61,121 nt of DNA from an uncultured cyanobacterium. GTDB lineage: Bacteria; Cyanobacteriota; Cyanobacteriia; Cyanobacteriales; Nostocaceae. The first letter of the stretch is position 1, and each line of letters starts with the position of its first letter. The translations under genes were made by a program, and so were the position numbers. The notes beneath the pieces were generated by a model. That model saw only the letters and a program-made list of their open reading frames with translations. It was not told where the DNA came from and made no database searches. The stretch is from assembly GCA_903848645.1 (NCBI GenBank), contig CAINGU010000012.1, forward strand, positions 1 through 61,121. Direction: 5' to 3'. This document shows positions 1 to 61,121 of the stretch, piece after piece.

Positions 1-140
<140 letters not shown>

Positions 141-595
141 GTTTCTTTCGAGTTTGTCGGCTCCGAAATTAGTTAAAATCTCGAATCCTCTTTCAATTAT
201 CTTGACGACGAGGATTGGTTTAATCTATTCTTTCAAAGTATTATTTTTTCTCGGTTCAGTTGCCGGGAGTTGTTTCTCTCTTCGGCACTTAATCAATATA
301 GCAATCCTTCCTTTTCCTGTCAAGGGGTTTGGGAAATATTTTTTTGAGGTGGTGATTTGTTGGCGGCATAAAGATGAGAAAGGTTGAATATACAAGGCTT
401 TTTCTGGCTCAATACTGTATAAAGTCAATCTACTCAAAACTGCTCCTGGTATTGGTCAAGTTATTTCTAAAGTAGGTGAACAGAAAAAATTAAAGGTGTG
501 TAACGGTATGCAAAATTGTCTCAATGCAACATTCTGATTGAGTTTCAGCCATTTTATAAAACGCAATATTTCACTTTTATTATATACACCTACTT
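141..595 (-). other. 16S rRNA leader and upstream region
   Basis: This stretch lies upstream of the minus-strand 16S gene and should hold the rrn promoter and leader. Open frames across it have no family features and I treat them as chance. TTGAC-like hexamers occur near 422-459 on the minus strand, but none pairs with a well-spaced -10, so I do not call a promoter. Confidence 0.5.
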
Positions 596-884
596 ACCAC
601 TCTCGTTTCTGACTTACCAGAGTTAGGTCAATTAACTGCCAAGCAAATCTCTCGCTTAGTTGGTGTTGCACCAATTAATCATGATAGTGGTCAGCACAAA
701 GGCAAGCGCATGATTAATGGTGGTCGCGCCCATGTTCGTGCCATTCTTTTATATGGGTGTTGTTATTGCCATGCGTCATAATCCTAATCCTGTTATTAAA
801 ACATTTTATGAGCGCCTGCTTGAACGTGGTAAACCCAAAAAATTGGCATATCTGTTATTTATCAATTATACTAAAAACGGTTAA
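596..884 (+). pseudogene. IS110-family transposase, C-terminal fragment, frameshifted
   Basis: Translation gives the typical C-terminal part of IS110/IS116/IS902 transposases: LPELGQLTAKQISRLVGVAP, then NHDSG, KGKRMINGGRAHVRAIL and, after a frame change near 750-760, MRHNPNPVIKTFYERLLERG followed by KPKK. The two parts lie in different frames, so the gene is broken. The N-terminal RuvC-like catalytic region is absent upstream. It is a relic, not an active element. No terminal repeats or second element end could be seen. It sits between the rRNA leader and leuS, next to another gene fragment. Confidence 0.85.
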
Positions 885-950
885 AAATTGGACTTTTATT
901 TGGCGGCAAAAACAAGTATGATAAACAATGATAAAACCAATTGCTTGCAT

Positions 951-1175
951 TTAATATCCCATATTTAATTCTTGAGCTTGATTTGCTAATTTTGCTAAAG
1001 TTTCCCTACGTTTAGCATCAATTATATTTTTATACTCTATCAAATCTTGGTAGAATATTTGGCGACGATTTCCCACTTTATGACAAGGGATTTCACCAGA
1101 GTCTAATAATTGAATCACAGAAGGATGGGAAACATTGAGAATTTTAGCCGCTTCTTGTGTGGTTACTAATATTAC
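951..1175 (-). pseudogene. Excisionase-type HTH protein fragment (antitoxin-like), 5' truncated
   Basis: On the minus strand a frame of about 74 codons reads LVTTQEAAKILNVSHPSVIQ, then LLDSGEIPCHKVGNRRQIF and a helical tail, ending at a TAA at 951-953. The pattern TxxEAAxxLNVSxPxxxxLL plus a short K-V-G-R recognition segment is characteristic of excisionase-family (MerR-like) HTH proteins that act as antitoxins of PIN-domain toxins. An in-frame stop lies just before the segment and no ATG, GTG or TTG precedes it, so the 5' end is missing. No partner toxin is visible downstream. Family call is good; functionality is doubtful. Confidence 0.7.
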
Positions 1176-1325
1176 TTATCTTCTTCTTTTCTTCCTTCGT
1201 GTTCTTCGTTCCTTCGTGGTTCATTCACTCTTATTCCATCAATAAAAGTGGGTTATAAACTCGCTAACCCACTCTACATCTTACTTTGCGCCTTTGCTCC
1301 TTAGCGTCTTTGCGCGAAACAAAAA

Positions 1326-4169
1326 CTAACCTAAAACGAAATTCACCAACTTACCAGGAACAACAATCACTTTCTTAACTTCCTTCCCTTCAAGATAACG
1401 TTGTCCAACTTCCGACTCACGAGCATATTTTTCCAACTCAGCCTTATCAGATTGGGAAGGAACTTGAATAGCGCCGCGAGTTTTACCCATAATTTGAATT
1501 ACCAAAGTAATTTCATCAGCTATCAAAGCCGCAGGATCAAAACTTGGCCAAGTTTGGGTATGCACAGAATTTTTATTCCCCAACAACTGCCATAATTCAT
1601 CACCAATATGCGGTGCAAAAGGCGCTAACATAATTACCAAAGTTAGAATCCCTTCCGCATAAATTGGCGAATTATGGCAATTAGCATCAGTCAAGGCATT
1701 ACTTAACTTCATTAATTCCGAAATTGCCGTATTGAATTGATATTCATCTACCACATCTTCCGTAATTGCTTGAATCGCAATATGAATGGCGCGACGCAAA
1801 TCTTTTTCCGCTTTATTTAACTTATCAACTTCCGCTTTTTGCTGACAAACTCCCGCAGCAGCATAATCTGTCACCAACCGCCAAACGCGATTTAAAAAAC
1901 GGAATTGTCCCTCAACATCAGCTTCATCCCATTCTAAATCTTTTTCCGGAGGTGCTTTAAATAAAATGAACATTCGCGCCGTATCAATGCCATATTTATT
2001 AATCACATCTTCCGGTGCTACACCATTTCCTTTTGATTTAGACATGGTAGCATAGAGACGTTGTAAAGGTTCTCCAGTTTGCGGATCTACAGGATTATTA
2101 GCATCAACTAAATTAGAAGGAATCCATTTATCCTTACCACCTTTATTCGGGTTCATGTAAGTTAAACCCTGAACCATTCCCTGAGTTAACAACTTTTGAA
2201 ATGGTTCATCAAAGTTAAATAACCCTCTATCTCTCAATACCTTAGTGAAGAAACGCGAATACAATAAATGTAAAATTGCGTGTTCAATTCCCCCTACATA
2301 TTGATCTACAGGCATCCAATCATTTACTTTACCAGAATCAAAAATCTTTTCTTCATTCTTCGCGTCAGGATAACGCAAGAAATACCAAGAAGAATCAATA
2401 AAAGTATCCATTGTATCGGTTTCCCGTTTCGCAGGAGTACCGCAAGTTGGACAGGTCACATTTACCCAACTTTCCAATTGTGCTAAAGGTGAACCACCAC
2501 GGCCACTTAATTCAATATCTTCCGGTAATTGTACAGGTAAATCTTTGTCAGGGACAGGCACAATTCCACATTCAGGACAGTGAATAACAGGGATAGGTGC
2601 GCCCCAATAACGTTGTCGAGAAATCAACCAATCTCTGAGGCGATATTGTATTCTTAATTTACCAAAGTTTTGTTTTTCGGCAAATTCGATAATGGCTTTT
2701 TTCGCATCTACAGAATTCATGCCATTAAAGTCACCGGAATTAACTAAAATTCCTGCTTCTGTATATGCTGCATCTAAAATGAAAGTGCTTTTTTGTTTCT
2801 GTTGAAATTCTTTTTCCAATTCACGTCTAGCTTGAAAGTAGTTAGTTTGTGAATCTGAATTACCAGTTTTCCGCCAAACTTCATAAGCACGTATTTGGAT
2901 ATCTTCTTCATTAAATCCAATTTCAAGTTCACGTTTAGCTTGAAAGTAGTTAGTTTGTGAATCTGAATTACCAGTTTTTTGCCAAATTTCATAAGCACGT
3001 ATTTGGACATCTTTTTCACTAAAAGATGATTTTAAAATAGATGTTGTGTTGATTTTTTCTTCTGACACAATTACTACTTTAATAGCTAAATTTTGTTCCT
3101 TTGCAAATTTGAAATCTCGGACATCATGGGCAGGTACACCCATTACCGCACCTGTACCATATTCATAGAGAACATAATCTGCAATCCATACGGGTACTTT
3201 TTCCCCGGTGAAGGGGTTAATAACTTGACCACCTGTGGGAATACCGCGTTTGGGTTTATCTTCCGCAGTTCGTTCTAACTCGCTTTGGTTGCTGACTTCC
3301 TTAATAAAGGCTTCCACGGCTGCTTTTTGGTCTGACGTGGTGACAACCTGAGTTAAAGGGTGTTCTGGGGCTAATACGACGTAACTCACACCATAAATTG
3401 TATCGGGACGAGTGGTATAAACGCCGATTTTTTCCTCTGCACCAACAATAGGAAATTCTAAATATGCACCTGTGGATTTTCCAATCCAGTTAGCCTGCAT
3501 TAATTTTACCCGTTCTGGCCAACCTGTGAGTTTATCTAAGTCGTTTAATAATTCTTCGGCGTAGTCGGTAATCTTAAAAAACCATTGACGCAGTAATTTA
3601 CGTTCTACGATTGCTCCACTGCGCCAAGAATGTCCTTCATTGTCAACTTGTTCGTTTGCTAATACAGTTTGGTCAATGGGGTCCCAATTCACTGCGGCTT
3701 CTCTTTGATAAGCTAAACCTGCTTGTAAAAATTGCAGAAAAATCCATTGTGTCCATTTGTAATAATCAGGGGAACAGGTAGCAAGTTCAGTTTCCCAATC
3801 TAAGGATAAACCCAGACGTTGTAATTGTTGCCGCATTTGGGCAATATTTTGATATGTCCATTTGGCAGGGGGTACACCTCTATCAATGGCGGCGTTTTCT
3901 GCGGGTAGTCCGAAAGCATCCCAACCCATTGGATGTAATACTCGATACCCTTGCATTCGTTTGAGGCGAGCGATTACATCAGTAATTGTATAGTTACGTA
4001 CATGACCCATGTGTAAGCTGCCGGATGGGTAAGGGAACATGGAAAGCGCGTAGAATTTTGGCTTGTTTTGATCTTGAGGTGTTTTGTCTAAGCCAAGTTC
4101 TAACCATGTTTTTTGCCATTTTTCCTCAATTGCGGCTGGTTGGTATGACGGTTTTTGGGGGGACTCCAC
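1326..4169 (-). CDS. leuS: Leucyl-tRNA synthetase with duplicated insert
   Basis: Class Ia aminoacyl-tRNA synthetase that charges tRNA-Leu, cytoplasmic and essential. The HIGH-type motif is seen in [15 protein letters not shown] near residue 47, and the KMSKS loop as MSKSKGNGV near residue 710. The CP1 editing domain is marked by [16 protein letters not shown] near residue 340. At 947 aa it is longer than the usual 850-870 aa. The excess is explained by about 90 residues inserted after the editing-domain strand LAIKVVI and before [12 protein letters not shown]. That insert holds two tandem copies of a 36-residue unit (see separate entry). Start chosen at the ATG giving [19 protein letters not shown]. 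The gene stands alone, with repeat DNA on both sides. Function is secure; the effect of the insert is unknown. Confidence 0.97.
2814..3021 (-). repeat. Two tandem 108-bp in-frame repeats inside leuS
   Basis: Two adjacent 108-bp copies (period measured between matching positions 2821 and 2929) are roughly 90% identical and in frame. They encode [20 protein letters not shown] and [20 protein letters not shown], each followed by QA(K/R)RELE. The core resembles the DUF2934-type motif (RAYELWxxxG...HWLQAExEL) known from small bacterial proteins. The near identity in DNA points to a recent duplication of one inserted module. Confidence 0.85.
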
Positions 4170-4303
4170 AACTAAAACTCCTAATGCTTTTACCTAATTT
4201 CGCTATTGTGGCATAATCTAGATATTATTTTTTTCTCACGCAGAGGCGCAGAGAGACAGAGAGGCATTAAGAGTGTGGTACAAATACATGGAAACTGCTG
4301 TAA

Positions 4304-4624
4304 TTATGAAACTTTCAACTTTGCTAGAATTTCCAAACGTTTGAGATAACTTTGCATATTTTCAGAGTTTTCTGTTGGTACACAACCATCATTGTAGAGA
4401 TAAATTTGATCTGTGTCAGGATCACCTTTCCAAGAAAGCTTTGCTGCTGTTGCTGGACTTAAACCCTTCAAATTAACACACACAGGATAGTCTTCATAAT
4501 TGATAAATTCTGTTATTGTCAACCCAACTGGTTTATACCTTCTATTTAGAATCGTATAGCGTCCATCAGGTTGTTTTTGAAGGCAATATGGAAGGAATAC
4601 TGCGCTGAAATCTCCAAGTGACAT
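4304..4624 (-). CDS. Hypothetical protein, 106 aa
   Basis: A soluble-looking protein with no signal peptide or membrane segment. It begins MSLGDFSAVFLPYCLQKQPD and contains YTILNRRYKPVGLT, which gives it a compact alpha/beta look, then an acidic stretch SWKGDPDTDQIYLYNDGCVP and a helical C-terminus. I do not recognise the family. It is transcribed divergently from the DNA adenine methylase 73 bp away, so it might share a promoter region with it or belong to the same imported module. A start with several preserved upstream bases and codon use like its neighbours suggest a real gene. Confidence 0.6.
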   Translation of the reverse strand: MSLGDFSAVFLPYCLQKQPDGRYTILNRRYKPVGLTITEFINYEDYPVCVNLKGLSPATAAKLSWKGDPDTDQIYLYNDGCVPTENSENMQSYLKRLEILAKLKVS

Positions 4625-4696
4625 AGGCTTCTAACTCCATTTATATTGAATAATATTGACTCTTCAGTACCTCACCTAAAATTATTATTACTCATC

Positions 4697-5518
4697 ATGA
4701 CTAAATTAATCAAAAGTCCTCTCAGGTATCCTGGTGGAAAATCCAGACTTGTTAAGTATATATTACCCCAAATTCCTCTGGATGTAAGTGAATTTAGAGA
4801 ACCTTTTATTGGTGGTGGTTCTGTTTTTTTAGCAGTTAAAAGTCTCTTTGATAAACGTATCCATAAATATTGGATTAATGATCTTTATTTTGATTTATAC
4901 TCATTCTGGAAATATGCTAAAGATGATATTACTAATTTAGTCTTAAAAATCGAACAATTTAAAGAAAATTCCCAGGATGGTAGAGAATTATATAATTATC
5001 TCAAAAAGCTCGATAATTTTGATAATGATTTTGATATAGCTGTGCGATTTTTTATTATGAATCGCATCACTTTTTCAGGTGTTATGGATTCAGGTGGATA
5101 TTCTCAACAAGCTTTTGAAAAAAGATTTACACCATCTTCTATTACCAGATTACAAAATATCAGTCAGTGTTTATCAGATGTAAAAATTACCTGTGGTGAT
5201 TATGAAAGACTTTTAATGACTGAAGGAAATAATGTATTTATATTTCTTGATCCTCCTTATTATCAACCCACAAAATCTAAACTCTATGGTGTTAAAGGTA
5301 ATTTACATACCAGTTTTGATCATCAAAGATTTGCTGAATGTTTAAAAAAATGTCCTCACCAATGGTTACTCACTTATGATGATTGTCCAGAAATTAGAGA
5401 TTTATTTGATTTTGCCCAAATCACAGAATTTGAGTTACAGTATGGCATGAACAATTATAAACAAGAAAAAGCCAAAAAAGGTAAAGAGTTATTTATTAAT
5501 AATTACTCAATATTGTGA
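4697..5518 (+). CDS. D12-class DNA adenine N6-methyltransferase
   Basis: Transfers a methyl group from S-adenosylmethionine to adenine in a short DNA target, either as part of a restriction-modification system or as an orphan regulator. The SAM-binding motif is seen as LRYPGGKSRLV at the N-terminus and FREPFIGGGSVFL near residue 35. The catalytic DPPY is in FIFLDPPYYQP near residue 190. The frame is open to a TTG at 4646, but the ATG at 4697 gives MTKLIKSPLRYPGGKS, the usual family N-terminus, so I place the start there (273 aa). No restriction endonuclease is visible beside it, so it may be an orphan. GATC is the usual target of this subclass, but specificity cannot be read from the sequence. 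Confidence 0.9.
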   Translation: MTKLIKSPLRYPGGKSRLVKYILPQIPLDVSEFREPFIGGGSVFLAVKSLFDKRIHKYWINDLYFDLYSFWKYAKDDITNLVLKIEQFKENSQDGRELYNYLKKLDNFDNDFDIAVRFFIMNRITFSGVMDSGGYSQQAFEKRFTPSSITRLQNISQCLSDVKITCGDYERLLMTEGNNVFIFLDPPYYQPTKSKLYGVKGNLHTSFDHQRFAECLKKCPHQWLLTYDDCPEIRDLFDFAQITEFELQYGMNNYKQEKAKKGKELFINNYSIL

Positions 5519-5531
5519 TTGAGGAATAATC

Positions 5532-5963
5532 ATGTTCAAGGTTTTTGTTTACGGTACTCTTAAACCAGGTGAAGCTAATTATCAAAAATACTTTGCTGGT
5601 AAAGTAATAGAAGCACAAAAAGCGAACTGACAAGTCAGCGCTTACGCTATCGCAAATGGTAAACTTTATGCTTTACCAATGGGCTATCCAGCCATGACTC
5701 CAGGGGATGGTAAAGTTAACGGTTATTTACTGTCTTTTGCTGACTCCACGCTTTTAAAAGCATTAGATGATTTAGAAGATTACCAACCAAATAAACCAAC
5801 ATCAAAAAACCTCTATAATCGCCATTACATAGAGGTTTATGAGCTAACTGGCTCATCTTTAGGTTGGGCTTGGGTGTATTTGATGACATCAGAAAAAATT
5901 TACCAGCTAGGCGGCATACTGCTTGATGGCTGGTGGAGTGGTTGCAGTTTACCGGCTAATTAG
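5532..5963 (+). pseudogene. Gamma-glutamylcyclotransferase-like protein with in-frame stop
   Basis: From the ATG at 5532 the frame reads MFKVFVYGTLKPGEANYQKY, the signature N-terminus of the GGCT/AIG2-like fold, then hits a TGA at 5628-5630 (codon 33). The same frame continues without further stops as YAIANGKLYALPMGYPAM through LDDLEDYQPNK, which holds the expected glutamate, to a TAG at 5961. A single base change therefore separates it from an intact gene of about 143 aa. The downstream part could restart at the ATG at 5679, but that product would lack the substrate-binding YGTL loop. The gene starts 13 bp after the methylase stop. Its end overlaps the convergent anti-sigma gene by 4 bp. Confidence 0.85.
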
Positions 5964-6442
5964 TTGAGATTATCAACTGGATTTTCGGTAGGAGCTATTG
6001 CTGTTTTCGGAATTTCAATGACTGGGTTATTTAAAGCCACCATTAAAGGTGACTCTGCGACTATTGGCTGTGTAGCCTGTGGTGTTAATTCTGTAGCTGG
6101 TTGCGTTTGCGCCATTTCTAGCATTCTGGATGAGTTACCAGGGAATAAACCAGAAATTGCCCCCAGAATGCAAGCTGCTACAGCCGCACCTCCAAACATC
6201 CAACTTAACTGGTAACGGCGGTTAACACGCGCCAATACTTGCTCAACAGTGGTTACTGATGACTGATTACCTGCGGGAACAGGTATATTATGTAAACCTT
6301 TTCTCAGATTTAATAATCTCTTATACAAACATTTAATAGAGGCATCTGTTGATAGCCATTCTTCGACTTGCCTGCGCTCAGTAGCTGTGACTTCTCCATC
6401 TAGATAAGCACTTAATAACTCGAAACAATCACGCTTCTCCAT
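5960..6442 (-). CDS. Anti-sigma factor (membrane-anchored), partner of the ECF sigma factor
   Basis: The N-terminal domain CFELLSAYLDGEVTATERRQ resembles the anti-sigma domain of RseA/ZAS-type regulators. The HxxxCxxC zinc motif is absent. A hydrophobic segment near residues 83-100 (WMFGGAAVAACILGAISGLF) predicts one membrane span, followed by a proline- and threonine-rich periplasmic tail. It lies 116 bp downstream of an ECF sigma gene on the same strand, the usual arrangement for a sigma factor and the protein that holds it inactive. The frame is open to a TTG at 6478, but the ATG at 6442 (MEKRDCFELLSAYLDGE) is the more natural start. Function is inferred from domain form and context. Confidence 0.8.
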   Translation of the reverse strand: MEKRDCFELLSAYLDGEVTATERRQVEEWLSTDASIKCLYKRLLNLRKGLHNIPVPAGNQSSVTTVEQVLARVNRRYQLSWMFGGAAVAACILGAISGLFPGNSSRMLEMAQTQPATELTPQATQPIVAESPLMVALNNPVIEIPKTAIAPTENPVDNLN

Positions 6443-6558
6443 ATTCTTAGTACCTGTTGATTCATTTTTGCTTCTCAATGGCAGAAAATATATATTTTCG
6501 TTGACAGTCCTTAATATTTCTTAAAATCTGCCATAGAATTGAGGAAAGATGATGTAGA

Positions 6559-7215
6559 TTATGTATCTAGATAGCTTTGCAACTGAGTTTGTAATCTCGA
6601 TCTGGCTCTAGCTATTCTAGACTTCACAGTTCCCAGGGAAACTCCGGTGATTTCGGCAATTTCTTCATAAGCCATACCTTCAATTTCCCGAAGGACAATA
6701 GTAGTCCGAAAAACCTCTGGTAAATCCGCAATCGCTTCTCGTAACTGCTCATAAAATTCTCTCGTCGTCAGTTCCTCCTCTGGACTTGGCGTATCACCGG
6801 CAATTTCCCAATCCATTTCACCGTCATCTAACGTTCGCGGAGCATCCAGTGATAGGGGACTGGCTACCCGTTTGCGTTTACGTAATTCATCATAAAACAA
6901 ATTAGTGGCAATACGACTTAACCAACCCCGGAACTTAGCAGGTTCTTGTAATCGGTTAATATTTCTATACACACGAATCCACACTTCCTGAGCTAAATCG
7001 GCTCTGTCAGACCAATCAGGAGCTAAATGATATAAAACTCGATCAACTTGAGTTTGATAGCGACGCAACAGTTCTGCAAACGCAGCCCGGTCTGGACGCA
7101 ATCCAACTTGACAGCGCAAAATAAGATCGTGGTTTGAGATTTTGTCAACTTGCACCGATGCTGCTGGGTAGGTGGCATCAACTGTTGACCAAGATACACT
7201 AATGGATTGACTCAT
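6559..7215 (-). CDS. sigG: ECF-type RNA polymerase sigma factor (SigG-like)
   Basis: Group 4 sigma factor that directs RNA polymerase to stress-response promoters. Region 2 is seen in LLRRYQTQVDRVLYHLAPD through DLAQEVWIRVYRNINRLQ and FRGWLSRIATNLFYDELRKR. Region 4 follows as LPEVFRTTIVLREIEGMAYE, EIAEITGVSLGTVKSRIARA. At 218 aa with an extended N-terminus it matches the cyanobacterial SigG type. It is the first gene of a two-gene minus-strand unit with the anti-sigma factor, which suggests control by release from the membrane anchor. The family is secure; the SigG label rests on overall form and the linked anti-sigma gene. Confidence 0.9.
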   Translation of the reverse strand: MSQSISVSWSTVDATYPAASVQVDKISNHDLILRCQVGLRPDRAAFAELLRRYQTQVDRVLYHLAPDWSDRADLAQEVWIRVYRNINRLQEPAKFRGWLSRIATNLFYDELRKRKRVASPLSLDAPRTLDDGEMDWEIAGDTPSPEEELTTREFYEQLREAIADLPEVFRTTIVLREIEGMAYEEIAEITGVSLGTVKSRIARARSRLQTQLQSYLDT

Positions 7216-7569
7216 AGATCGGACTAGCTTTAAATCACTCCCCTCTATTAGACTAGATCATTGATCAAAAGTTCCTCAGTAAGGTGACGGATTTCTAATC
7301 GGAACACGGAAATATAGATAGAAAGGAGTTTTCAGAGTTTTAGTAACTTTAGTACAGGTATGGGAAAGTAAGGCAAAAAGAAGACACGGATCAAGTTTTG
7401 GCTAAGTTAGGAATAGTGATCAGATTAACAAGTGTCCACTAATACTTGACTGGTAATGGGTAATGGATAATTAGTAATGGGTAATGGATAATTAGTAAAA
7501 TTCTCATTATTTACCAGTTTCCATTCTTCAATATATATATATGTCAGGGATAACTCATAGGCGATAGCA
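7216..7569. other. Intergenic region between sigG and L,D-transpeptidase
   Basis: This is the divergent upstream region for both flanking genes, so it should carry both promoters. It contains a 21-bp direct repeat (GGGTAATGGATAATTAGTAAT at 7458 and again at 7479) of the short tandem type common in Nostocales. I see no RNA gene or clear operator. Confidence 0.5.
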
Positions 7570-8265
7570 ATGGCAAGAAATGAATCTGTAGCGAGTATGG
7601 TCATGTTTCTCTGTTTTGGTACAGCAATTTTATCTCTGGCTGTCCACTTGCATACTATGAAAACAACAGAGCAATTAAATCAGTCTGCATCCACAGAGGT
7701 TTATCCGCAAGATTCACCAGTGGAAATTGGGAATAGTGCAATTGCTGCTTCTGTACCTACTTCCCCCCCCAAATCTGCTGTCATGAACTTCGATTCTCCC
7801 CGAAAAACACAGAAGTCAGGTCTGGCTAGTATTACAGATACAGTTAATAATACAAAACTGCCAGTAGGAGCATCAGAGACAACGCAAGTGGTGGTGAATT
7901 TAAGCGATCGCCGTGTCTATGTTTCTCGATATGATGAAGTAATAGCTAGTTACCCAATCGCTATCGGTAAAAAGGGTTGGGAAACACCAATCGGTAATTT
8001 TAAAATCATGCACAAAGAACTCCATCCCATCTGGCGACATCCTATTACAGGTGCTGTCTTTGAGGGCGGTACTAATAGTCCTTTGGGGGATAGATGGATT
8101 GGTTTTTGGTCAGATGGCCGGAATGAAATTGGTTTTCATGGTACACCGAATGTTGACTTAGTAGGCGCGGCTGTTTCTCACGGTTGTCTAAGAATGCGTA
8201 ATTCTGATGTCCGAATGTTGTATAGCCAAGTAGGTATAGGTACACCTGTATCAGTTCGTGAATGA
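7570..8265 (+). CDS. L,D-transpeptidase (YkuD domain)
   Basis: Peptidoglycan-modifying enzyme that forms 3-3 cross-links or attaches proteins to stem peptides in the periplasm. The N-terminus has one hydrophobic segment (MVMFLCFGTAILSLAVHLHT) that serves as signal or anchor. A low-complexity linker of about 80 residues follows. The YkuD domain begins near residue 105 (VVVNLSDRRVYVSRYDEVIA) and contains the catalytic motif HGTPN...SHGCLRM with the nucleophilic cysteine. Length (231 aa) is normal for cyanobacterial members. The gene stands alone. Confidence 0.92.
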   Translation: MARNESVASMVMFLCFGTAILSLAVHLHTMKTTEQLNQSASTEVYPQDSPVEIGNSAIAASVPTSPPKSAVMNFDSPRKTQKSGLASITDTVNNTKLPVGASETTQVVVNLSDRRVYVSRYDEVIASYPIAIGKKGWETPIGNFKIMHKELHPIWRHPITGAVFEGGTNSPLGDRWIGFWSDGRNEIGFHGTPNVDLVGAAVSHGCLRMRNSDVRMLYSQVGIGTPVSVRE

Positions 8266-8306
8266 AAATATTAGGGAATTGGGAGTTGGTAATTGGTGAT
8301 TGATTT

Positions 8307-8394
8307 GACTTCAGAAATTAAATATGCGTTATCCACAATCCTTGTAGAGAAGCTCTATGAAACTTCTCTACTAAATTATTTTTTGGAGATGTCT
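8307..8394. repeat. MITE-like element, copy A (related to 26234-26322)
   Basis: The sequence CAGAAATTAAATATGCGT near the left end, the GTAGAGA/TCTCTAC centre and the right arm TTTTGGAGATGTCTATT match a second copy at 26234-26322. The left arm here is degraded by a few bases. It lies just downstream of the L,D-transpeptidase stop, and a chance reading frame crosses it. Confidence 0.75.
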
Positions 8395-8429
8395 ATTGAA
8401 ACAAGATGGAATATTTATCTTCCCAGTCC

Positions 8430-8993
8430 CTATGACAATTCTTGTTGCTCTTGTTGCTCAAAATTATGTGCATGGACCTGGAGTAATGTACTAACTTGAT
8501 CTAATATTTCATTGCCAGTATTCTTATTTAACTTATTTAAGACTTGACGTTCTGGGAAGAACTTAGGTCTATCTAAATACGCGGATATAGCTGCGCTGAC
8601 TTGTTGGGATATTAAAATATCAAGTTCTGTTTTGGCTCTTTCCCGTTGATATTTTGCGCCTTCTTCTGTAGTTGCATACAGAGGTGGCAGGCGATTAAGA
8701 GCGTAAGCAGCTATATCTCCCGTATCTAAAGAGCTTTCGCTAGTAGCTCCAATTGTTGATAAGTTAGCAATTACCTCACTTAGTACCAATTCTTCCATAA
8801 CATTAATAAACTGTTTGCGAGGTACTGCTACGACAACACCAGTCAATAATGCACCCATGAGTTGATCTAAGGCCATGTATTCTTCAATGGACAGTTCTGA
8901 AGCATTATCGCAAATGCGCCCAACCTCTGCTTCCATTGCTGGTGTCAAGTGACCATCCTGAAGAGCTTGTTCTACTATTTTTGCAATACTCAT
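8430..8993 (-). CDS. ComFB-like protein
   Basis: The central region INVMEELVLSEVIANLSTIG and DTGDIAAYALNRLPPLYATT matches the late-competence ComFB family (core NVMEELV...D..A.ALN.LPP.Y....G). Members of this family in cyanobacteria have been reported to bind cyclic dinucleotides, so a signalling role in motility, competence or cell size is possible. The paired cysteines common in the family are not evident here. N- and C-terminal helices extend the protein to 187 aa. The start is well supported by AGGAGG placed 6 bases before the ATG at 8993. It is monocistronic. Confidence 0.75.
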   Translation of the reverse strand: MSIAKIVEQALQDGHLTPAMEAEVGRICDNASELSIEEYMALDQLMGALLTGVVVAVPRKQFINVMEELVLSEVIANLSTIGATSESSLDTGDIAAYALNRLPPLYATTEEGAKYQRERAKTELDILISQQVSAAISAYLDRPKFFPERQVLNKLNKNTGNEILDQVSTLLQVHAHNFEQQEQQELS

Positions 8994-9238
8994 AAAACCT
9001 CCTGGGTAGTGTGGAAAGATAAAAGTATGTGTTTCTGGATAGAAACATAAAATTTCAGATAGCCAAGTTAAATAGGGATGCTATCAATCACCCAAAATAC
9101 AATAGCAGAATCAGTACAGATTATGGCTAAACAAGGGGCTAAAGCCCCCTCTAACTGTGTTATTGAATTAATTAGTCTGCCGGCTTGTACTATTTATATA
9201 CAGGTATTTTGGGTGCAAGCCGCAACAAAGTTAGAAAC

Positions 9239-10168
9239 TTAATCAATTTTCTTGGATATCCAAGGTAATGGATTCACAGATTGTCCGTTCACATATAAGC
9301 CCCAGTGTAAGTGGGGTCCAGTAGCTGCACCGGTTGAACCGACTGCACCAATTTTTTGCCCTGCTTTCACAAAATCACCTTCTTTGACATTAATCCGACT
9401 GAGGTGCATGAAAATACTGACTACTCCTTGACCGTGATCAACGCCTACTACGTTACCATGAACCCGGAAGCCTTGGGATACTGTACCAACTAAAGCAACT
9501 CTTCCCGCTGCTGGGGTAACAACAGATGAACCCTCTGCTCCTGCGTAGTCCTGTCCACGATGGTAGTAGTCCTTGGCAAATTCGCCATTGTAGTAGCGAC
9601 GGACACCATACTTAGTAGAGGTTCGCCCAGCATTGGGGGTGAGAAAAGCACCATGCCAATATTTTTCTGGTGTTTGTAGGGCTTTCAATTCTGCTACTCG
9701 CTTGAGTTCATACGCTGTTGCGTCAACTCCAGCTTTTCCCGGTGGTAAGGTAATGCGTTGGACGGGAAATTTGCGATCGCGTACTTGGATGGATAAGTTT
9801 TGTTCCTGTCCATCTCCCGAAACTCTAATTGTTCTCACTCCAGCTTTTTCTAACGGAGTTGTGGGAATGAAAGAACGGTATTGACGAGGTGAAATTTCAA
9901 AGGCTGGATATGTTTTTTCCCCAACTGTTACTGTGGGATTACTGGTTTTTTCCTGAGCATTTGCTTCAATTACTACCGAAATTGTATCTCCCAATTGAGG
10001 ATTGTTAGGTATTACCTGCACTTCTAAAGCTTTTGCGGGTAAGCCTAAAGCAATGGGGACAACGGCCATTATGCCTATAAATATTTTAATTTTGGCATGG
10101 TTGATGATACCAACACCTCGCAACTTATGCTGTGGATTAATAGCGTCAGTCATGGTAGTCATAGGCAT
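9239..10168 (-). CDS. M23-family metallopeptidase (LytM-like murein hydrolase)
   Basis: Zinc peptidase that cleaves peptidoglycan cross-bridges, or a degenerate activator of amidases. A hydrophobic segment near residues 28-47 (IFIGIMAVVPIALGLPAKAL) acts as signal peptide or anchor. A beta-rich domain follows (residues 50-150). The catalytic domain has the zinc ligands in YHRGQDYAG and in GPHLHWGLYVNG, so catalytic residues are kept. The frame is open to a TTG at 10174; the ATG at 10168 or the one at 10153 are likelier starts. The gene is monocistronic, and its upstream region faces the repeat-rich space before hemL. Confidence 0.9.
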   Translation of the reverse strand: MPMTTMTDAINPQHKLRGVGIINHAKIKIFIGIMAVVPIALGLPAKALEVQVIPNNPQLGDTISVVIEANAQEKTSNPTVTVGEKTYPAFEISPRQYRSFIPTTPLEKAGVRTIRVSGDGQEQNLSIQVRDRKFPVQRITLPPGKAGVDATAYELKRVAELKALQTPEKYWHGAFLTPNAGRTSTKYGVRRYYNGEFAKDYYHRGQDYAGAEGSSVVTPAAGRVALVGTVSQGFRVHGNVVGVDHGQGVVSIFMHLSRINVKEGDFVKAGQKIGAVGSTGAATGPHLHWGLYVNGQSVNPLPWISKKID

Positions 10169-10340
10169 AAACAAATCTTTTGCTGCTGTTAATCAATAGA
10201 CTAATTCATAGTAGTTCGTGTTTCCGATCCAATTGAAAAAATTTCTCCTGTGTGCTGTGCCAGTAGATAAAAATGGTAAAATCACATATCAGCAAAGGTA
10301 AGTAATTTTTAGCTTTTTGCCTACTGTTAATTAACCCTAT

Positions 10341-10594
10341 TCTAAGAGGGTGTTTGAAAAGTCTAAATTCATACTAGCCCTGGCGATTAGAAAGATGCCT
10401 TCGGCTCCCGTAAGGGATACGCGGCTACACAGACAAAACCCACCTATTCCTTCGGTCCCGTAAGGGATACGTGGGTTAAAAAGCTTAATTTTTCGCTAGT
10501 CCACGCAGGTGGACTTGGTTTGTGTAGTAGCGTTCGCCCTTGGCGTGGCGAAGCCATATTATATTCGCCCAAAACTTTTAAAACATCCTCTAAG
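10341..10594. repeat. MITE-like element with imperfect terminal inverted repeats
   Basis: The left end TCTAAGAGGGTGTTTGAAAA at 10341 pairs with TCTTAGAGGATGTTTTAAAA read on the minus strand from 10594. Inside are two copies of CTTCGG(C)TCCCGTAAGGGATACG at about 10399 and 10453, and a GCGTTCGCC...GGCGTGGCGAAGCC palindrome. A related end sequence occurs at 17815-17836. There is no coding sequence, so it would be non-autonomous. Confidence 0.65.
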
Positions 10595-10635
10595 ATAGAA
10601 GCTCGATTTTAATCACCACTCATTAGGAGATACCC

Positions 10636-11934
10636 TTGGTAAATACCTCAATTAAAACCACAAAATCACAAGAAATCTTTGCTGCGGCTCAACACCTCAT
10701 GCCCGGAGGAGTGAGTTCTCCTGTTCGCGCTTTTAAATCCGTAGGTGGACAACCCATAGTATTTGATCGTGTTAATGGCGCACATATTTGGGATGTAGAC
10801 GGTAACAAATATATTGACTATGTTGGTACTTGGGGGCCAGCTATTTGTGGTCATGCTCATCCAGAAGTAATTTCCGCACTGCACACAGCCCTAGATAAAG
10901 GGACTAGTTTTGGCGCGCCCTGCGTACTGGAAAACGTTTTAGCCGAAATGGTCATTGATGCTGTTCCTAGCGTCGAAATGGTGAGATTTGTCAATTCTGG
11001 AACAGAAGCTTGTATGGCGGTATTACGCCTGATGCGAGCTTTTACAAATCGAGAAAAAGTCATTAAATTTGAAGGCTGCTATCACGGACACGCTGATATG
11101 TTCTTGGTAAAAGCTGGTTCTGGTGTTGCTACCCTCGGTTTACCGGACTCACCAGGAGTACCCAAAGCAGTCACAGCCAGCACTTTAACCGCACCTTTCA
11201 ATGATTTGGAAGCCGTAAAAGCCCTATTTGAAGAAAATCCCCAGGAAATCGCCGGTGTCATTCTCGAACCCGTAGTTGGTAACGCTGGTTTTATCACCCC
11301 TGATGTCGGTTTCTTAGAAGGACTACGAGAACTTACCCAAGAGCATGGCGCATTATTAGTATTTGATGAAGTTATGACAGGCTTCCGCATTGCTTACGGT
11401 GGCGCACAAGCAAAATTCGGTATTACCCCTGACTTAACCACCCTGGGTAAAGTTATTGGTGGTGGTTTACCTGTAGGCGCTTATGGAGGTCGCAGCGAGA
11501 TCATGTCAATGGTTGCTCCTGCTGGTCCAGTTTATCAAGCAGGGACTTTATCCGGTAATCCTTTAGCCATGACAGCCGGGATTAAAACCCTAGAACTACT
11601 CAGCAAACCTGGTACTTATGAGTATTTAGAACAGATTACTAAACAGTTAGCTGATGGATTGCTAAAAATCTGCTCAGATACGGGTCATGCTGCTTGCGGT
11701 GGTAATATCAGTGCCATGTTTGGGCTATTCTTCACCCCAGGACCTGTTCATAACTATGAAGATGCCAAAAAGGCTGATACAGCTAAATTTGGTCGTTTCC
11801 ATCGCGGAATGTTGGAGCATGGTATTTACCTAGCACCATCTCAATTTGAAGCTGGGTTTACTTCTTTAGCACACACTCAAGAAGATATTGAACAGACTTT
11901 AGCTGCTGCCAAAGATGTGCTGTCTAGTCTATAA
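10636..11934 (+). CDS. hemL: Glutamate-1-semialdehyde 2,1-aminomutase
   Basis: PLP enzyme that converts glutamate-1-semialdehyde to 5-aminolevulinate, the precursor of chlorophyll, haem and phycobilins. Family landmarks are [20 protein letters not shown] at the N-terminus, [26 protein letters not shown]-type [15 protein letters not shown], and the PLP lysine in [18 protein letters not shown] near residue 275. At 432 aa it is full length. The start is a TTG at 10636 preceded by AGGAGA with 5-base spacing; no ATG gives a better N-terminus. A U-rich hairpin downstream (12062-12105) probably ends the transcript. Confidence 0.97.
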
Positions 11935-12061
11935 ATAGCTAGGGGTGTGGGGGTGTAGGAGTGTGGGGGGAGAAATGTCCTTCTTCTTCTTTCTCCTTTC
12001 TTCTTTCTTCTTTCTGACTCGGTGACTCCTGACTCCTACTATAGGTATATATTTGCAGTTT

Positions 12062-12105
12062 AAAAATACCGATAAATACTTACACTATCTTCGGTATTTT
12101 TGTAT
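12062..12105 (+). terminator. Intrinsic terminator downstream of hemL
   Basis: The arms AAAAATACCGA (12062-12072) and TCGGTATTTTT (12091-12101) form an 11-bp stem ending in a T-rich run. It lies 128 bp after the hemL stop and reads in the hemL direction. Confidence 0.7.
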
Positions 12106-12193
12106 TACTTTAGTGGGATAATATATAAAAATAACAATTTTTATTTTATATGGAGCTAAATATTGTCAATACTTAATTTAATGACTACTAGTT

Positions 12194-12313
12194 CTATAGG
12201 AATCATAAATGATATTTGATAGCTTGCGTGGCGTAGCCATAAAATTTTAAGTAGTGTAGGGTGGGCAATGACCACCCTACGTACATTTCAAAAACCAAAT
12301 ATTAGTCCTATAG
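12194..12313. repeat. MITE-like palindromic element, copy A (related to 39057-39170)
   Basis: The left end CTATAGGAATCATAAATGAT and the right end read on the minus strand, CTATAGGACTAATATTTGGT, are inverted repeats. The interior carries a GTAGGGTGG...CCACCCTAC hairpin at 12256-12280. The minus-strand right half closely matches the left half of the element at 39057. It sits between hemL and the Ser/Thr kinase gene. Confidence 0.7.
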
Positions 12314-12449
12314 TAATATCAGTATAACTTTAGGAAATTTTTAACAAAGTTCCCGCATAAATAACCTAGCAGAAATTTGGATTTGCTCTTAATAATGTAA
12401 TCAGAGCATAATTATCCCCGTTATTCATCGTGCAGCGAGTTAACAGTGC

Positions 12450-14048
12450 ATGAGCTACTGCGTAAATCCCACCTGTTCCAATCCCAAAAATTCAGCTTCT
12501 AGCCAAAAGTGTCAGGCTTGTGGCTCACAATTACTGTTGCGCGATCGCTTTCGGGTGATAAAACCAATCGGTCAAGGTGGTTTTGGCGCAACATTTTTAG
12601 CGATAGAGGAAAACTTACCAGGAAAACCGCCTTGTGTAATTAAACAATTACGTCCATCAGGTACAACCCCGTACATATTGCAGATGGCACGGGACTTGTT
12701 TGCAAGAGAAGCGGAAACACTAGGTAAGATTGGCAATCATCCACAAATACCCAGGCTATTGGATTATTTTGAGGATCATGAGCAATTCTACTTAGTTCAA
12801 GAATATGTTAGCGGTTTTACCCTCCAACAAGAGGTAAAAAAAGACGGGGTTTATAGTGAAGCAGGAGTCAGGCAGTTTTTAAGTGAAATTATGCCATTAC
12901 TGCAATATATCCATGAGCAACAAGTAATTCACCGGGATATTAAGCCTGCTAACTTAATCCGGCGCTCTCAAGATACCAGATTGGTATTAATTGATTTTGG
13001 TGCTGTTAAAAACCAAGTCAACCAAGTTGCAGCCAGTCAATCGGGACAAACTGCTTTAACAGCTTATGCAATTGGTACTCCTGGTTTTGCACCGCCAGAA
13101 CAAATGGCTATGCGTCCGGTTTATGGCAGCGATATCTACGCAGTGGGAGTAACTTGTGTTTATTTGCTAACTGCCAAAATTCCCAAGGATTTAGAATACA
13201 ATCCCACTACAGGTGACATGATGTGGGAGCATCTGGTAAACATTAGTGAGCATTTGACAAAGGTATTGAAAAAAATGTTAGAGGTATCAGTACGCAACCG
13301 CTATCAGTTAGCACAGGACGTACTCAGAGCCTTGGACATGGAACCATATTTAGATAGTTTAGCCCAAGGTTTACTATCTAAACCTTCGGTCGGGCAGCCA
13401 GAAAAAACACAGCACAATCGAGATTTTGGGATTGATTCCATTCATTCTACCCGTGATAAAAATGATGGTGTATCTAAGATAGCTGCATCTATTCGAGCGA
13501 GAAGGGATAAGACATCAGGAGGAAATGAATGGAAACCTGGAAGAACCCAAAGTGGAGAATCTATACCTAAATCACCTTCTGGAGACGTAAATAATAGTAA
13601 TGGTTCGTCACCTGCACGAAAATTAGATTCCCAAAGTCTACTAGCAGCATATCAGAAAGGAAGACGGGATTTTGCTTCTTATAATCTCATGCGGTTGAGT
13701 TTACCTGGTGCTGACTTATCAGGAACTAATTTCCATGCTGCTCAATTTTATAAAGCCAATCTTCAAGGAACTAATCTTCACAATAGTGATTTTGGGAGAG
13801 CGAACTTGCAAGAAGCCAATCTTAAAGATGCAGATTTAAGCAAAGCTTATTTTAGTAATGCGGATTTAGAAGGAGCAGACCTTAGAGGCGCAAACCTCAG
13901 CCAAGCTTATCTCAGTCAGACAAATCTTCGGGGAGCTAATTTGTCTGGTGCTAATCTGACTGGTGCTAAGGTGACTGATGAACAATTGGCTTTAGCTAAG
14001 ACTAATTGGCTAACTGTGCGTCCTAATGGGAAACGGGGTCTGTTTTAA
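12450..14048 (+). CDS. Serine/threonine protein kinase with C-terminal pentapeptide repeats (SpkB-like)
   Basis: Hanks-type kinase. The N-terminus has a zinc-ribbon-like cysteine set (YCVNPTCSNPKN and CQACGSQ, residues 3-26). The kinase domain (about 33-305) shows the glycine loop IGQGGFGATFLA, catalytic loop HRDIKPANLI, and DFGAVK with the magnesium-binding aspartate. A polar linker of about 90 residues follows. The C-terminus (about 405-525) is a pentapeptide-repeat solenoid with A(D/N)LxxxxL units such as GANLSGANLTGAK. This order matches cyanobacterial SpkB, implicated in oxidative-stress responses in Synechocystis. Cytosolic, no membrane span. Targets are unknown. Confidence 0.92.
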   Translation: MSYCVNPTCSNPKNSASSQKCQACGSQLLLRDRFRVIKPIGQGGFGATFLAIEENLPGKPPCVIKQLRPSGTTPYILQMARDLFAREAETLGKIGNHPQIPRLLDYFEDHEQFYLVQEYVSGFTLQQEVKKDGVYSEAGVRQFLSEIMPLLQYIHEQQVIHRDIKPANLIRRSQDTRLVLIDFGAVKNQVNQVAASQSGQTALTAYAIGTPGFAPPEQMAMRPVYGSDIYAVGVTCVYLLTAKIPKDLEYNPTTGDMMWEHLVNISEHLTKVLKKMLEVSVRNRYQLAQDVLRALDMEPYLDSLAQGLLSKPSVGQPEKTQHNRDFGIDSIHSTRDKNDGVSKIAASIRARRDKTSGGNEWKPGRTQSGESIPKSPSGDVNNSNGSSPARKLDSQSLLAAYQKGRRDFASYNLMRLSLPGADLSGTNFHAAQFYKANLQGTNLHNSDFGRANLQEANLKDADLSKAYFSNADLEGADLRGANLSQAYLSQTNLRGANLSGANLTGAKVTDEQLALAKTNWLTVRPNGKRGLF

Positions 14049-14049
14049 T

Positions 14050-14490
14050 TGACACTCTCAGGGCTTTAGCCACTGAGATTCTTGGTTCAATGAGTCCACT
14101 TAACTTAAACCCCTTGCGGTATTTAAGCCAGAGGTGGTTCTCTCCCCAAGCGTTAACTTCCCCTCTACCCGAAGGTAGTTGCATTACTGCAAAATTTGAT
14201 TGAGTTTAAATTCTGTGTCGTCTAGCTCCCATGAAGATTTTACCTATTCGGAGGGTAGTCGCTAGAACTATGGAATAGAACCCCATATCTTCAATTGTCA
14301 AGGTACAGATTACCGTCAGGTAGTTAGGTTTTTAGACAGGTTGATTACCGTTCCTGTTGTGAACAGTATAACACTATAGAACGCAAAAGATAAATTCTCT
14401 TATCTTTTTAACCCACCTTTGCTAAAAAGAAACTCTATGCGGTTAAAACCGCACGAGTCGCTTATATCTCAGGGCTAAAGCCACTGAGCT
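14050..14490 (-). mobile_element. IS200/IS605-like relic lacking tnpA and tnpB
   Basis: Imperfect hairpins CTCAGGGCTTTAGCCACTGAG (about 14057) and CTCAGGGCTAAAGCCACTGAG (about 14468) border the segment; IS200/IS605 elements end in such subterminal hairpins. On the minus strand the part near 14050-14230 resembles, from memory, the structured right-end region that follows tnpB in cyanobacterial elements: CTACCTTCGGGTAGAGGGG, then ACCACCTCTGG, GCAAGGGGTTTAAG and TGGACTCATTGAACCAAGAAT. A TATACT box lies near 14365 on the same strand. No transposase or TnpB frame is present. The omega-RNA-like reading is inference. Confidence 0.55.
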
Positions 14491-15193
14491 TTACGCTTAC
14501 CGGATATTCCTGTAAGCACACTCGGAATTTGCTGTTCTTGAAAAAGCCCTGAAACTATATCCTGGGCTGCAATTCTGGCTGTAATTATAGAATAAGATGT
14601 CCAGAATAATTGACCGCAGATAAACGCAGATAAGGACGGATGAATTAATGGATTTTATAATTCTGTGCAGCCTCACATAAAATTGGTATTAGGCAATATT
14701 TGTTACTTTATTGGCAATTATAGCAGGAGTCAGGAGTAAAACCCTGTTATAGTCGGCGTTTCATTATCAATTGATGTCCTAATCACCTTGTCCGTTGCTA
14801 TAAATAAATTAAAGCATAAATCCCTGCGTCTTGACACTCTCCAGTTTCAAGACGCAGGGATTATTGGTTCATCAAGTAAATATTTAAACTCTGCTGTAAT
14901 GCTATGGCTGGGCTGAATTAAGGGTGATTTTAAATGAAATCATTTTGTCTAAAATATACTAATTTTACTAAAAATGTCATCTGCTAACCATCTGACTTTC
15001 TATTTTGGCATATCATCTCTAAATGTTCAGTTCCGGCAAAAATCTGAAATTGATTTGTAATTTTTACGGCAATAAATTGACTAAACTAAACCGTTTTGTC
15101 TAGATATACATTTTTAGGTTTTCCAGGATTTCGTTTTCTACCTCATATTTTTCATTAACTAATTTTGAAACAGCACTGAAAAGGTATGCGGTT
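14491..15193. other. Long intergenic region upstream of the orphan devB
   Basis: No supported gene. It contains GACCGCAGATAAACGCAGAT-type repeat sequence near 14611 and a strong inverted repeat at 14822-14859 (CCCTGCGTCTTGA and its complement, 13-bp arms). The last 250 bases are AT-rich and should hold the devB-like promoter. Confidence 0.5.
14822..14859. terminator. Perfect 13-bp-arm hairpin
   Basis: CCCTGCGTCTTGA (14822-14834) pairs exactly with TCAAGACGCAGGG (14847-14859) around a 12-base loop. There is no adjacent T-run of normal length, so a repeat element or processing hairpin is as likely as a terminator. Confidence 0.4.
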
Positions 15194-16390
15194 GTGCAAA
15201 ACCACAAGCTACAAAGTTCATTATCTTCTCAGTCTATTCTCCGATTAGCTATAGCTATTGCTGTGCTGGCATCTTTATCTGTGGCTAGTATTAGTATTTT
15301 TATGGTACTAAAGTTTCGGGATGTAGATAATCAGAAACCAGCAAATTCTCAAGCAGTAATGCCAGAGATTAAAACAGTTACAGCTTTAGGCAGAATTGCA
15401 CCGCAGGGAGAAGTGATTAAAGTATCAGCGGCTATATCTGGAGAAGGCAGTCGAGTCGAAAAGATATTAGTCAAAGAGGGAGATATGGTAAAAGTAGGAC
15501 AGGTAATTGCTATTTTAGATAATAGCGATCGCTTGCAAGCAGAATTAACAGAAGCGAAAGCAGAAGTTAAGGTGATTCAATCAAAAATAGCCCAAATTCA
15601 AGCAGGTGCTAAACGTGGAGAAATTACCGCTCAAACAGCTATAATTGACAGATTAGCGGCAGAAAGTCAAGGTGATATTGATACTCAAAAAGCAACTTTA
15701 GAAAAATTGCAAGCTGAATTACTGAATGCTGAAGCTGAAAATACCCGTTATCAGGAATTATATATAGAAGGGGCTATTTCCGCTTCTCAAAGAGATAGTA
15801 AAAGCTTGAATGTAGAAACTGCTAAAAAAAGTCTTCAAGCTGCAAATTCACAGTTAAAAAAACTGCAATTAGCTAGTCAGCAAAGACTCAAAGAAGCCTC
15901 AGCTACATTAAATCAGATTTCTGAAGTCAGAAAAGTAGATGTAGAAGCTGCAATAGCTGAATTAAATCGTGCGGAAGTATTGGTAAAAAAAGCCAATATT
16001 AATCTTCAACAAGCTTATGTAAAATCTCCCCAAAATGGACAAGTATTTGAAATCCATACTCACCCAGGAGAATTGATTACTAATAATGGCATTGCTGACA
16101 TTGGTAAAACTAGTCAGATGTATGTAGTTGCGGAAGTTTATGAAAGTGATATTACTAAAATTCTTCAAGGAAAACAGGTGCGGATAGTTGGTGATGTTTT
16201 CCCTGGAGAATTACAAGGAAAAGTAGAAAGGATAGGTTTACAGGTACAAAAGCAAAATCTTACCAATACAGATCCTTCTAGCAATATTGATAACAGAATA
16301 GTCAAAGTTCATATCCGATTAAATAAAGCTTCTAGTCAGCAAGCAGCTAAATTTACCAATATGCAAGTTAAGGCAATTATTAGTCTTTAG
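15194..16390 (+). CDS. DevB-like membrane fusion protein (HlyD family)
   Basis: Periplasmic adaptor of a DevBCA-type ABC exporter linking the inner-membrane transporter to a TolC channel. A membrane anchor lies at about residues 17-38 (LAIAIAVLASLSVASISIFM). The lipoyl half-motif (TALGRIAPQGEVIKVSA, EKILVKEGDMVKVGQVIAIL) is followed by a long coiled coil (about 115-265), the second lipoyl half (YVKSPQNGQVFEIHTHPGEL) and a beta-barrel domain. The start is GTG at 15194. It is 398 aa and closely resembles the second DevB in this window. devC follows at 65 bp, but no devA does. The substrate is unknown; heterocyst glycolipids are exported by the best-known member. Confidence 0.88.
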   Translation: MQNHKLQSSLSSQSILRLAIAIAVLASLSVASISIFMVLKFRDVDNQKPANSQAVMPEIKTVTALGRIAPQGEVIKVSAAISGEGSRVEKILVKEGDMVKVGQVIAILDNSDRLQAELTEAKAEVKVIQSKIAQIQAGAKRGEITAQTAIIDRLAAESQGDIDTQKATLEKLQAELLNAEAENTRYQELYIEGAISASQRDSKSLNVETAKKSLQAANSQLKKLQLASQQRLKEASATLNQISEVRKVDVEAAIAELNRAEVLVKKANINLQQAYVKSPQNGQVFEIHTHPGELITNNGIADIGKTSQMYVVAEVYESDITKILQGKQVRIVGDVFPGELQGKVERIGLQVQKQNLTNTDPSSNIDNRIVKVHIRLNKASSQQAAKFTNMQVKAIISL

Positions 16391-16446
16391 TCAGTTGTTA
16401 GTTGTCAGTTGTCGGTTGTTAGTTGTTCGTTGTTAGTTGTCAATTA
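16391..16446. repeat. Short tandem repeats (TTAGTTGTCAG type)
   Basis: Repeated TCAGTTGTTAGTTGTCAGTT units fill the gap between the devB-like and devC-like genes and run up to the devC start. They belong to the short-tandem-repeat class common in Nostocales, also seen at 48416-48464. Confidence 0.85.
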
Positions 16447-16454
16447 TCATTTCT

Positions 16455-17630
16455 ATGATTCGTATTTTTAAAGAATTGCGACGACGCACTCCTTTGGGTT
16501 GGTTACAACTTACTCATGAAAAAAGTCGTTTATTCGTAGCAGTATCGGGCATTGCTTTTGCTGATGTTCTCATGTTTATGCAGTCAGGTTTTCAAACTGC
16601 TTTATATGATAGTAATACTAGATTACATCGGAGTTTACAAGCTGATATTATTCTCATTAGTCCCCAAGCTCGTAGTTTACAAAGTATGTCTATTTTTTCC
16701 CGCAGACGACTTTACCAAGCAATGGATGTACCGGGGGTAAAATCGGCTGAAGCCATGTATTGTAATCATATTATTTGGAAGAATCCCCAAACACGCTTAG
16801 AAACAGGAGTTTTAATTATTGGCGTAAATCCAGATCAACCAGCTTTTGATTTACCAGAAATTAATCAACAATTACAGAAGATTAAATTACCAAATACGGT
16901 TTTATTTGATCGGGCAGCCAGAGGAGAATATCAACAAGCAATAAAGCAAATTCAAGAAGGTAAAACTGTCACAACTGAAATTAATGGGAATACAATTACT
17001 ATCGGTGGTTTATTTAAACTTGGTGCTTCTTTTGCGGCTGACGGTAGTTTAATTACCAGTGTCAATAATTTTTCGCAAATATTTGGTAGACAACCTACAA
17101 GCAGCGTGAGTATCGGTTTAGTTAAAATCAAACCAGGTTATCAAACCGACCAAGTTGTTACCCAATTAAAGGCTTATTTGAAAGATGATGTTAAGGTTCT
17201 CACCCATGATGAATTTATTGAATTTGAAAATAACTTTTGGAGTAGTAATTCCCCTATTGGCTTTATTTTCAATCTCGGTGTATCCATGGGATTTGTAGTT
17301 GGAGTAATTATTGTTTATCAAGTTCTTTCCACAGATGTTAATGCCCATTTGCGGGAATATGCAACTTTCAAAGCCATAGGATATCGTCATTTTTATTTAC
17401 TGACTATTATTTTTGAAGAAGCTTTAATTTTAGCGGCTTTGGGATTTTTCCCAGGGGTAGCTGTATCTTTAGGACTTTACCAGCTAACCCGAACAGCGAC
17501 AAATTTGCCCATGTATATGACGATAATTCGTGGGTTACAAGTCCTATTATTAACTATAATTATGTGTGCTATTTCTGGAGTAATTGCTACTAATAAACTT
17601 CAATCTGCCGATCCTGCGGATATGTTTTAA
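16455..17630 (+). CDS. DevC-like ABC transporter permease
   Basis: Inner-membrane permease of the FtsX/MacB fold. It has one N-terminal membrane helix (residues 25-45, FVAVSGIAFADVLMFMQSGF), a large periplasmic domain, and three C-terminal helices: IGFIFNLGVSMGFVVGVIIV, the LTIIFEEALILAALGFFPGV region and VLLLTIIMCAISGVIATNKL. The ending SADPADMF is typical of DevC. The frame is open to a TTG at 16437, but the ATG at 16455 (MIRIFKELRRRTPLGWLQL) fits the family. It pairs with the devB-like gene upstream. No ATPase gene follows, so it must borrow one, for example the DevA encoded at 41905. Confidence 0.9.
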   Translation: MIRIFKELRRRTPLGWLQLTHEKSRLFVAVSGIAFADVLMFMQSGFQTALYDSNTRLHRSLQADIILISPQARSLQSMSIFSRRRLYQAMDVPGVKSAEAMYCNHIIWKNPQTRLETGVLIIGVNPDQPAFDLPEINQQLQKIKLPNTVLFDRAARGEYQQAIKQIQEGKTVTTEINGNTITIGGLFKLGASFAADGSLITSVNNFSQIFGRQPTSSVSIGLVKIKPGYQTDQVVTQLKAYLKDDVKVLTHDEFIEFENNFWSSNSPIGFIFNLGVSMGFVVGVIIVYQVLSTDVNAHLREYATFKAIGYRHFYLLTIIFEEALILAALGFFPGVAVSLGLYQLTRTATNLPMYMTIIRGLQVLLLTIIMCAISGVIATNKLQSADPADMF

Positions 17631-17689
17631 AAGTTTTTAATGTGTAAACAGACCCCTCTGGTAAACCTCTCCCCTGCACCTCTCCCTAA

Positions 17690-17710
17690 CCCTCTCCTAA
17701 AAGGAGAGGG
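17690..17710. terminator. Hairpin downstream of the devC-like gene
   Basis: CCCTCTCCT and AGGAGAGGG form a 9-bp stem with a three-base loop, 60 bp after the devC-like stop. The arms lie inside pyrimidine-rich repeat DNA of a type widespread in Nostocales, so a terminator role is possible but not certain. Confidence 0.45.
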
Positions 17711-17747
17711 AAAAGGAATAACATTTAATACTGGAGAGGCTTTAAAA

Positions 17748-17774
17748 CCCCCCTTCCCTACAAGGGAAGGGGGG
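17748..17774. repeat. GC-rich palindrome CCCCCCTTCCCT/AGGGAAGGGGGG
   Basis: Perfect 12-bp arms around a three-base loop form a very stable hairpin. It is followed at 17815-17836 by ACTTTTCAAACAACCTCTAA, which matches the end sequence of the element at 10341-10594. This suggests another copy, or a solo end, of that repeat family. Confidence 0.65.
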
Positions 17775-17975
17775 TAGGGGGGTTAGGTTTTTAGAGATTA
17801 TGGGTTTCATATAATACTTTTCAAACAACCTCTAAGAAATCCCTTATTTAATGCTTTGCGCGGCTAGATTTTATTTTATATCATCACTTTAAAGCTTGAG
17901 TTTCATCATTAATAAGTGATTATTTGCAACTACAATTACTAATGCAGCGCGGCAAAAATAACTAACCACCTCACC

Positions 17976-18941
17976 ATGATTGAAACCCTATTTAAAGCCT
18001 ACACACCTCTATTTATCTGGATAGGGTTAGGATTAGCATTATCTCGGTTTACCCCCGATAAATTAGCTAAGTGGCTAGGACAGTTACTATACTGGGTGGG
18101 AGTGCCATTACAATTATTAGTATTGGCAAGACATACTAATGCTTCCATTGGTCTGTTAATACCAGAGATAGGAGTGGCAGTAGTGCTACTCAGTCTAACT
18201 TTAGCATTATTAACTTGGTGGCTTTGGCAAGGGTTCATGAGTCAGAAAACTAAGCCAGAAGAACAAAGTATAGAAGTGTCAGACTCCTTAAAGCGAGCAA
18301 GTTTAGGCAGTTTTATCTTAGCAACAATTTTAGGAAATACAGGTTTTGTGGGACTGACACTTACACAAGTTCTCACCAGCCCAGAAAATACTGATTGGGC
18401 AGTATTATTTAGTTTAACAAATAATGTTTTTGGTACTTATGGCATTGCCGTTTTAATTGCTAGTTATTTTGGACAAAAAGATACTGAAAATCATTGGTGG
18501 ATACAATTCCGAGATATAGCTACTGTTCCCAGCCTATGGGCATTTTTCATTGGTTTAAATACCCAATTTGTAAAATTACCAGTGGAGATTGAATCAGGTT
18601 TAGAACAATCTGTTTGGGTAGTAATTGCCTTGGCTTTATTGCTGGTTGGTTTGCGACTAGGAACAATTAAAGAATATAAAAATCTTGATATTGCTATCAT
18701 TGCCAGTGTGCTTAAAGTTTTTATTGTCCCTTTACTGGTAGGGTTAGGTGCAACTTTTTTTGGTATAAATGGCGAACAGCGGTTAGTATTGGTACTCATG
18801 TCAGGAACACCCACAGGGCTTTCCGTACTGATTTTAGCGGAAGTTTATGATTTAGATCGGAACTTGTTAGCCAGCAGTATTGCTTTAACTTTTGTTGGCT
18901 TATTTTTAGCACTACCCCTATGGTTGATTTGGTTTGGTTAA
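17976..18941 (+). CDS. AEC-family (auxin efflux carrier-like) permease
   Basis: Integral membrane carrier of about ten helices with the AEC pattern: an N-terminal YTPLFIWIGLGLALSRFTPD segment, then LLYWVGVPLQLLVLARHTN. A hydrophilic loop near residues 90-105 is followed by a second helical bundle with GNTGFVGLTL and the C-terminal VLMSGTPTGLSVLILAEVY, where family members conserve the TP motif. At 321 aa it has normal length. AEC carriers move organic acids or similar anions; the substrate here is unknown. It stands alone and converges on proC with a shared hairpin between. Confidence 0.88.
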   Translation: MIETLFKAYTPLFIWIGLGLALSRFTPDKLAKWLGQLLYWVGVPLQLLVLARHTNASIGLLIPEIGVAVVLLSLTLALLTWWLWQGFMSQKTKPEEQSIEVSDSLKRASLGSFILATILGNTGFVGLTLTQVLTSPENTDWAVLFSLTNNVFGTYGIAVLIASYFGQKDTENHWWIQFRDIATVPSLWAFFIGLNTQFVKLPVEIESGLEQSVWVVIALALLLVGLRLGTIKEYKNLDIAIIASVLKVFIVPLLVGLGATFFGINGEQRLVLVLMSGTPTGLSVLILAEVYDLDRNLLASSIALTFVGLFLALPLWLIWFG

Positions 18942-18979
18942 AGCAGTTGACTAGTACCGCTTTTTCGGAATTAAAAATT

Positions 18980-19013
18980 AACAATTAAAAATTCCTGAAA
19001 ATTTTTAATTGTT
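18980..19013. terminator. Bidirectional hairpin between AEC permease and proC
   Basis: AACAATTAAAAATT (18980-18993) pairs exactly with AATTTTTAATTGTT (19000-19013) around a six-base loop. It lies 39 bp after the permease stop. It is AT-rich and symmetrical, so it could end transcripts from either side. Confidence 0.55.
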
Positions 19014-19160
19014 GGTTAATTTACGCCGTTGTGTACTAGCCAATGTCTACTACTACAGCGGTTTCCGCTCTTATGAGGTACAAAGTTGAATCATGAAACT
19101 CTTGTAGTGCGGGCATCTTACCTGCTAATGGTGTACCTCATAACACCGGGAAGTGCTGTA

Positions 19161-19982
19161 TCACCCATTCCCCAATTCCTGAGCGCGTTCTTTCGAGGCT
19201 TTGACGGCTTCGATGATAGCGGAACGAAAACCGGCTTTTTCTAAGGTGCTGACACCGGCAATGGTTGTGCCACCGGGACTGGTAACTCTATCCTTGAGTT
19301 CAGCAGGGTGGATTTTTGTTTCTTGTATCAGTGTAGCTGTTCCTAAGACCGTTTGTACAGCTAGTTGTTTAGCGATCGCTCTGGGTAAACCCACAGCCAC
19401 ACCCCCATCAGCTAAAGCTTCAATCATCAAGGCCACATAAGCCGGTCCACTGCCAGATAATCCTGTCACCGCATCCATGAGGCTTTCCGGGACTTCAACT
19501 ACTTCCCCCACAGCGGCAAAAATCTGCTGTGCTGTTTGTTGGTGATCGGGATGAGTGTAAGCACCTAGAGAAATTGCCGTTACTCCTGCGCCCACTGTGG
19601 CGGGGGTGTTAGGCATAGCCCGAATTATGGGGACTTGGGGAAAGGCTGCTTCTAATTGTTTTAAAGTTACACCTGCCAGTATAGAAATGATTAGGGGTGA
19701 ATGTTCTATGGGGAGGATATCTGCTAATTCCTGAGTTACAGCACTAAATATTTGGGGTTTGATTGCCAACATTACGGCTTCCTTGGCTGCCCCTAACACT
19801 AGGCTATTATCTGTGGTTACAACTACCTCATATTTCTGCTCTAAATAGCTGCGGCGTTCAGCTTGGGGTTCACTGACGATGATTTCTGAGCCTTGATAAA
19901 TACTACTTGTAATAAGGCGGGATAATAGAGCTTCTCCCATTACCCCACCGCCAATTAAGCCAAATTTTATATTCATTTCCAT
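19161..19982 (-). CDS. proC: Pyrroline-5-carboxylate reductase
   Basis: NAD(P)H-dependent last step of proline synthesis. The Rossmann motif GLIGGGVMGEALLSRL lies at residue 8. LAGVTLKQLEAAFPQVPIIR and MPNTPATVGAGVTA mark the core, and the C-terminal signature DAVTGLSGSGPAYVALMIEA and RVTSPGGTTIAGVSTLEKAG is complete. 273 aa, full length. It lies downstream of sepF on the same strand, a gene neighbourhood that recurs in cyanobacteria and Gram-positive bacteria. Confidence 0.97.
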   Translation of the reverse strand: MEMNIKFGLIGGGVMGEALLSRLITSSIYQGSEIIVSEPQAERRSYLEQKYEVVVTTDNSLVLGAAKEAVMLAIKPQIFSAVTQELADILPIEHSPLIISILAGVTLKQLEAAFPQVPIIRAMPNTPATVGAGVTAISLGAYTHPDHQQTAQQIFAAVGEVVEVPESLMDAVTGLSGSGPAYVALMIEALADGGVAVGLPRAIAKQLAVQTVLGTATLIQETKIHPAELKDRVTSPGGTTIAGVSTLEKAGFRSAIIEAVKASKERAQELGNG

Positions 19983-20006
19983 TAGTCACTAGTTAGTGGT
20001 CACGCG

Positions 20007-20165
20007 ATTTTGGATTTACGATTTTGGATTTTGGATTGACTCTACCCTAAAATGTAGAAGCTCGAAAATTTTGGATTTGGGATTTACCATTTTTCCGTCC
20101 TGAAGGACGGGTTCCTCTACCAAATTTTTTTAATCTAAAATCTAAAATCTAAAATCTAAAATTCC
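20007..20165. repeat. Tandem TTTTGGATT/AAAATCTAA repeats between sepF and proC
   Basis: The gap holds repeats of ATTTTGGATTTACGATTTTG type on the left and CTAAAATCTAAAATCTAAAA on the right, in opposite senses. In the middle is a CCGTCCTGAAGGACGG hairpin (about 20096). Such repeats could fold into a long imperfect stem in the sepF-proC transcript. Confidence 0.7.
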
Positions 20166-20240
20166 CGGTCAATTATTATAGTTAATCATCCTTGTCAATT
20201 AATTGGGGATTTAAAACTATGAACTAATGACTAATTTAGC

Positions 20241-20843
20241 CTACTGTGCCATCCGTGTTGGTTCATTTCCCCAAGTAGGAGTGGCTGCTGTAGCTGCGGG
20301 ACGGGCGGGACGGGCTGCTGGTTGGGGTACTTCATGGATTAAGCCGCCTTGGGTGCTAACTTGCACGCAACTGGGGGTAAACAAGAAGATACTTTCACCA
20401 ATTCGTTCTTGATGTCCGTCTAAGGCATAAGTACCACCGGCAACAAAGTCAACTGCGCGTTGAGCTTGGTCGGGGTCCATGATTGTCAAGTTTAATACTA
20501 CTGATTTGCGTTCGCGCAAGGCTTGAATTGCCTGGGGCATTTCTTCAAATGTGCGAGGCTCAAGGACTAGAACTTCAGAGATTCCATTAATTGCGCCTGG
20601 CATACCAATAACGTTACTCATAGGTTTGGATACTGTTGCAGCTACTTCTTCTGTAGTTGTGGGTGGATTTTCCCGCCAACGGCGATTGGGAGGAGTAGTT
20701 TCCGGTGGGGCTGGTTGGGGATTTTCTTGTTGATAGACACTCTGATAACTACTAGCTGGATCAGCTTCTTCTTCGTAGTATTCGTATTCTACCTGCTCAT
20801 TCAACCCTACAAAATCTCTGAGTTTAGAAAATATATTGCTCAT
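20241..20843 (-). CDS. sepF: Cell division protein SepF
   Basis: FtsZ-binding division protein (Cdv2 in Synechococcus). The N-terminal part ([20 protein letters not shown]) is an amphipathic membrane-targeting helix. An acidic, proline-rich linker follows to about residue 75. The SepF core (about 85-170) contains [40 protein letters not shown] and [20 protein letters not shown]. The C-terminal tail is alanine- and proline-rich, as usual in cyanobacteria. It lies upstream of proC on the same strand. Confidence 0.95.
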
Positions 20844-21210
20844 GTTGTACGCTCCCGGATTAAAATTCCCCTAATTTTCCTGGCTATAAGTGACATTAAA
20901 GTTCCTTCTAGGCAGTAGTCGTAACTATAGTAGATGTTTGACGTAGCAATTGTACTACTGATTTTAGTCTTTAGTACAAATCCTCAATTATCAACAGATA
21001 TTGATGTTAACGCCTGCACATTAACGAATCTGTAACAATGAGTTAAGATTATAGCCTAATGATCCTTAAAAATAAAGATGCTATTAAAGCTTTTCAAATT
21101 CAGGATTACTGATAAGCGTATTATATTTTTTGACAATTATCAATAGTGGGAAATATAAGTTCTCAAATCATTGTCAATCATGCTGTCCATGATCACAGCT
21201 ACAGTCATAA
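20844..21210. other. Intergenic region between pipY and sepF
   Basis: No supported gene. The pipX-pipY unit ends into this stretch, and the sepF promoter should lie in its left half. AT-rich, with no strong hairpin or repeat that I can see. Confidence 0.4.
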
Positions 21211-21879
21211 CTAAGCGCGTTGACCAAACAAAATTGTACCTAATCTTACCATTGTTGCTCCTGCTTGCACTGCCAATTGGTAATCCCCAGACATACCCAT
21301 TGATAACTGCTGCATTGTAATATTTTGCCAGTTTTGTGCTTGGATGGTTTGCGTTAATTCGTATGTACTATTAAACACGGTCAATATTTCTGCATCCGCC
21401 AACCCTTGCGGTGGAATTGTCATCAAACCTTGAATTTGTAAATTTTGACATTGATTGAGTGCTGCCAAGTCAGCAAATAATTCTGGCAGCATCCAACCAG
21501 ATTTATTTGTATCGGGGAGAATTTTGACTTGTAAGCATACCTTTGGAGTCACACCAAGTTCTGCCGCTAGAGTATTTAAGCGTTGAGCCAACGGCAAGTT
21601 ATCAACGGAGTGAATCCATGAAAATAGTTCTAAGGCTTTTCTGGCCTTATTAGTTTGGAGATGTCCAATCAAGTGCCAGGTAATATCCGGTAAATCTTGT
21701 AACTCGGCTTGTTTACTGGCAGCTTCTTGGATGCGACTTTCGGCAAAATCACGAACTCCTGCGGTGTATGCTTCCCGCATTAGTTCAGTAGATACTCTTT
21801 TTGTAACAGCAATTAACCTCACTGTAGATGGGAGTGAGGCGCGAATGTTAGCAATCTGTTCGCTAATTGAACTACTCAT
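21211..21879 (-). CDS. pipY: PLP homeostasis protein PipY (YggS family)
   Basis: PLP-binding fold-type III protein without known catalytic activity that controls vitamin B6 and amino-acid pools. Family landmarks: VRLIAVTKRVSTELMREAYT with the PLP lysine near residue 27, FAESRIQEAASKQAEL, WHLIGHLQTNKARKALELFS, and the C-terminal LSMGMSGDYQLAVQAGATMV, VRLGTILFGQR. 222 aa, normal length. Its start overlaps the end of pipX by 4 bases (ATGA), so the two are translationally coupled. In cyanobacteria this pair links nitrogen signalling with PLP balance. Confidence 0.95.
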   Translation of the reverse strand: MSSSISEQIANIRASLPSTVRLIAVTKRVSTELMREAYTAGVRDFAESRIQEAASKQAELQDLPDITWHLIGHLQTNKARKALELFSWIHSVDNLPLAQRLNTLAAELGVTPKVCLQVKILPDTNKSGWMLPELFADLAALNQCQNLQIQGLMTIPPQGLADAEILTVFNSTYELTQTIQAQNWQNITMQQLSMGMSGDYQLAVQAGATMVRLGTILFGQRA

Positions 21880-22154
21880 TGGAAGGTACGTTGGAAAACA
21901 CTTTGAAGTTGATCGTACTCCTGAGAGTTACCACTACGGCGCAAAGTCCGTAAGCGATTTTCCAGCATCATTCTGGCTTCAGTGCGGCCAATCGGCTGAA
22001 ATTTCAGAACTTTTAGTTCATTTGTTACCAGAAAAAATAAGCGTTGGGCATAGAGTGTGGTAAACAGATCCTGGTTCTCATCAACCATACAGATCCTATA
22101 GAGTAAACCCCAAGTTGGATGATTTATGTAAGTTTCTGAGTTTTCTGGATTCAT
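21876..22154 (-). CDS. pipX: PipX, PII- and NtcA-interacting regulator
   Basis: Small cyanobacterial coactivator that swaps between the nitrogen sensor PII and the transcription factor NtcA. The Tudor-like N-terminal domain is recognisable in TYINHPTWGLLYRICMVDEN and TTLYAQRLFFLVTNELKVLK. The two C-terminal helices follow in IGRTEARMMLENRLRTLRRS. Length (92 aa) is as expected. The 4-base overlap with pipY supports the assignment. Confidence 0.96.
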   Translation of the reverse strand: MNPENSETYINHPTWGLLYRICMVDENQDLFTTLYAQRLFFLVTNELKVLKFQPIGRTEARMMLENRLRTLRRSGNSQEYDQLQSVFQRTFQ

Positions 22155-22533
22155 TTCCTAGTCAAGGTGGGGAGTATATATAGCCGGGAACGGGGAACGG
22201 GCTGAAAAGTCATGAAGGCAAATCAGTTTGATCATAACTGGATGTTTTCATGGAACTGACAACCGCTATAGCTTGTTCTGCAATTCACTAACATTCAGAG
22301 GATAGTATATCCCTTCCGCCAACTTTTTCGTTGACAGTGCGAAACTAACAATCATCCTGACGGTTTTTCATGCAAAACAACGCCCTTTTAAGTCTGTGAT
22401 GTTGCACAGGCTTCTTTCCATCCTGCCACAATTCTCTGCCAACGGCGCAAAGATGGACATTTATCCAGCCGGCATATAGTAGGAGTCAGGATGAAGAAAG
22501 GAAATTTTTCCCCTGCACCCCTAACCCTGCCTG
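22155..22533. other. Intergenic region between the lipid cluster and pipX
   Basis: The right part should carry the pipX promoter on the minus strand (a TATATATA run lies at about 22175). The stretch 22300-22480 is GC-richer than its surroundings and could be a relic of a lost gene, but no frame gives a recognisable protein. The left end holds repeat-type sequence (AGGAGTCAGGATGAAGAAAG). Confidence 0.4.
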
Positions 22534-24393
22534 TTAATGATTCTTAAGAGAAGGAAAATTCTTACCACCTAGTTCAATTTGTCCAGTTAAGCACCCAGCT
22601 TTGAGCCTAGTTACTAAATACTCTAAATCATTGGCAATAAAATTTGTCCCATGATCTGGTTCTACTAAGCTAATTAAATTGACATCTTTTATTATTTGAT
22701 CACCTAAATCAGCAATTCCTAGAAAATTGAAAACCCCTGATTCATAAGTTCCACAAGGTACAGAAGGATTATTCATCCCCACACAATATTCATTGTCTTG
22801 AAACCAATCAAAATCAGGATAGCCATGAAAGTGAACTATGGGCGCACCATTTTTAATTAATTCTGGTGTATATAAAGCCGCAGCTAAACTAATAGCTAAC
22901 ATGACATAGATATCATAAGATGGTTTGATATCTGCCTTTTTTGCATTACTTCCTAATGGTAATTGCAGATGCAATTTATCTTGTAATCCAATGCGAAGAA
23001 TATCATTATCAATATTTAGATCGGTTTTATTCGCACCAGAACGAGAACTAACTAGCCAAATATCAGGTATTTGCTTAAATTGATTTTCGCCATTTATATC
23101 TAGTTTGATATAACGTCTACCTTGTTCATTTTGCCGAAGTTCATAACTACTAAATCCGACTACAGGTAATAAATTTTTCCATTCATCAATAGTAATTTCC
23201 GGTTTACCGACATAATGGGGAGGTTCAGCATAAGCCACAAAACCATAAGATACTCCTGTTCTGCCATTAACAATGACATCCACAATATCTCTATGGGATT
23301 TTCTTTTAATAACTTCGTCTAATTTAAACCCAGCGGGAAATAAACCTGTAGATGCTAATTCTTGCCCTAGTTTTACTAATTTATCCGCATAGTTTGATAG
23401 ATGAGGATTATATTCTCCTAGTTCAAAACGATTAATTAATAGTGGAGTAATCGGGACAAATACTTTAGGAACAAGTGATTTTAAGGCAAAATCCTCAATT
23501 TCATCGGGAGCAAATTTAGAATCAGAAAGATTCATATTCAAAATCGAAAATTTTTCATTAGATATACCAATGACAATTTCCGAGAAAGTTTTAACTAGTG
23601 TATTTATGCCAATGCGAATTTTTTCTGTATAGGGTGTGAGCGGGCTAACAAATTCATTGTCTATATCCGTGAGAATTACTACTTGTGTGTTTGTAGGATC
23701 TTCAACATATTTAGCCGCATGATCTTCAGCCCAACTACTCAATTTGGCAATTTGGATAACGGACATTTGTTGTTTTTCTTTCAGCCATGAATAAGATAAC
23801 TTATACCAAGCTTCAGCCACAAATATTCCTAATTTTCTTAACCATGAATTTGGTCTTTCTACATCTATAACAGCATCAATATCTGCTCTAACTCCCTGCA
23901 TTTTCAAGGATTTATGCCAGTTAATAATGGGAATTTTAATGGTATGTTTTAATTCTGTTGTGGCTTCTTTCCAGGGAATTACTTTCACACCATGCTTTTG
24001 AAGACAGAATATTAATTTTTGCCGAAATCTAATAATAACTGGATTATGATAATTATCAGGTAAAGGTCTAAAAGTAACTTTCAAGTTTTCCGCCATGAAT
24101 TTAGGGTTAATAATTGGGGGTTGATATCCTGTGGGTGATTCCCCAGAAAAGCCACCAATTAATTTACCAATAGTCTGTAAACTAATGCCCTGAATTAAAG
24201 GTTCATGAGCATAGTTATCAGTAACATTCATTTCCTGGATTAGTGCTAAAATATCTGCTTTATGTGTAGATATTTCTAATTGTATTTCTGGAGTAATTAC
24301 CCCTTTGGGAGAACGAATATTAAGTTTGCTATTTTCTGCCCAAAATAGTACACCTTGTTGAGTGAGTTTTGCTAAAATTTCTGCTGCGCTCAT
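22534..24393 (-). CDS. Unknown protein with N-terminal TubC-like docking domain (lipid cluster)
   Basis: 619 aa. Residues 1-55 (SAAEILAKLTQQGVLFWAEN, IQLEISTHKADILALIQEMN) match the TubC N-terminal docking fold that joins NRPS/PKS subunits. The rest (about 70-619) is soluble and I do not recognise it. Notable blocks are VVILTDIDNEFVSPLTPYTE, a possible metal-binding DxD-like site, APIVHFHGYPDFDWFQDNEY, rich in H and D, and PSVPCGTYESGVFNFLGI. It ends the minus-strand operon 140 bp after the ACP gene, across a long hairpin. The docking domain and position imply it acts on the carrier-bound product, for example as a tailoring or release enzyme; that is inference. Confidence 0.7.
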   Translation of the reverse strand: MSAAEILAKLTQQGVLFWAENSKLNIRSPKGVITPEIQLEISTHKADILALIQEMNVTDNYAHEPLIQGISLQTIGKLIGGFSGESPTGYQPPIINPKFMAENLKVTFRPLPDNYHNPVIIRFRQKLIFCLQKHGVKVIPWKEATTELKHTIKIPIINWHKSLKMQGVRADIDAVIDVERPNSWLRKLGIFVAEAWYKLSYSWLKEKQQMSVIQIAKLSSWAEDHAAKYVEDPTNTQVVILTDIDNEFVSPLTPYTEKIRIGINTLVKTFSEIVIGISNEKFSILNMNLSDSKFAPDEIEDFALKSLVPKVFVPITPLLINRFELGEYNPHLSNYADKLVKLGQELASTGLFPAGFKLDEVIKRKSHRDIVDVIVNGRTGVSYGFVAYAEPPHYVGKPEITIDEWKNLLPVVGFSSYELRQNEQGRRYIKLDINGENQFKQIPDIWLVSSRSGANKTDLNIDNDILRIGLQDKLHLQLPLGSNAKKADIKPSYDIYVMLAISLAAALYTPELIKNGAPIVHFHGYPDFDWFQDNEYCVGMNNPSVPCGTYESGVFNFLGIADLGDQIIKDVNLISLVEPDHGTNFIANDLEYLVTRLKAGCLTGQIELGGKNFPSLKNH

Positions 24394-24434
24394 AATAAAA
24401 TCTCCCGCATTTAAAAATAAGAACTTAGGAAAGA

Positions 24435-24478
24435 GGACACCTGGCTGAATTAGGCTATCCTAATCTAGCGAAGTGTCC
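24435..24478 (-). promoter_or_regulatory. Long intercistronic stem-loop between ACP and the TubC-domain gene
   Basis: GGACAC pairs with GTGTCC, GCT with AGC and ATTAGG with CCTAAT around a CTAT loop, separated by small near-symmetrical internal loops. The structure spans 44 nt. No proper T-run follows on the minus strand, so RNA processing, partial attenuation or mRNA stabilisation is likelier than full termination. Confidence 0.55.
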
Positions 24479-24533
24479 CAATAATCAAGGAGGAAAAACT
24501 GAATTGTCAGTAATTAAACAGAATTTGTAGAGG

Positions 24534-24839
24534 TTATAGCTGGATAATTTCTGACTGGGAATTTTCTAATTCTTCAGATAATCTGAGAGAAAGTTCTTCA
24601 ATGGTAGGATAATACCAAAGATGGATAAGTGATAATTTAAATCCTAAAAACTTTTCGGCTTTACTAGCGATAATTATGGTTTGTGCTGAGTCTAAACCGT
24701 AACTATCTAAAGGTTCACGAATATTGATTTCTTCTGGGTTAACTCCCAGTAAGGAGGAAATTTCGGAAACTAACCAAGCTTGAATTTTAGTGGCGTTATC
24801 TTGGTTATCAGGTAGGGAATTAGAGAGATAATTATTCAT
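24534..24839 (-). CDS. Free-standing acyl carrier protein
   Basis: 101-aa carrier protein. The phosphopantetheine serine lies in the motif PLDSYGLDSAQTIIIASKAE near residue 48, inside a four-helix ACP fold (residues 15-95). It probably holds the mature chain for the condensation enzyme or the TubC-domain protein. Its ATG directly follows the stop of the condensation gene, and its AGGAGG ribosome site lies in the last codons of that gene, so translation is coupled. A phosphopantetheinyl transferase is not encoded in the window. Confidence 0.92.
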   Translation of the reverse strand: MNNYLSNSLPDNQDNATKIQAWLVSEISSLLGVNPEEINIREPLDSYGLDSAQTIIIASKAEKFLGFKLSLIHLWYYPTIEELSLRLSEELENSQSEIIQL

Positions 24840-26168
24840 TTATGTGCCTCCTGGTATTAAGTAATGAGATGAATTTTTGATGATACAATCAAGGCAATTA
24901 TCAACAAGTTTTTCCATGGTTTGCCGATTAATTGAAGGTTGAGAAAAGACAAAGTTTAGGGTCATTTTTTCCTGGAAAGTAGTAGCGTTAACAATAAACA
25001 TTCCTGCATATAAAGCATGAGAACCAGCAAAACTGATTTCTTCTAGTTCTAATTCACCATAAGTGTGGGGAATATTGACTTTACCAACATTAGAAACTGA
25101 GACTGTAGGAGATACTTGATTGGGGAATAACAAAGAAAAATTTATGAGGTGTTTAGCTAGAAATATCATTTGAAAAATCTCTCCTTTGTTAATTTTTTTA
25201 TTTAAGTTATGCTTTATTTTTCGTGCTAATTCCCAAAAAGGCATATTATTTGTGACTCGATAAAATTCCATTAAGGACGTTGCTAGAACTGTCATATTTT
25301 CTTCGCTAATTGTAGGTTTTAAGCGTCTTCTTAAATCAAGATATGATAAACAACTCACTTTAATATTATTTTCATGACTTTGAATAACTGTTCTGCATAC
25401 TGTTAACATTAATGCTGCACATAAGGCACTTTGTACGGTAGTATTTTCTTGTCTGCATTGCTGAATAAAATCTTGTGTTAATGCTTGGTTAAGTTGTCTA
25501 TGAATAATTTCGGAACGTCTTTGAGAAATAGGAATATACTTTTCTACTTTCAATGCTTTTGGCTGATTCCAATATTTTTTAAATGCAATATTTAATAACA
25601 AAGAAATTCTACCTAGCTTTCCTTTAAAACTATTTGTCCAAGCTGGTAATAGTTTTTCAACGGGTGGCAGAGTTTCTAGCGTAGTAACGGATTCAATAGA
25701 CTTACCTTCGGTAATTTTTTGACAATAGGTTAAAATTTCTGAGTGAAGTTGGATGCTTGATAAACCGTCGGTAATAGCATGATGTGTAGTTGTAATCAGA
25801 TAATTGATATTCTGCTGATTTGATATTTTTACAAGTACAACTCTGAGCAGATATTTGCTACTATCAATTATTTGATTCATTTCGGCATTAACGACTGTTT
25901 CCCATTCCTGACTTTCTATAATATTAACAACTTGGAAAGGAAGTTTTCCTGTACCTTTAGACTGATAATAGTAAGAATTTTTGGAGTTAATAATGTGAGA
26001 ATTAAGGGCAGGATGACGATATTGCAAAATATCTAAGGACTGTCTAAGAACTGTTTCTTGGATATTTCCTCGAACACGGCTAATAGTAACTACATTCCAT
26101 GTTTTAGCCTGTTGATTCAGGATTTCCATTGTTTCTTCTAGCTGTCCCAATTTCCTATTTATAGCCAT
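24840..26168 (-). CDS. Condensation-domain acyltransferase (PapA5/WES-like)
   Basis: Stand-alone member of the chloramphenicol-acetyltransferase-like superfamily that joins an acyl thioester to an alcohol or amine. The catalytic HHxxxDG motif is intact in TTHHAITDGLSSIQLHSEIL near residue 133. The N-terminal MAINRKLGQLEETMEILNQQ resembles PapA-type polyketide acyltransferases. The C-terminal latch region is seen in VSVSNVGKVNIPHTYGELEL. The frame is open to a TTG at 26216 that lies in repeat DNA; the ATG at 26168 is preferred (442 aa). In this cluster, which has no thioesterase, it is the best candidate for releasing the product as an ester or amide. Confidence 0.82.
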   Translation of the reverse strand: MAINRKLGQLEETMEILNQQAKTWNVVTISRVRGNIQETVLRQSLDILQYRHPALNSHIINSKNSYYYQSKGTGKLPFQVVNIIESQEWETVVNAEMNQIIDSSKYLLRVVLVKISNQQNINYLITTTHHAITDGLSSIQLHSEILTYCQKITEGKSIESVTTLETLPPVEKLLPAWTNSFKGKLGRISLLLNIAFKKYWNQPKALKVEKYIPISQRRSEIIHRQLNQALTQDFIQQCRQENTTVQSALCAALMLTVCRTVIQSHENNIKVSCLSYLDLRRRLKPTISEENMTVLATSLMEFYRVTNNMPFWELARKIKHNLNKKINKGEIFQMIFLAKHLINFSLLFPNQVSPTVSVSNVGKVNIPHTYGELELEEISFAGSHALYAGMFIVNATTFQEKMTLNFVFSQPSINRQTMEKLVDNCLDCIIKNSSHYLIPGGT

Positions 26169-26190
26169 ATTTATAAACCTTATTGAAAAA

Positions 26191-26368
26191 TTGTAGGTTG
26201 GGTTGAGCGATAGCAAAACCCAACATTATCATTAGACATCTCCAGAAATTAAATATGCGTATTCTAGAACCCTTATAGAGACTTTCCATGAAACGTCTCT
26301 ACACTCTTTTCTGGAGATGTCTATTATCAAGGATTGTGTTGGGTTTCATTCTTCAACCCAACCTACTT
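26191..26368. repeat. Outer inverted repeat GTAGGTTGGGTTGA...AAACCCAACA
   Basis: GTAGGTTGGGTTGAGCGATA at 26191 and the minus-strand sequence from 26368, GTAGGTTGGGTTGAAGAATG, each continue into AAACCCAACA, forming a large inverted repeat. It encloses a smaller MITE-like element (26234-26322). The pfaD-like stop codon and its last few codons lie in the right arm. Confidence 0.7.
26234..26322. repeat. MITE-like element, copy B (AGACATCTCCAGAAA ends)
   Basis: Perfect 15-bp terminal inverted repeats AGACATCTCCAGAAA (26234-26248) and TTTCTGGAGATGTCT (26308-26322) enclose an AT-rich core with GTAGAGA/TCTCTAC-type complementarity. A degraded relative lies at 8307-8394. ATTATCA occurs close to both ends and may be a target duplication. 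Confidence 0.8.
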
Positions 26369-27996
26369 TGTGGATGATATTGGCTAAATTCTTCTGGCAT
26401 TTGTAAGCCTTGAATTTTTAAGTTTTGAATACGATATAAATACGCTGCTCCTGTCATAATTTGATCGGCTACATCAACTACTCGGCGATTATTAATATCT
26501 GCTAAATAAGAACCACGTACCCAATTATTAAAACTTCCCATGGCTGGGCCACACCAGATTTGATAATCAATTTCTCGACCTTTTTCTCCACTATTAGACC
26601 AGCGGGAAGATAATCCTAAATACCAGCGAAATATTAAGGCCATTTTTAATTTAGGATTGTTGGCTGCTTTGCTTAATTTTTCTGGGTTATGTTGAGATAA
26701 ATAAGTAGATGTTTCTTGCCAAATTTCGGCAATTGTTTTTCGCAAAATTTGTTTTTCTAACTTTTCTATTTCGTCTGGGGGAATTTCGGCAAAGGAATTA
26801 TAATTTTTATATAATTCCCCTAGTTTTTGAGCGCGGAGGGGGAAAAGAGTTCCTCTTTTAAGAACTTGTAATTTTACACCCATTTCAAACATATCTGCTG
26901 CGGGTGCCATCATGACATCAGTCATTTCTGCTTCAGCTAGGAGCTTTTTTGTATATTCAGAAGTCCCAGCTTCAATGCAGGATTGATTAATAGAACCGGT
27001 GACAATATAAGCCGCACCCATCATTAAAGCTGCTAGTGCTGATTGAGGTGTGGAAATTCCCCCAGCTACTCCAATTCTTACAGGTTGTTCATAACAATAT
27101 TTGCGTTGAATTTCGTCTCTTAATTCTAAGATAGAAGGTAATAAACAAACCAAGGGACGATTATCTGTATGGCCTCCTGAATCTGCTTCTACGGTAATAT
27201 CATCAGCCATAGGCAGTTTCGCAGCCAGATTAGCTTGTAATTCGGTAATTAATCCTTGTTCAACTAATTGATTCAGAATTTTTGTGGGTGCGGGTTGGAG
27301 GAATTTAGTAGCGACTTCTCGACGGGAAACTTTGGCGATGATTTTATTTTTTATTTCGATTTCATTGGCTGAATTTAAACTTAGTCCCGCAGCCCGATAG
27401 TAGACTATATTATCACTTAAATCCAAAAATGCAGAGGCTTCAATTATTCTGACTTGATGCTGTAAATACAAATCAATTAAACGACGTTCGATAGCAGGTT
27501 CACTAGGACTATGAAGTAAGTTAAAAGCATAGGATTTGTTATGTAAAGCCTGTTTAATTTTGTGAATTGCTGTTTCTACACGGGCAGGAGATAAACCCCC
27601 AGCACCAAAGGAGCTTAAAATGTTGGCTTTTCCCAGGGCAATTACCATTTCTTCAGATGCAATACCTTGAGCCATTGCCCCAGTCATATAGGCATATTTT
27701 ACGCCATAAAATTCTAGAAAAGTTGGATCACCTAATTGATGAAATCCGAGAGTAGGAACATTTAAAAGCATTTCTAATTGCTGAGTTTTACCATTAGCAC
27801 TATATGATAAACTGCCTTCGTTGCTAATACCAATTTGTTCTTCTTTCTTCAGAATATAACAAGGATAATTTAAATTCATCAGTTTATTTTTAATATTTTC
27901 TGCATCAAAAGACACAGTATTTAAATCGCCTTGCCATCCTTGATAATTGTTATTCATTGAAGGAGAAAACTTGAGTTGTTGATGTTGTTTCAACAT
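26353..27996 (-). CDS. PfaD-type trans-acting enoyl reductase
   Basis: FMN-dependent TIM-barrel enoyl reductase of the PfaD family, which reduces enoyl-ACP intermediates made by PUFA-type and heterocyst-glycolipid synthases. Landmarks are GILSSFGAGGLSP-type ANILSSFGAGGLSPARVETA, NLLHSPSEPAIERRLIDLYL, and the flavin-binding RIGVAGGISTPQSALAALMM, MGAAYIVTGSINQSCIEAGT. At 547 aa it is full length. The synthase itself shows no ER domain, so this protein supplies the missing step. Its last codons and stop lie in an interspersed repeat. Start ATG at 27996; MNNNYQGWQGD at residue 14 is an alternative. Confidence 0.92.
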   Translation of the reverse strand: MLKQHQQLKFSPSMNNNYQGWQGDLNTVSFDAENIKNKLMNLNYPCYILKKEEQIGISNEGSLSYSANGKTQQLEMLLNVPTLGFHQLGDPTFLEFYGVKYAYMTGAMAQGIASEEMVIALGKANILSSFGAGGLSPARVETAIHKIKQALHNKSYAFNLLHSPSEPAIERRLIDLYLQHQVRIIEASAFLDLSDNIVYYRAAGLSLNSANEIEIKNKIIAKVSRREVATKFLQPAPTKILNQLVEQGLITELQANLAAKLPMADDITVEADSGGHTDNRPLVCLLPSILELRDEIQRKYCYEQPVRIGVAGGISTPQSALAALMMGAAYIVTGSINQSCIEAGTSEYTKKLLAEAEMTDVMMAPAADMFEMGVKLQVLKRGTLFPLRAQKLGELYKNYNSFAEIPPDEIEKLEKQILRKTIAEIWQETSTYLSQHNPEKLSKAANNPKLKMALIFRWYLGLSSRWSNSGEKGREIDYQIWCGPAMGSFNNWVRGSYLADINNRRVVDVADQIMTGAAYLYRIQNLKIQGLQMPEEFSQYHPQSRLG

Positions 27997-28104
27997 AATT
28001 TTTGAAGTAAATACTCTATTAAACTGGTTATATATTCAACTTGAAAATTTTGGACAGGCAAGATGCCTATCCCACAATAGATTTACAAAATTCACTCTGT
28101 ATTT

Positions 28105-30795
28105 TTACTTTTCTTTTCTGGCTTGTATCACCATTTTTTTGTACAAATCTAATTGCTGCTGTAAAAATAGACTAAGTTGTTGAAGTGATGTTTGCCGGGA
28201 CTGTAATAAAAAGCCGTGTGCTTTAGCCAGACGAGCATTATTATCATTTAAACTTTGATAATTAGGGATAGATTTAATTTTGCGTTCATAATTCAATAAA
28301 GAATTATCTTGAAAAAATGACTGATTTTTACAAGCAATATCTTGGTCAATTTTGATATTTGGTAAAGAATATAAAGGTGATAAATCCAACTCGACTCGAT
28401 GACTAAATAGTTTGGCTAAGGCTTTGATAATAGAGGTATGATCATCTACACCTCTTCTATTCAAAGATACGGTCAGATGTTCTTGATTTTTGAGGGTTTC
28501 ACTAATCCAACGGCTACAGTTACCACCAACACCGACTTCAATAAAGATTCTGATATTATCATTATAGACATGATTAACTAACCGAGGAAAATCAAGTTGG
28601 TGACAAAGGGCTGTAGCAATATTTTTGCCTATTAAATGACTATCAATCTTAATAGGTGAGTAGTCAGCGGCAGAATAGAAAATAGTGGCTGAATCTGCTT
28701 GAGTTGGCAAGGTATTAACTTTCACTAATTCATCATATTCAGAGTGCATGGGTTCACAATGAATTACATGATTAATTGATGTGGGAAAAGCGTCACATTT
28801 TAAGATATCAATGACTCTTTGACAAGCTTGGGTTTCACCAGCAATAACTACTTCTTCGGGTGTATTAATTAAAGGCATATAAACCCGTTGTTCATTTTTT
28901 AGAACTTCTCTAACTTGGGAAGGTGAACATATTAAAATGTAGTTACTCCAAAATTCTGCGCTTTTACCTTCATGAATTACAGGTAATCCCCAATGCTGCC
29001 GAACTGCATTTTTAGGACCAGATAGCCGGGTTTTAAATAGAGGAGATGAATTTAAATAATCACTGGTACTTTTAAAGCTAGTCCAAATACCTTGGGCTAA
29101 CATCATGCTAGTTTCACCCAGGCTATAGCCAAAAGCATAAGGTGATTGAATCTGGAAATAGTTTTTCAGAATTGCTGTCATTAATCCGGCGATACCAACC
29201 TCTGATTCCAGCATGGAAACTGGATCATCTATTAATGTTTGTTCTATGCTTTCTAGTTGTCTTCTTGATAGTTTATTGATGCTACGAGGATAGAGAATTT
29301 TTTCAATGTTGGCGACTCGATTATAAACACTTTTAATGACGACATCATTATGTAGTTGAGGAAAAAGACGGAAGATATTTCTTCCTAGTCCGATATAAGA
29401 AGTAAAAGAACCAGGATAAACAAAGGCAACATGACCTTTTTTTCCTTGGGGATTAATGGTAAAATAACTACCTAGGGGAGTTTGCCAGTCTTTACCAGTA
29501 GCAAAAGCAATATTTACTCCCTGAATTGCCCTTTCAATTTCTCTTTTTAATTCTTCTGGATTTCGTGAGAGAATTGCTAAAGCATAGGTTGATTTTTGAT
29601 ATTGCTGATATTTTTGGAAATAATCACTAGCAAGTTGCGACAGGGAAGAAACATCTGTGATATTTTGTTGAAGTGCGGTAATTTGTGTTAGTAAAGAAGC
29701 ACGATCATCAGCGGCAATAGCAAATAAATAATAAGGCATTTCTGCTAAATATTTACTACTGCGTTCTATTTGGCTGATTTCTTCTGACAAAATTAAATGT
29801 CCATAAATATGATCTTCTTCCATCAAATTTACCGCAGCAATTCTTTTAGTTGCACCGGGTTCTAAAAACCAAGGTTTTGATTCTACGGCTACATAAAAGG
29901 GACTTCCGCGCCAAATTTCTGGCTGTTGAGGATTGGACCATTGGGGAACACCGGGAATATAACGATGATATAGACAAAGTGCGGTTTTGATGAGGCTAAA
30001 TATACCAGCGGTGGCTTGTGTGTTGCCAATATTTGCTTTGACGCTACCTAATCCACAACTCAGATTTCCTGTCCCTGTCTGATAAGCTGATATTAAACCT
30101 TGAATTTCCGCTGTATCTGCGTTGGGAATCCCACTGGCCACAACTTCTAAATAACCAATATCTGCGGCTTTAATATCTGCTATTTGCAACGCCTCCTGAC
30201 AAGCTTGGGTAACAGTTGCTGGGTGATTTGGAGAATGTTTTACCACACTCAAACCATCAATGACTGCATAGATGCAATGATTTTGTTGCTGGGCTGTTTC
30301 ATGCAGTTGTAATACTACGGCGGCTGCACCTGCTGTTTTAATTACATTGTGAGCTTTTTCGTCATAACTGAAAGTATATGTATCTGCATTAATTTCTATC
30401 GGGTAATTTTTGTCTATCCCGACAATTAAAACAGCTTCCACTTGCTGGGTAGTTAATAATTTTTGACTGACATACAAAGCTGATAAAAGCGATTTTTCTT
30501 CGGCAAAAACTGCTAATTCAGCAGAAATATAATTAGCTAACTTGGCGGAATTTTCTGTGGGAGAAATGATGATTAATGCTATTTTTGTTTCTGGTTTAAT
30601 TTTAGCATCTTCTAGAGCAGAATTGATCACCTCTGGACTTAATGGAGTTTGCTGATAATCTTCAGGTGTGGCTGAATTTTGTTTGCTTTCATAAATCAGA
30701 CGTTCAAATTTATTTAATGTTGGTGAATTACTAACAAAACAATCCATACCGACAATTGCTAACTTTTGATTTTGGGCAATTGATTTCATTATCAT
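28105..30795 (-). CDS. Chain-length-factor-like (inactive KS) plus acyltransferase protein
   Basis: 896 aa with two parts. Residues 1-345 follow the ketosynthase fold (KLAIVGMDCFVSN through GSVKANIGNTQATAGIFSLI), but the catalytic residues are gone. The active cysteine region reads EEKSLLSALYVSQ, HGTGT is replaced by VVASGIPNAD, and the last histidine is N in IGNTQ. This is the pattern of a chain-length factor. Residues about 455-790 are an acyltransferase with the nucleophile motif AFGYSLGETSMMLAQG near residue 557. The C-terminal 80 residues are helical and polar. The pair of one active KS (in the upstream gene) and one dead KS recalls PUFA and HglE/HglC systems. Compared with PfaC/OrfB proteins, no DH or ER domain is fused. 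Confidence 0.85.
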   Translation of the reverse strand: MIMKSIAQNQKLAIVGMDCFVSNSPTLNKFERLIYESKQNSATPEDYQQTPLSPEVINSALEDAKIKPETKIALIIISPTENSAKLANYISAELAVFAEEKSLLSALYVSQKLLTTQQVEAVLIVGIDKNYPIEINADTYTFSYDEKAHNVIKTAGAAAVVLQLHETAQQQNHCIYAVIDGLSVVKHSPNHPATVTQACQEALQIADIKAADIGYLEVVASGIPNADTAEIQGLISAYQTGTGNLSCGLGSVKANIGNTQATAGIFSLIKTALCLYHRYIPGVPQWSNPQQPEIWRGSPFYVAVESKPWFLEPGATKRIAAVNLMEEDHIYGHLILSEEISQIERSSKYLAEMPYYLFAIAADDRASLLTQITALQQNITDVSSLSQLASDYFQKYQQYQKSTYALAILSRNPEELKREIERAIQGVNIAFATGKDWQTPLGSYFTINPQGKKGHVAFVYPGSFTSYIGLGRNIFRLFPQLHNDVVIKSVYNRVANIEKILYPRSINKLSRRQLESIEQTLIDDPVSMLESEVGIAGLMTAILKNYFQIQSPYAFGYSLGETSMMLAQGIWTSFKSTSDYLNSSPLFKTRLSGPKNAVRQHWGLPVIHEGKSAEFWSNYILICSPSQVREVLKNEQRVYMPLINTPEEVVIAGETQACQRVIDILKCDAFPTSINHVIHCEPMHSEYDELVKVNTLPTQADSATIFYSAADYSPIKIDSHLIGKNIATALCHQLDFPRLVNHVYNDNIRIFIEVGVGGNCSRWISETLKNQEHLTVSLNRRGVDDHTSIIKALAKLFSHRVELDLSPLYSLPNIKIDQDIACKNQSFFQDNSLLNYERKIKSIPNYQSLNDNNARLAKAHGFLLQSRQTSLQQLSLFLQQQLDLYKKMVIQARKEK

Positions 30796-30827
30796 TCTCC
30801 ATTTTTCAGAAACTAACTACAGAGGAG

Positions 30828-30860
30828 TAGGGGTAATTCATGAATTACCCCTAGGGGTAA
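30828..30860. promoter_or_regulatory. Overlapping perfect palindromes between the synthase and CLF-AT genes
   Basis: Positions 30828-30853 form a perfect 26-bp palindrome (half-site TAGGGGTAATTCA). It overlaps a second perfect palindrome, TTACCCCTAGGGGTAA, at 30845-30860, so GGGGTAA occurs three times in alternating orientation. It lies in the 71-bp gap between two operon genes. It may fold in mRNA or bind a dimeric regulator. Confidence 0.6.
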
Positions 30861-30866
30861 AAACAT

Positions 30867-33800
30867 CTAATATTTGGCTATTTGATTGGGTAGAATTGTT
30901 CCTTTTGCACCAATCATACGATTATAAATTTGTCCTTGAGGATTATAGGTAATCACATCTGTAACTACTGATGACTCTGTTTTTAATTGCACTTCACAAG
31001 TTACATAAAATGTTTCACCAAAGGGAACTTTTGCAAATTGTTCAAAGTTCTTAATTTCTGATGGTAAACAGCCAACTTGATGAAAGTGTTGTGTCCAAAT
31101 CCAGAGAGAATGAATCTGGACATCTGCTATATAGGGATTGAATGTTTGCACTGGGAATTGTCCCTGCTGCTGTGCTGTAGGTTCTGGTAAATAGCATTCA
31201 ATCGTTATCTTGCTAGGACTAGTATTTAAAACTGATTTTACTCCTTGAAAGGTAACTCCATGAAATAGACTGGAAGCATTGACTTGATACAATTCTTGAT
31301 TGGTTTTTAGGAAGTTTTCATCCTGATTAAAGTTCAAGATTCCATAATTTGGAGATGTGGGAATTTCTCGTTTGAGAATTAGATTGGTGCTGAAATGATA
31401 GCGAATTTTTCCGTCTGGTGTCTGACTGCTAATTTTAGCAGCAAATTCTATTTCTTCATTTTCATGTTTTGCAAGTTCTTGAATTTCTAAAATATATGCA
31501 TCTGGTGAGGTTTCATCAAAAACTATGCCTTTTAAAACTTTGAAATTGGGAGAACTAAAAGCCGTAAATCCAGGGTATAGTTGTTCACAAGCATTAGTCA
31601 TCCATAATAACCCACAGGTGGCAGGAAGTACGGGACGACCGGCGATAACATGATCCTGTAAAAATGGGTTTTCTGCTAATGTTAATTGGCGTTTAATGCA
31701 ATAGGTTTTTAACTCATGGGATAAGGTCGAGGGAACATAAATTAAGGGACTACCAATCACTAATTGCACTGTATCTTGATTAGCGGTGGTTAGTTCATTA
31801 ACTAATATTTGTGTTCCTGTTTCTACCGGAATAACTTCAATTCCTCTTTCTGCAAAAGCTTTCTTTAATTCTGCTGATACCATGCCACTTTCCCAAGGTC
31901 CCCAGTTAATAGCTATGACATGACAATTGGGATAATTATGTTTAATTAAATGGGCGGATTTATTGAGAATTTCATTGGCTATGGCATAATCTGATTGTCC
32001 CACATTACCATAAAATCCCACTACGGAAGAAAACAAAACTAAATATTGCAATTTACTTGCTGGTATACACCGTAGAAGATTTTCTAAACCTTTAACTTTA
32101 GCTGCATAAACATTTTCAAAATCTTGAATTGATTTTTTTTCAATGCGTTTATCAGCTAAGTTTCCTGCACCATGAATTATGCCAGTTATTGCCCCAAAAC
32201 GTTCAATTACATCTGCAAGTTTTGATTCTAGTAATACTGTGTCAGTAATATCTACATTCAGATATTCTACTTCTCCTCCTGCTTGTTCAATGGCTTTAAG
32301 AGTATTTTGAATTTCTCGCTGTGATGAAATTGCTTGATACTTTTTCTGTACCATTATTGGTGTTGCTTTTTCCCCTTGGGCTTGGAAATTCTCTAAAATT
32401 CGCTGTTTTAATTCCGCTTCATTTTCGCAGTTTTCTGCCCAAACTGGTTCAGGTTCTCTACTGGAACGCCCTAAAAGAATAAATTTACATTTATATTCTT
32501 GGGCGATTTTAATGACACATTGGGCTGTAATTCCTTTTGCACCACCGCTAACTAAAAATACCTGATCTTTAGTAATTCTTCTGGGACAATTGGTAGTTGG
32601 TAATGGGCTGAAATCTGCAATGAGATTGACTCTACCTTTGCTGCTATATCCTACTTCTTGAATTAATAAGTTTGGATCATGAATCTCCGCGAGGATGTTT
32701 TTTACAGATGTTTCTGGATCTATTGCTGGATTTAAGTCAAGGGAACGACAAAATACATTTTCCCATTCTTGATTAATACTCTTGCTAAGTCCGAATAATC
32801 CCCCAGCAATTGCACTAAAGTTATGAGTTTCTCCTAATCCAAATTCACCATCTAAACGCGCAACGTTAATAAAACAACTGCGGCCAAATTTTGCGGCTTC
32901 GTTGAGTGGTTCTTTGAGATATTTAGCGATTAAGAAGACATGACGCAGAATAGATTTATCTATGTCTGAAGGTGTTGCTGCTGGGTGGAGGTGAATAAAT
33001 GCAGCTACAGCACCATAATTATCAGCAATCTGTTTTAACTGTTGTTGTAAACTATCTTCATTCCAATCAGTTAAAACTACTCTATTCATTCCTTCATTAA
33101 CATTTGAATTGATACCAGGAAAACTTACAACTACAGTTTTCCAACCTTTAGCTGTCAAACTTTCTGCTAATTTCTCAGTAGTAGGAGAACCATCATCAGT
33201 TATTAATGCAATGTAGTTTTCAGGAAGTGAAAATTCTAAACTATCTGGTGTGGGAAGTTGCTGTAATTTGGCAATATTGCGGCGAATATTTGCCTGGGAT
33301 ATGGTTGTTGTGATCTCTACTATTTCTTCATTAGAGAATTTAGTAATTCCCTGAGCTTGCTGCTGCATATAAGTCGCAATTTCGCCCAAAGTTCTTAATT
33401 CTCCAATTTCTTCGGGGCTGGGTTTAGGTAAGTCGGGATAAAGTTCTAATAAACCTCCTAAAATTTCTACCCGTTTGATAGAATCAATTCCCAAATCTGC
33501 TTCCATATCCATTGACATTTCTAGCATTTCTACCGGATAACCTGTTTTTTCGCTCACAACTGTCAAAAGAATATCGCTTAAATTTTCAGGGATTTCAACT
33601 TCTACTTTCTGTTCTTCAAGTTCAGGTGTAGATGTTATTAATTCCTGTTGAGGAACTTCTACTAATACCTCTGTGGTAATAATTGCTGTTGATACTTCTA
33701 CCTGTTGATTTAAGATTTCTGGAACTAACGTTTGCATATATTCGGCAATTTGTTCCAAAGTTCTTAATTGTCCTAATTCTTCGGGGTTAGGCTTAGGTAA

Positions 33801-36800
33801 TTCGGGATATATTTCTAATAAACCTCCTAAAATTTCTACCCGTTTGATCGAATCAATCCCTAAATCTGCTTCCATATCCATTGACAGTTCTAACATTTCT
33901 ACTGGGTAGCCTGTTTTCTCACTGACAACGTTTAATAGAGTTTGACTAAGAGTAGCTTTATCTATGTTAATTGGGATTTTGGGAACTAGATTAATAGTTC
34001 TTTCATCATTCTTTAATTCCTCTGAAACTTGGGAAAAAATAATAGGTTCTTGAACTACAAAACTAGCAGAGTTAGGAGGATTTACATAATTGATGACTTT
34101 ATTTTCCGAAGTTAGTAAATGAAAATGTTTTTGCAGAAGTTGAAAGTAATGTTGGGTATATTCTTGTTGATATTTGAGATATTGTTCATGAATGCGGAGG
34201 GTATCACCTTGATGATCATGAAACCGCATCATGTTTCTTTCAGAATTAGAAATTGCTAATTGCTGAGTTTGAGATTGATGTTCTGTTAGTTCACTATTTC
34301 CCAATAATGAATACTGTTGCTGCATTAATTGAGAAAATGTCTTTGTGTATTCTGTCTGATTTTGCAAAGATTGTTCATGAACGTGGATAATATCCCGTTG
34401 TTGCTGACTAAATTCTGTGATGAAATTTTCTAAGCTGTAAATAACTTTTTCATGATTCTGAGGCTGAATTTCAACTTGTTCTAATTTGCCATTAAATGAA
34501 GTTGGAGGCTTGTCGTTACCCTGTAATTGATGATTCCCATTAAATGAAGTTGGCGGTTTATCGTCATCCTTTAATTGATGATTCCCATTAAATGAAGTTG
34601 GCGGCTTGTCGTCACCCTGTAATTGATGATTCCCATTAAATGAAGTTGGCGGCTTATTATTAATTGTTGTTTGGGGAGATACCACCTCTACATGATGACC
34701 ATTTTCCAAAGCTTTTGCAAAGATTTTTTGAGTTTTTTCGGTAATATTGGTACTATTTAACCGTATATTCAAAACTTTTTTAGCAGGAACTTCGGGAATT
34801 TTAGTTGCAACTTGATAGGGATCTAAATTTTGCAAAGATAACCCGACTACCTGCAATTGAACTATGGCTTCTCGAAGAGTTTTGTCGCTATTTTTGGTAT
34901 GATTTGCATTGACAGCTATAGCTATGTGGGGTTTATCACTTAAAATTTCTTTTACCAAATTGGTAAGGACATTTTTAGGTCCAAATTCCACAAAACAATA
35001 ACCACCAGCAGCATAAATATTTTCAATTTCCTGCTGAAATAATACCTGATTTAACAATTGTTCTTTGAGAATTTTTTGGATAACGTGGGGTTCTTGAGGA
35101 TAACATCCACCTGTAACATTAGTATAAACAGGAATTTCTGCTTCGTTGAAATTTACCTTTTCAATAGCTTGGGCAAAAGGTTTTTGGGCATGAGATACTA
35201 ATGGTGTATGAAATGCTGCGGAAACTCCTAATAAAAAAGTAGTAAAACCTTGTTTTTTGAGAACATCTTGAACTTGACTAATTTCCCCTTTCTTACCAGC
35301 TAATACTACTTGATGCTGAGAATTTCTATTAGCAACTGCTACCTGGGGAAAGTTTTTAATTACTTCCGTTATTTGCTGAATATCTCCTTTAACAGCTAAC
35401 ATTCCCCCTGCATCAAAATCTGCATTTGCAGGTGTAGCCATAGCTTGTCCTCTAGCTTTCACTAAGAACAAATAATCCTCTTCACTTAATACACCTGCAA
35501 CCCACAAAGCTGTTAATTCACCGAAACTATGACCGGCGACAAAATCAGGTTTAAACCCAGCTTGTTGCAATATTTTATATAATCCCGCACTAAATACTCC
35601 AATTGCCGGCTGTGCATATTCAGTTTTTTGCAATGTTGCTAACTGAATTTGCTTTTGCGCTTGATCAAAAACAGGCTTGGGAAATACTACCGTTGACAAG
35701 GGCTGTAACCCATCTTCACACAAAAGGCTATCCATGTGCGTATAGGTTTGGCGCAAGCAGGGAAAATTCATTACCAACTCCCGCCCCATTTCTAAGTATT
35801 GTGAACCTTGTCCAGAAAACAAAGCCACTACTTTACCTGTGGTATCTATCCCTGTTTGGCGGTAGTAAATCCCTTGAGGATGTTCCCATGATTCGACTTC
35901 AGGCTTCTGTTTCAGCCCTGCAATCACAATTTGCAACAATTCCCCAGCTTGGGCTAAATTATTCGCTACAAAGCCAACTCTGGCATAATTAACGGGAATT
36001 TTCCCAGTTTGAGACTCAGTAACTAATTGTTGATAGTGTCGTTCTTTACCCTCAGCCTGTAATTGTTGCTGGATTTGTTGACAACGAGATAACAACTCTG
36101 AAGGCGTGGGGGCATATAACAGCAAGGATTCTGGAGTATGGTGTAAACGGTAAGGGTGATGATGTTCATGTTCGTATTCTTCCAAAACGACATGATAATT
36201 TGTACCACCGAACCCGAAAGCACTAACTCCCGCCCTTCTGGGTTGGGTAGGATGACTTACCCAAGGTCTAGTCTCCGTATTTAAGTAAAATGGCGAGTTC
36301 TCAATATTCAGTTTAGGATGGGGTTTACTGACATTAATCGTCGGTGGTAAGACTTTGTGATGTAACGCCAAAGCCGCTTTAATGAGACTAGCAGCACCAG
36401 CGGCCGCCTTAGTATGTCCAATTTGGGATTTAACAGTTCCCAAAGCAATATGCTGTTTTTTCGGGTTATTTTCGCCAAAAACGGTGGTAATAGATGTAAA
36501 TTCTGTAGGATCTCCTACCATCGTTCCTGTACCATGTGCTTCAATTAATCCTACACTGGCAGGAGAAATACCTGCATCTGTGTATGCACGAACCAAGGAA
36601 TTAATTTGACCTTCCGCGCGAGGGGCATAGATACTTTTATACTTACCATCGCTAGAACTGCCCATCCCTTTAATCACTGCATAGATGCGATCACCATCTC
36701 GTTGAGCATCTTCTAGACGCTTCAGTACCAGCATTCCCACACCTTCGCCTAACATCATGCCATCAGCATCAGCATCAAAGGGCTTAACTTTGTCCCCCGG

Positions 36801-37700
36801 AGAAACCGCTGGGGTTTTACTGAAGCACATATAGGCGAAAATTGAGTTATCAGTATCCACACCGCCAGTTATCATCATGTCGGCGCGATGTTCCACTAGT
36901 TCGCTAATAGCCATCCTTAATGCACCTAATGAACTTGCACAAGCTGCATCCACTACGCAATTCATTCCGCCCAAATCCAGACGGTTAGCGATACGTCCAG
37001 AAATTACATTTGCTAACATTCCGGGGAAGGCGTTTTCTTCCCATTGCACATATCCACTTTTGAGTTTTTCAATGATTTTTTGGCTATCTTCCTCTGATAA
37101 ACCACTATTTTTGAGAACTTTTTTCCAAAGTGGATCTTGCAACCTTGCACCTAAAGGAACGGCTAATTGTCTACCAATTGCTACTCCTAATACTACCCCA
37201 GTGCGTTCGTGATTAAATTGGCGAGATGTACCATAACCAGCATCTTCTATGGCCTCTTTTGCCACTACTAAACCAAGTAGTTGAGAAATATCTGTCACCT
37301 CCAAAATATTCGGAGGTAAGCCAAATTCCATGGGATTAAAATCAATATCTGGTAAAAAACCACCCCGTTTACAATAGGTTTTATCTGGTGCTTTGGGATC
37401 TGGATCATAATAATCATCTATATGCCAACGGGAAGCAGGAACATCGGTAATACAATCTACTTTCTGAATAATATTTTCCCAGTATTCCTGTAAATTCTTC
37501 GCCTGGGGAAAAATAGAAGCCATCCCAATAATTGCTACATTAGTTGTTCGCAACTTGGCATTAATTTCATTTTTTATCTTTGTGGTATCAGGCATATTTT
37601 TTTTCACCGTTATCATCTTGAGTACAGACTTTTCACAGTTATTAATTTCAGCTTGCAACTGTGCGAAAGCAGCTTCAAATTGGGAAGCAGCCATGATCAT
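30867..37700 (-). CDS. Type I polyketide/PUFA-type synthase (HglE/PfaA-like), KS-AT-ACP-ACP-KR-DH
   Basis: 2277-aa iterative synthase. The KS domain (about 50-510) keeps the catalytic cysteine in VVDAACASSLGALRMA near residue 252, EAHGTGTMVGDPTE, and KSQIGHTKAAAGAASLI. The AT (about 625-950) has FVAGHSFGELTALWVAGV near residue 725. A linker with 16-residue tandem repeats and HEQYLKYQQEYTQHYFQLLQ helices leads to two ACPs, each with ADLGIDSIKRVEILGGLLE (near 1283 and 1407). The KR (about 1700-1960) has FLVSGGAKGITAQ and the SDY triad in VGQSDYAIAN. A C-terminal hotdog domain has LQDHVIAGRPVLPA near 2015, the PS-DH type. Two ACPs and a separate PfaD resemble heterocyst-glycolipid and PUFA synthases. 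First gene of the minus-strand operon. hetM, hetN and hetI are absent, so this is not the canonical hgl island. Confidence 0.93.
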   Translation of the reverse strand: MIMAASQFEAAFAQLQAEINNCEKSVLKMITVKKNMPDTTKIKNEINAKLRTTNVAIIGMASIFPQAKNLQEYWENIIQKVDCITDVPASRWHIDDYYDPDPKAPDKTYCKRGGFLPDIDFNPMEFGLPPNILEVTDISQLLGLVVAKEAIEDAGYGTSRQFNHERTGVVLGVAIGRQLAVPLGARLQDPLWKKVLKNSGLSEEDSQKIIEKLKSGYVQWEENAFPGMLANVISGRIANRLDLGGMNCVVDAACASSLGALRMAISELVEHRADMMITGGVDTDNSIFAYMCFSKTPAVSPGDKVKPFDADADGMMLGEGVGMLVLKRLEDAQRDGDRIYAVIKGMGSSSDGKYKSIYAPRAEGQINSLVRAYTDAGISPASVGLIEAHGTGTMVGDPTEFTSITTVFGENNPKKQHIALGTVKSQIGHTKAAAGAASLIKAALALHHKVLPPTINVSKPHPKLNIENSPFYLNTETRPWVSHPTQPRRAGVSAFGFGGTNYHVVLEEYEHEHHHPYRLHHTPESLLLYAPTPSELLSRCQQIQQQLQAEGKERHYQQLVTESQTGKIPVNYARVGFVANNLAQAGELLQIVIAGLKQKPEVESWEHPQGIYYRQTGIDTTGKVVALFSGQGSQYLEMGRELVMNFPCLRQTYTHMDSLLCEDGLQPLSTVVFPKPVFDQAQKQIQLATLQKTEYAQPAIGVFSAGLYKILQQAGFKPDFVAGHSFGELTALWVAGVLSEEDYLFLVKARGQAMATPANADFDAGGMLAVKGDIQQITEVIKNFPQVAVANRNSQHQVVLAGKKGEISQVQDVLKKQGFTTFLLGVSAAFHTPLVSHAQKPFAQAIEKVNFNEAEIPVYTNVTGGCYPQEPHVIQKILKEQLLNQVLFQQEIENIYAAGGYCFVEFGPKNVLTNLVKEILSDKPHIAIAVNANHTKNSDKTLREAIVQLQVVGLSLQNLDPYQVATKIPEVPAKKVLNIRLNSTNITEKTQKIFAKALENGHHVEVVSPQTTINNKPPTSFNGNHQLQGDDKPPTSFNGNHQLKDDDKPPTSFNGNHQLQGNDKPPTSFNGKLEQVEIQPQNHEKVIYSLENFITEFSQQQRDIIHVHEQSLQNQTEYTKTFSQLMQQQYSLLGNSELTEHQSQTQQLAISNSERNMMRFHDHQGDTLRIHEQYLKYQQEYTQHYFQLLQKHFHLLTSENKVINYVNPPNSASFVVQEPIIFSQVSEELKNDERTINLVPKIPINIDKATLSQTLLNVVSEKTGYPVEMLELSMDMEADLGIDSIKRVEILGGLLEIYPELPKPNPEELGQLRTLEQIAEYMQTLVPEILNQQVEVSTAIITTEVLVEVPQQELITSTPELEEQKVEVEIPENLSDILLTVVSEKTGYPVEMLEMSMDMEADLGIDSIKRVEILGGLLELYPDLPKPSPEEIGELRTLGEIATYMQQQAQGITKFSNEEIVEITTTISQANIRRNIAKLQQLPTPDSLEFSLPENYIALITDDGSPTTEKLAESLTAKGWKTVVVSFPGINSNVNEGMNRVVLTDWNEDSLQQQLKQIADNYGAVAAFIHLHPAATPSDIDKSILRHVFLIAKYLKEPLNEAAKFGRSCFINVARLDGEFGLGETHNFSAIAGGLFGLSKSINQEWENVFCRSLDLNPAIDPETSVKNILAEIHDPNLLIQEVGYSSKGRVNLIADFSPLPTTNCPRRITKDQVFLVSGGAKGITAQCVIKIAQEYKCKFILLGRSSREPEPVWAENCENEAELKQRILENFQAQGEKATPIMVQKKYQAISSQREIQNTLKAIEQAGGEVEYLNVDITDTVLLESKLADVIERFGAITGIIHGAGNLADKRIEKKSIQDFENVYAAKVKGLENLLRCIPASKLQYLVLFSSVVGFYGNVGQSDYAIANEILNKSAHLIKHNYPNCHVIAINWGPWESGMVSAELKKAFAERGIEVIPVETGTQILVNELTTANQDTVQLVIGSPLIYVPSTLSHELKTYCIKRQLTLAENPFLQDHVIAGRPVLPATCGLLWMTNACEQLYPGFTAFSSPNFKVLKGIVFDETSPDAYILEIQELAKHENEEIEFAAKISSQTPDGKIRYHFSTNLILKREIPTSPNYGILNFNQDENFLKTNQELYQVNASSLFHGVTFQGVKSVLNTSPSKITIECYLPEPTAQQQGQFPVQTFNPYIADVQIHSLWIWTQHFHQVGCLPSEIKNFEQFAKVPFGETFYVTCEVQLKTESSVVTDVITYNPQGQIYNRMIGAKGTILPNQIAKY
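34485..34680 (-). repeat. 48-bp tandem repeat in the synthase linker
   Basis: Four occurrences of KPPTSFNG are separated by NHQLQGDD-type spacers at a 16-residue (48-bp) period, measured from matching positions 34498 and 34546. The copies differ by only a few bases. The repeat lies between the AT domain and the first ACP, where flexible linkers occur, so copy number can probably vary without breaking a fold. Confidence 0.9.
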
Positions 37701-38598
37701 ATTTCACTCTTTTGATCGGGCAACATTAAGGTTGACAGAAGGTTTTTTAATTCAGTTAAGTTCAGAAAATAAAACTTTTATTTAAGCATTTATACCTAAA
37801 TAAAATTTTGGATATATCCAACTAAAGTAGGTGAATATTGATTTCTATCCTTAACAGTATTGATTTTTTTTGAACATTAATTATTGATGAATACTGTGGC
37901 AGTTAAACATGAAATAGTCTGATTAATCCTCTAGACTATAAATTACATTTTTGCCTACATTAATTTTAGTTTAGTGACAACTCTATTGCAACTCATAAGC
38001 AATTTACGTGCAACTTTATAAAAGTCTTGCAAATGTAAAATTGATAGAGTCGTCTGAGAAATATCTTTGCTTATCCAATACACTAATTATTATCTAAGTT
38101 TTAGCCACTTTGACCAAAGTTGCATATAGATTGCATATAATTAGTTCCAACTTCTTGAAAACTTTATTTTGCAATAGCTAACAATAAAAAATCCTTTTAA
38201 TAGAAATAAAATTTTTCATAGGTCATTATTATTTATTAGTTTCTAATCCTAAATATTTAATCATTGCATCTATCCCCAGAAAGATTTTTTGGTATTTGTG
38301 AAATTAGTCACAATAAAATATGTCTAAGGAATTAAAAAAATATTTTTTATCAAATTAATTCTAAAATTTGAGATAATGAAAAGTTGGCAATATTCTATCT
38401 ATCGAAGAAGTTAATAATTGAAGACTTGCAATTTTTACCAATTCAATATATTGGCATAAATCAGGTTTTATGAAACAATCTGTTGCATATAGGTTGAAAT
38501 TTCTAAAAAATCAGTTTATTCTATATTATTAAATCAGGACAATTTAGACTGTAACTTTCAAACAGTCTTTTACCATAAATTAAGGAAATTTAACCTTA
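37701..38598. other. Divergent AT-rich promoter region of the lipid cluster
   Basis: About 0.9 kb without a supported gene, between the synthase operon (leftward) and the small regulator-like gene (rightward). It is very AT-rich and contains several TTGCATATA elements (see separate entry). No NtcA-type GTA-N8-TAC site was found by eye. Long untranslated leaders of this kind are typical of developmentally regulated cyanobacterial genes. Confidence 0.5.
38118..38140. promoter_or_regulatory. Direct repeat of TTGCATATA (possible operator)
   Basis: AGTTGCATATAGATTGCATATAAT contains two TTGCATATA units spaced about one helical turn apart (11-12 bp). A third copy, TGTTGCATATAGGTTG, lies at 38481-38496, about 120 bp upstream of the small regulator-like gene. 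The spacing suits binding of a protein to one face of the DNA. No known consensus is matched. Confidence 0.4.
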
Positions 38599-38985
38599 TT
38601 GCATCATCTGGCTTCTGCAATATTGGAATTACAAAAACTACAAGGAATTGCTGGCATGAGACTATCTGAATTAGATCCACTCATCCCGCTGAATGAGTTA
38701 CGAGAAGACCTTCTTAAATTACCAAAAGGTTATTCATTTTATGAAGATGAGTTAGTAGATTTTCTATCACGGAGAAGATGGCCTGAAAGCAATCGCCGAA
38801 TTGATAGAACAACATTCTGGCGGTGGCGCAATGACAACGCTATTGAACATCAAAAAATCTTCAGTCGCTTGGATCTTCTCAAACTTTGTCAAATTTGTGA
38901 TCATTATCGAGTAGACGGAACACGCAACGAATATTTGGCAATTATGCGGAAGAAAAAAGAGAAAGAGGTAGTGCTAAATAAATAA
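38599..38985 (+). CDS. Small HTH-like protein of unknown family, next to the lipid cluster
   Basis: 128 aa, no signal peptide or membrane segment, strongly helical and basic at the C-terminus (MRKKKEKEVVLNK). The segment NRRIDRTTFWRWRNDNAIE looks like the recognition helix of a helix-turn-helix protein, preceded by YEDELVDFLSRRRWPES. I do not recognise a family. The frame opens at TTG 38599; an ATG at 38656 with AAGGA nine bases upstream would give 109 aa (MRLSELDPLIPLNELREDLL) and may be the true start. It lies between the divergent synthase operon and devBCA, so a regulatory role for one or both is plausible but inferred. Confidence 0.65.
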   Translation: MHHLASAILELQKLQGIAGMRLSELDPLIPLNELREDLLKLPKGYSFYEDELVDFLSRRRWPESNRRIDRTTFWRWRNDNAIEHQKIFSRLDLLKLCQICDHYRVDGTRNEYLAIMRKKKEKEVVLNK

Positions 38986-39056
38986 AATTTTGATTCTGGT
39001 AATCGGTAATAGTCAGCAACTAATTACCAATTACCTATCAAAATTTTAGTATTTTA

Positions 39057-39170
39057 TATAGGAATCATATTTGATTTTTGAAATGTAGCTAGGGTAGGCA
39101 TTAAACACGATTATAATTTCCTAATGCCTACACTAATTAATGGTTTTCAGAAATCATTTAGGATTGCTAT
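39057..39170. repeat. MITE-like palindromic element, copy B (related to 12194-12313)
   Basis: TATAGGAATCATATTTGATT on the left and, read on the minus strand from the right end, ATAGCAATCCTAAATGATTT are inverted repeats. Inside, TGAAATGTAGCTAGGGTAGG matches the minus-strand half of the element at 12194. It lies between the small regulator-like gene and devB. Confidence 0.7.
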
Positions 39171-39363
39171 TAAATTTTCATTTAATCAACTTAAATAAAT
39201 AATCAAATCTTCAAAACCAACAAAAGTTTTGATTCATCGTATTTTACTGGATATTATATCAAACATAAGGTTATCAAGAGATACTATCAAATGTAATGGC
39301 TTTTGGAGTCTCTTATTTAGAGTCGAAAATCCTGTCATATTTCCTAATTTAAAAAATAAAATC

Positions 39364-40566
39364 ATGGTACACAAAGAAAAGCACTCATTAACAAAACCTA
39401 TGAGTTTGTGGCCGATAATGTTAGCGAGTTCTGGGGTTATAGCTACTAGTGTAATATCTATCTATAGCCTTTCATATTTTCAGAAAACTTCTCAATCAAC
39501 CCCAACCATATCTTCTATTCCCCCCAGTTCAGCACCTACAATTACCGCTGTTGCTGCTTTAGGACGTTTAGAACCCCAAGGAGAAGTCATTCGTCTCTCC
39601 GCACCCAATTCGCAAACAGGAATCAGAGTTAATCAACTCCTAGTTAAAAAAGGAGACAAAATCCGTCAAGGACAAGTAGTAGCAACTCTTGACAATTACA
39701 CCCCAAATCTTGCAGCCTTAGAAAAAGCAAAACGACAAGTAGAGGTTAGTCTAGCTAATCTGCAACAAGTAGAAGCTGGAGCAAAAGGAGGTGATATTTC
39801 TGCTCAAAAAGCCACAATTGCCCGGTTAGAAGCTGATTTACGAGGATCAATTTTTACTCAAAAAGCCACAATTGCCCGCTTAGAAGCTGAATTAAAAAAT
39901 TCAGAAACCGAAAATCAACGATATCAAAAATTATATCAAGATGGTGCTATTTCTGCTTCTGATGCAGATACTAAAAGATTACGCAGGGATACGGTTCAAG
40001 AACAACTTAATGAAGCTAATGCTAATCTCAAAAGAACTGTAGAAACTTTACAGAAACAGTTAAACGAATCTCAAGCTAGACTCAATAGTATTGCAGAAAT
40101 TCGCCCCACAGATGTGCAACTAGCTCAAGCAAATGTAAAAAGTGCTATAGCATCTGTTCAACAAGCTCAAGCAGAGCTAAATTTAAGTTCTATCCATTCA
40201 CCTATTGATGGTCAAGTCCTAAAAATTAATACTTGGCCAGGAGAAATAATTGGCAATAAAGGCATATTAGAATTAGGGCAAACCCAACAAATGTATGTAG
40301 TTGCAGAAGTCTATGAAACTGATATTAAAAAAGTTCGTTTGGGTCAATCAGCAACGATCACAAGTGAAGCTTTTACCGGAAAATTAAAGGGAACTGTCAC
40401 AGATATTGGTTTACAAATTGGTAAACAAAATATCTTTAATACTAATCCCGGTTCAGATACAGATAACAAAATAGTTGATGTGAAAATTCGCATTGATAAA
40501 TCAGCGGATAATCAACGAGTTTCAAGCTTAACTAATTTACAGGTACAGGTACTTATTCAGATATAA
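39364..40566 (+). CDS. devB: DevB-like membrane fusion protein (lipid-cluster exporter)
   Basis: HlyD-family periplasmic adaptor, about 400 aa from the ATG at 39364; the frame extends to a TTG at 39229 without family features. A membrane anchor lies near residues 15-36 (MSLWPIMLASSGVIATSVIS region). The first lipoyl half (VAALGRLEPQGEVIRLSA, NQLLVKKGDKIRQGQVVATL) precedes a long coiled coil with a short internal duplication (QKATIARLEADLRG, QKATIARLEAELKN). The second lipoyl half IHSPIDGQVLKINTWPGEII and the barrel follow. It leads devB-devC-devA, the exporter type that moves heterocyst glycolipids with the outer-membrane channel HgdD. Proximity to the synthase suggests it exports that product. 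Confidence 0.9.
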   Translation: MVHKEKHSLTKPMSLWPIMLASSGVIATSVISIYSLSYFQKTSQSTPTISSIPPSSAPTITAVAALGRLEPQGEVIRLSAPNSQTGIRVNQLLVKKGDKIRQGQVVATLDNYTPNLAALEKAKRQVEVSLANLQQVEAGAKGGDISAQKATIARLEADLRGSIFTQKATIARLEAELKNSETENQRYQKLYQDGAISASDADTKRLRRDTVQEQLNEANANLKRTVETLQKQLNESQARLNSIAEIRPTDVQLAQANVKSAIASVQQAQAELNLSSIHSPIDGQVLKINTWPGEIIGNKGILELGQTQQMYVVAEVYETDIKKVRLGQSATITSEAFTGKLKGTVTDIGLQIGKQNIFNTNPGSDTDNKIVDVKIRIDKSADNQRVSSLTNLQVQVLIQI

Positions 40567-40725
40567 CTATGATTTGGATGATTAATTAATGAGAAAAATT
40601 ACAGTTCATATTTTTTGCACAATTATCAAAGCCTAAACTATGATTTTTGTGATTAATTTGATTTGTCTGATTAATAAGGTGTATTTAAAAAATCAAATAG
40701 TTATATAGGGAATAGGAGGAAAAAT
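40567..40725. repeat. Dispersed AACTATGATTT repeats between devB and devC
   Basis: AACTATGATTTGGATGATTA near 40567 and AAACTATGATTTTTGTGATT near 40635 belong to the repeat type also seen at 43545-43616 and at the right end of the window. The last bases hold an excellent ribosome site (AGGAGG at 40714-40719) for devC. Confidence 0.6.
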
Positions 40726-41901
40726 ATGATTTTAAATATACCTTTAGCTTGGCTACAATTGGTAAAACAAAAAGTGCGCTTTTTTGTAGCCTTAGCTGGT
40801 ATTGCTTTTATTTCTGTTTTGATGTTTATGCAAATTGGGTTTCAAGATGCTCTTTATGCTAGTGCTACTCAAGTGCATAAACATCTCCGAGGTGATTTGT
40901 TTTTAATTAGCTCCCAATATAAATCTTTGACTTCTACTCAAAGCTTTCCTCGCAGTCGTTTATATCAAATATTGGGTTTTAATGGTATAGAATCAGTTGA
41001 ACCTTTATATGTCCAATTTGCTAAACTCAAAAATCCCATCAATGGACGCAAATATCCTATTTATGTTCTGGGATTTGAGCCAGTAAAATCCATCTTTAAA
41101 TTACCTGAAGTTGAACAAGATTTTAAATTACTAAGAATCCCCGACCAAGTATTTTTTGATCGGGCTGCACGTCCAGAATTTGGGCCAATTGCTGAATATT
41201 TTCAAAAAAATCAACCTATAACTATGGAAATATTTAGTTATCTGGGTACTATTGGTTATAAAGTTAAAGTTAGTGGTTTATTTACTCTTGGGCCTTCCTT
41301 TGGTGTGGATGGTAATTTAATTGTTAGTTCTTCTACTTTTCTCAAAATCTTTCCAGAACGCAGAGCCAATGAACTAGATATAGGCTCAATTCATCTAGAG
41401 CCTAATGTTAATCCACAAAAGATTTTAGCAACTTTATCTGCTAGTTTACCCAAAGATGTCACAGTGATGACACGCCAAGAATTTATTGATTTTGAAAAAA
41501 GCTATTGGACATTAAGAACACCGATTGGATTTGTATTTAATTTGATGGTAATGATGGGTTTTGTAGTAGGTGTAATTGTTGTTTATCAAATTCTGTATAG
41601 TAATATATCTACTCATTTTGTCCAATTTGCTACACTCAAAGCCATGGGATTTAGAAATAAATATCTTTTGAATGTCGTGTTTCAGCAAGCTGTAATTTTA
41701 GCTGTCTTGGGTTATATTCCCGGCTTTGCTATCGCGCTAGGACTATATGATGTTGCGAAAGATGCAACTAAATTACCAATTGTCATGGATTCAAGTAAGG
41801 GATTATTGGTATTTACTTCTGTGATTTTTATGTGTTTAACTTCTGGTTTCTTTTCTACCAATAAACTACGTAAAGTAGATCCAGCAGAAATATTTAATTA
41901 A
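40726..41901 (+). CDS. devC: DevC-like ABC transporter permease
   Basis: Inner-membrane permease with MacB/FtsX topology. There is one N-terminal helix (RFFVALAGIAFISVLMFMQI), a periplasmic domain of about 200 residues, and three helices near the end: FNLMVMMGFVVGVIVVYQIL, NVVFQQAVILAVLGYIPGFA and the VFTSVIFMCLTSGFFSTNKL region. The ending RKVDPAEIFN is typical of DevC. 391 aa, full length. AGGAGG 6 bases before the ATG gives strong translation. devA follows after 3 bases, so the two are coupled. Confidence 0.93.
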   Translation: MILNIPLAWLQLVKQKVRFFVALAGIAFISVLMFMQIGFQDALYASATQVHKHLRGDLFLISSQYKSLTSTQSFPRSRLYQILGFNGIESVEPLYVQFAKLKNPINGRKYPIYVLGFEPVKSIFKLPEVEQDFKLLRIPDQVFFDRAARPEFGPIAEYFQKNQPITMEIFSYLGTIGYKVKVSGLFTLGPSFGVDGNLIVSSSTFLKIFPERRANELDIGSIHLEPNVNPQKILATLSASLPKDVTVMTRQEFIDFEKSYWTLRTPIGFVFNLMVMMGFVVGVIVVYQILYSNISTHFVQFATLKAMGFRNKYLLNVVFQQAVILAVLGYIPGFAIALGLYDVAKDATKLPIVMDSSKGLLVFTSVIFMCLTSGFFSTNKLRKVDPAEIFN

Positions 41902-41904
41902 CTG

Positions 41905-42621
41905 ATGATGCAATATTTACCTTCTGCTAATATTTTGGAAATCACAAATCTTAATCATTACTTTGGACATAGTAAATTACGGACTCAAACTTTGTTTGAT
42001 ATTAATTTAACTATCAAACCTGGAGAAATTGTGATTATGACTGGACCTTCTGGTTCAGGAAAAACTACTTTATTAACATTAATTGGTGGTTTACGTTCTG
42101 TACAAGAAGGTAGTTTAAAATTTAATGGACAAGAATTATTAGGTGCTAGTAATGAAGAATTAGTCCAAGTTCGCCGCCAAATTGGCTATATTTTTCAAGC
42201 TCATAATTTACTAGATTTCTTAACAGCTAGACAAAATGTGCAAATGTCTTTGGAATTACAACGCAATATTTCTCAATGGGAATCTTATATCCAATCAGAA
42301 ACAATGCTCAGTGCTGTGAAATTGGCAGATAGAATTAATTATTATCCCTCTGATCTTTCCGGGGGACAAAAGCAACGAGTAGCGATCGCTCGCGCTTTGG
42401 TGAGTCATCCTAAGTTAGTATTAGCTGATGAACCTACCGCTGCTTTAGATAGTAAATCAGGAAGAGATGTGGTTAATTTAATGCAGCAATTAGCAAAAGA
42501 ACAAGATTGCACCATTTTAATAGTTACTCACGATAACCGAATTTTAGATATTGCTGACAGAATCATTAATATGGAAGATGGTTATTTAATACAACAACCG
42601 CAGGGCAGAATTAAAAATTAA
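41905..42621 (+). CDS. devA: DevA-like ABC transporter ATPase
   Basis: Cytoplasmic ATPase of the DevBCA exporter. Walker A is GPSGSGKTTLLTLIGG near residue 48, the Q-loop is IGYIFQAHNLLDFLTA, the signature DLSGGQKQRVAIARALVSHP, Walker B LVLADEPTAALDSKSG, and the switch histidine is in ILIVTHDNR. 238 aa, normal for the MacB/LolD-like group. It starts 3 bases after devC. It is the only DevA in this window, so it might also serve the devB-devC pair at 15194-17630. Confidence 0.95.
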   Translation: MMQYLPSANILEITNLNHYFGHSKLRTQTLFDINLTIKPGEIVIMTGPSGSGKTTLLTLIGGLRSVQEGSLKFNGQELLGASNEELVQVRRQIGYIFQAHNLLDFLTARQNVQMSLELQRNISQWESYIQSETMLSAVKLADRINYYPSDLSGGQKQRVAIARALVSHPKLVLADEPTAALDSKSGRDVVNLMQQLAKEQDCTILIVTHDNRILDIADRIINMEDGYLIQQPQGRIKN

Positions 42622-42694
42622 TAATTAAAAATTAAAAAAGCAGATTATCAAGGCTTTTGCGGAATTTTTAATGGTTAGTTATTTTTGCTATACT

Positions 42695-43513
42695 TTACTG
42701 GCGAGGACTAAAGTCCTCATGATTAAACAGTAAACTCGCAGAATTGACATCTAAAAATAAAGTAGCTTGGGGTTGTTGACGTAAAATAGAAGCTGGACAA
42801 TTAGTAGTAATATCTCCTGTTAACATGATTTTAACTACTTCAGCTTTTCTCGCTGCTGGTGCTAGACAAATTATTTTTTTAGTAGTACAAATCATAGGAA
42901 TAGTCACAGTAAATGCGTATTGAGGAACATCTGCTAAATTAGCAAAATATCCTGTCTTCACTTGTTGCTGACGGTTAACATCATCCAGTTTGACAAGTTT
43001 AACTTTAGCGGTATCTTGAAAATCTGCCACTGCTGGATCATTAAATGCTAAATGTCCATTTTCACCAATACCTAAAAAACATAGGTCTATGGGTTGATTT
43101 TCTAAGAGTTGAGTATACCGTTCACACTCAGCTATTGGCTGTAATGTATCCCCTTCTATATAATAAAATTTTTGAGGACACACCTTTTCTTCTATCCGTT
43201 CCCGCAAATAACGACGAAAACTTGCAGGATGATCTGATGTAATTCCTAAATATTCATCTAAATGAAATAAAATTATCCGTGACCAATCTATTCCCCCTAA
43301 AGCAATTAACGCATCCAAAAATTGAATTTGGGAATTACCTGTAGCTACTAAAATTGCAACTTTATCCTGTGTCTGAAGCAAATTTTGTAAATACTGATGT
43401 GTGATTTTAGCCACATTTTCCGACATTTCTGCTTCAGAAGCGTAAATCTGTACAAGCAGATGATCAACATGAAAAGATTTTGTAGCTTCTCTCATTTGTT
43501 TATTACCAATCAT
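42695..43513 (-). CDS. nagB: Glucosamine-6-phosphate deaminase
   Basis: Converts glucosamine-6-phosphate to fructose-6-phosphate and ammonia. Active-site blocks are ILFHLDEYLGITSDHPASFR and LCFLGIGENGHLAFNDPAVA, both intact. About 270 aa, full length. The ATG at 43513 directly adjoins the petA terminator hairpin; a later ATG at 43495 (MREATKSFHVDHLLVQIYAS) is an alternative. The stop region contains a GAGGACTAAAGTCCTC palindrome. The gene follows petC-petA on the same strand but is separated by the terminator. Confidence 0.93.
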   Translation of the reverse strand: MIGNKQMREATKSFHVDHLLVQIYASEAEMSENVAKITHQYLQNLLQTQDKVAILVATGNSQIQFLDALIALGGIDWSRIILFHLDEYLGITSDHPASFRRYLRERIEEKVCPQKFYYIEGDTLQPIAECERYTQLLENQPIDLCFLGIGENGHLAFNDPAVADFQDTAKVKLVKLDDVNRQQQVKTGYFANLADVPQYAFTVTIPMICTTKKIICLAPAARKAEVVKIMLTGDITTNCPASILRQQPQATLFLDVNSASLLFNHEDFSPRQ

Positions 43514-43540
43514 CAAAAAAAGACAGGCAAAAAGCCTGTC
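43514..43540 (-). terminator. Intrinsic terminator of petC-petA
   Basis: On the minus strand GACAGGC pairs with GCCTGTC around a TTTTT loop, followed by seven T residues, a textbook intrinsic terminator. It lies 80 bp after petA. Its T-run abuts the nagB start codon. Confidence 0.9.
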
Positions 43541-43619
43541 AAATAGCTACTATGAAAAATGATTTTTCCGATTCATGAATCATCCAAATCAAATCAATCA
43601 CACAAATCATAGTTATGAC

Positions 43620-44621
43620 TTAGAAATTCATTTCCGCAGCTTGGACTTTTTCTACTTGTTTCTTCTTCAGAACTAGCATTACTTGTGCCAACATCACTAA
43701 ACAGATAAAAGCAACTAACCATGCCACTCTAGAAGAGTCTTGTAAAACGATTTCTGCATCTTTTTGACCAAAACCACCAACATTAGGGTTATTAGTCAAA
43801 GCATCACCATTTTTAACTGCTTGTCCTTCAGTCACAATTAGTTCAGGACCTGCGGGAACTGCATCGGTAACAACATCACCAGTTTCAGTTGTGATGCTAA
43901 TCAGATTCTTAACGTTACCGTCTTCATCTTCTGTTTGAGCAATTTTGGTAATTGTGCCAGCAGCGGAAGCGTTGTAAACGTTATTATTGCTCTTTTCACC
44001 TGTTGGGTAAACTTGTCCACGGCCACGATTACCGCCTACATGAACAGAGTATTTGCCAAAGTGGATATTTTTGTCTGTAGCGGGGTTAGGAGAAAGAATA
44101 GGGAAGACAATTTCTTGATATTCTTCACCGGGTATGGGTCCAACAATGACGATATTGTCTTTTTCATCGCCATAAGGTGTGAATGTTACATCACCCACTT
44201 CTTCCTTCATTTCTTCAGGAATGCGATCTTCTGGCGCAATCTTGAAGCCTTCGGGCAACATTAACACAGCACCAACATTTAAGCCCACCTTAGAACCATC
44301 AGCACCTACTTGTTGCACGCTGGTATCGTAAGGAATCTTAACGATCGCTTTAAATACGGTATCAGGCAGTACAGATTGAGGAACTTCTACTTCTGTAGGT
44401 TTGGCCGCTAGGTGACAGTTAGCGCAAACAATCCGTCCTGTCGGTTCGCGGGGAGTTTCAGGATAGGTTTGCTGCGCCCAGAAGGGATAAGCAGCGGCAG
44501 TTTGTGGTAAGGCTATATCGCTAGTGAAGAAAAAAGTCACGGTAGCGATCGCTATTAGCAATGTATTAACCATCGCTTTAGCAGTGCGAGCTAACCTCGC
44601 AGGTGTAAGGGCATTTCTCAT
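43620..44621 (-). CDS. petA: Cytochrome f (apocytochrome)
   Basis: Haem-bearing subunit of the cytochrome b6f complex that passes electrons to plastocyanin or cytochrome c6. The signal peptide ends at [20 protein letters not shown], where the mature N-terminal tyrosine acts as a haem ligand. The haem motif CANCH follows in [20 protein letters not shown]. The large lumenal domain is complete, and a single C-terminal helix ([20 protein letters not shown]) anchors it. 333 aa. It is co-transcribed with petC upstream (123-bp gap filled by short GGTCAGTAGTCATT repeats). Confidence 0.98.
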
Positions 44622-44635
44622 CTCTATAAAGTCAT

Positions 44636-44692
44636 TTGTCAGTGGTTATTGGTCAGTAGTCATTGGTCAGTAGTCATTGGTCATTGGTCAAG
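44636..44692. repeat. Short tandem repeats between petC and petA
   Basis: The units TTGGTCAGTAGTCATTGGTC are repeated about three times inside the petC-petA intercistronic space. They are of the short-tandem-repeat type found throughout this window. Confidence 0.75.
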
Positions 44693-44744
44693 AGTTGATT
44701 AAAAGCCCTAGCTTGTTGACTTAAGACTAATAACTCAGCACTAT

Positions 44745-45284
44745 TTAAGCCCACCAAGCGGCATCCCCGGTGCGGAAGTCTGTTTCTGTCCAAGGTGTTA
44801 ACAGAATCTTATCTTCTGCCACTTTGGCATGAGCCAGAGGCAAGGATTTTGGTGCAGGACCACGAATTACTTTACCAGTAGCGTCATATTGTGAACCATG
44901 GCAAGGGCATTTAAACTTATTCTCAGCCACATTCCAAGGAACAACACAACCTAAGTGGGTACAAATAGCATTAATCCCGTAGTCAGTGATCGCTTCTTTA
45001 CTTTCCACTACAATATAGGTAGGATCTCCCTTGAGTCCTTGCACCAAAGTGCGATCGCCCACATTATGGCTATCCAGAAACTGACTAACTAACACATCGT
45101 TACCCAATTCGTTCTTAGCTACTGTACCGCCACCAGCGCCACCACTAGCAGGAGGAATAAAGTAGTTAACAACAGGGTACAATGCACCTAAAGCTACTCC
45201 GGTAACAGTCCCGAAAGTGAGCAGGTTCATGAATTGACGACGACCCATATCGGGAACATCTGCTGATTCAGAAAATTGAGCCAT
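44745..45284 (-). CDS. petC: Rieske iron-sulfur protein of cytochrome b6f
   Basis: Carries the 2Fe-2S cluster that accepts electrons from plastoquinol. The N-terminal anchor ([20 protein letters not shown]) follows a twin-basic GRRQF sequence suited to Tat export. The glycine-rich hinge ASGGAGGGT precedes the soluble domain with cluster motifs CTHLGC and CPCHGS, both complete. The frame extends upstream to 45368, but the ATG at 45284 with GGAG just before it gives [20 protein letters not shown], the usual start (179 aa). First gene of petC-petA. Confidence 0.97.
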
Positions 45285-45507
45285 AATCTCCGCGCTGTTT
45301 GTGTAATTTATTAAGCATTTTGACAAGAGTACCAGCACAAGAGCCACTCTTATCTGAATCGAAATCATAATGCCCGCAGCGATGCCATAATTCTTAGTTG
45401 CAAGACATAGTGAGCATCTTTTCTGTTAGCATTACATTTCTTTATATCCTTATCATACTGGAGTCACGGAACTTAACACCATAACTAAATGTAAAATCTA
45501 AATAAGC

Positions 45508-45598
45508 ATAGGGAACAGGGAACAGGGAACAGGGGAAGACAATTTTCTCCAATGACCAATAGCAAAATCCAAAATCCAAAATCCAAAATCCAAAATTG
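45508..45598. repeat. GGGAACA and AAATCCA tandem repeats upstream of the DUF3067 gene
   Basis: GGGAACAGGGAACAGGGAAC at about 45509 is followed by AAAATCCAAAATCCAAAATC at 45560-45597. The second array (period 9) ends directly before the ATG at 45601, so it replaces the normal ribosome-binding region. Confidence 0.8.
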
Positions 45599-45600
45599 CT

Positions 45601-45909
45601 ATGACCGGAAAGGAATTACGTCAACTATTGATTGATAAATGGGGACAGCCTTATGATGTTCAGTTTCGCCGCACCCAGGGTAAAATATTCCTGCAAATCA
45701 TGTGGAAATACTTTGGCCAAGCTTCCTTCCCCTTAAGCGAAACAGATTACCAAGATCATTTAGACAGCATTGCTAATTATCTCAATGCTTTAGGAGGAAC
45801 AGAACAAGTACAAAGTTTTATTACCAAAACTAAAGAACGCCCCCGTCTTGGTAAAGCAGTTAGCATCCCACTTGATTTGGGTGAACGTGCTTCAGAATGG
45901 ATTATTTAA
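45601..45909 (+). CDS. DUF3067 family protein
   Basis: 102-aa soluble protein conserved in cyanobacteria and plastids, of unknown function. The family pattern is seen in MTGKELRQLLIDKWGQPYDV, LQIMWKYFGQASFPLSETDY and the end SIPLDLGERASEWII. The start at ATG 45601 lacks a Shine-Dalgarno site because a tandem repeat runs up to the codon. Monocistronic. Confidence 0.85.
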   Translation: MTGKELRQLLIDKWGQPYDVQFRRTQGKIFLQIMWKYFGQASFPLSETDYQDHLDSIANYLNALGGTEQVQSFITKTKERPRLGKAVSIPLDLGERASEWII

Positions 45910-46123
45910 AAATTAGGATACAGTAAGTGAGTTCAACATAAGATATAAAAAAATTAACGGCATAAAATAAGATATCTGTTACTATCTACACTTATGGTGC
46001 TAGGTCAACACAGTATTAATAAGGCTAGGATTATGGGATGGTTTGAGAAGCCTGGAATGCTCTAGGTAAATTATGTCAATTTTTACGAGATGCTACGAGA
46101 ACACAGTGCAGGGGACGTAAGCT

Positions 46124-48406
46124 GTGCGAATTCCGCTCGATTACTACCGAATTTTAGGATTACCGTTAGCGGCCAGTGAGGATCAACTGCGACAGGCATA
46201 CAGCGATCGCATTGTCCAACTGCCGCGACGGGAATATTCAGCTACATCTATTTCTTCTCGCAAACAGCTGATTGAAGAAGCTTATATGGTTTTATCCGAT
46301 GTCAAGGAGCGTAAAGCCTATGATCAGCTTTATTTAGCTCACGTTTATACACCTAACCCAACTGCTGATAAAGTTCCATCAGAAACCCTAGTAGATAAAA
46401 ATTCCCCAGATCAAGATGCTCAAACTCTCAGCATCGAGATCACCCCAGAGAGACTAGTTGGCTCTTTGTTAATTCTCCAAGAGCTAGGAGAATATGAATT
46501 AGTATTAAAACTTGGTCGTCCATACTTAGTTAATAAATCCAGTCCAGTTGGTGTCAAAACAGGTCATCGTCGTCCCCTGGCGGCAATTCCCGAAAACCCA
46601 GACTTACCAGATATTATCCTCACTGTATCCTTAGCTTGTCTAGAACTAGGAAGGGAAGAATGGCAACAAGGTCACTATGAAAATGCGGCAGTATCATTAG
46701 AAACTGGTGAAGAATTATTAGCGCGGGAAGGATTATTTCCCACCGTTCGCGCCGAAATGACGGCTGATCTTTATAAACTGCGTCCTTATCGGATTTTGGA
46801 ATTATTAGCACTACCACAAGCACAGATTGCCAAACGTCGTCAAGGTTTGGAATTATTACAAAGCATTTTAGAAGATCGTGGCGGTATTGATGGCACTGGT
46901 AATGATCAATCAGGGTTAAACATAGATGACTTTTTAAGATTTATCCAACAAATTCGTCATTATTTAACAGTATCGGAACAGCATAAACTCTTTGAATTAG
47001 AAAGTAAACGTCCCTCAGCCGTAGCTACATATTTAGCAGTATACTCCTTAATCGCCAGAGGTTTTGCCCAACGTCAACCAGCTTTAATTCGCCAAGCCAA
47101 GCAAATGTTAATGCAATTAGGCAAACGTCAAGATGTGCATTTAGAACAATCACTTTGTGCTTTGCTCATGGGACAAACCGAAGAAGCTACCCGTGTTTTA
47201 GAACTAAGTCAAGAATATGAAGCTTTAGCTTTTATTCGGGAAAAATCCCAAGACTCACCAGACCTATTGCCAGGACTATGTTTATATAGTGAACAATGGT
47301 TACAGCAAGAAGTATTTCCCCATTTTCGGGATTTAGCAAAACAGCAAGCCGCCTTAAAAGATTACTTTGCCGACAAACAAGTACAGGCTTATTTAGAATC
47401 TTTACCCACCGATGCCCAAATTACAAATGAATGGGCAGTGATTAATCATCAATCTTTTCCCCAACCAGATATTAATCATTCTCATCACCACAGTAATAAC
47501 ATCGCAGAAACACCCCAATATCATCACCAACCATCTAATCCTGAATTACCACAAACACATCCCCGAATTCAATTTGCATCTAACCAGGTTTCCATACCAA
47601 GATCGAATCATACAGCTACAAATGGCAGTGTGGGAAATAAAGCATCACAAATACCCTTAACACCAATAGCAACAACCCCCAACAGAAACCCAAATCAACG
47701 CCATGGAACTTCTCAAGCAGTTACAAACCAGCAGATACCAAAACGCAGACGACGTAAACCCAACGTCAATAACATTCCACAACGTTTTTTACAATCTCAA
47801 ACTAATTTTCTCAATGGACTAGATCCAAAAACACGCTTAGTTTGGCTAGTTTTATTGTCATTAGGAGGATTATTAGTTTTTTCTTTATTAGTATCAATAA
47901 CTTTTGGCTTAGTAAAAAATATCTTCTTTCCCGGTTCATCATTACAGGGAGAACAGTTAGCTATACAACTAAATCAACCACCAACAACCATTCCTGACCC
48001 CAACAGCCCAACCGAATCAAACAACGCAGAACTGACAAAGGAGACAGCAAAGGAAGTAATTGAAACTTGGTTATCTGCTAAAGCCGCAGCTTTAGGGAAA
48101 GACCATAAAATAGATGGTTTAAATGAAATTTTAACAGGTGCAGTTTTATCCCAATGGCAATCAGTAGCCCAGCAAGAACAAGAAGATAAACGCTATCGCC
48201 AATATAAACATAATGTAGAAGTATTATCTGTATCTAAAAAAGACACGGGCAAAGATAATGTATCCGTAGACGCTAAGGTACAAGAAGTTACCCATTTTTA
48301 TCAAAATAGTCAGTCAAAAAAGTCTTCTGATGAAAACTTGCGTGTTCGCTATGATTTGGTTCGCAAAGAAGGTAAATGGCTGATTCAGCGAATGTCAGTG
48401 ATTTAG
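46124..48406 (+). CDS. ftn2: Cell division protein Ftn2/ZipN (ARC6-like)
   Basis: Scaffold of the cyanobacterial divisome, homologue of chloroplast ARC6, that tethers FtsZ to the inner membrane. The N-terminal J-like domain (residues 1-70) begins RIPLDYYRILGLPLAASEDQ; the HPD motif of true DnaJ is absent. A helical region of about 350 residues follows. A low-complexity Asn/Gln/Pro/His-rich linker covers about 440-560. The membrane helix is LVWLVLLSLGGLLVFSLLVS near residue 575, and the C-terminal domain (about 640-760) is the ARC6 IMS type. Start GTG at 46124. 760 aa, normal length. Confidence 0.94.
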   Translation: MRIPLDYYRILGLPLAASEDQLRQAYSDRIVQLPRREYSATSISSRKQLIEEAYMVLSDVKERKAYDQLYLAHVYTPNPTADKVPSETLVDKNSPDQDAQTLSIEITPERLVGSLLILQELGEYELVLKLGRPYLVNKSSPVGVKTGHRRPLAAIPENPDLPDIILTVSLACLELGREEWQQGHYENAAVSLETGEELLAREGLFPTVRAEMTADLYKLRPYRILELLALPQAQIAKRRQGLELLQSILEDRGGIDGTGNDQSGLNIDDFLRFIQQIRHYLTVSEQHKLFELESKRPSAVATYLAVYSLIARGFAQRQPALIRQAKQMLMQLGKRQDVHLEQSLCALLMGQTEEATRVLELSQEYEALAFIREKSQDSPDLLPGLCLYSEQWLQQEVFPHFRDLAKQQAALKDYFADKQVQAYLESLPTDAQITNEWAVINHQSFPQPDINHSHHHSNNIAETPQYHHQPSNPELPQTHPRIQFASNQVSIPRSNHTATNGSVGNKASQIPLTPIATTPNRNPNQRHGTSQAVTNQQIPKRRRRKPNVNNIPQRFLQSQTNFLNGLDPKTRLVWLVLLSLGGLLVFSLLVSITFGLVKNIFFPGSSLQGEQLAIQLNQPPTTIPDPNSPTESNNAELTKETAKEVIETWLSAKAAALGKDHKIDGLNEILTGAVLSQWQSVAQQEQEDKRYRQYKHNVEVLSVSKKDTGKDNVSVDAKVQEVTHFYQNSQSKKSSDENLRVRYDLVRKEGKWLIQRMSVI

Positions 48407-48415
48407 ATGTTTTTT

Positions 48416-48464
48416 TCAGTTGTCAGTTGTCAGTTGTCAGTTGTCAGTTGTCAGTTGTCAGTGG
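48416..48464. repeat. Heptamer tandem repeat (TCAGTTG)n
   Basis: Seven consecutive units of TCAGTTG follow the ftn2 stop codon within 10 bases. This is a classic short tandemly repeated repetitive sequence of heterocystous cyanobacteria. Confidence 0.95.
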
Positions 48465-48701
48465 TTAAATCTACTCCTCTTCCCTGTTCCCTGTTATAAA
48501 TGTCATCAAATTTTGACAAAACTCCCCTAGCTGAAATCTCTATGTTAAGATTTCATGACATTTTGATCCCCGCAGGGCTGATAATTACGTGAAATAGAAT
48601 AAAACCTATCTTTAGACCCCTTGATCCCTAGATAGTTTTACTGGTTAATATTTACTTAACAACTCTTTGCAATCTCAAAGAAATGCAAAAATTATGCATA
48701 A

Positions 48702-48813
48702 CTAGTAGTTTGTCAAGATAAAAATGATGGACTGTAGTGTGAGCGTCTCGCTCACGCGGGCAAGATGCCCGCACTACCAAAAACCCGTCAAAATAAATTT
48801 GACAGACTACTAG
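48702..48813. repeat. MITE-like element with CTAGTAGT(T/C)TGTCAA ends
   Basis: The left end CTAGTAGTTTGTCAA (48702-48716) and the right end TTGACAGACTACTAG (48799-48813) are inverted repeats with one mismatch. The core has two hairpins, GTGAGCG...CGCTCAC and GCGGGCAAGATGCCCGC. 112 bp, no coding capacity of its own. It sits in the 570-bp space between ftn2 and the DUF4912 gene. Confidence 0.8.
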
Positions 48814-48976
48814 GAATTTAGAGAGGTTGCTATCCTCATAAAAAAAACAAACAGTAAACAAATTTAAAACTGGGGCAACCAGAAGTCAGTAATAAAAAAA
48901 TCTGGGTAGATGATATTTTATCAACCTTTTTTTAACCCGGAAAAACTTACCTTTCAAATTACTGGAGTCCAAATTA

Positions 48977-50224
48977 ATGGTAAAAGAACGCCCACCGCTA
49001 GAGGAGATGACACTACGGCAATTACGGAAAGTTGCCAGTGAATATTCTATATCTCGCTATAGCCGAATGCGTAAATCGCAATTATTAGCATCAATTGAAG
49101 ACGTTCAGCGTAGTAAATTCTCAATCAGTTCATCCCCTAATCTGGAGGCACAAGAAACAGTGGAAGCAGCAAAATTTGAGCTAGGTCAAGAAGATCGGAC
49201 TGGTGGTTCTCTCGCTGATGTTGATGAAGCACTAGCCGATTTACCCGCTGGTTATGGTGACAGCCGGATAGTTTTATTACCCCGCGATCCTCAATGGGCT
49301 TATACTTACTGGGATATTCCTAACGACCATAAAGAAGAACTGCGTCGTCAAGGTGGACAGACCCTAGCATTGCGGATTTATGATGTCACCGACGTTGATC
49401 TAGATTATCAAAGTCCCCACAGTATTCAAGAATACCCTGCTGATGAACTAGCCAGAGAATGGTACTTACCAATTCCCGTGAGCGATCGTGATTATGTGAT
49501 AGATGTCGGTTATCGCACCGCTGATGGTGGTTGGTTAGTATTAGCACGTTCCGCTAGAGTGCATATTCCCCCCGTCTATCCTTCTGATTGGATTGAAGAT
49601 GTCTTCATCACTGTAGACTTTGAAGAAGACCTTCGCGCTAAGACCTTCTATGAACTAGTTCCCCCATCGAAGAAATTACCAACTGCTGCTTCTGCTGGTG
49701 GTGGAAACCCCATTTACGAACAAATCTTTGATCTAGCCGAATCTGCTGAAGCTCAACGAGTAGCAGGTTCTATCTTTGGTTCTATGCAGCACGTTCCTGG
49801 TTCTGCTGCTCCAGAACAAGCTCTCAGTTCCTACGTTTTCCCATCTGGTGTAGGTATGTGGGCTGTTCCTAACGTATCTGGTTTAACCATGTCCGGTGTG
49901 GGGATGTCTGGTGTCGGTTTCTCCGCTTCCGCTGTTCCTGTGCGTCCTCGCAAATTCTGGTTAGTTGCTGATGCTGAATTGATTGTTTATGGTGCAACTG
50001 AACCTGACGCAACTGTAACTATTGGTGGTCGTCCGATTAAACTCAATTCCGATGGTACATTCCGCTTCCAAATGTCCTTCCAAGATGGTTTAATTGACTA
50101 CCCAATTCTAGCGGTTGCGGCTGATGGTGAACAAACCCGTTCTATTCACATGAAGTTTGAGCGGGAAACACCTTCTCGTCATACTAACACCAAAGATGAA
50201 GCTGTTCTGGAATGGCTTGCATAA
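48977..50224 (+). CDS. DUF4912 domain protein with N-terminal SAP/Rho-N-like domain
   Basis: 415 aa, soluble. Residues 8-45 (LEEMTLRQLRKVASEYSISR, MRKSQLLASI) form a Rho-N/SAP-like helical domain that usually binds nucleic acid. Residues about 90-205 are DUF4912 (RIVLLPRDPQWAYTYWDIPN, LALRIYDVTDV, YVIDVGYRTADGGWLVLARS). A glycine- and methionine-rich linker (about 270-315, GLTMSGVGMSGVGFSA) leads to a second beta domain (about 320-400, VYGATEPDATVTIGGRPIKL). The function is unknown. A hairpin after the stop probably terminates transcription. Confidence 0.8.
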   Translation: MVKERPPLEEMTLRQLRKVASEYSISRYSRMRKSQLLASIEDVQRSKFSISSSPNLEAQETVEAAKFELGQEDRTGGSLADVDEALADLPAGYGDSRIVLLPRDPQWAYTYWDIPNDHKEELRRQGGQTLALRIYDVTDVDLDYQSPHSIQEYPADELAREWYLPIPVSDRDYVIDVGYRTADGGWLVLARSARVHIPPVYPSDWIEDVFITVDFEEDLRAKTFYELVPPSKKLPTAASAGGGNPIYEQIFDLAESAEAQRVAGSIFGSMQHVPGSAAPEQALSSYVFPSGVGMWAVPNVSGLTMSGVGMSGVGFSASAVPVRPRKFWLVADAELIVYGATEPDATVTIGGRPIKLNSDGTFRFQMSFQDGLIDYPILAVAADGEQTRSIHMKFERETPSRHTNTKDEAVLEWLA

Positions 50225-50267
50225 CTTGTGTATCTGAAGATTAACCATAACTGCAAATATTAATTTT

Positions 50268-50300
50268 ACCCGCTATAGTATTCCTGTAGCGGGGTTTCTA
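50268..50300 (+). terminator. Terminator downstream of the DUF4912 gene
   Basis: CCCGCTATAG (50269-50278) pairs with CTGTAGCGGG around a short loop and is followed by GTTTCT. One mismatch in the stem. It lies about 45 bp after the stop codon. Confidence 0.65.
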
Positions 50301-50344
50301 TCATTAAAATATAATATCTCAATCCCTAAAACCAAAATTTTCTT

Positions 50345-51124
50345 CTACATATATCTAGTCAATTGCACCCGGTAGCGATCCTTTTTAGTAACGGCAATTT
50401 CCCCAACTTCCAACCGTCCTTTCCCGCGAATAGCGATTAAATCCCCTGATTTAACCTGGGAACTGGCTTGGGTGACTTCCTTCCAATTGACACGCACATC
50501 ATTAGAGTCAATTAAATCTACCATTTTACTGCGGGACATCCCAAACCCAGCCGAGGCCACCGCATCTAACCGCAAAGAAGCTTCCACAGTTGTTAATTCT
50601 TTTTTCTTCGGTTCTCGGATTTTTAACTCATTAATATCAATGCGTTGAGTTTTCACTGGCACAGAACGTACCTGTTTTAAACTCATCTCTAAAAATTCTA
50701 CCAATTCAGGCACAACAATCACCTGCGCCCCTCTTTCCCCCAACACAATCACATCTCCCGTTTTTTCCCGGACAATTCCCGTTCCCAGCATTGCACCTAA
50801 AAAATCTCGGTGATTTGCCGTATCAAACAAGAAATTACCAGCAATTTCTAAAGCAGTGATAGCAACTTGAGACTGATCTAATGGTAAATCAGAACGAGCG
50901 ATCGCCATCCTTTGTCTTTCCGCTTGGGGATATCCACCCCACGCTACCGAATGCACCTCTGTTAAACGGCTAAATACCCGTTGAATTTCCGCTAACTCTG
51001 GCGGAGATAAAAAATCTGTAAATACCACTTCCCACGTCTTTATAGCTTGATCTGCTTGATCAATTACACGGGCAACAGTATCGCGGTTTTCAACACCTTT
51101 TAAAAGTTCTTCTCTAGGTAGCAT
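50345..51124 (-). CDS. Photosystem II S4 domain protein (YlmH-like)
   Basis: 259-aa RNA-binding protein of a family conserved in cyanobacteria and plants and reported to be linked to photosystem II assembly or repair. The N-terminal part has FTDFLSPPELAEIQRVFSRL and VHSVAWGGYPQAERQRMAIA. The S4 domain near residues 185-250 begins LRLDAVASAGFGMSRSKMVD and continues RVNWKEVTQASSQVKSGDLI. No signal peptide. It stands alone. Confidence 0.88.
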   Translation of the reverse strand: MLPREELLKGVENRDTVARVIDQADQAIKTWEVVFTDFLSPPELAEIQRVFSRLTEVHSVAWGGYPQAERQRMAIARSDLPLDQSQVAITALEIAGNFLFDTANHRDFLGAMLGTGIVREKTGDVIVLGERGAQVIVVPELVEFLEMSLKQVRSVPVKTQRIDINELKIREPKKKELTTVEASLRLDAVASAGFGMSRSKMVDLIDSNDVRVNWKEVTQASSQVKSGDLIAIRGKGRLEVGEIAVTKKDRYRVQLTRYM

Positions 51125-51241
51125 GAAATTATAGGAGTTAGGAGGTAGGGGCGCAGGGACTGCGCCCAGTCAGGAGTCAGGAGTCAAGAGAAATAAAGAA
51201 GGAAGAAGGAAGAAGGAAGAAGGAAATTACCCAATTACCAA

Positions 51242-51745
51242 TTAATTAGTTTCAGCATAACCTTGAATATTTTCTGGTTCAAACTGGCGTAAAATCCGAG
51301 TAGCTTGACGAGTCAGATTTTCTGAACCCTGCACCACAATTAAATACTTACCTGCATCCAAGCGATTGCGATAGGGTAAAGCATCACCACCACCCTCAAA
51401 TAAACCAACGCCACCACCTACAAATACGCTACCCATTGCACCGCTACCAGCGCCCAGAATGCCGCCAACTACATGATTTCCAATTTCTCCAGCCCATGCG
51501 AAGGTATCTAAACCGGTGATCAGGCTGAAGGTAAAACCAGAAAAAAAGCCAAATGGTACTAACCAAATCGCCATGAGCTTGACTTGTTTTTTCGCTTGTT
51601 CTTTGGGATCAATTAAACCAAACTCATCAGCACTTTTGTATCCTCTACCGAGAATAGTGCCATTTATCCCTTCTCTTTCTAAAGCTAAATCAGCGGCTTC
51701 GGCTTGGATGCGATCTGATAACACAGCAACAAGATAATTCATCAA
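51242..51745 (-). CDS. Conserved membrane protein with glycine-rich segment
   Basis: 167 aa. The N-terminus (MMNYLVAVLSDRIQAEAADL) looks like an alpha/beta fold of the kind seen at the start of DUF1269-type or general-stress proteins. Two hydrophobic stretches (LMAIWLVPFGFFSGFTFSLI and the glycine-rich HVVGGILGAGSGAMGSVFVG) suggest a membrane hairpin. The C-terminus (YLIVVQGSENLTRQATRILR) returns to a soluble alpha/beta form. I do not recognise a precise family or function. Confidence 0.75.
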   Translation of the reverse strand: MMNYLVAVLSDRIQAEAADLALEREGINGTILGRGYKSADEFGLIDPKEQAKKQVKLMAIWLVPFGFFSGFTFSLITGLDTFAWAGEIGNHVVGGILGAGSGAMGSVFVGGGVGLFEGGGDALPYRNRLDAGKYLIVVQGSENLTRQATRILRQFEPENIQGYAETN

Positions 51746-51800
51746 TTTTAAATTAGTGTTTAAATTAAACTTGACCTACAAGTATATTTACAACCCAGGA

Positions 51801-52184
51801 TTAATCTGACTTTAGCAAATCTAAAGGCTCACAAAAATTGTTTACACCTTGTTTCAGAATATAAATTAAAACGGGTGTAGCCAGACTTTTGGGAAAACTC
51901 GGTATTGTCCTTAGATGTCCTATCATCTCTTGAATTGACCCATTTAACAAGTCTTCTCGATATTCTTGTTCACAAATTACCGCTCGCCACTTTTTGGCTA
52001 AAGCATCCAACCACTCGGCATTTGTTTGTTCTGGTTCTTGTCCAGCCCGAATAGCCAGAGTCATTACTGCATCTTCTAAATCTCCATCGCAATCCTCTAT
52101 TAAGTCTAATGCTTCCATTGCTTGAGGATCATCTACCATAAGGGAACGAAATTTTGCTATCTCTTGTAATGTAACTGTAGTCAT
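51801..52184 (-). CDS. Conserved hypothetical protein, 127 aa
   Basis: Soluble, helical and acidic at the N-terminus (MTTVTLQEIAKFRSLMVDDP, LDLIEDCDGDLEDAVMTLAI), with a C-terminal helical part (FPKSLATPVLIYILKQGVNN) that is moderately hydrophobic but not a clear membrane span. The composition suggests a cyanobacterium-specific protein; I cannot name a function. It lies 56 bp upstream of the membrane protein gene on the same strand, so they may be co-transcribed. Confidence 0.7.
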   Translation of the reverse strand: MTTVTLQEIAKFRSLMVDDPQAMEALDLIEDCDGDLEDAVMTLAIRAGQEPEQTNAEWLDALAKKWRAVICEQEYREDLLNGSIQEMIGHLRTIPSFPKSLATPVLIYILKQGVNNFCEPLDLLKSD

Positions 52185-52225
52185 GAGTTTTTGACTAGCC
52201 CAGGTTTGAAAACTATTTTACAGCA

Positions 52226-52340
52226 TTGGGGATTGGTGATAGGTAACTGGTAACTGGTAATGGGTAATTGGTAAATATTCTTTCCCTATGACCCATTACC
52301 TATTCCCTATGACCCATTACCTATTCCCTATTACCTATTA
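52226..52340. repeat. Tandem GACCCATTACCTATTCCCTAT repeats
   Basis: CCTATGACCCATTACCTATT occurs about three times with drift, preceded by GGTAACTGGTAATGGGTAAT, its rough complement. The two parts could form a long imperfect stem downstream of the TolC gene. Confidence 0.7.
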
Positions 52341-52344
52341 CCTC

Positions 52345-54345
52345 TTACTTGACTCCTGATTCCTGTAACTGATTCAAACCCCTAGTGGTAACATATCTTT
52401 GTAATTGTGTTAAAGCGCGGTTGTAATCTAAAATTGCTTTGACGCGATTACCTTCAGAGCTAGTGAGATCATTTAATGCGTTAATTACGTCAGTTTGAGT
52501 ACCTACACCAGCTTGGAATCTTAACCGCGCCAACCGGAGAGCTTCTTTAGCTTGTTCTAAAGCCACATTAGCAGTTTGCACATTTTCTAAATTTGATGCT
52601 TGAGTGGAATAAGCTTGTTCTACCTGAAAGCGGATTTGATTTTTTTGTTCAGAAAACTGAGTTTCGGCGATCGCAATGTTAGATTTAGATTGGGCTGCTC
52701 TTGCTCTTGCTGCTCCCCCATCATATAAACTCAGGGTTGCTTGCACTCCCAAAGAATAACCATCTTGAGCGCTGACTCCATCATTAAACTGATCTATCAA
52801 GTTATAACTACCCACTAAACTCACCTGTGGACCCAAAGATGCTAATGCTTGTTTTCTTTGAGCTTCACTAATATTGCGCTGTGCTAAGTTTTGTTGTAGT
52901 TCAGAACGATTTTGATAGGCTAAAATGATACTTTGTTCTAGTGGGTGCTGCCATAAACCTGCTAGTTTCACAGGATCACCTGCACTAATACTCACTGACT
53001 GGGGCAAATTCAACAGTGGTGCTAACTTGCGGCGGGCAATTTGTTGTTGAGAAAAAGCACTAGTTAAGTTTTGTTGAGAATTGGCCAAATTTACCTGCGA
53101 TCGCAACACATCAAAACGAGTACCCACACCAGCCCGTTCTAAAGCCACTGCATCTTTCAAACTAGCCTGAGAGTTCTCTACCGCTGACTGAGAAATTCTT
53201 ACCTGCTCATCAGCTTGTTGCAAGTCATAATAAGCAGTAGATACATTTAGACGAATTTCTTCAGATTGCCTTTCTACATCCAATTCTTGAAATCGAATCT
53301 GTTCTTCTGCTTGTTTAATAGCACCATTACGTTTTCCAGAGGTGTAAAGATCATATCTTACCTGTGCAGTACCATTAAATGCCGTACTAGATGTAGCATC
53401 AGGGTATAAAGGATTTGTTACCTGGGCTTGGGCAGAGGTTAGCGCACTACTGGCACTACGACCATGTGTAACATCAGCACTTAAATTGACACTGGGTAGC
53501 AAAGCCGCTTGAGCCTCACGGAGGGCGGCTTTACTCTGTTCCAACTTCAATATAGACACCTGTAAATCATTATTATTCCGTTTAGCCTGTTCCAGAGCCT
53601 GTGACAAACTAATTGGCTGATTTCCCTGAACTTTTACTTCCTCTACTTGTGTCGGAAATAACAATGGATTCGGGTTAGGATTCAAACTATTAGGAACATT
53701 CAGGATATCTACAGGCTCACTGGTTGAAGGTTTTACATTCTCTGCTGGAGTGGGTATACTGGTTTCAGGAGTAGTAGGAACGCTTGTTTGCGCTATCCAA
53801 TCATTAGTATTTTTAGGTAAGCAGGTGTTAGCAGTAAGTAGTAAAGATGCTTGAGTTTTTGGCTGTAGCTGTGGACAGTGACTAGCTTCTAATAACTTTG
53901 CTACCCCGATATCACCGTTGGTAAGTTGTTGTTCAGAGTTACCTAAGTTACTTAATTTTGCATCACTAACAGCAAGTAAAGTATCATTTGATAGCTCAGA
54001 AAAACTTACAAATCTACCTTCATCTTTTGGAGGAATTTTTTCTCGTGTAATGCTGAGATTATTGTCAGCCATGATCACAGGTAGACTGTGGTTGCTAAAA
54101 GGCTTGATACTACCTTGACTGAAATAATTAGTAGGTAATAATCCTGAGTTACTTTTAATTGTACTATTAGGCAGGAAGCTATTGTCGGTGGATGAATTTC
54201 TAATATCGGTAGAAATTAAAACACTAGAACCAGGACTTAGCTGTACCTGATTGACTTTAATCACACTAGCCCAAGCGGGCTGAGTCGTTAATACTGCTGC
54301 TGTAACACCAGGTAAGAAACTATGAAATAATTGTTGTCTTTTCAC
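52345..54345 (-). CDS. hgdD: TolC-like outer membrane channel (HgdD-like)
   Basis: Trimeric outer-membrane efflux duct, 666 aa. The first 240 residues form a cyanobacterial N-terminal extension with a signal peptide (FHSFLPGVTAAVLTTQPAWA) and a low-complexity region rich in S, N and P. Two TolC repeats follow, starting at ISLSQALEQAKRNNNDLQVS and LEQSIILAYQNRSELQQNLA, each with long helices such as VNLANSQQNLTSAFSQQQIA and ALRLARLRFQAGVGTQTDVI. In Anabaena PCC 7120 the HgdD gene, which exports heterocyst glycolipids with DevBCA, sits next to kaiC; the same order here supports the name. It may also serve the DevBCA encoded at 39364-42621. Confidence 0.88.
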   Translation of the reverse strand: MKRQQLFHSFLPGVTAAVLTTQPAWASVIKVNQVQLSPGSSVLISTDIRNSSTDNSFLPNSTIKSNSGLLPTNYFSQGSIKPFSNHSLPVIMADNNLSITREKIPPKDEGRFVSFSELSNDTLLAVSDAKLSNLGNSEQQLTNGDIGVAKLLEASHCPQLQPKTQASLLLTANTCLPKNTNDWIAQTSVPTTPETSIPTPAENVKPSTSEPVDILNVPNSLNPNPNPLLFPTQVEEVKVQGNQPISLSQALEQAKRNNNDLQVSILKLEQSKAALREAQAALLPSVNLSADVTHGRSASSALTSAQAQVTNPLYPDATSSTAFNGTAQVRYDLYTSGKRNGAIKQAEEQIRFQELDVERQSEEIRLNVSTAYYDLQQADEQVRISQSAVENSQASLKDAVALERAGVGTRFDVLRSQVNLANSQQNLTSAFSQQQIARRKLAPLLNLPQSVSISAGDPVKLAGLWQHPLEQSIILAYQNRSELQQNLAQRNISEAQRKQALASLGPQVSLVGSYNLIDQFNDGVSAQDGYSLGVQATLSLYDGGAARARAAQSKSNIAIAETQFSEQKNQIRFQVEQAYSTQASNLENVQTANVALEQAKEALRLARLRFQAGVGTQTDVINALNDLTSSEGNRVKAILDYNRALTQLQRYVTTRGLNQLQESGVK

Positions 54346-54455
54346 CGCATCCCCTCACACAAAAAAATATTAATTTAGCGGCAGAATACTTGTCTTCACC
54401 ACAAAATATAGCACGATACTACGATTTGGGCAGGAATATCGTACTCTTCTTTATT

Positions 54456-56015
54456 TTAAACATCAGAACTTGGTTTGTCTTCAAAACGTTTGACAATGCG
54501 AGAAAGTTCTGCCTTTTCGTCTATACTAACGCGGGTAGGCGCACCACTAATAATTCGCTCATAGTTACGGAATGAATCTTTAATATCAGGTCCATCTGCC
54601 GTAATATTATATTCACGAATTCCCTTATCATGCCAAGAGCCGCGCATTTTAAATACGTTAATTGCCCGCGACATTTCTCCCCGAATTTCCACATACTGCA
54701 ACATCAAAATAGTGTCCGTAATAGTTGAAATATGGGAGTCAGTAATGGAATTAGAACCCAAAAACTGGTCTGTGGTATTGGTGAAGAAACCAGTAATTTC
54801 TTCTTGTTTAGCATAACCTGTCACCCCAATCACAAATTGACGAAAAGCATTATTACTAACGCCTCTAGCCATGGCTGAAAGTGAATCAATGGCAATGCGG
54901 GCAGGCTTAAAATGGGATATTTCTGATTTAATAATTTGTAAGTGATCTTCTAAACCAGTTGATTCAGGATAGGTACAAATTATTTTTAGTAACCCTTGGT
55001 GTTCTAATTCCTCAAAATCAATTCCCCAAGAATAAGCATTCCGAGAAAGTTGAGCGCGAGATTCTTCATAAGCAAATAATATTGCTCGTTCGCCACTAAC
55101 ACAGCCATCTTGAATAAACTTACTGACTAATAAAGTTTTACCAGTACCTGTAGCTCCTGTTGCTAAAATAATCGAATCTTTAAAGAAACCACCACCACAC
55201 ATTTGATCGAGAACTTTCACACCAGAAGATACCCGGACATTAGAAGATCGCTGTGTCAGACGCATTGCTCCCAATGGGAATATATTTACTCCTTCATTGG
55301 TAATTGTGAAGGGATATTCGCCTTTCATGTGGGTTGTCCCTCGTAATTTGAGAATTTCAATAGTTCGACGGCGGCGTTCTCCTTCTAAAACATTACGAAC
55401 AATTACTACATTATCCGAAACAAATTCTTCAACTCCAAAAGATGCTACAGCGCCATATTCTTCACCGCGTTCAGTTGTGATGATAGTGGTGACACTCAAT
55501 TGTTTCAGCCGTGCTACCAACCGGAAAATTTCCCGCCGCACTACACCTACAGCCTCATATTGTTGAAATACTGCCGTCATTGAATCAATGGAAACTCGTT
55601 TGGCTTTGTATTTACGAATGGCATATTGTAACCGTTCAATGAGAGCAGATAGATCAAAATTACCTACTATATCTTGACCTTCAGGATCAGGAGATGCGTC
55701 CAGAATAAATAATTTACCTTCATCAATTAAACCTTGTAAATTCCAATCAAAAATATGGGAATTTTTAATAATATCACTGGGTGATTCCTCAAAGGTAACA
55801 AATACTCCTGGTTCGTCAAAGTAAGTGATGCCATTATAAAGGAATTGCAGTGATAACAAAGTTTTGCCCGTTCCAGATGTACCACTGACTAAGGTAGTTC
55901 TGCCAACGGGCAACCCGCCATGACTAATATCGTCAAAGCCCTCTATCATTGTGCGAATTTTCTCTACACCACCAACAAGTATTTTTTTTTGTTCAGGTTG
56001 CTCTTTTTTATTCAT
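54456..56015 (-). CDS. kaiC: Circadian clock ATPase/autokinase KaiC
   Basis: Core clock protein with two RecA-like domains. CI has Walker A SGTSGTGKT near residue 47 and the catalytic glutamates in FVTFEESPSD. CII has GATGTGKT near residue 285. The phosphorylation sites are intact as adjacent serine and threonine in SHISTITDTILM near residue 430. 519 aa, full length. It follows kaiB by 86 bp in a kaiA-kaiB-kaiC order on the minus strand, with the TolC gene downstream. Confidence 0.98.
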   Translation of the reverse strand: MNKKEQPEQKKILVGGVEKIRTMIEGFDDISHGGLPVGRTTLVSGTSGTGKTLLSLQFLYNGITYFDEPGVFVTFEESPSDIIKNSHIFDWNLQGLIDEGKLFILDASPDPEGQDIVGNFDLSALIERLQYAIRKYKAKRVSIDSMTAVFQQYEAVGVVRREIFRLVARLKQLSVTTIITTERGEEYGAVASFGVEEFVSDNVVIVRNVLEGERRRRTIEILKLRGTTHMKGEYPFTITNEGVNIFPLGAMRLTQRSSNVRVSSGVKVLDQMCGGGFFKDSIILATGATGTGKTLLVSKFIQDGCVSGERAILFAYEESRAQLSRNAYSWGIDFEELEHQGLLKIICTYPESTGLEDHLQIIKSEISHFKPARIAIDSLSAMARGVSNNAFRQFVIGVTGYAKQEEITGFFTNTTDQFLGSNSITDSHISTITDTILMLQYVEIRGEMSRAINVFKMRGSWHDKGIREYNITADGPDIKDSFRNYERIISGAPTRVSIDEKAELSRIVKRFEDKPSSDV

Positions 56016-56101
56016 GGTTTATCTAATATGGATATTCAACCCAGGTTTTTAAAATCAAGAAAGTTTTTAATTATTTTTAATAACTAAATAAATATGTTCT
56101 G

Positions 56102-56413
56102 TTATTCTTGCCCATATTCTTCACTCAATTCTTCATAAAACAGATCTAACCCAATTAATACTCTTTCTCTATCTGTTAAATCACCAATAATTTTCCGTAC
56201 AGGAGGTGGCAAAATTTTTGATAATGTTGGTGTGGCTAGGATTTTATCTTCTTCAGCCAAATGGGGGTTTTTCAGGACATCAATTACTTTTAAGGCATAA
56301 ACACCTTTAAATCTTTGATCTAAGATATCTTTAAGGGTTTTTAATGCCCGCATTGAATTAGGGGTATTTCCGGCCACATAAAGCTTAAGAACAAAGGTTT
56401 TTTTAGCCTCATT
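56102..56413 (-). CDS. kaiB: Circadian clock protein KaiB
   Basis: Fold-switching thioredoxin-like protein that binds KaiC and sequesters KaiA. The sequence shows [40 protein letters not shown] and [20 protein letters not shown], all typical. The frame extends to 56476, but the ATG at 56413 ([17 protein letters not shown]) gives the usual length (103 aa). It lies between kaiA and kaiC. Confidence 0.97.
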
Positions 56414-56528
56414 CATACAATATAAACTCCTAAAAAATAGATGCAAAAGATCAACAGGGGCATTCTTTACATACACACTCAGGTCTTAATTCACCATAAA
56501 TGCAAATACAAATTTTACTTGGCGATAT

Positions 56529-57113
56529 TCAATTGATTTTAGCAACAGAACAACGATAAATTTCGCAAAGATTTGCCAAAATATCTATTAAGGTTAAACG
56601 GTAATCTAGCAATGTTTCATCGCTTCTGCCTTCTATCCTTAATTGCTTGGCAAATTCATCAATGACTTCCATGTGAATTTCTATAATTTGTGGCATAGGA
56701 ATACTAGCATAAAATAAGGCATTGATAAATTTATCAATTTTTTCTTGTAATGCTTTATCACTGATAAAATAATTTATAATAATTTGACGGTAATCTGATT
56801 TAAGTTCTTCTAAAAGTTCCTGTTTTTCGGTTGCGGCCATATTCTGAAATATTGATGACTTTCTCTGCTGGCCAAAAGCAAACAAATAATTATCTTGATG
56901 AGTTAATTTTTGATTAGGTTTTTGTGGCTGAAGTTGTGGCAAATGATACATCTGACAAGGTATAGTAGCCATGGGCTGCCAGTAGCATCGAGTGATCACC
57001 TGCTCAATGAAATTCCAGCTTTGAACAACTAAACCTTTGTGCTGCTTTTGTGCAAATGGTCTATTGAGAATTTGTTTTATATTTGTTTGTAAAAGCAATA
57101 TAGGTACTAACAT
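56529..57113 (-). CDS. kaiA: Circadian clock protein KaiA, C-terminal-domain type
   Basis: Stimulator of KaiC autophosphorylation. The C-terminal four-helix domain is clear (ELKSDYRQIIINYFISDKAL, IIEIHMEVIDEFAKQLRIEG, ETLLDYRLTLIDILANLCEI). The N-terminal pseudo-receiver domain of Synechococcus KaiA is absent, as in other filamentous cyanobacteria, where the protein is about 100 aa. A start at ATG 56840 (MAATEKQELLEELKSDYRQ) would give that short form. The frame is open a further 91 codons to 57113, with sequence (LLLQTNIKQILNRPF, IEQVITRCYWQP) that matches no domain I know. Either start is possible, and the upstream part may be a remnant of the lost domain. Confidence 0.88.
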   Translation of the reverse strand: MLVPILLLQTNIKQILNRPFAQKQHKGLVVQSWNFIEQVITRCYWQPMATIPCQMYHLPQLQPQKPNQKLTHQDNYLFAFGQQRKSSIFQNMAATEKQELLEELKSDYRQIIINYFISDKALQEKIDKFINALFYASIPMPQIIEIHMEVIDEFAKQLRIEGRSDETLLDYRLTLIDILANLCEIYRCSVAKIN

Positions 57114-57712
57114 TTAGTTTTTATAGATCATGAATCGTTGAGAGTGAGATATATAGCAGAAGGCAACAGGCAATAGGGTTTTTTAATTTTTAATTCCGAT
57201 AAAGCGTTACTAGTAAATGTAATGACTCCTTGATGGTGTAGTTAGACCCATATTTAGTAGAGTATAGATTACATTATTTTACTCCTTGATAAGATACTTA
57301 AACGAACTTAAAGAATTGTCGCATTTTAAATCATTATAATTCCTCAAGGTTCTAAAGCGAATCTTTGGAGCCATAATTATTGTTGTAGTTGTCACTATAA
57401 AAAATGATGACTTTCAATAGCAGTAGCAAGCTAGTAAAGATAGTGACTTGCTCGGAATGAAAAAAAAGCAAGTTCCATGAGGGTAAAAATTATTGGTGAT
57501 TGGCTTCAAGACAATTGATGTTGATAGCGTAGCGTGGCTAAAAGCCATAGCGAAACCCCTAGTTTAAAGGGGTTTGTCAATTATAACCACGCTGATAGCG
57601 TAGCCATTCTAAATATTCTTGGCGGATATTGCTTCAGGCTTGAAGACCATCTAAACCAAGTGCTGATGGTGATGCCGAAGTTGATCACAAGAAGAATGAC
57701 CACCGAGGAATT
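57114..57712. other. Divergent region between kaiA and the hybrid kinase
   Basis: About 600 bp that should carry the kai promoter (leftward) and the kinase promoter (rightward). At 57520-57606 lies repeat DNA: TGATAGCGTAGC occurs at 57519 and 57592, and CCCCTAGTTTAAAGGGG forms a hairpin. A small open frame crosses the repeat and is not a gene. Confidence 0.5.
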
Positions 57713-60700
57713 ATGTCAATGCTACAATACCCGCTTCACGAACTTCTAGCAACTGTACCAATCTGCTTAGAAACAAAAACTCTAGGAGCAGCACTGGATA
57801 TTTTTGCCGAAGGACAGTCTGATTGCTTGGTAGTAGTCAATTCACAACAACGCCCAATGGGCTTGTTATACTCTGCTAGATTACTGCCACAATTATTACA
57901 AGCAGACACAGATGAATACCTTTTAAATTTACAGCAACCACTTTCACAAGTGGATAAATCCCTCCTAGAGCCAATACAGACCATAGCAGCAGCAGAGACT
58001 CTGGAAGAATTCAGCTTATCTTTAAAATACCAAGAAACTAAACAAAAAAGAAACTTAAATTGGGTACTAGTTGACTCCGATGGTAAATATTTGGGAATGG
58101 TGGATACTTTACGTCTATTGCAATTATTGGTTAAGGAGAAAATACCCATTAGTGCTACCAATAAAGAAGTAAATCATCAGCATGAGACTGGTATCAAAAA
58201 TTCTGCACCCAAAAAAAACACTGGACATACAGAAAATACAGGCAGTGAACGCCAGTCTAAAATCCACAAATCTATAGTACATTTGTTAGCGCGATTACCT
58301 TGGCCAATGATGTTACAAACTAGTCATGGTGAAGTAGTCACGCAAAATCCCGCTTGGTGGCAACAACTGGGAGCATTAAAAGATCCTGAAGGAATTAGGA
58401 AACAGGTAGAAACTATACTTACCCCAAGATATCCTAAACAATCTGCTTATATTTATGATAAGGAACAAGAAAATGAGCAACCAAATACTGTCACCAAGAC
58501 AAGACAAAGTATTTCACCCACAGTTTTTTCACCTCACACACCATCAGCTTTAGCATTTCTCCAAGAACCACCCCTAAAAATAAATAGTGGTTCTAACCGC
58601 TGTATTTTAGATACGCAACTGGGTATTTGTACCTGTGTAGTCGAAATTAAAAATGGTCAAGAACGGGTTTGGCAGTTTGCAAAAATCCCCTTGGATAGTA
58701 GTGAGTTGAAAATTTGGGTTTCTGAATCAGAAGCACCAGCAAACACAGAAGAACTATGGCTAATATTAGCTACAGACGTAACTGAACAACAACAACTTTG
58801 TAAAGAATTGGCAGCAAAAAATGCCGATTTGATTCAACTCAATCGGTTGAAAGATGAATTTTTAGCTTGCATTAGTCATGAATTAAAAACACCACTAACA
58901 GCAGTTTTGGGACTATCTCGTCTACTTATAGATCAACAATTAGGACAACTAAATGAACGTCAAGCCCGCTATGCTGGACTAATTCATCAAAGTGGCAGAC
59001 ATTTGATGAGTGTAGTTAATGATATTTTAGATTTGACCCGAATGGAAACGGGACAGATGGAACTTACCCTCACCCCGGTGCAAATTCAGGTAGTATGTGA
59101 ACGAGCTTTGTCAGAAGTTAAAAACATTCATAATCAAGCTAACAAAACTAAAGAATTATCCAAATCAGAAAATCAAAATTTATCTAATCACCAATTTAGT
59201 CTAGCTATTGAACCAGGTTTAGAACAGATGGTAGCAGATGAATTGCGTTTGCGGCAGATGCTAGTACATTTACTTTCTAATGCCTTTAAATTCACAGAAA
59301 TATCTGGAGAAATTGGCTTACGCGTTAGCCGTTGGGAAGGCTGGATTGCTTTTACCGTCTGGGATACAGGTATTGGAATTCCTGAACAACAACAACATTT
59401 AATCTTTCAAAAATTCCAGCAATTGGAAAATCCTCTTACCCGTCAATTTGAAGGAACGGGTTTAGGATTAGTATTAACTAGGGCTTTGGCTCGCTTGCAT
59501 GGTGGAGATGTCAGTTTCTTATCTCGTGAGGGTAAAGGCAGTCAGTTTACTCTGCTTTTACCTCCGAGTCCACCAAAATCCGGTTTTTCTGACTCTGAAG
59601 AAATAGCTCCAAAGAGGGAAATAGGCAATATCACCAATTCTTCTCATCACAGTCTGAATAATTCTCCAACATACCAGTCCCAAAGATTGGTGTTAGTAGT
59701 GGAAGCGGTAGCTCAATATATTGAAGAATTAACCGAACAACTCAAAGGTTTAGGTTATCGTGTTGTCATTGCTAGATCAGGAACAGAGGCACTAGAAAAG
59801 GCTCGACGCTTACAACCAAAGGCTATATTTTTAAATCCTTTACTGCCTTTACTTTCCGGTTGGGATGTTATGACTTTACTGAAATCTGATGCTTTAACTC
59901 GTCATATTCATGTGATTGTCACAGCCACAGCAGCGGAAAAGGAACAAGCATTTACTAAACAGGCTAATGGTTTTTTAAGCTTACCAATTAAGCATCAGGC
60001 ATTGGCATCACTGTTAGAAAAATTATCAACATCAACCGCATTTGAGCATTCCGGGATGGAAAATTATGATCTCAATTCTAAGAATGTCCCTCTGCGAATT
60101 CTCAGGTTGGTAAATCCAGAATTAGAAGCGATTAATCTTTATCCTTCCCTGCGAGAACATCGGGTAATTGAAGTAGATGATTTAGACCAAGCGGATTTGT
60201 TAGCGCGAGTTTGGCAGTTTGATGTGATATTACTAGATATGCAAATTTCTACTGCTCGCAGTTATTTACAACAATTAACCAAACATCAAAGATTGGCAAC
60301 TTTACCATTGGTAACTTGTGATGTTGCTACTACTTTAGCTGCTTCCCAAATACCAGGATTGTCTGTATTTCCTTGTTTAAGTCCTTTGACTCAGGAAAAT
60401 GATAGTCACAATTATCAACGAGATGCTTTATCATCTGTATTACAAATTGCTGCTGGTATTTGCTGTCCAATAAATATTTTAGTGGTAGATATAACTATGT
60501 TGAATGATTTACCCAAGATAAAACGTCAATCTGTCAACAATTCCTTTATCAATTTTGAAGATGAGCAAAGTAACAGGGGATATGAATGGTTTCAAGCTTT
60601 AATTCAATACTTACAAACTGCTGGCTTTAGAGCCTCTATTGCCAGTTTTTGGTCGGAAGTTGTGCAACAAGTCAGTCACAAAAGTGTTGATTTACTGTTG

Positions 60701-60964
60701 ATTTGCTTACACGAAACGGCGATTAATAAAGAAGTACAAAAAGCGATGGAATCCTTGGGTAATTTACCGTTTAATTTGCCACCAATTTTGGTACTTGATC
60801 ACCAGTTAAATCAGCCGAATTATGGAAATGTGGCAAAATCTCGCAAGCAGGGATATACATCCTCTGTAGAAACTGCAGTCCGGGGAATTGCTACCCAAAT
60901 ATTACCCCGTTCTATTTCTATGGAAGAACTACTAACTCAGATAAATCAAGCATTAGCCAATTAA
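57713..60964 (+). CDS. CBS-domain hybrid histidine kinase with degenerate receivers
   Basis: 1083-aa sensor kinase without membrane spans. Two CBS motifs occupy residues 1-145 (ICLETKTLGAALDIFAEGQS). A PAS-like segment lies near 190-230. HisKA contains the phosphorylated histidine in DEFLACISHELKTPLTAVLG near residue 390; HATPase has FTVWDTGIGIPEQQ and FEGTGLGLVLTRALARLHGG. The first receiver-like domain (about 660-780, LVLVVEAVAQYIEELTEQLK) has lost the acidic pair and has N in place of the phosphoacceptor aspartate (AIFLNPLLPLLSGWDVM), so it is a pseudo-receiver. Two further receiver-like segments follow (about 795-905 and 920-1083). The start has GAGGAA before the ATG. It lies divergent to kaiA. 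Confidence 0.9.
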   Translation: MSMLQYPLHELLATVPICLETKTLGAALDIFAEGQSDCLVVVNSQQRPMGLLYSARLLPQLLQADTDEYLLNLQQPLSQVDKSLLEPIQTIAAAETLEEFSLSLKYQETKQKRNLNWVLVDSDGKYLGMVDTLRLLQLLVKEKIPISATNKEVNHQHETGIKNSAPKKNTGHTENTGSERQSKIHKSIVHLLARLPWPMMLQTSHGEVVTQNPAWWQQLGALKDPEGIRKQVETILTPRYPKQSAYIYDKEQENEQPNTVTKTRQSISPTVFSPHTPSALAFLQEPPLKINSGSNRCILDTQLGICTCVVEIKNGQERVWQFAKIPLDSSELKIWVSESEAPANTEELWLILATDVTEQQQLCKELAAKNADLIQLNRLKDEFLACISHELKTPLTAVLGLSRLLIDQQLGQLNERQARYAGLIHQSGRHLMSVVNDILDLTRMETGQMELTLTPVQIQVVCERALSEVKNIHNQANKTKELSKSENQNLSNHQFSLAIEPGLEQMVADELRLRQMLVHLLSNAFKFTEISGEIGLRVSRWEGWIAFTVWDTGIGIPEQQQHLIFQKFQQLENPLTRQFEGTGLGLVLTRALARLHGGDVSFLSREGKGSQFTLLLPPSPPKSGFSDSEEIAPKREIGNITNSSHHSLNNSPTYQSQRLVLVVEAVAQYIEELTEQLKGLGYRVVIARSGTEALEKARRLQPKAIFLNPLLPLLSGWDVMTLLKSDALTRHIHVIVTATAAEKEQAFTKQANGFLSLPIKHQALASLLEKLSTSTAFEHSGMENYDLNSKNVPLRILRLVNPELEAINLYPSLREHRVIEVDDLDQADLLARVWQFDVILLDMQISTARSYLQQLTKHQRLATLPLVTCDVATTLAASQIPGLSVFPCLSPLTQENDSHNYQRDALSSVLQIAAGICCPINILVVDITMLNDLPKIKRQSVNNSFINFEDEQSNRGYEWFQALIQYLQTAGFRASIASFWSEVVQQVSHKSVDLLLICLHETAINKEVQKAMESLGNLPFNLPPILVLDHQLNQPNYGNVAKSRKQGYTSSVETAVRGIATQILPRSISMEELLTQINQALAN

Positions 60965-60980
60965 ACTATGATTTATGTGA

Positions 60981-61121
60981 TTTATGTGATTAATATGATG
61001 GTGATGATTTCAACCCTATCCGCTCCTATAAAATAATCATATCAATCATCAAAATCAAAAGAATCATAGTTTTATGTGATTAATATGATGGTGATGATTT
61101 CAACCCTATCCGCTCCTATAA
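60981..61121. repeat. Exact 51-bp direct repeat at the window edge
   Basis: Positions 60981-61031 recur exactly at 61071-61121 (90-bp period, 39-bp spacer). The repeat contains GATTTCAACCCTATCCGCTC; the spacer ends in the dispersed AATCATAG motif. The second copy reaches the window end, so the array may continue. Confidence 0.9.

Follow-up and report, generated by a model that had tools for sequence, protein, structure and literature searches.

A carrier protein and a docking-domain protein of predicted class II aldolase-like fold in a cyanobacterial hgl-like gene cluster

Introduction

The closest described system to the gene cluster analyzed here is the hgl-like island of heterocytous cyanobacteria, in which, according to the text of PMC11804610 (PNAS 2025), hgdC, hgdB and hglE, F, G, C and A are arranged in five ORFs. 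That text presents the island as second to the ordinary heterocyst-glycolipid (hgl) island and as lacking a known product, argues against a role in heterocysts or akinetes, and ties the island of Gloeocapsopsis crepidinum LEGE 06123 speculatively to C24 1,3-diols and their glycosides. The part of its text available to us has no mention of a PapA5-like gene or of the pair formed by an acyl carrier protein (ACP) and a docking-domain protein, here called X. A literature link between a TubC-docked aldolase-like protein and hgl-like islands was likewise not found in the available text of PMC11804610, PMC3098273, PMC13291983, PMC8406957, PMC12184294, PMC9113145, and PMC11841055. Thus, with regard to the novelty suggested by an earlier note on this DNA, the core of the pathway had already been printed as the hgl-like island, but its ACP-X ending was not met in the available text of PMC11804610.

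Results

All ORFs of the earlier note were present at their positions between 22534 and 42621 of the window (the whole stretch of DNA that was analyzed, 61,121 nt), and its reading of the locus as a KS-AT-ACP-ACP-KR-DH synthase, PfaD, an acyltransferase, a free ACP, a docking-domain protein, and devBCA was confirmed for ORFs, domains and positions. On the minus strand, the iterative synthase (30867..37700) was recognized by domain matches and by motifs, i.e. the KS cysteine, GHSFG, two GIDSI, YAIAN, and HVIAGRPVLP; some relatives carry it as two or three separate ORFs. The minus-strand gene at 28105..30795 is PfaB/HglC-like (157.2 bits with the PfaB family, cut-off 144.3). It had been called a dead KS plus AT, and the KS-like half indeed lacks the active cysteine and the AT is present, but chain-length-factor-like (CLF-AT, HglC-like) is the better name. 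The PfaD-type enoyl reductase (26353..27996, minus strand; 659.3 bits, cut-off 449.25) is taken as the counterpart of HglA, as read from the printed gene list. The remaining minus-strand genes are a lineage-specific acyltransferase of the PapA5/condensation type with the motif HHAITDG (24840..26216), the free ACP (24534..24839), and its downstream neighbor X (22534..24393), in which Pfam recognized a TubC_N domain and matched nothing in the remainder.

The plus strand carries a small conserved HTH-like gene (38599..38985) and the genes for the membrane-fusion protein DevB (39229..40566), the permease DevC (40726..41901), and the ATPase DevA (41905..42621), the last three all exceeding their NCBIfam cut-offs. 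The real start of DevB is probably downstream of the TTG at 39229. A TolC/OEP gene at 52345..54345 (minus strand), the sole gene in the genome with family matches over the cut-off, is a possible outer-membrane partner of DevBCA.

The HTH-like gene had no Pfam or NCBIfam match and is carried by 54 of 99 genomes from the organism's own family, some of them without X, which rules it out as a cluster-specific regulator; the gene of the earlier note exists, but its name has no family match behind it. No NtcA consensus was present in the divergent intergenic region (37701..38598), and the window as a whole contained 12 matches against 9.9 expected. A promoter and terminator scan performed no better than on shuffled sequences.

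By homology, the core of the cluster (DevB, DevC, a fused HglE-F-G, the HglC-like CLF-AT, and PfaD) fits the printed hgl-like island, with homologues of hgdCB and of hglE, F, G, C and A in about five ORFs. A separate, ordinary hgl island with a thioester reductase (TR) is located on another contig (C87) of the same genome. Pfam and NCBIfam scans of 22534–42621 found no ACP-TR, extra KS (HglD) or SDR (HetN), the counterparts of which are on C87; genes near the C87 island are those that we take to be named HglD, HetN, and HglT. The usual hgl partners, noted earlier as missing, are thus absent from the locus but present in the genome. Since the ordinary island is separate, the cluster constitutes a second pathway, which supports the earlier proposal of a lipid other than the ordinary heterocyst glycolipid. 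In our CLF-AT tree, this cluster and the G. crepidinum LEGE 06123 island belonged to an hgl-like clade of 56 tips (support 0.999), outside the ordinary hgl clade; the sister clade of 21 tips held all 17 ordinary islands sampled.

PfaD-type islands with X were found in records of Gloeocapsopsis, Myxosarcina, Symploca, and Acaryochloris, the last three of which are non-heterocystous genera. Gloeocapsopsis is also non-heterocystous according to the text of PMC11804610. The possibility that the product is an ordinary heterocyst or akinete glycolipid draws on the homology of synthase and transporter to the hgl set, but is very improbable, given the separate hgl island, the different CLF-AT clade, and the occurrence of islands outside heterocystous groups; the text of PMC11804610 argues likewise. 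On this reading, the pathway function is not heterocyst-specific, and the heterocyst or akinete role entertained in the earlier note finds no support in these genera or in the divergent region, which lacks an NtcA consensus.

X forms one conserved family, of which we examined 102 distinct cyanobacterial loci. The protein consists of an N-terminal TubC-type docking domain (residues 5–54, about 24232–24381), present in 33 of 33 aligned homologues, a middle part without a family match, and a C-terminal domain with a predicted class II aldolase-like fold (residues 318–619, 22537–23442). The best 19 PDB structure matches of the predicted model of this domain were class II aldolase relatives, and a model of whole X and one of the domain only, built from the same sequences, gave the same fold family. 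The Foldseek TM-scores were modest (0.45/0.49) and the rmsd large (about 9 Å). In a viral fold library, the single match below E 0.001 was a class II aldolase. Assignment of X to the class II aldolases (PF00596) at the sequence level was rejected, as it gained no support from the Pfam scan, from hhalign in default, global, local or unmasked mode, or from hmmsearch judged against reversed and shuffled sequences; in PDB sequence searches with X, docking domains were the only matches below E 0.01. Because the profile comparisons were negative, the class II aldolase claim for X is limited to the fold.

The motifs HFHG, PDHG[TA]N, and PSYD were found in 100 of 100 distinct X homologues and PCGTYESG in 99. 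X has an invariant HxH...HG pattern, with H521, H523, and H581 as predicted metal ligands, the spacing of which resembles that of H90/H92/H154-G in cyanobacterial class II aldolases and is comparable to that of His119/121/183 as described for POD. The catalytic Glu of FucA had no clear match in X, where Asp494 is a candidate only. We infer that X would be a metal-dependent enzyme of class II aldolase-like fold. Alternatively, X could be catalytically dead, or not of the aldolase fold at all, and act as a docking scaffold. Such a role would agree with its having no sequence-level relation to active enzymes, but is unlikely in view of the conserved motifs and the agreement between the whole-protein and domain models.

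The partner ACP ended in [FIL][EQH][ILVFM] (a tail like SEIFEI) at 102 of 102 distinct X loci, by a pattern drawn up after the tails had been seen and with three loci (L185, L188, and L189) read by eye. A comparison set of 14 further distinct ACP C-termini, each belonging to a FAAL/PKS-type locus, contained no match to the pattern. The partner ACP was within 900 nt of X in 85 of the 102 loci and farther away in 14, namely behind a PapA5-like gene in 13 and behind another gene in one. The free ACP of this locus ends in SEIIQL (24537–24554), and we propose from sequence that this tail would bind the docking domain of X. Both sequence hallmarks of a betaHD-SLiM pair are seen, i.e. TubC_N on X and a conserved carrier-protein tail; in the one solved complex covered by the docking review PMC9113145, as far as its text was available to us, only the last five tail residues contact the domain.

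Most loci were retrieved by searching with X, and the co-occurrence counts are biased accordingly. In a whole-genome search, devBCA adjoined 29 of 30 PfaD-type X loci, a neighborhood that is more than chance; it was not found at G227 within 30 kb upstream and 3 kb downstream. When hgl-like loci of the organism's own family were collected through CLF-AT (at least 59% identity), 19 of 20 contained X. Of 50 genomes in which a CLF-AT gene was present, 20 had no X in such a locus. X adjoined ordinary-clade CLF-AT genes in four loci, and the ACP-X pair also occurred in FAAL/CylC-like polyketide clusters. Across 66 loci, the pairwise distances in the X and PfaD trees showed a correlation of 0.90, a value inflated by shared species history. 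That X is a mere neighbor of the pathway would account for its absence both in G210 and in this genome's ordinary hgl island, but this correlation, the conserved ACP tail, and the 19 of 20 loci found through CLF-AT make it extremely improbable. The results support the earlier claim of one pathway in which synthase, ACP-X, and devBCA travel together.

PfaD is followed by ACP-TR in the ordinary hgl island of the same genome, and by an ACP and TR in G210, within the hgl-like clade, with X absent. In G216 and G276, the order is PfaD-ACP-X-devBCA, and the only further ORF of at least 80 aa in the run is one of 112 aa that separates DevA from DevC in G276; the G216 contig ends inside the synthase. 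Judged by this order, X occupies the slot filled elsewhere by the thioester reductase. X cannot be a plain substitute for TR, since eight loci contain both.

A PapA5-like gene, counted when it lay no more than 12.5 kb upstream or 4.5 kb downstream of X, was present in 57 of 75 PfaD-type X loci. None was seen in the other 18, which rules out the PapA5-like enzyme as a constant ender. HHxxxDG was present in 66 of 71 distinct homologous PapA5-like stretches and absent in five. At the thresholds used, 11 loci had neither PapA5 nor TR; in two of them, L135 and L185, the sequence stops no more than 200 nt past X, so that nine remain. A condensation step that joins the lipid to an alcohol or amine, the ending suggested in the earlier note, is possible in this lineage, where HHxxxDG is retained, but cannot be the general ending, since ACP-X is constant while the PapA5-like gene is not.

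Alternatively, release in this lineage may be the task of the PapA5-like enzyme, with X tailoring the chain on the ACP, e.g. by C-C cleavage or iron-dependent oxidation, and not terminating it. The frequency of the PapA5-like gene, its HHxxxDG motif, and the loci with both X and TR point in this direction, and both a decarboxylase and a dioxygenase are known from the class II aldolase fold family; CloR/NovR are iron-dependent members of it. The loci with neither PapA5 nor TR speak against this division of labor, as do G216 and G276, where X is the sole candidate in the run, albeit with the truncated G216 contig. We regard it as quite possible, though short of probable.

Discussion

We consider it fairly probable that the cluster is an hgl-like island making a long acyl chain, with ACP-docked X as the terminal step, a PapA5-like step, and export by DevBCA. 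What the sequence shows directly is which genes are present, their motifs and conservation, the docking domain carried by X, and the matching conserved ACP tail. The PUFA-synthase-type machinery (KS-AT-ACP2-KR-DH, CLF-AT, and PfaD) would build a very long acyl chain, which may pass to the free ACP, the tail of which would dock X. X would then perform the terminal step in the slot of the thioester reductase of the ordinary island. In this lineage, the PapA5-like enzyme might subsequently esterify a hydroxyl of the lipid or move the chain to an alcohol, and the finished lipid would be exported by DevBCA with the TolC of the genome.

More tentatively, and with considerable doubt, X may represent a new type of chain terminator: a metal enzyme of predicted class II aldolase fold that is recruited through the docking tail of the last ACP and releases the chain by making or breaking a C-C bond, not by hydrolysis, reduction, or condensation, with ACP-X portable between two types of cyanobacterial assembly line. 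If such aldolase-like chemistry is true, a new ending is added to assembly-line biosynthesis. A printed island without a product now gains a conserved enzyme, X, and a defined ACP partner at the end of the line. The alternation of TR and PapA5-like neighbors of X predicts that reductase-bearing islands give alcohols or diols and PapA5-bearing ones esters, and loss of X or of six ACP residues is predicted to block or alter the product. For G. crepidinum LEGE 06123, which has X together with TR, diols and glycosides would thus be expected, and for Sphaerospermopsis kisseleviana NIES-73, which has X together with PapA5, hydroxyacyl esters.

Among known systems, the ordinary hgl island shares a homologous synthase, PfaD, DevB, and DevC with the cluster, whereas on C87 X is missing and ACP-TR, an additional KS gene, an SDR, and an epimerase-like gene are present. 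The PUFA synthase PfaA-D has KS-AT-ACP-KR and PfaD in common with it (the synthase scored 2187 bits with the PfaA model, cut-off 1010), but two synthase ACPs, one active KS, and one DH were found here; the KS-CLF with two DH/I of the PfaC type and a second KS were not found in the cluster, only CLF-AT and the single DH. Mycobacterial PapA5 shares PapA_C and condensation domain matches and HHxxxDG with the acyltransferase, which scored 73.9 bits with NCBIfam PapA5, below the cut-off of 396. X shares the predicted fold and the HxH...HG pattern with the class II aldolase superfamily (RhaD, FucA, and POD), but has extra N-terminal parts and no profile-level sequence relation. The enzymes listed for SLiM-betaHD docking in the text of PMC9113145 are C, E, Cy, TE, MT, thioester reductase, and halogenase, a list without the aldolase-like domain of X; in the enacyloxin release C domain described there, as proposed here, the C-terminal tail of a carrier protein recruits an enzyme that bears a TubC-type domain at its N-terminus.

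Gene content of the cluster

The gene cluster described in the earlier note at 22534–42621 is real, and both its genes and its motifs were confirmed. The minus-strand run (22534–37700) encodes, in order of transcription, a synthase (KS-AT-ACP-ACP-KR-DH), a chain-length-factor-like KS with an AT (CLF-AT), the enoyl reductase PfaD, a PapA5/condensation-type acyltransferase, a free ACP (24534–24839 (−)) and a protein, here X (22534–24393 (−)). It faces an HTH-like gene, devB, devC and devA on the plus strand. Motifs were found for the KS, the AT, both ACPs, the KR, the DH and the acyltransferase, and the motif check found the active Cys absent from the CLF-like KS half. The synthase is encoded by two or three ORFs in some relatives; in the window, a 48-bp repeat (3.5 copies, 34489–34655) gives 16-residue repeats in the synthase linker ahead of the ACPs. 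The HTH-like protein (38599–38985 (+)) had no family match and was present at at least 69% identity in 54 of 99 genomes of its own family. A TolC/OEP gene, the sole one over the cut-off in the genome, lies at 52345–54345 (−), approximately 10 kb beyond devBCA; it may serve several pumps, since four more DevA-like genes (68–72% identity) occur elsewhere in the genome.

A second island in the genome

The genome (5.4 Mb, 119 contigs) carries X once. Another contig, C87, holds a separate ordinary heterocyst-glycolipid (hgl) island with HglE-, HglG- and HglC-like ORFs, an extra KS ORF, PfaD, an ACP–thioester reductase (TR), an SDR, DevB, DevC and an epimerase-like gene; we assign these names by similarity to window genes and by position. 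X is absent from the C87 island. The product of the window cluster is thus most likely a different, second one. The passages of PMC11804610 on smaller, 'hgl-like' islands (hgdCB with hglE, F, G, C and A, five ORFs) state that these accompany the full island and are the sole island in Raphidiopsis brookii D9, and argue that they serve neither heterocysts nor akinetes. The heterocyst role proposed earlier found no support.

Distribution of X and the ACP tail

X was matched in 37 of 291 genomes of the order (own genome included; E ≤ 1e-10). The match covered the docking domain and nothing more in G139 and was cut at a contig end in G259; with these left out, near-full-length X was present in 35. 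Phylum-wide, 31 of 386 genomes had X at E ≤ 1e-30, every one in the same order. When 84,980 species genomes were scanned with a pattern, 207 stretches matched, and the relatives (at least 120) and loci (at least 80) listed from it were all cyanobacterial by record title. Merging identical loci left 102 distinct X loci: 75 PfaD-type, 16 FAAL/PKS-type (a FAAL and/or CylC-like gene with other PKS genes) and 11 other or cut short.

A TubC_N domain stood at the N-terminus of X in 33/33 aligned homologues. Domains of this type bind a short tail at the C-terminus of the carrier protein that precedes them, and in the one solved complex the final five tail residues alone made the contacts, according to the part of PMC9113145 that deals with them. 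We examined the tails of C-terminal ACPs at all 102 loci. The pattern [FIL][EQH][ILVFM](L)-end, which was drawn up after the tails had been seen, matched 62/62 distinct tails of ACPs within 900 nt of X (85 loci) and 5/5 at 14 more loci, where the ACP lay 0.9–1.8 kb upstream and the intervening gene was PapA5-like in 13 and another gene in L145. Tails missed by the ACP pattern were found by eye in L185 (SEVFEL), L188 (SEMFEL) and L189 (SETFEI). The FAAL/PKS-type loci also supplied 14 further distinct tails of C-terminal ACPs, none of which had the pattern. Since it holds in PfaD-type and FAAL/PKS-type clusters alike, the ACP and X look, by sequence, like a transferable pair.

Co-occurrence and the CLF-AT tree

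That the synthase, X and devBCA form a single pathway, as first suggested, was supported by the presence of devBCA at 29 of 30 PfaD-type X loci in the whole-genome search (own included); in G227, where it was not seen, the fetched stretch extends only 3 kb downstream. Since these loci had been found via X, CLF-AT was used as a second query. It matched 50 of 291 genomes at E ≤ 1e-60, with X in a PfaD-type locus in 30 and no X there in 20. Within the family, X was present at 19 of 20 hgl-like CLF-AT loci (at least 59% identity); the exception is G210, a locus within the hgl-like clade at which ACP and TR replace PapA5-ACP-X. In the CLF-AT tree, the sampling of which is biased to X-bearing tips, the hgl-like clade comprised 56 tips (support 0.999), 55 with X, and its sister held all 17 sampled ordinary islands and four X-bearing loci. 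Among deeper islands, X was present in G253, G118, G227, G019, G276, L185, L188 and G216 and absent from others. At the four X-bearing loci of the sister clade (L155, L159, L160 and L163), X adjoins CLF-AT genes placed inside the ordinary hgl clade, which suggests that endings were exchanged between islands.

PapA5-like and TR genes were called by score thresholds in the span between 12.5 kb upstream of X and 4.5 kb downstream of it. The 75 PfaD-type loci had PapA5-like only (56), TR only (7), both (1) or neither (11, including L135 and L185, which end <200 nt past X); in some loci, those of Fischerella type, X is followed downstream by the PapA5-like gene. The minimal set, in G216 (whose contig terminates within the synthase) and G276, was synthase, CLF-AT, PfaD, ACP, X and devBCA. 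Thus, X occupies the slot held by ACP-TR in the ordinary hgl island. A CylC-like protein (40–52% identity) was encoded near PfaD both with X (L133, L135, L141, L180) and without it (L194, L195, L199, L200). A 432-aa protein, here given the provisional label FerritinL, which stands for no family, accompanies the island in 16 PfaD-type loci, mostly Nostoc records (e.g. L137, L148, L161, G274).

Predicted fold of X

AlphaFold2 modeled whole X with pLDDT 80.4 and pTM 0.81, and the C-terminal domain (residues 318–619) with 82.4 and 0.84. In Foldseek searches of the PDB, the nine best matches of the whole model were RhaD, AraD and HMPDC decarboxylase, followed by docking domains. The 19 best of the domain model were RhaD, FucA, YgbL, pyruvic oxime dioxygenase and HMPDC decarboxylase (top match: E 1.5e-4, probability 1.00, TM 0.45/0.49; eight matches at E ≤ 0.001), with MJ0236 at ranks 20–21 and noise after that. 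H521-x-H523 and H581-G582 were invariant in the X alignment, and HFHG and PDHG[TA]N occurred in 100/100 distinct full-length X; H90, H92 and H154-G155 are invariant in cyanobacterial PF00596 members. Pyruvic oxime dioxygenase binds iron via His119, His121 and His183, as the relevant passage of PMC11841055 states. Profile comparison gave no sequence relation between X and class II aldolases. The model resembles the class II aldolase fold; we do not claim family membership.

Proposed pathway and relation to known islands

Alongside the observed gene set, motifs, conservation, docking domain and ACP tail, we propose that the chain would be transferred to the free ACP, on which X would dock to run a metal-dependent terminal reaction; PapA5-type esterification would occur in the window lineage, and DevBCA would export the product. 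According to PMC11804610, Gloeocapsopsis crepidinum LEGE 06123 makes a C24 1,3-diol and glycosides of it; the same paper labels the link between diol and island speculation. The island of this strain (L175) has both TR and X, and its CLF-AT (as G017) shares the clade of the window cluster; a C24, 3-hydroxylated chain is, by this analogy, a plausible guess for the window pathway. A glycosyltransferase gene of the MGDG-synthase kind comes after X in 14 loci that are FAAL/PKS-type or unclassified, and at PfaD-type loci GT2 genes do so in 8 cases and GT4 genes in 5, which points to glycolipid products at such loci; one representative of each kind was scanned. No glycosyltransferase was seen adjoining the window cluster.

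The core of the window cluster fits the gene set printed for the hgl-like island in PMC11804610, if HglA in that list is PfaD, as we read it; to the extent of that account, the core of the finding is already in print. The new element is ACP-X, at the position where the ordinary hgl island has its own ending, ACP-TR.
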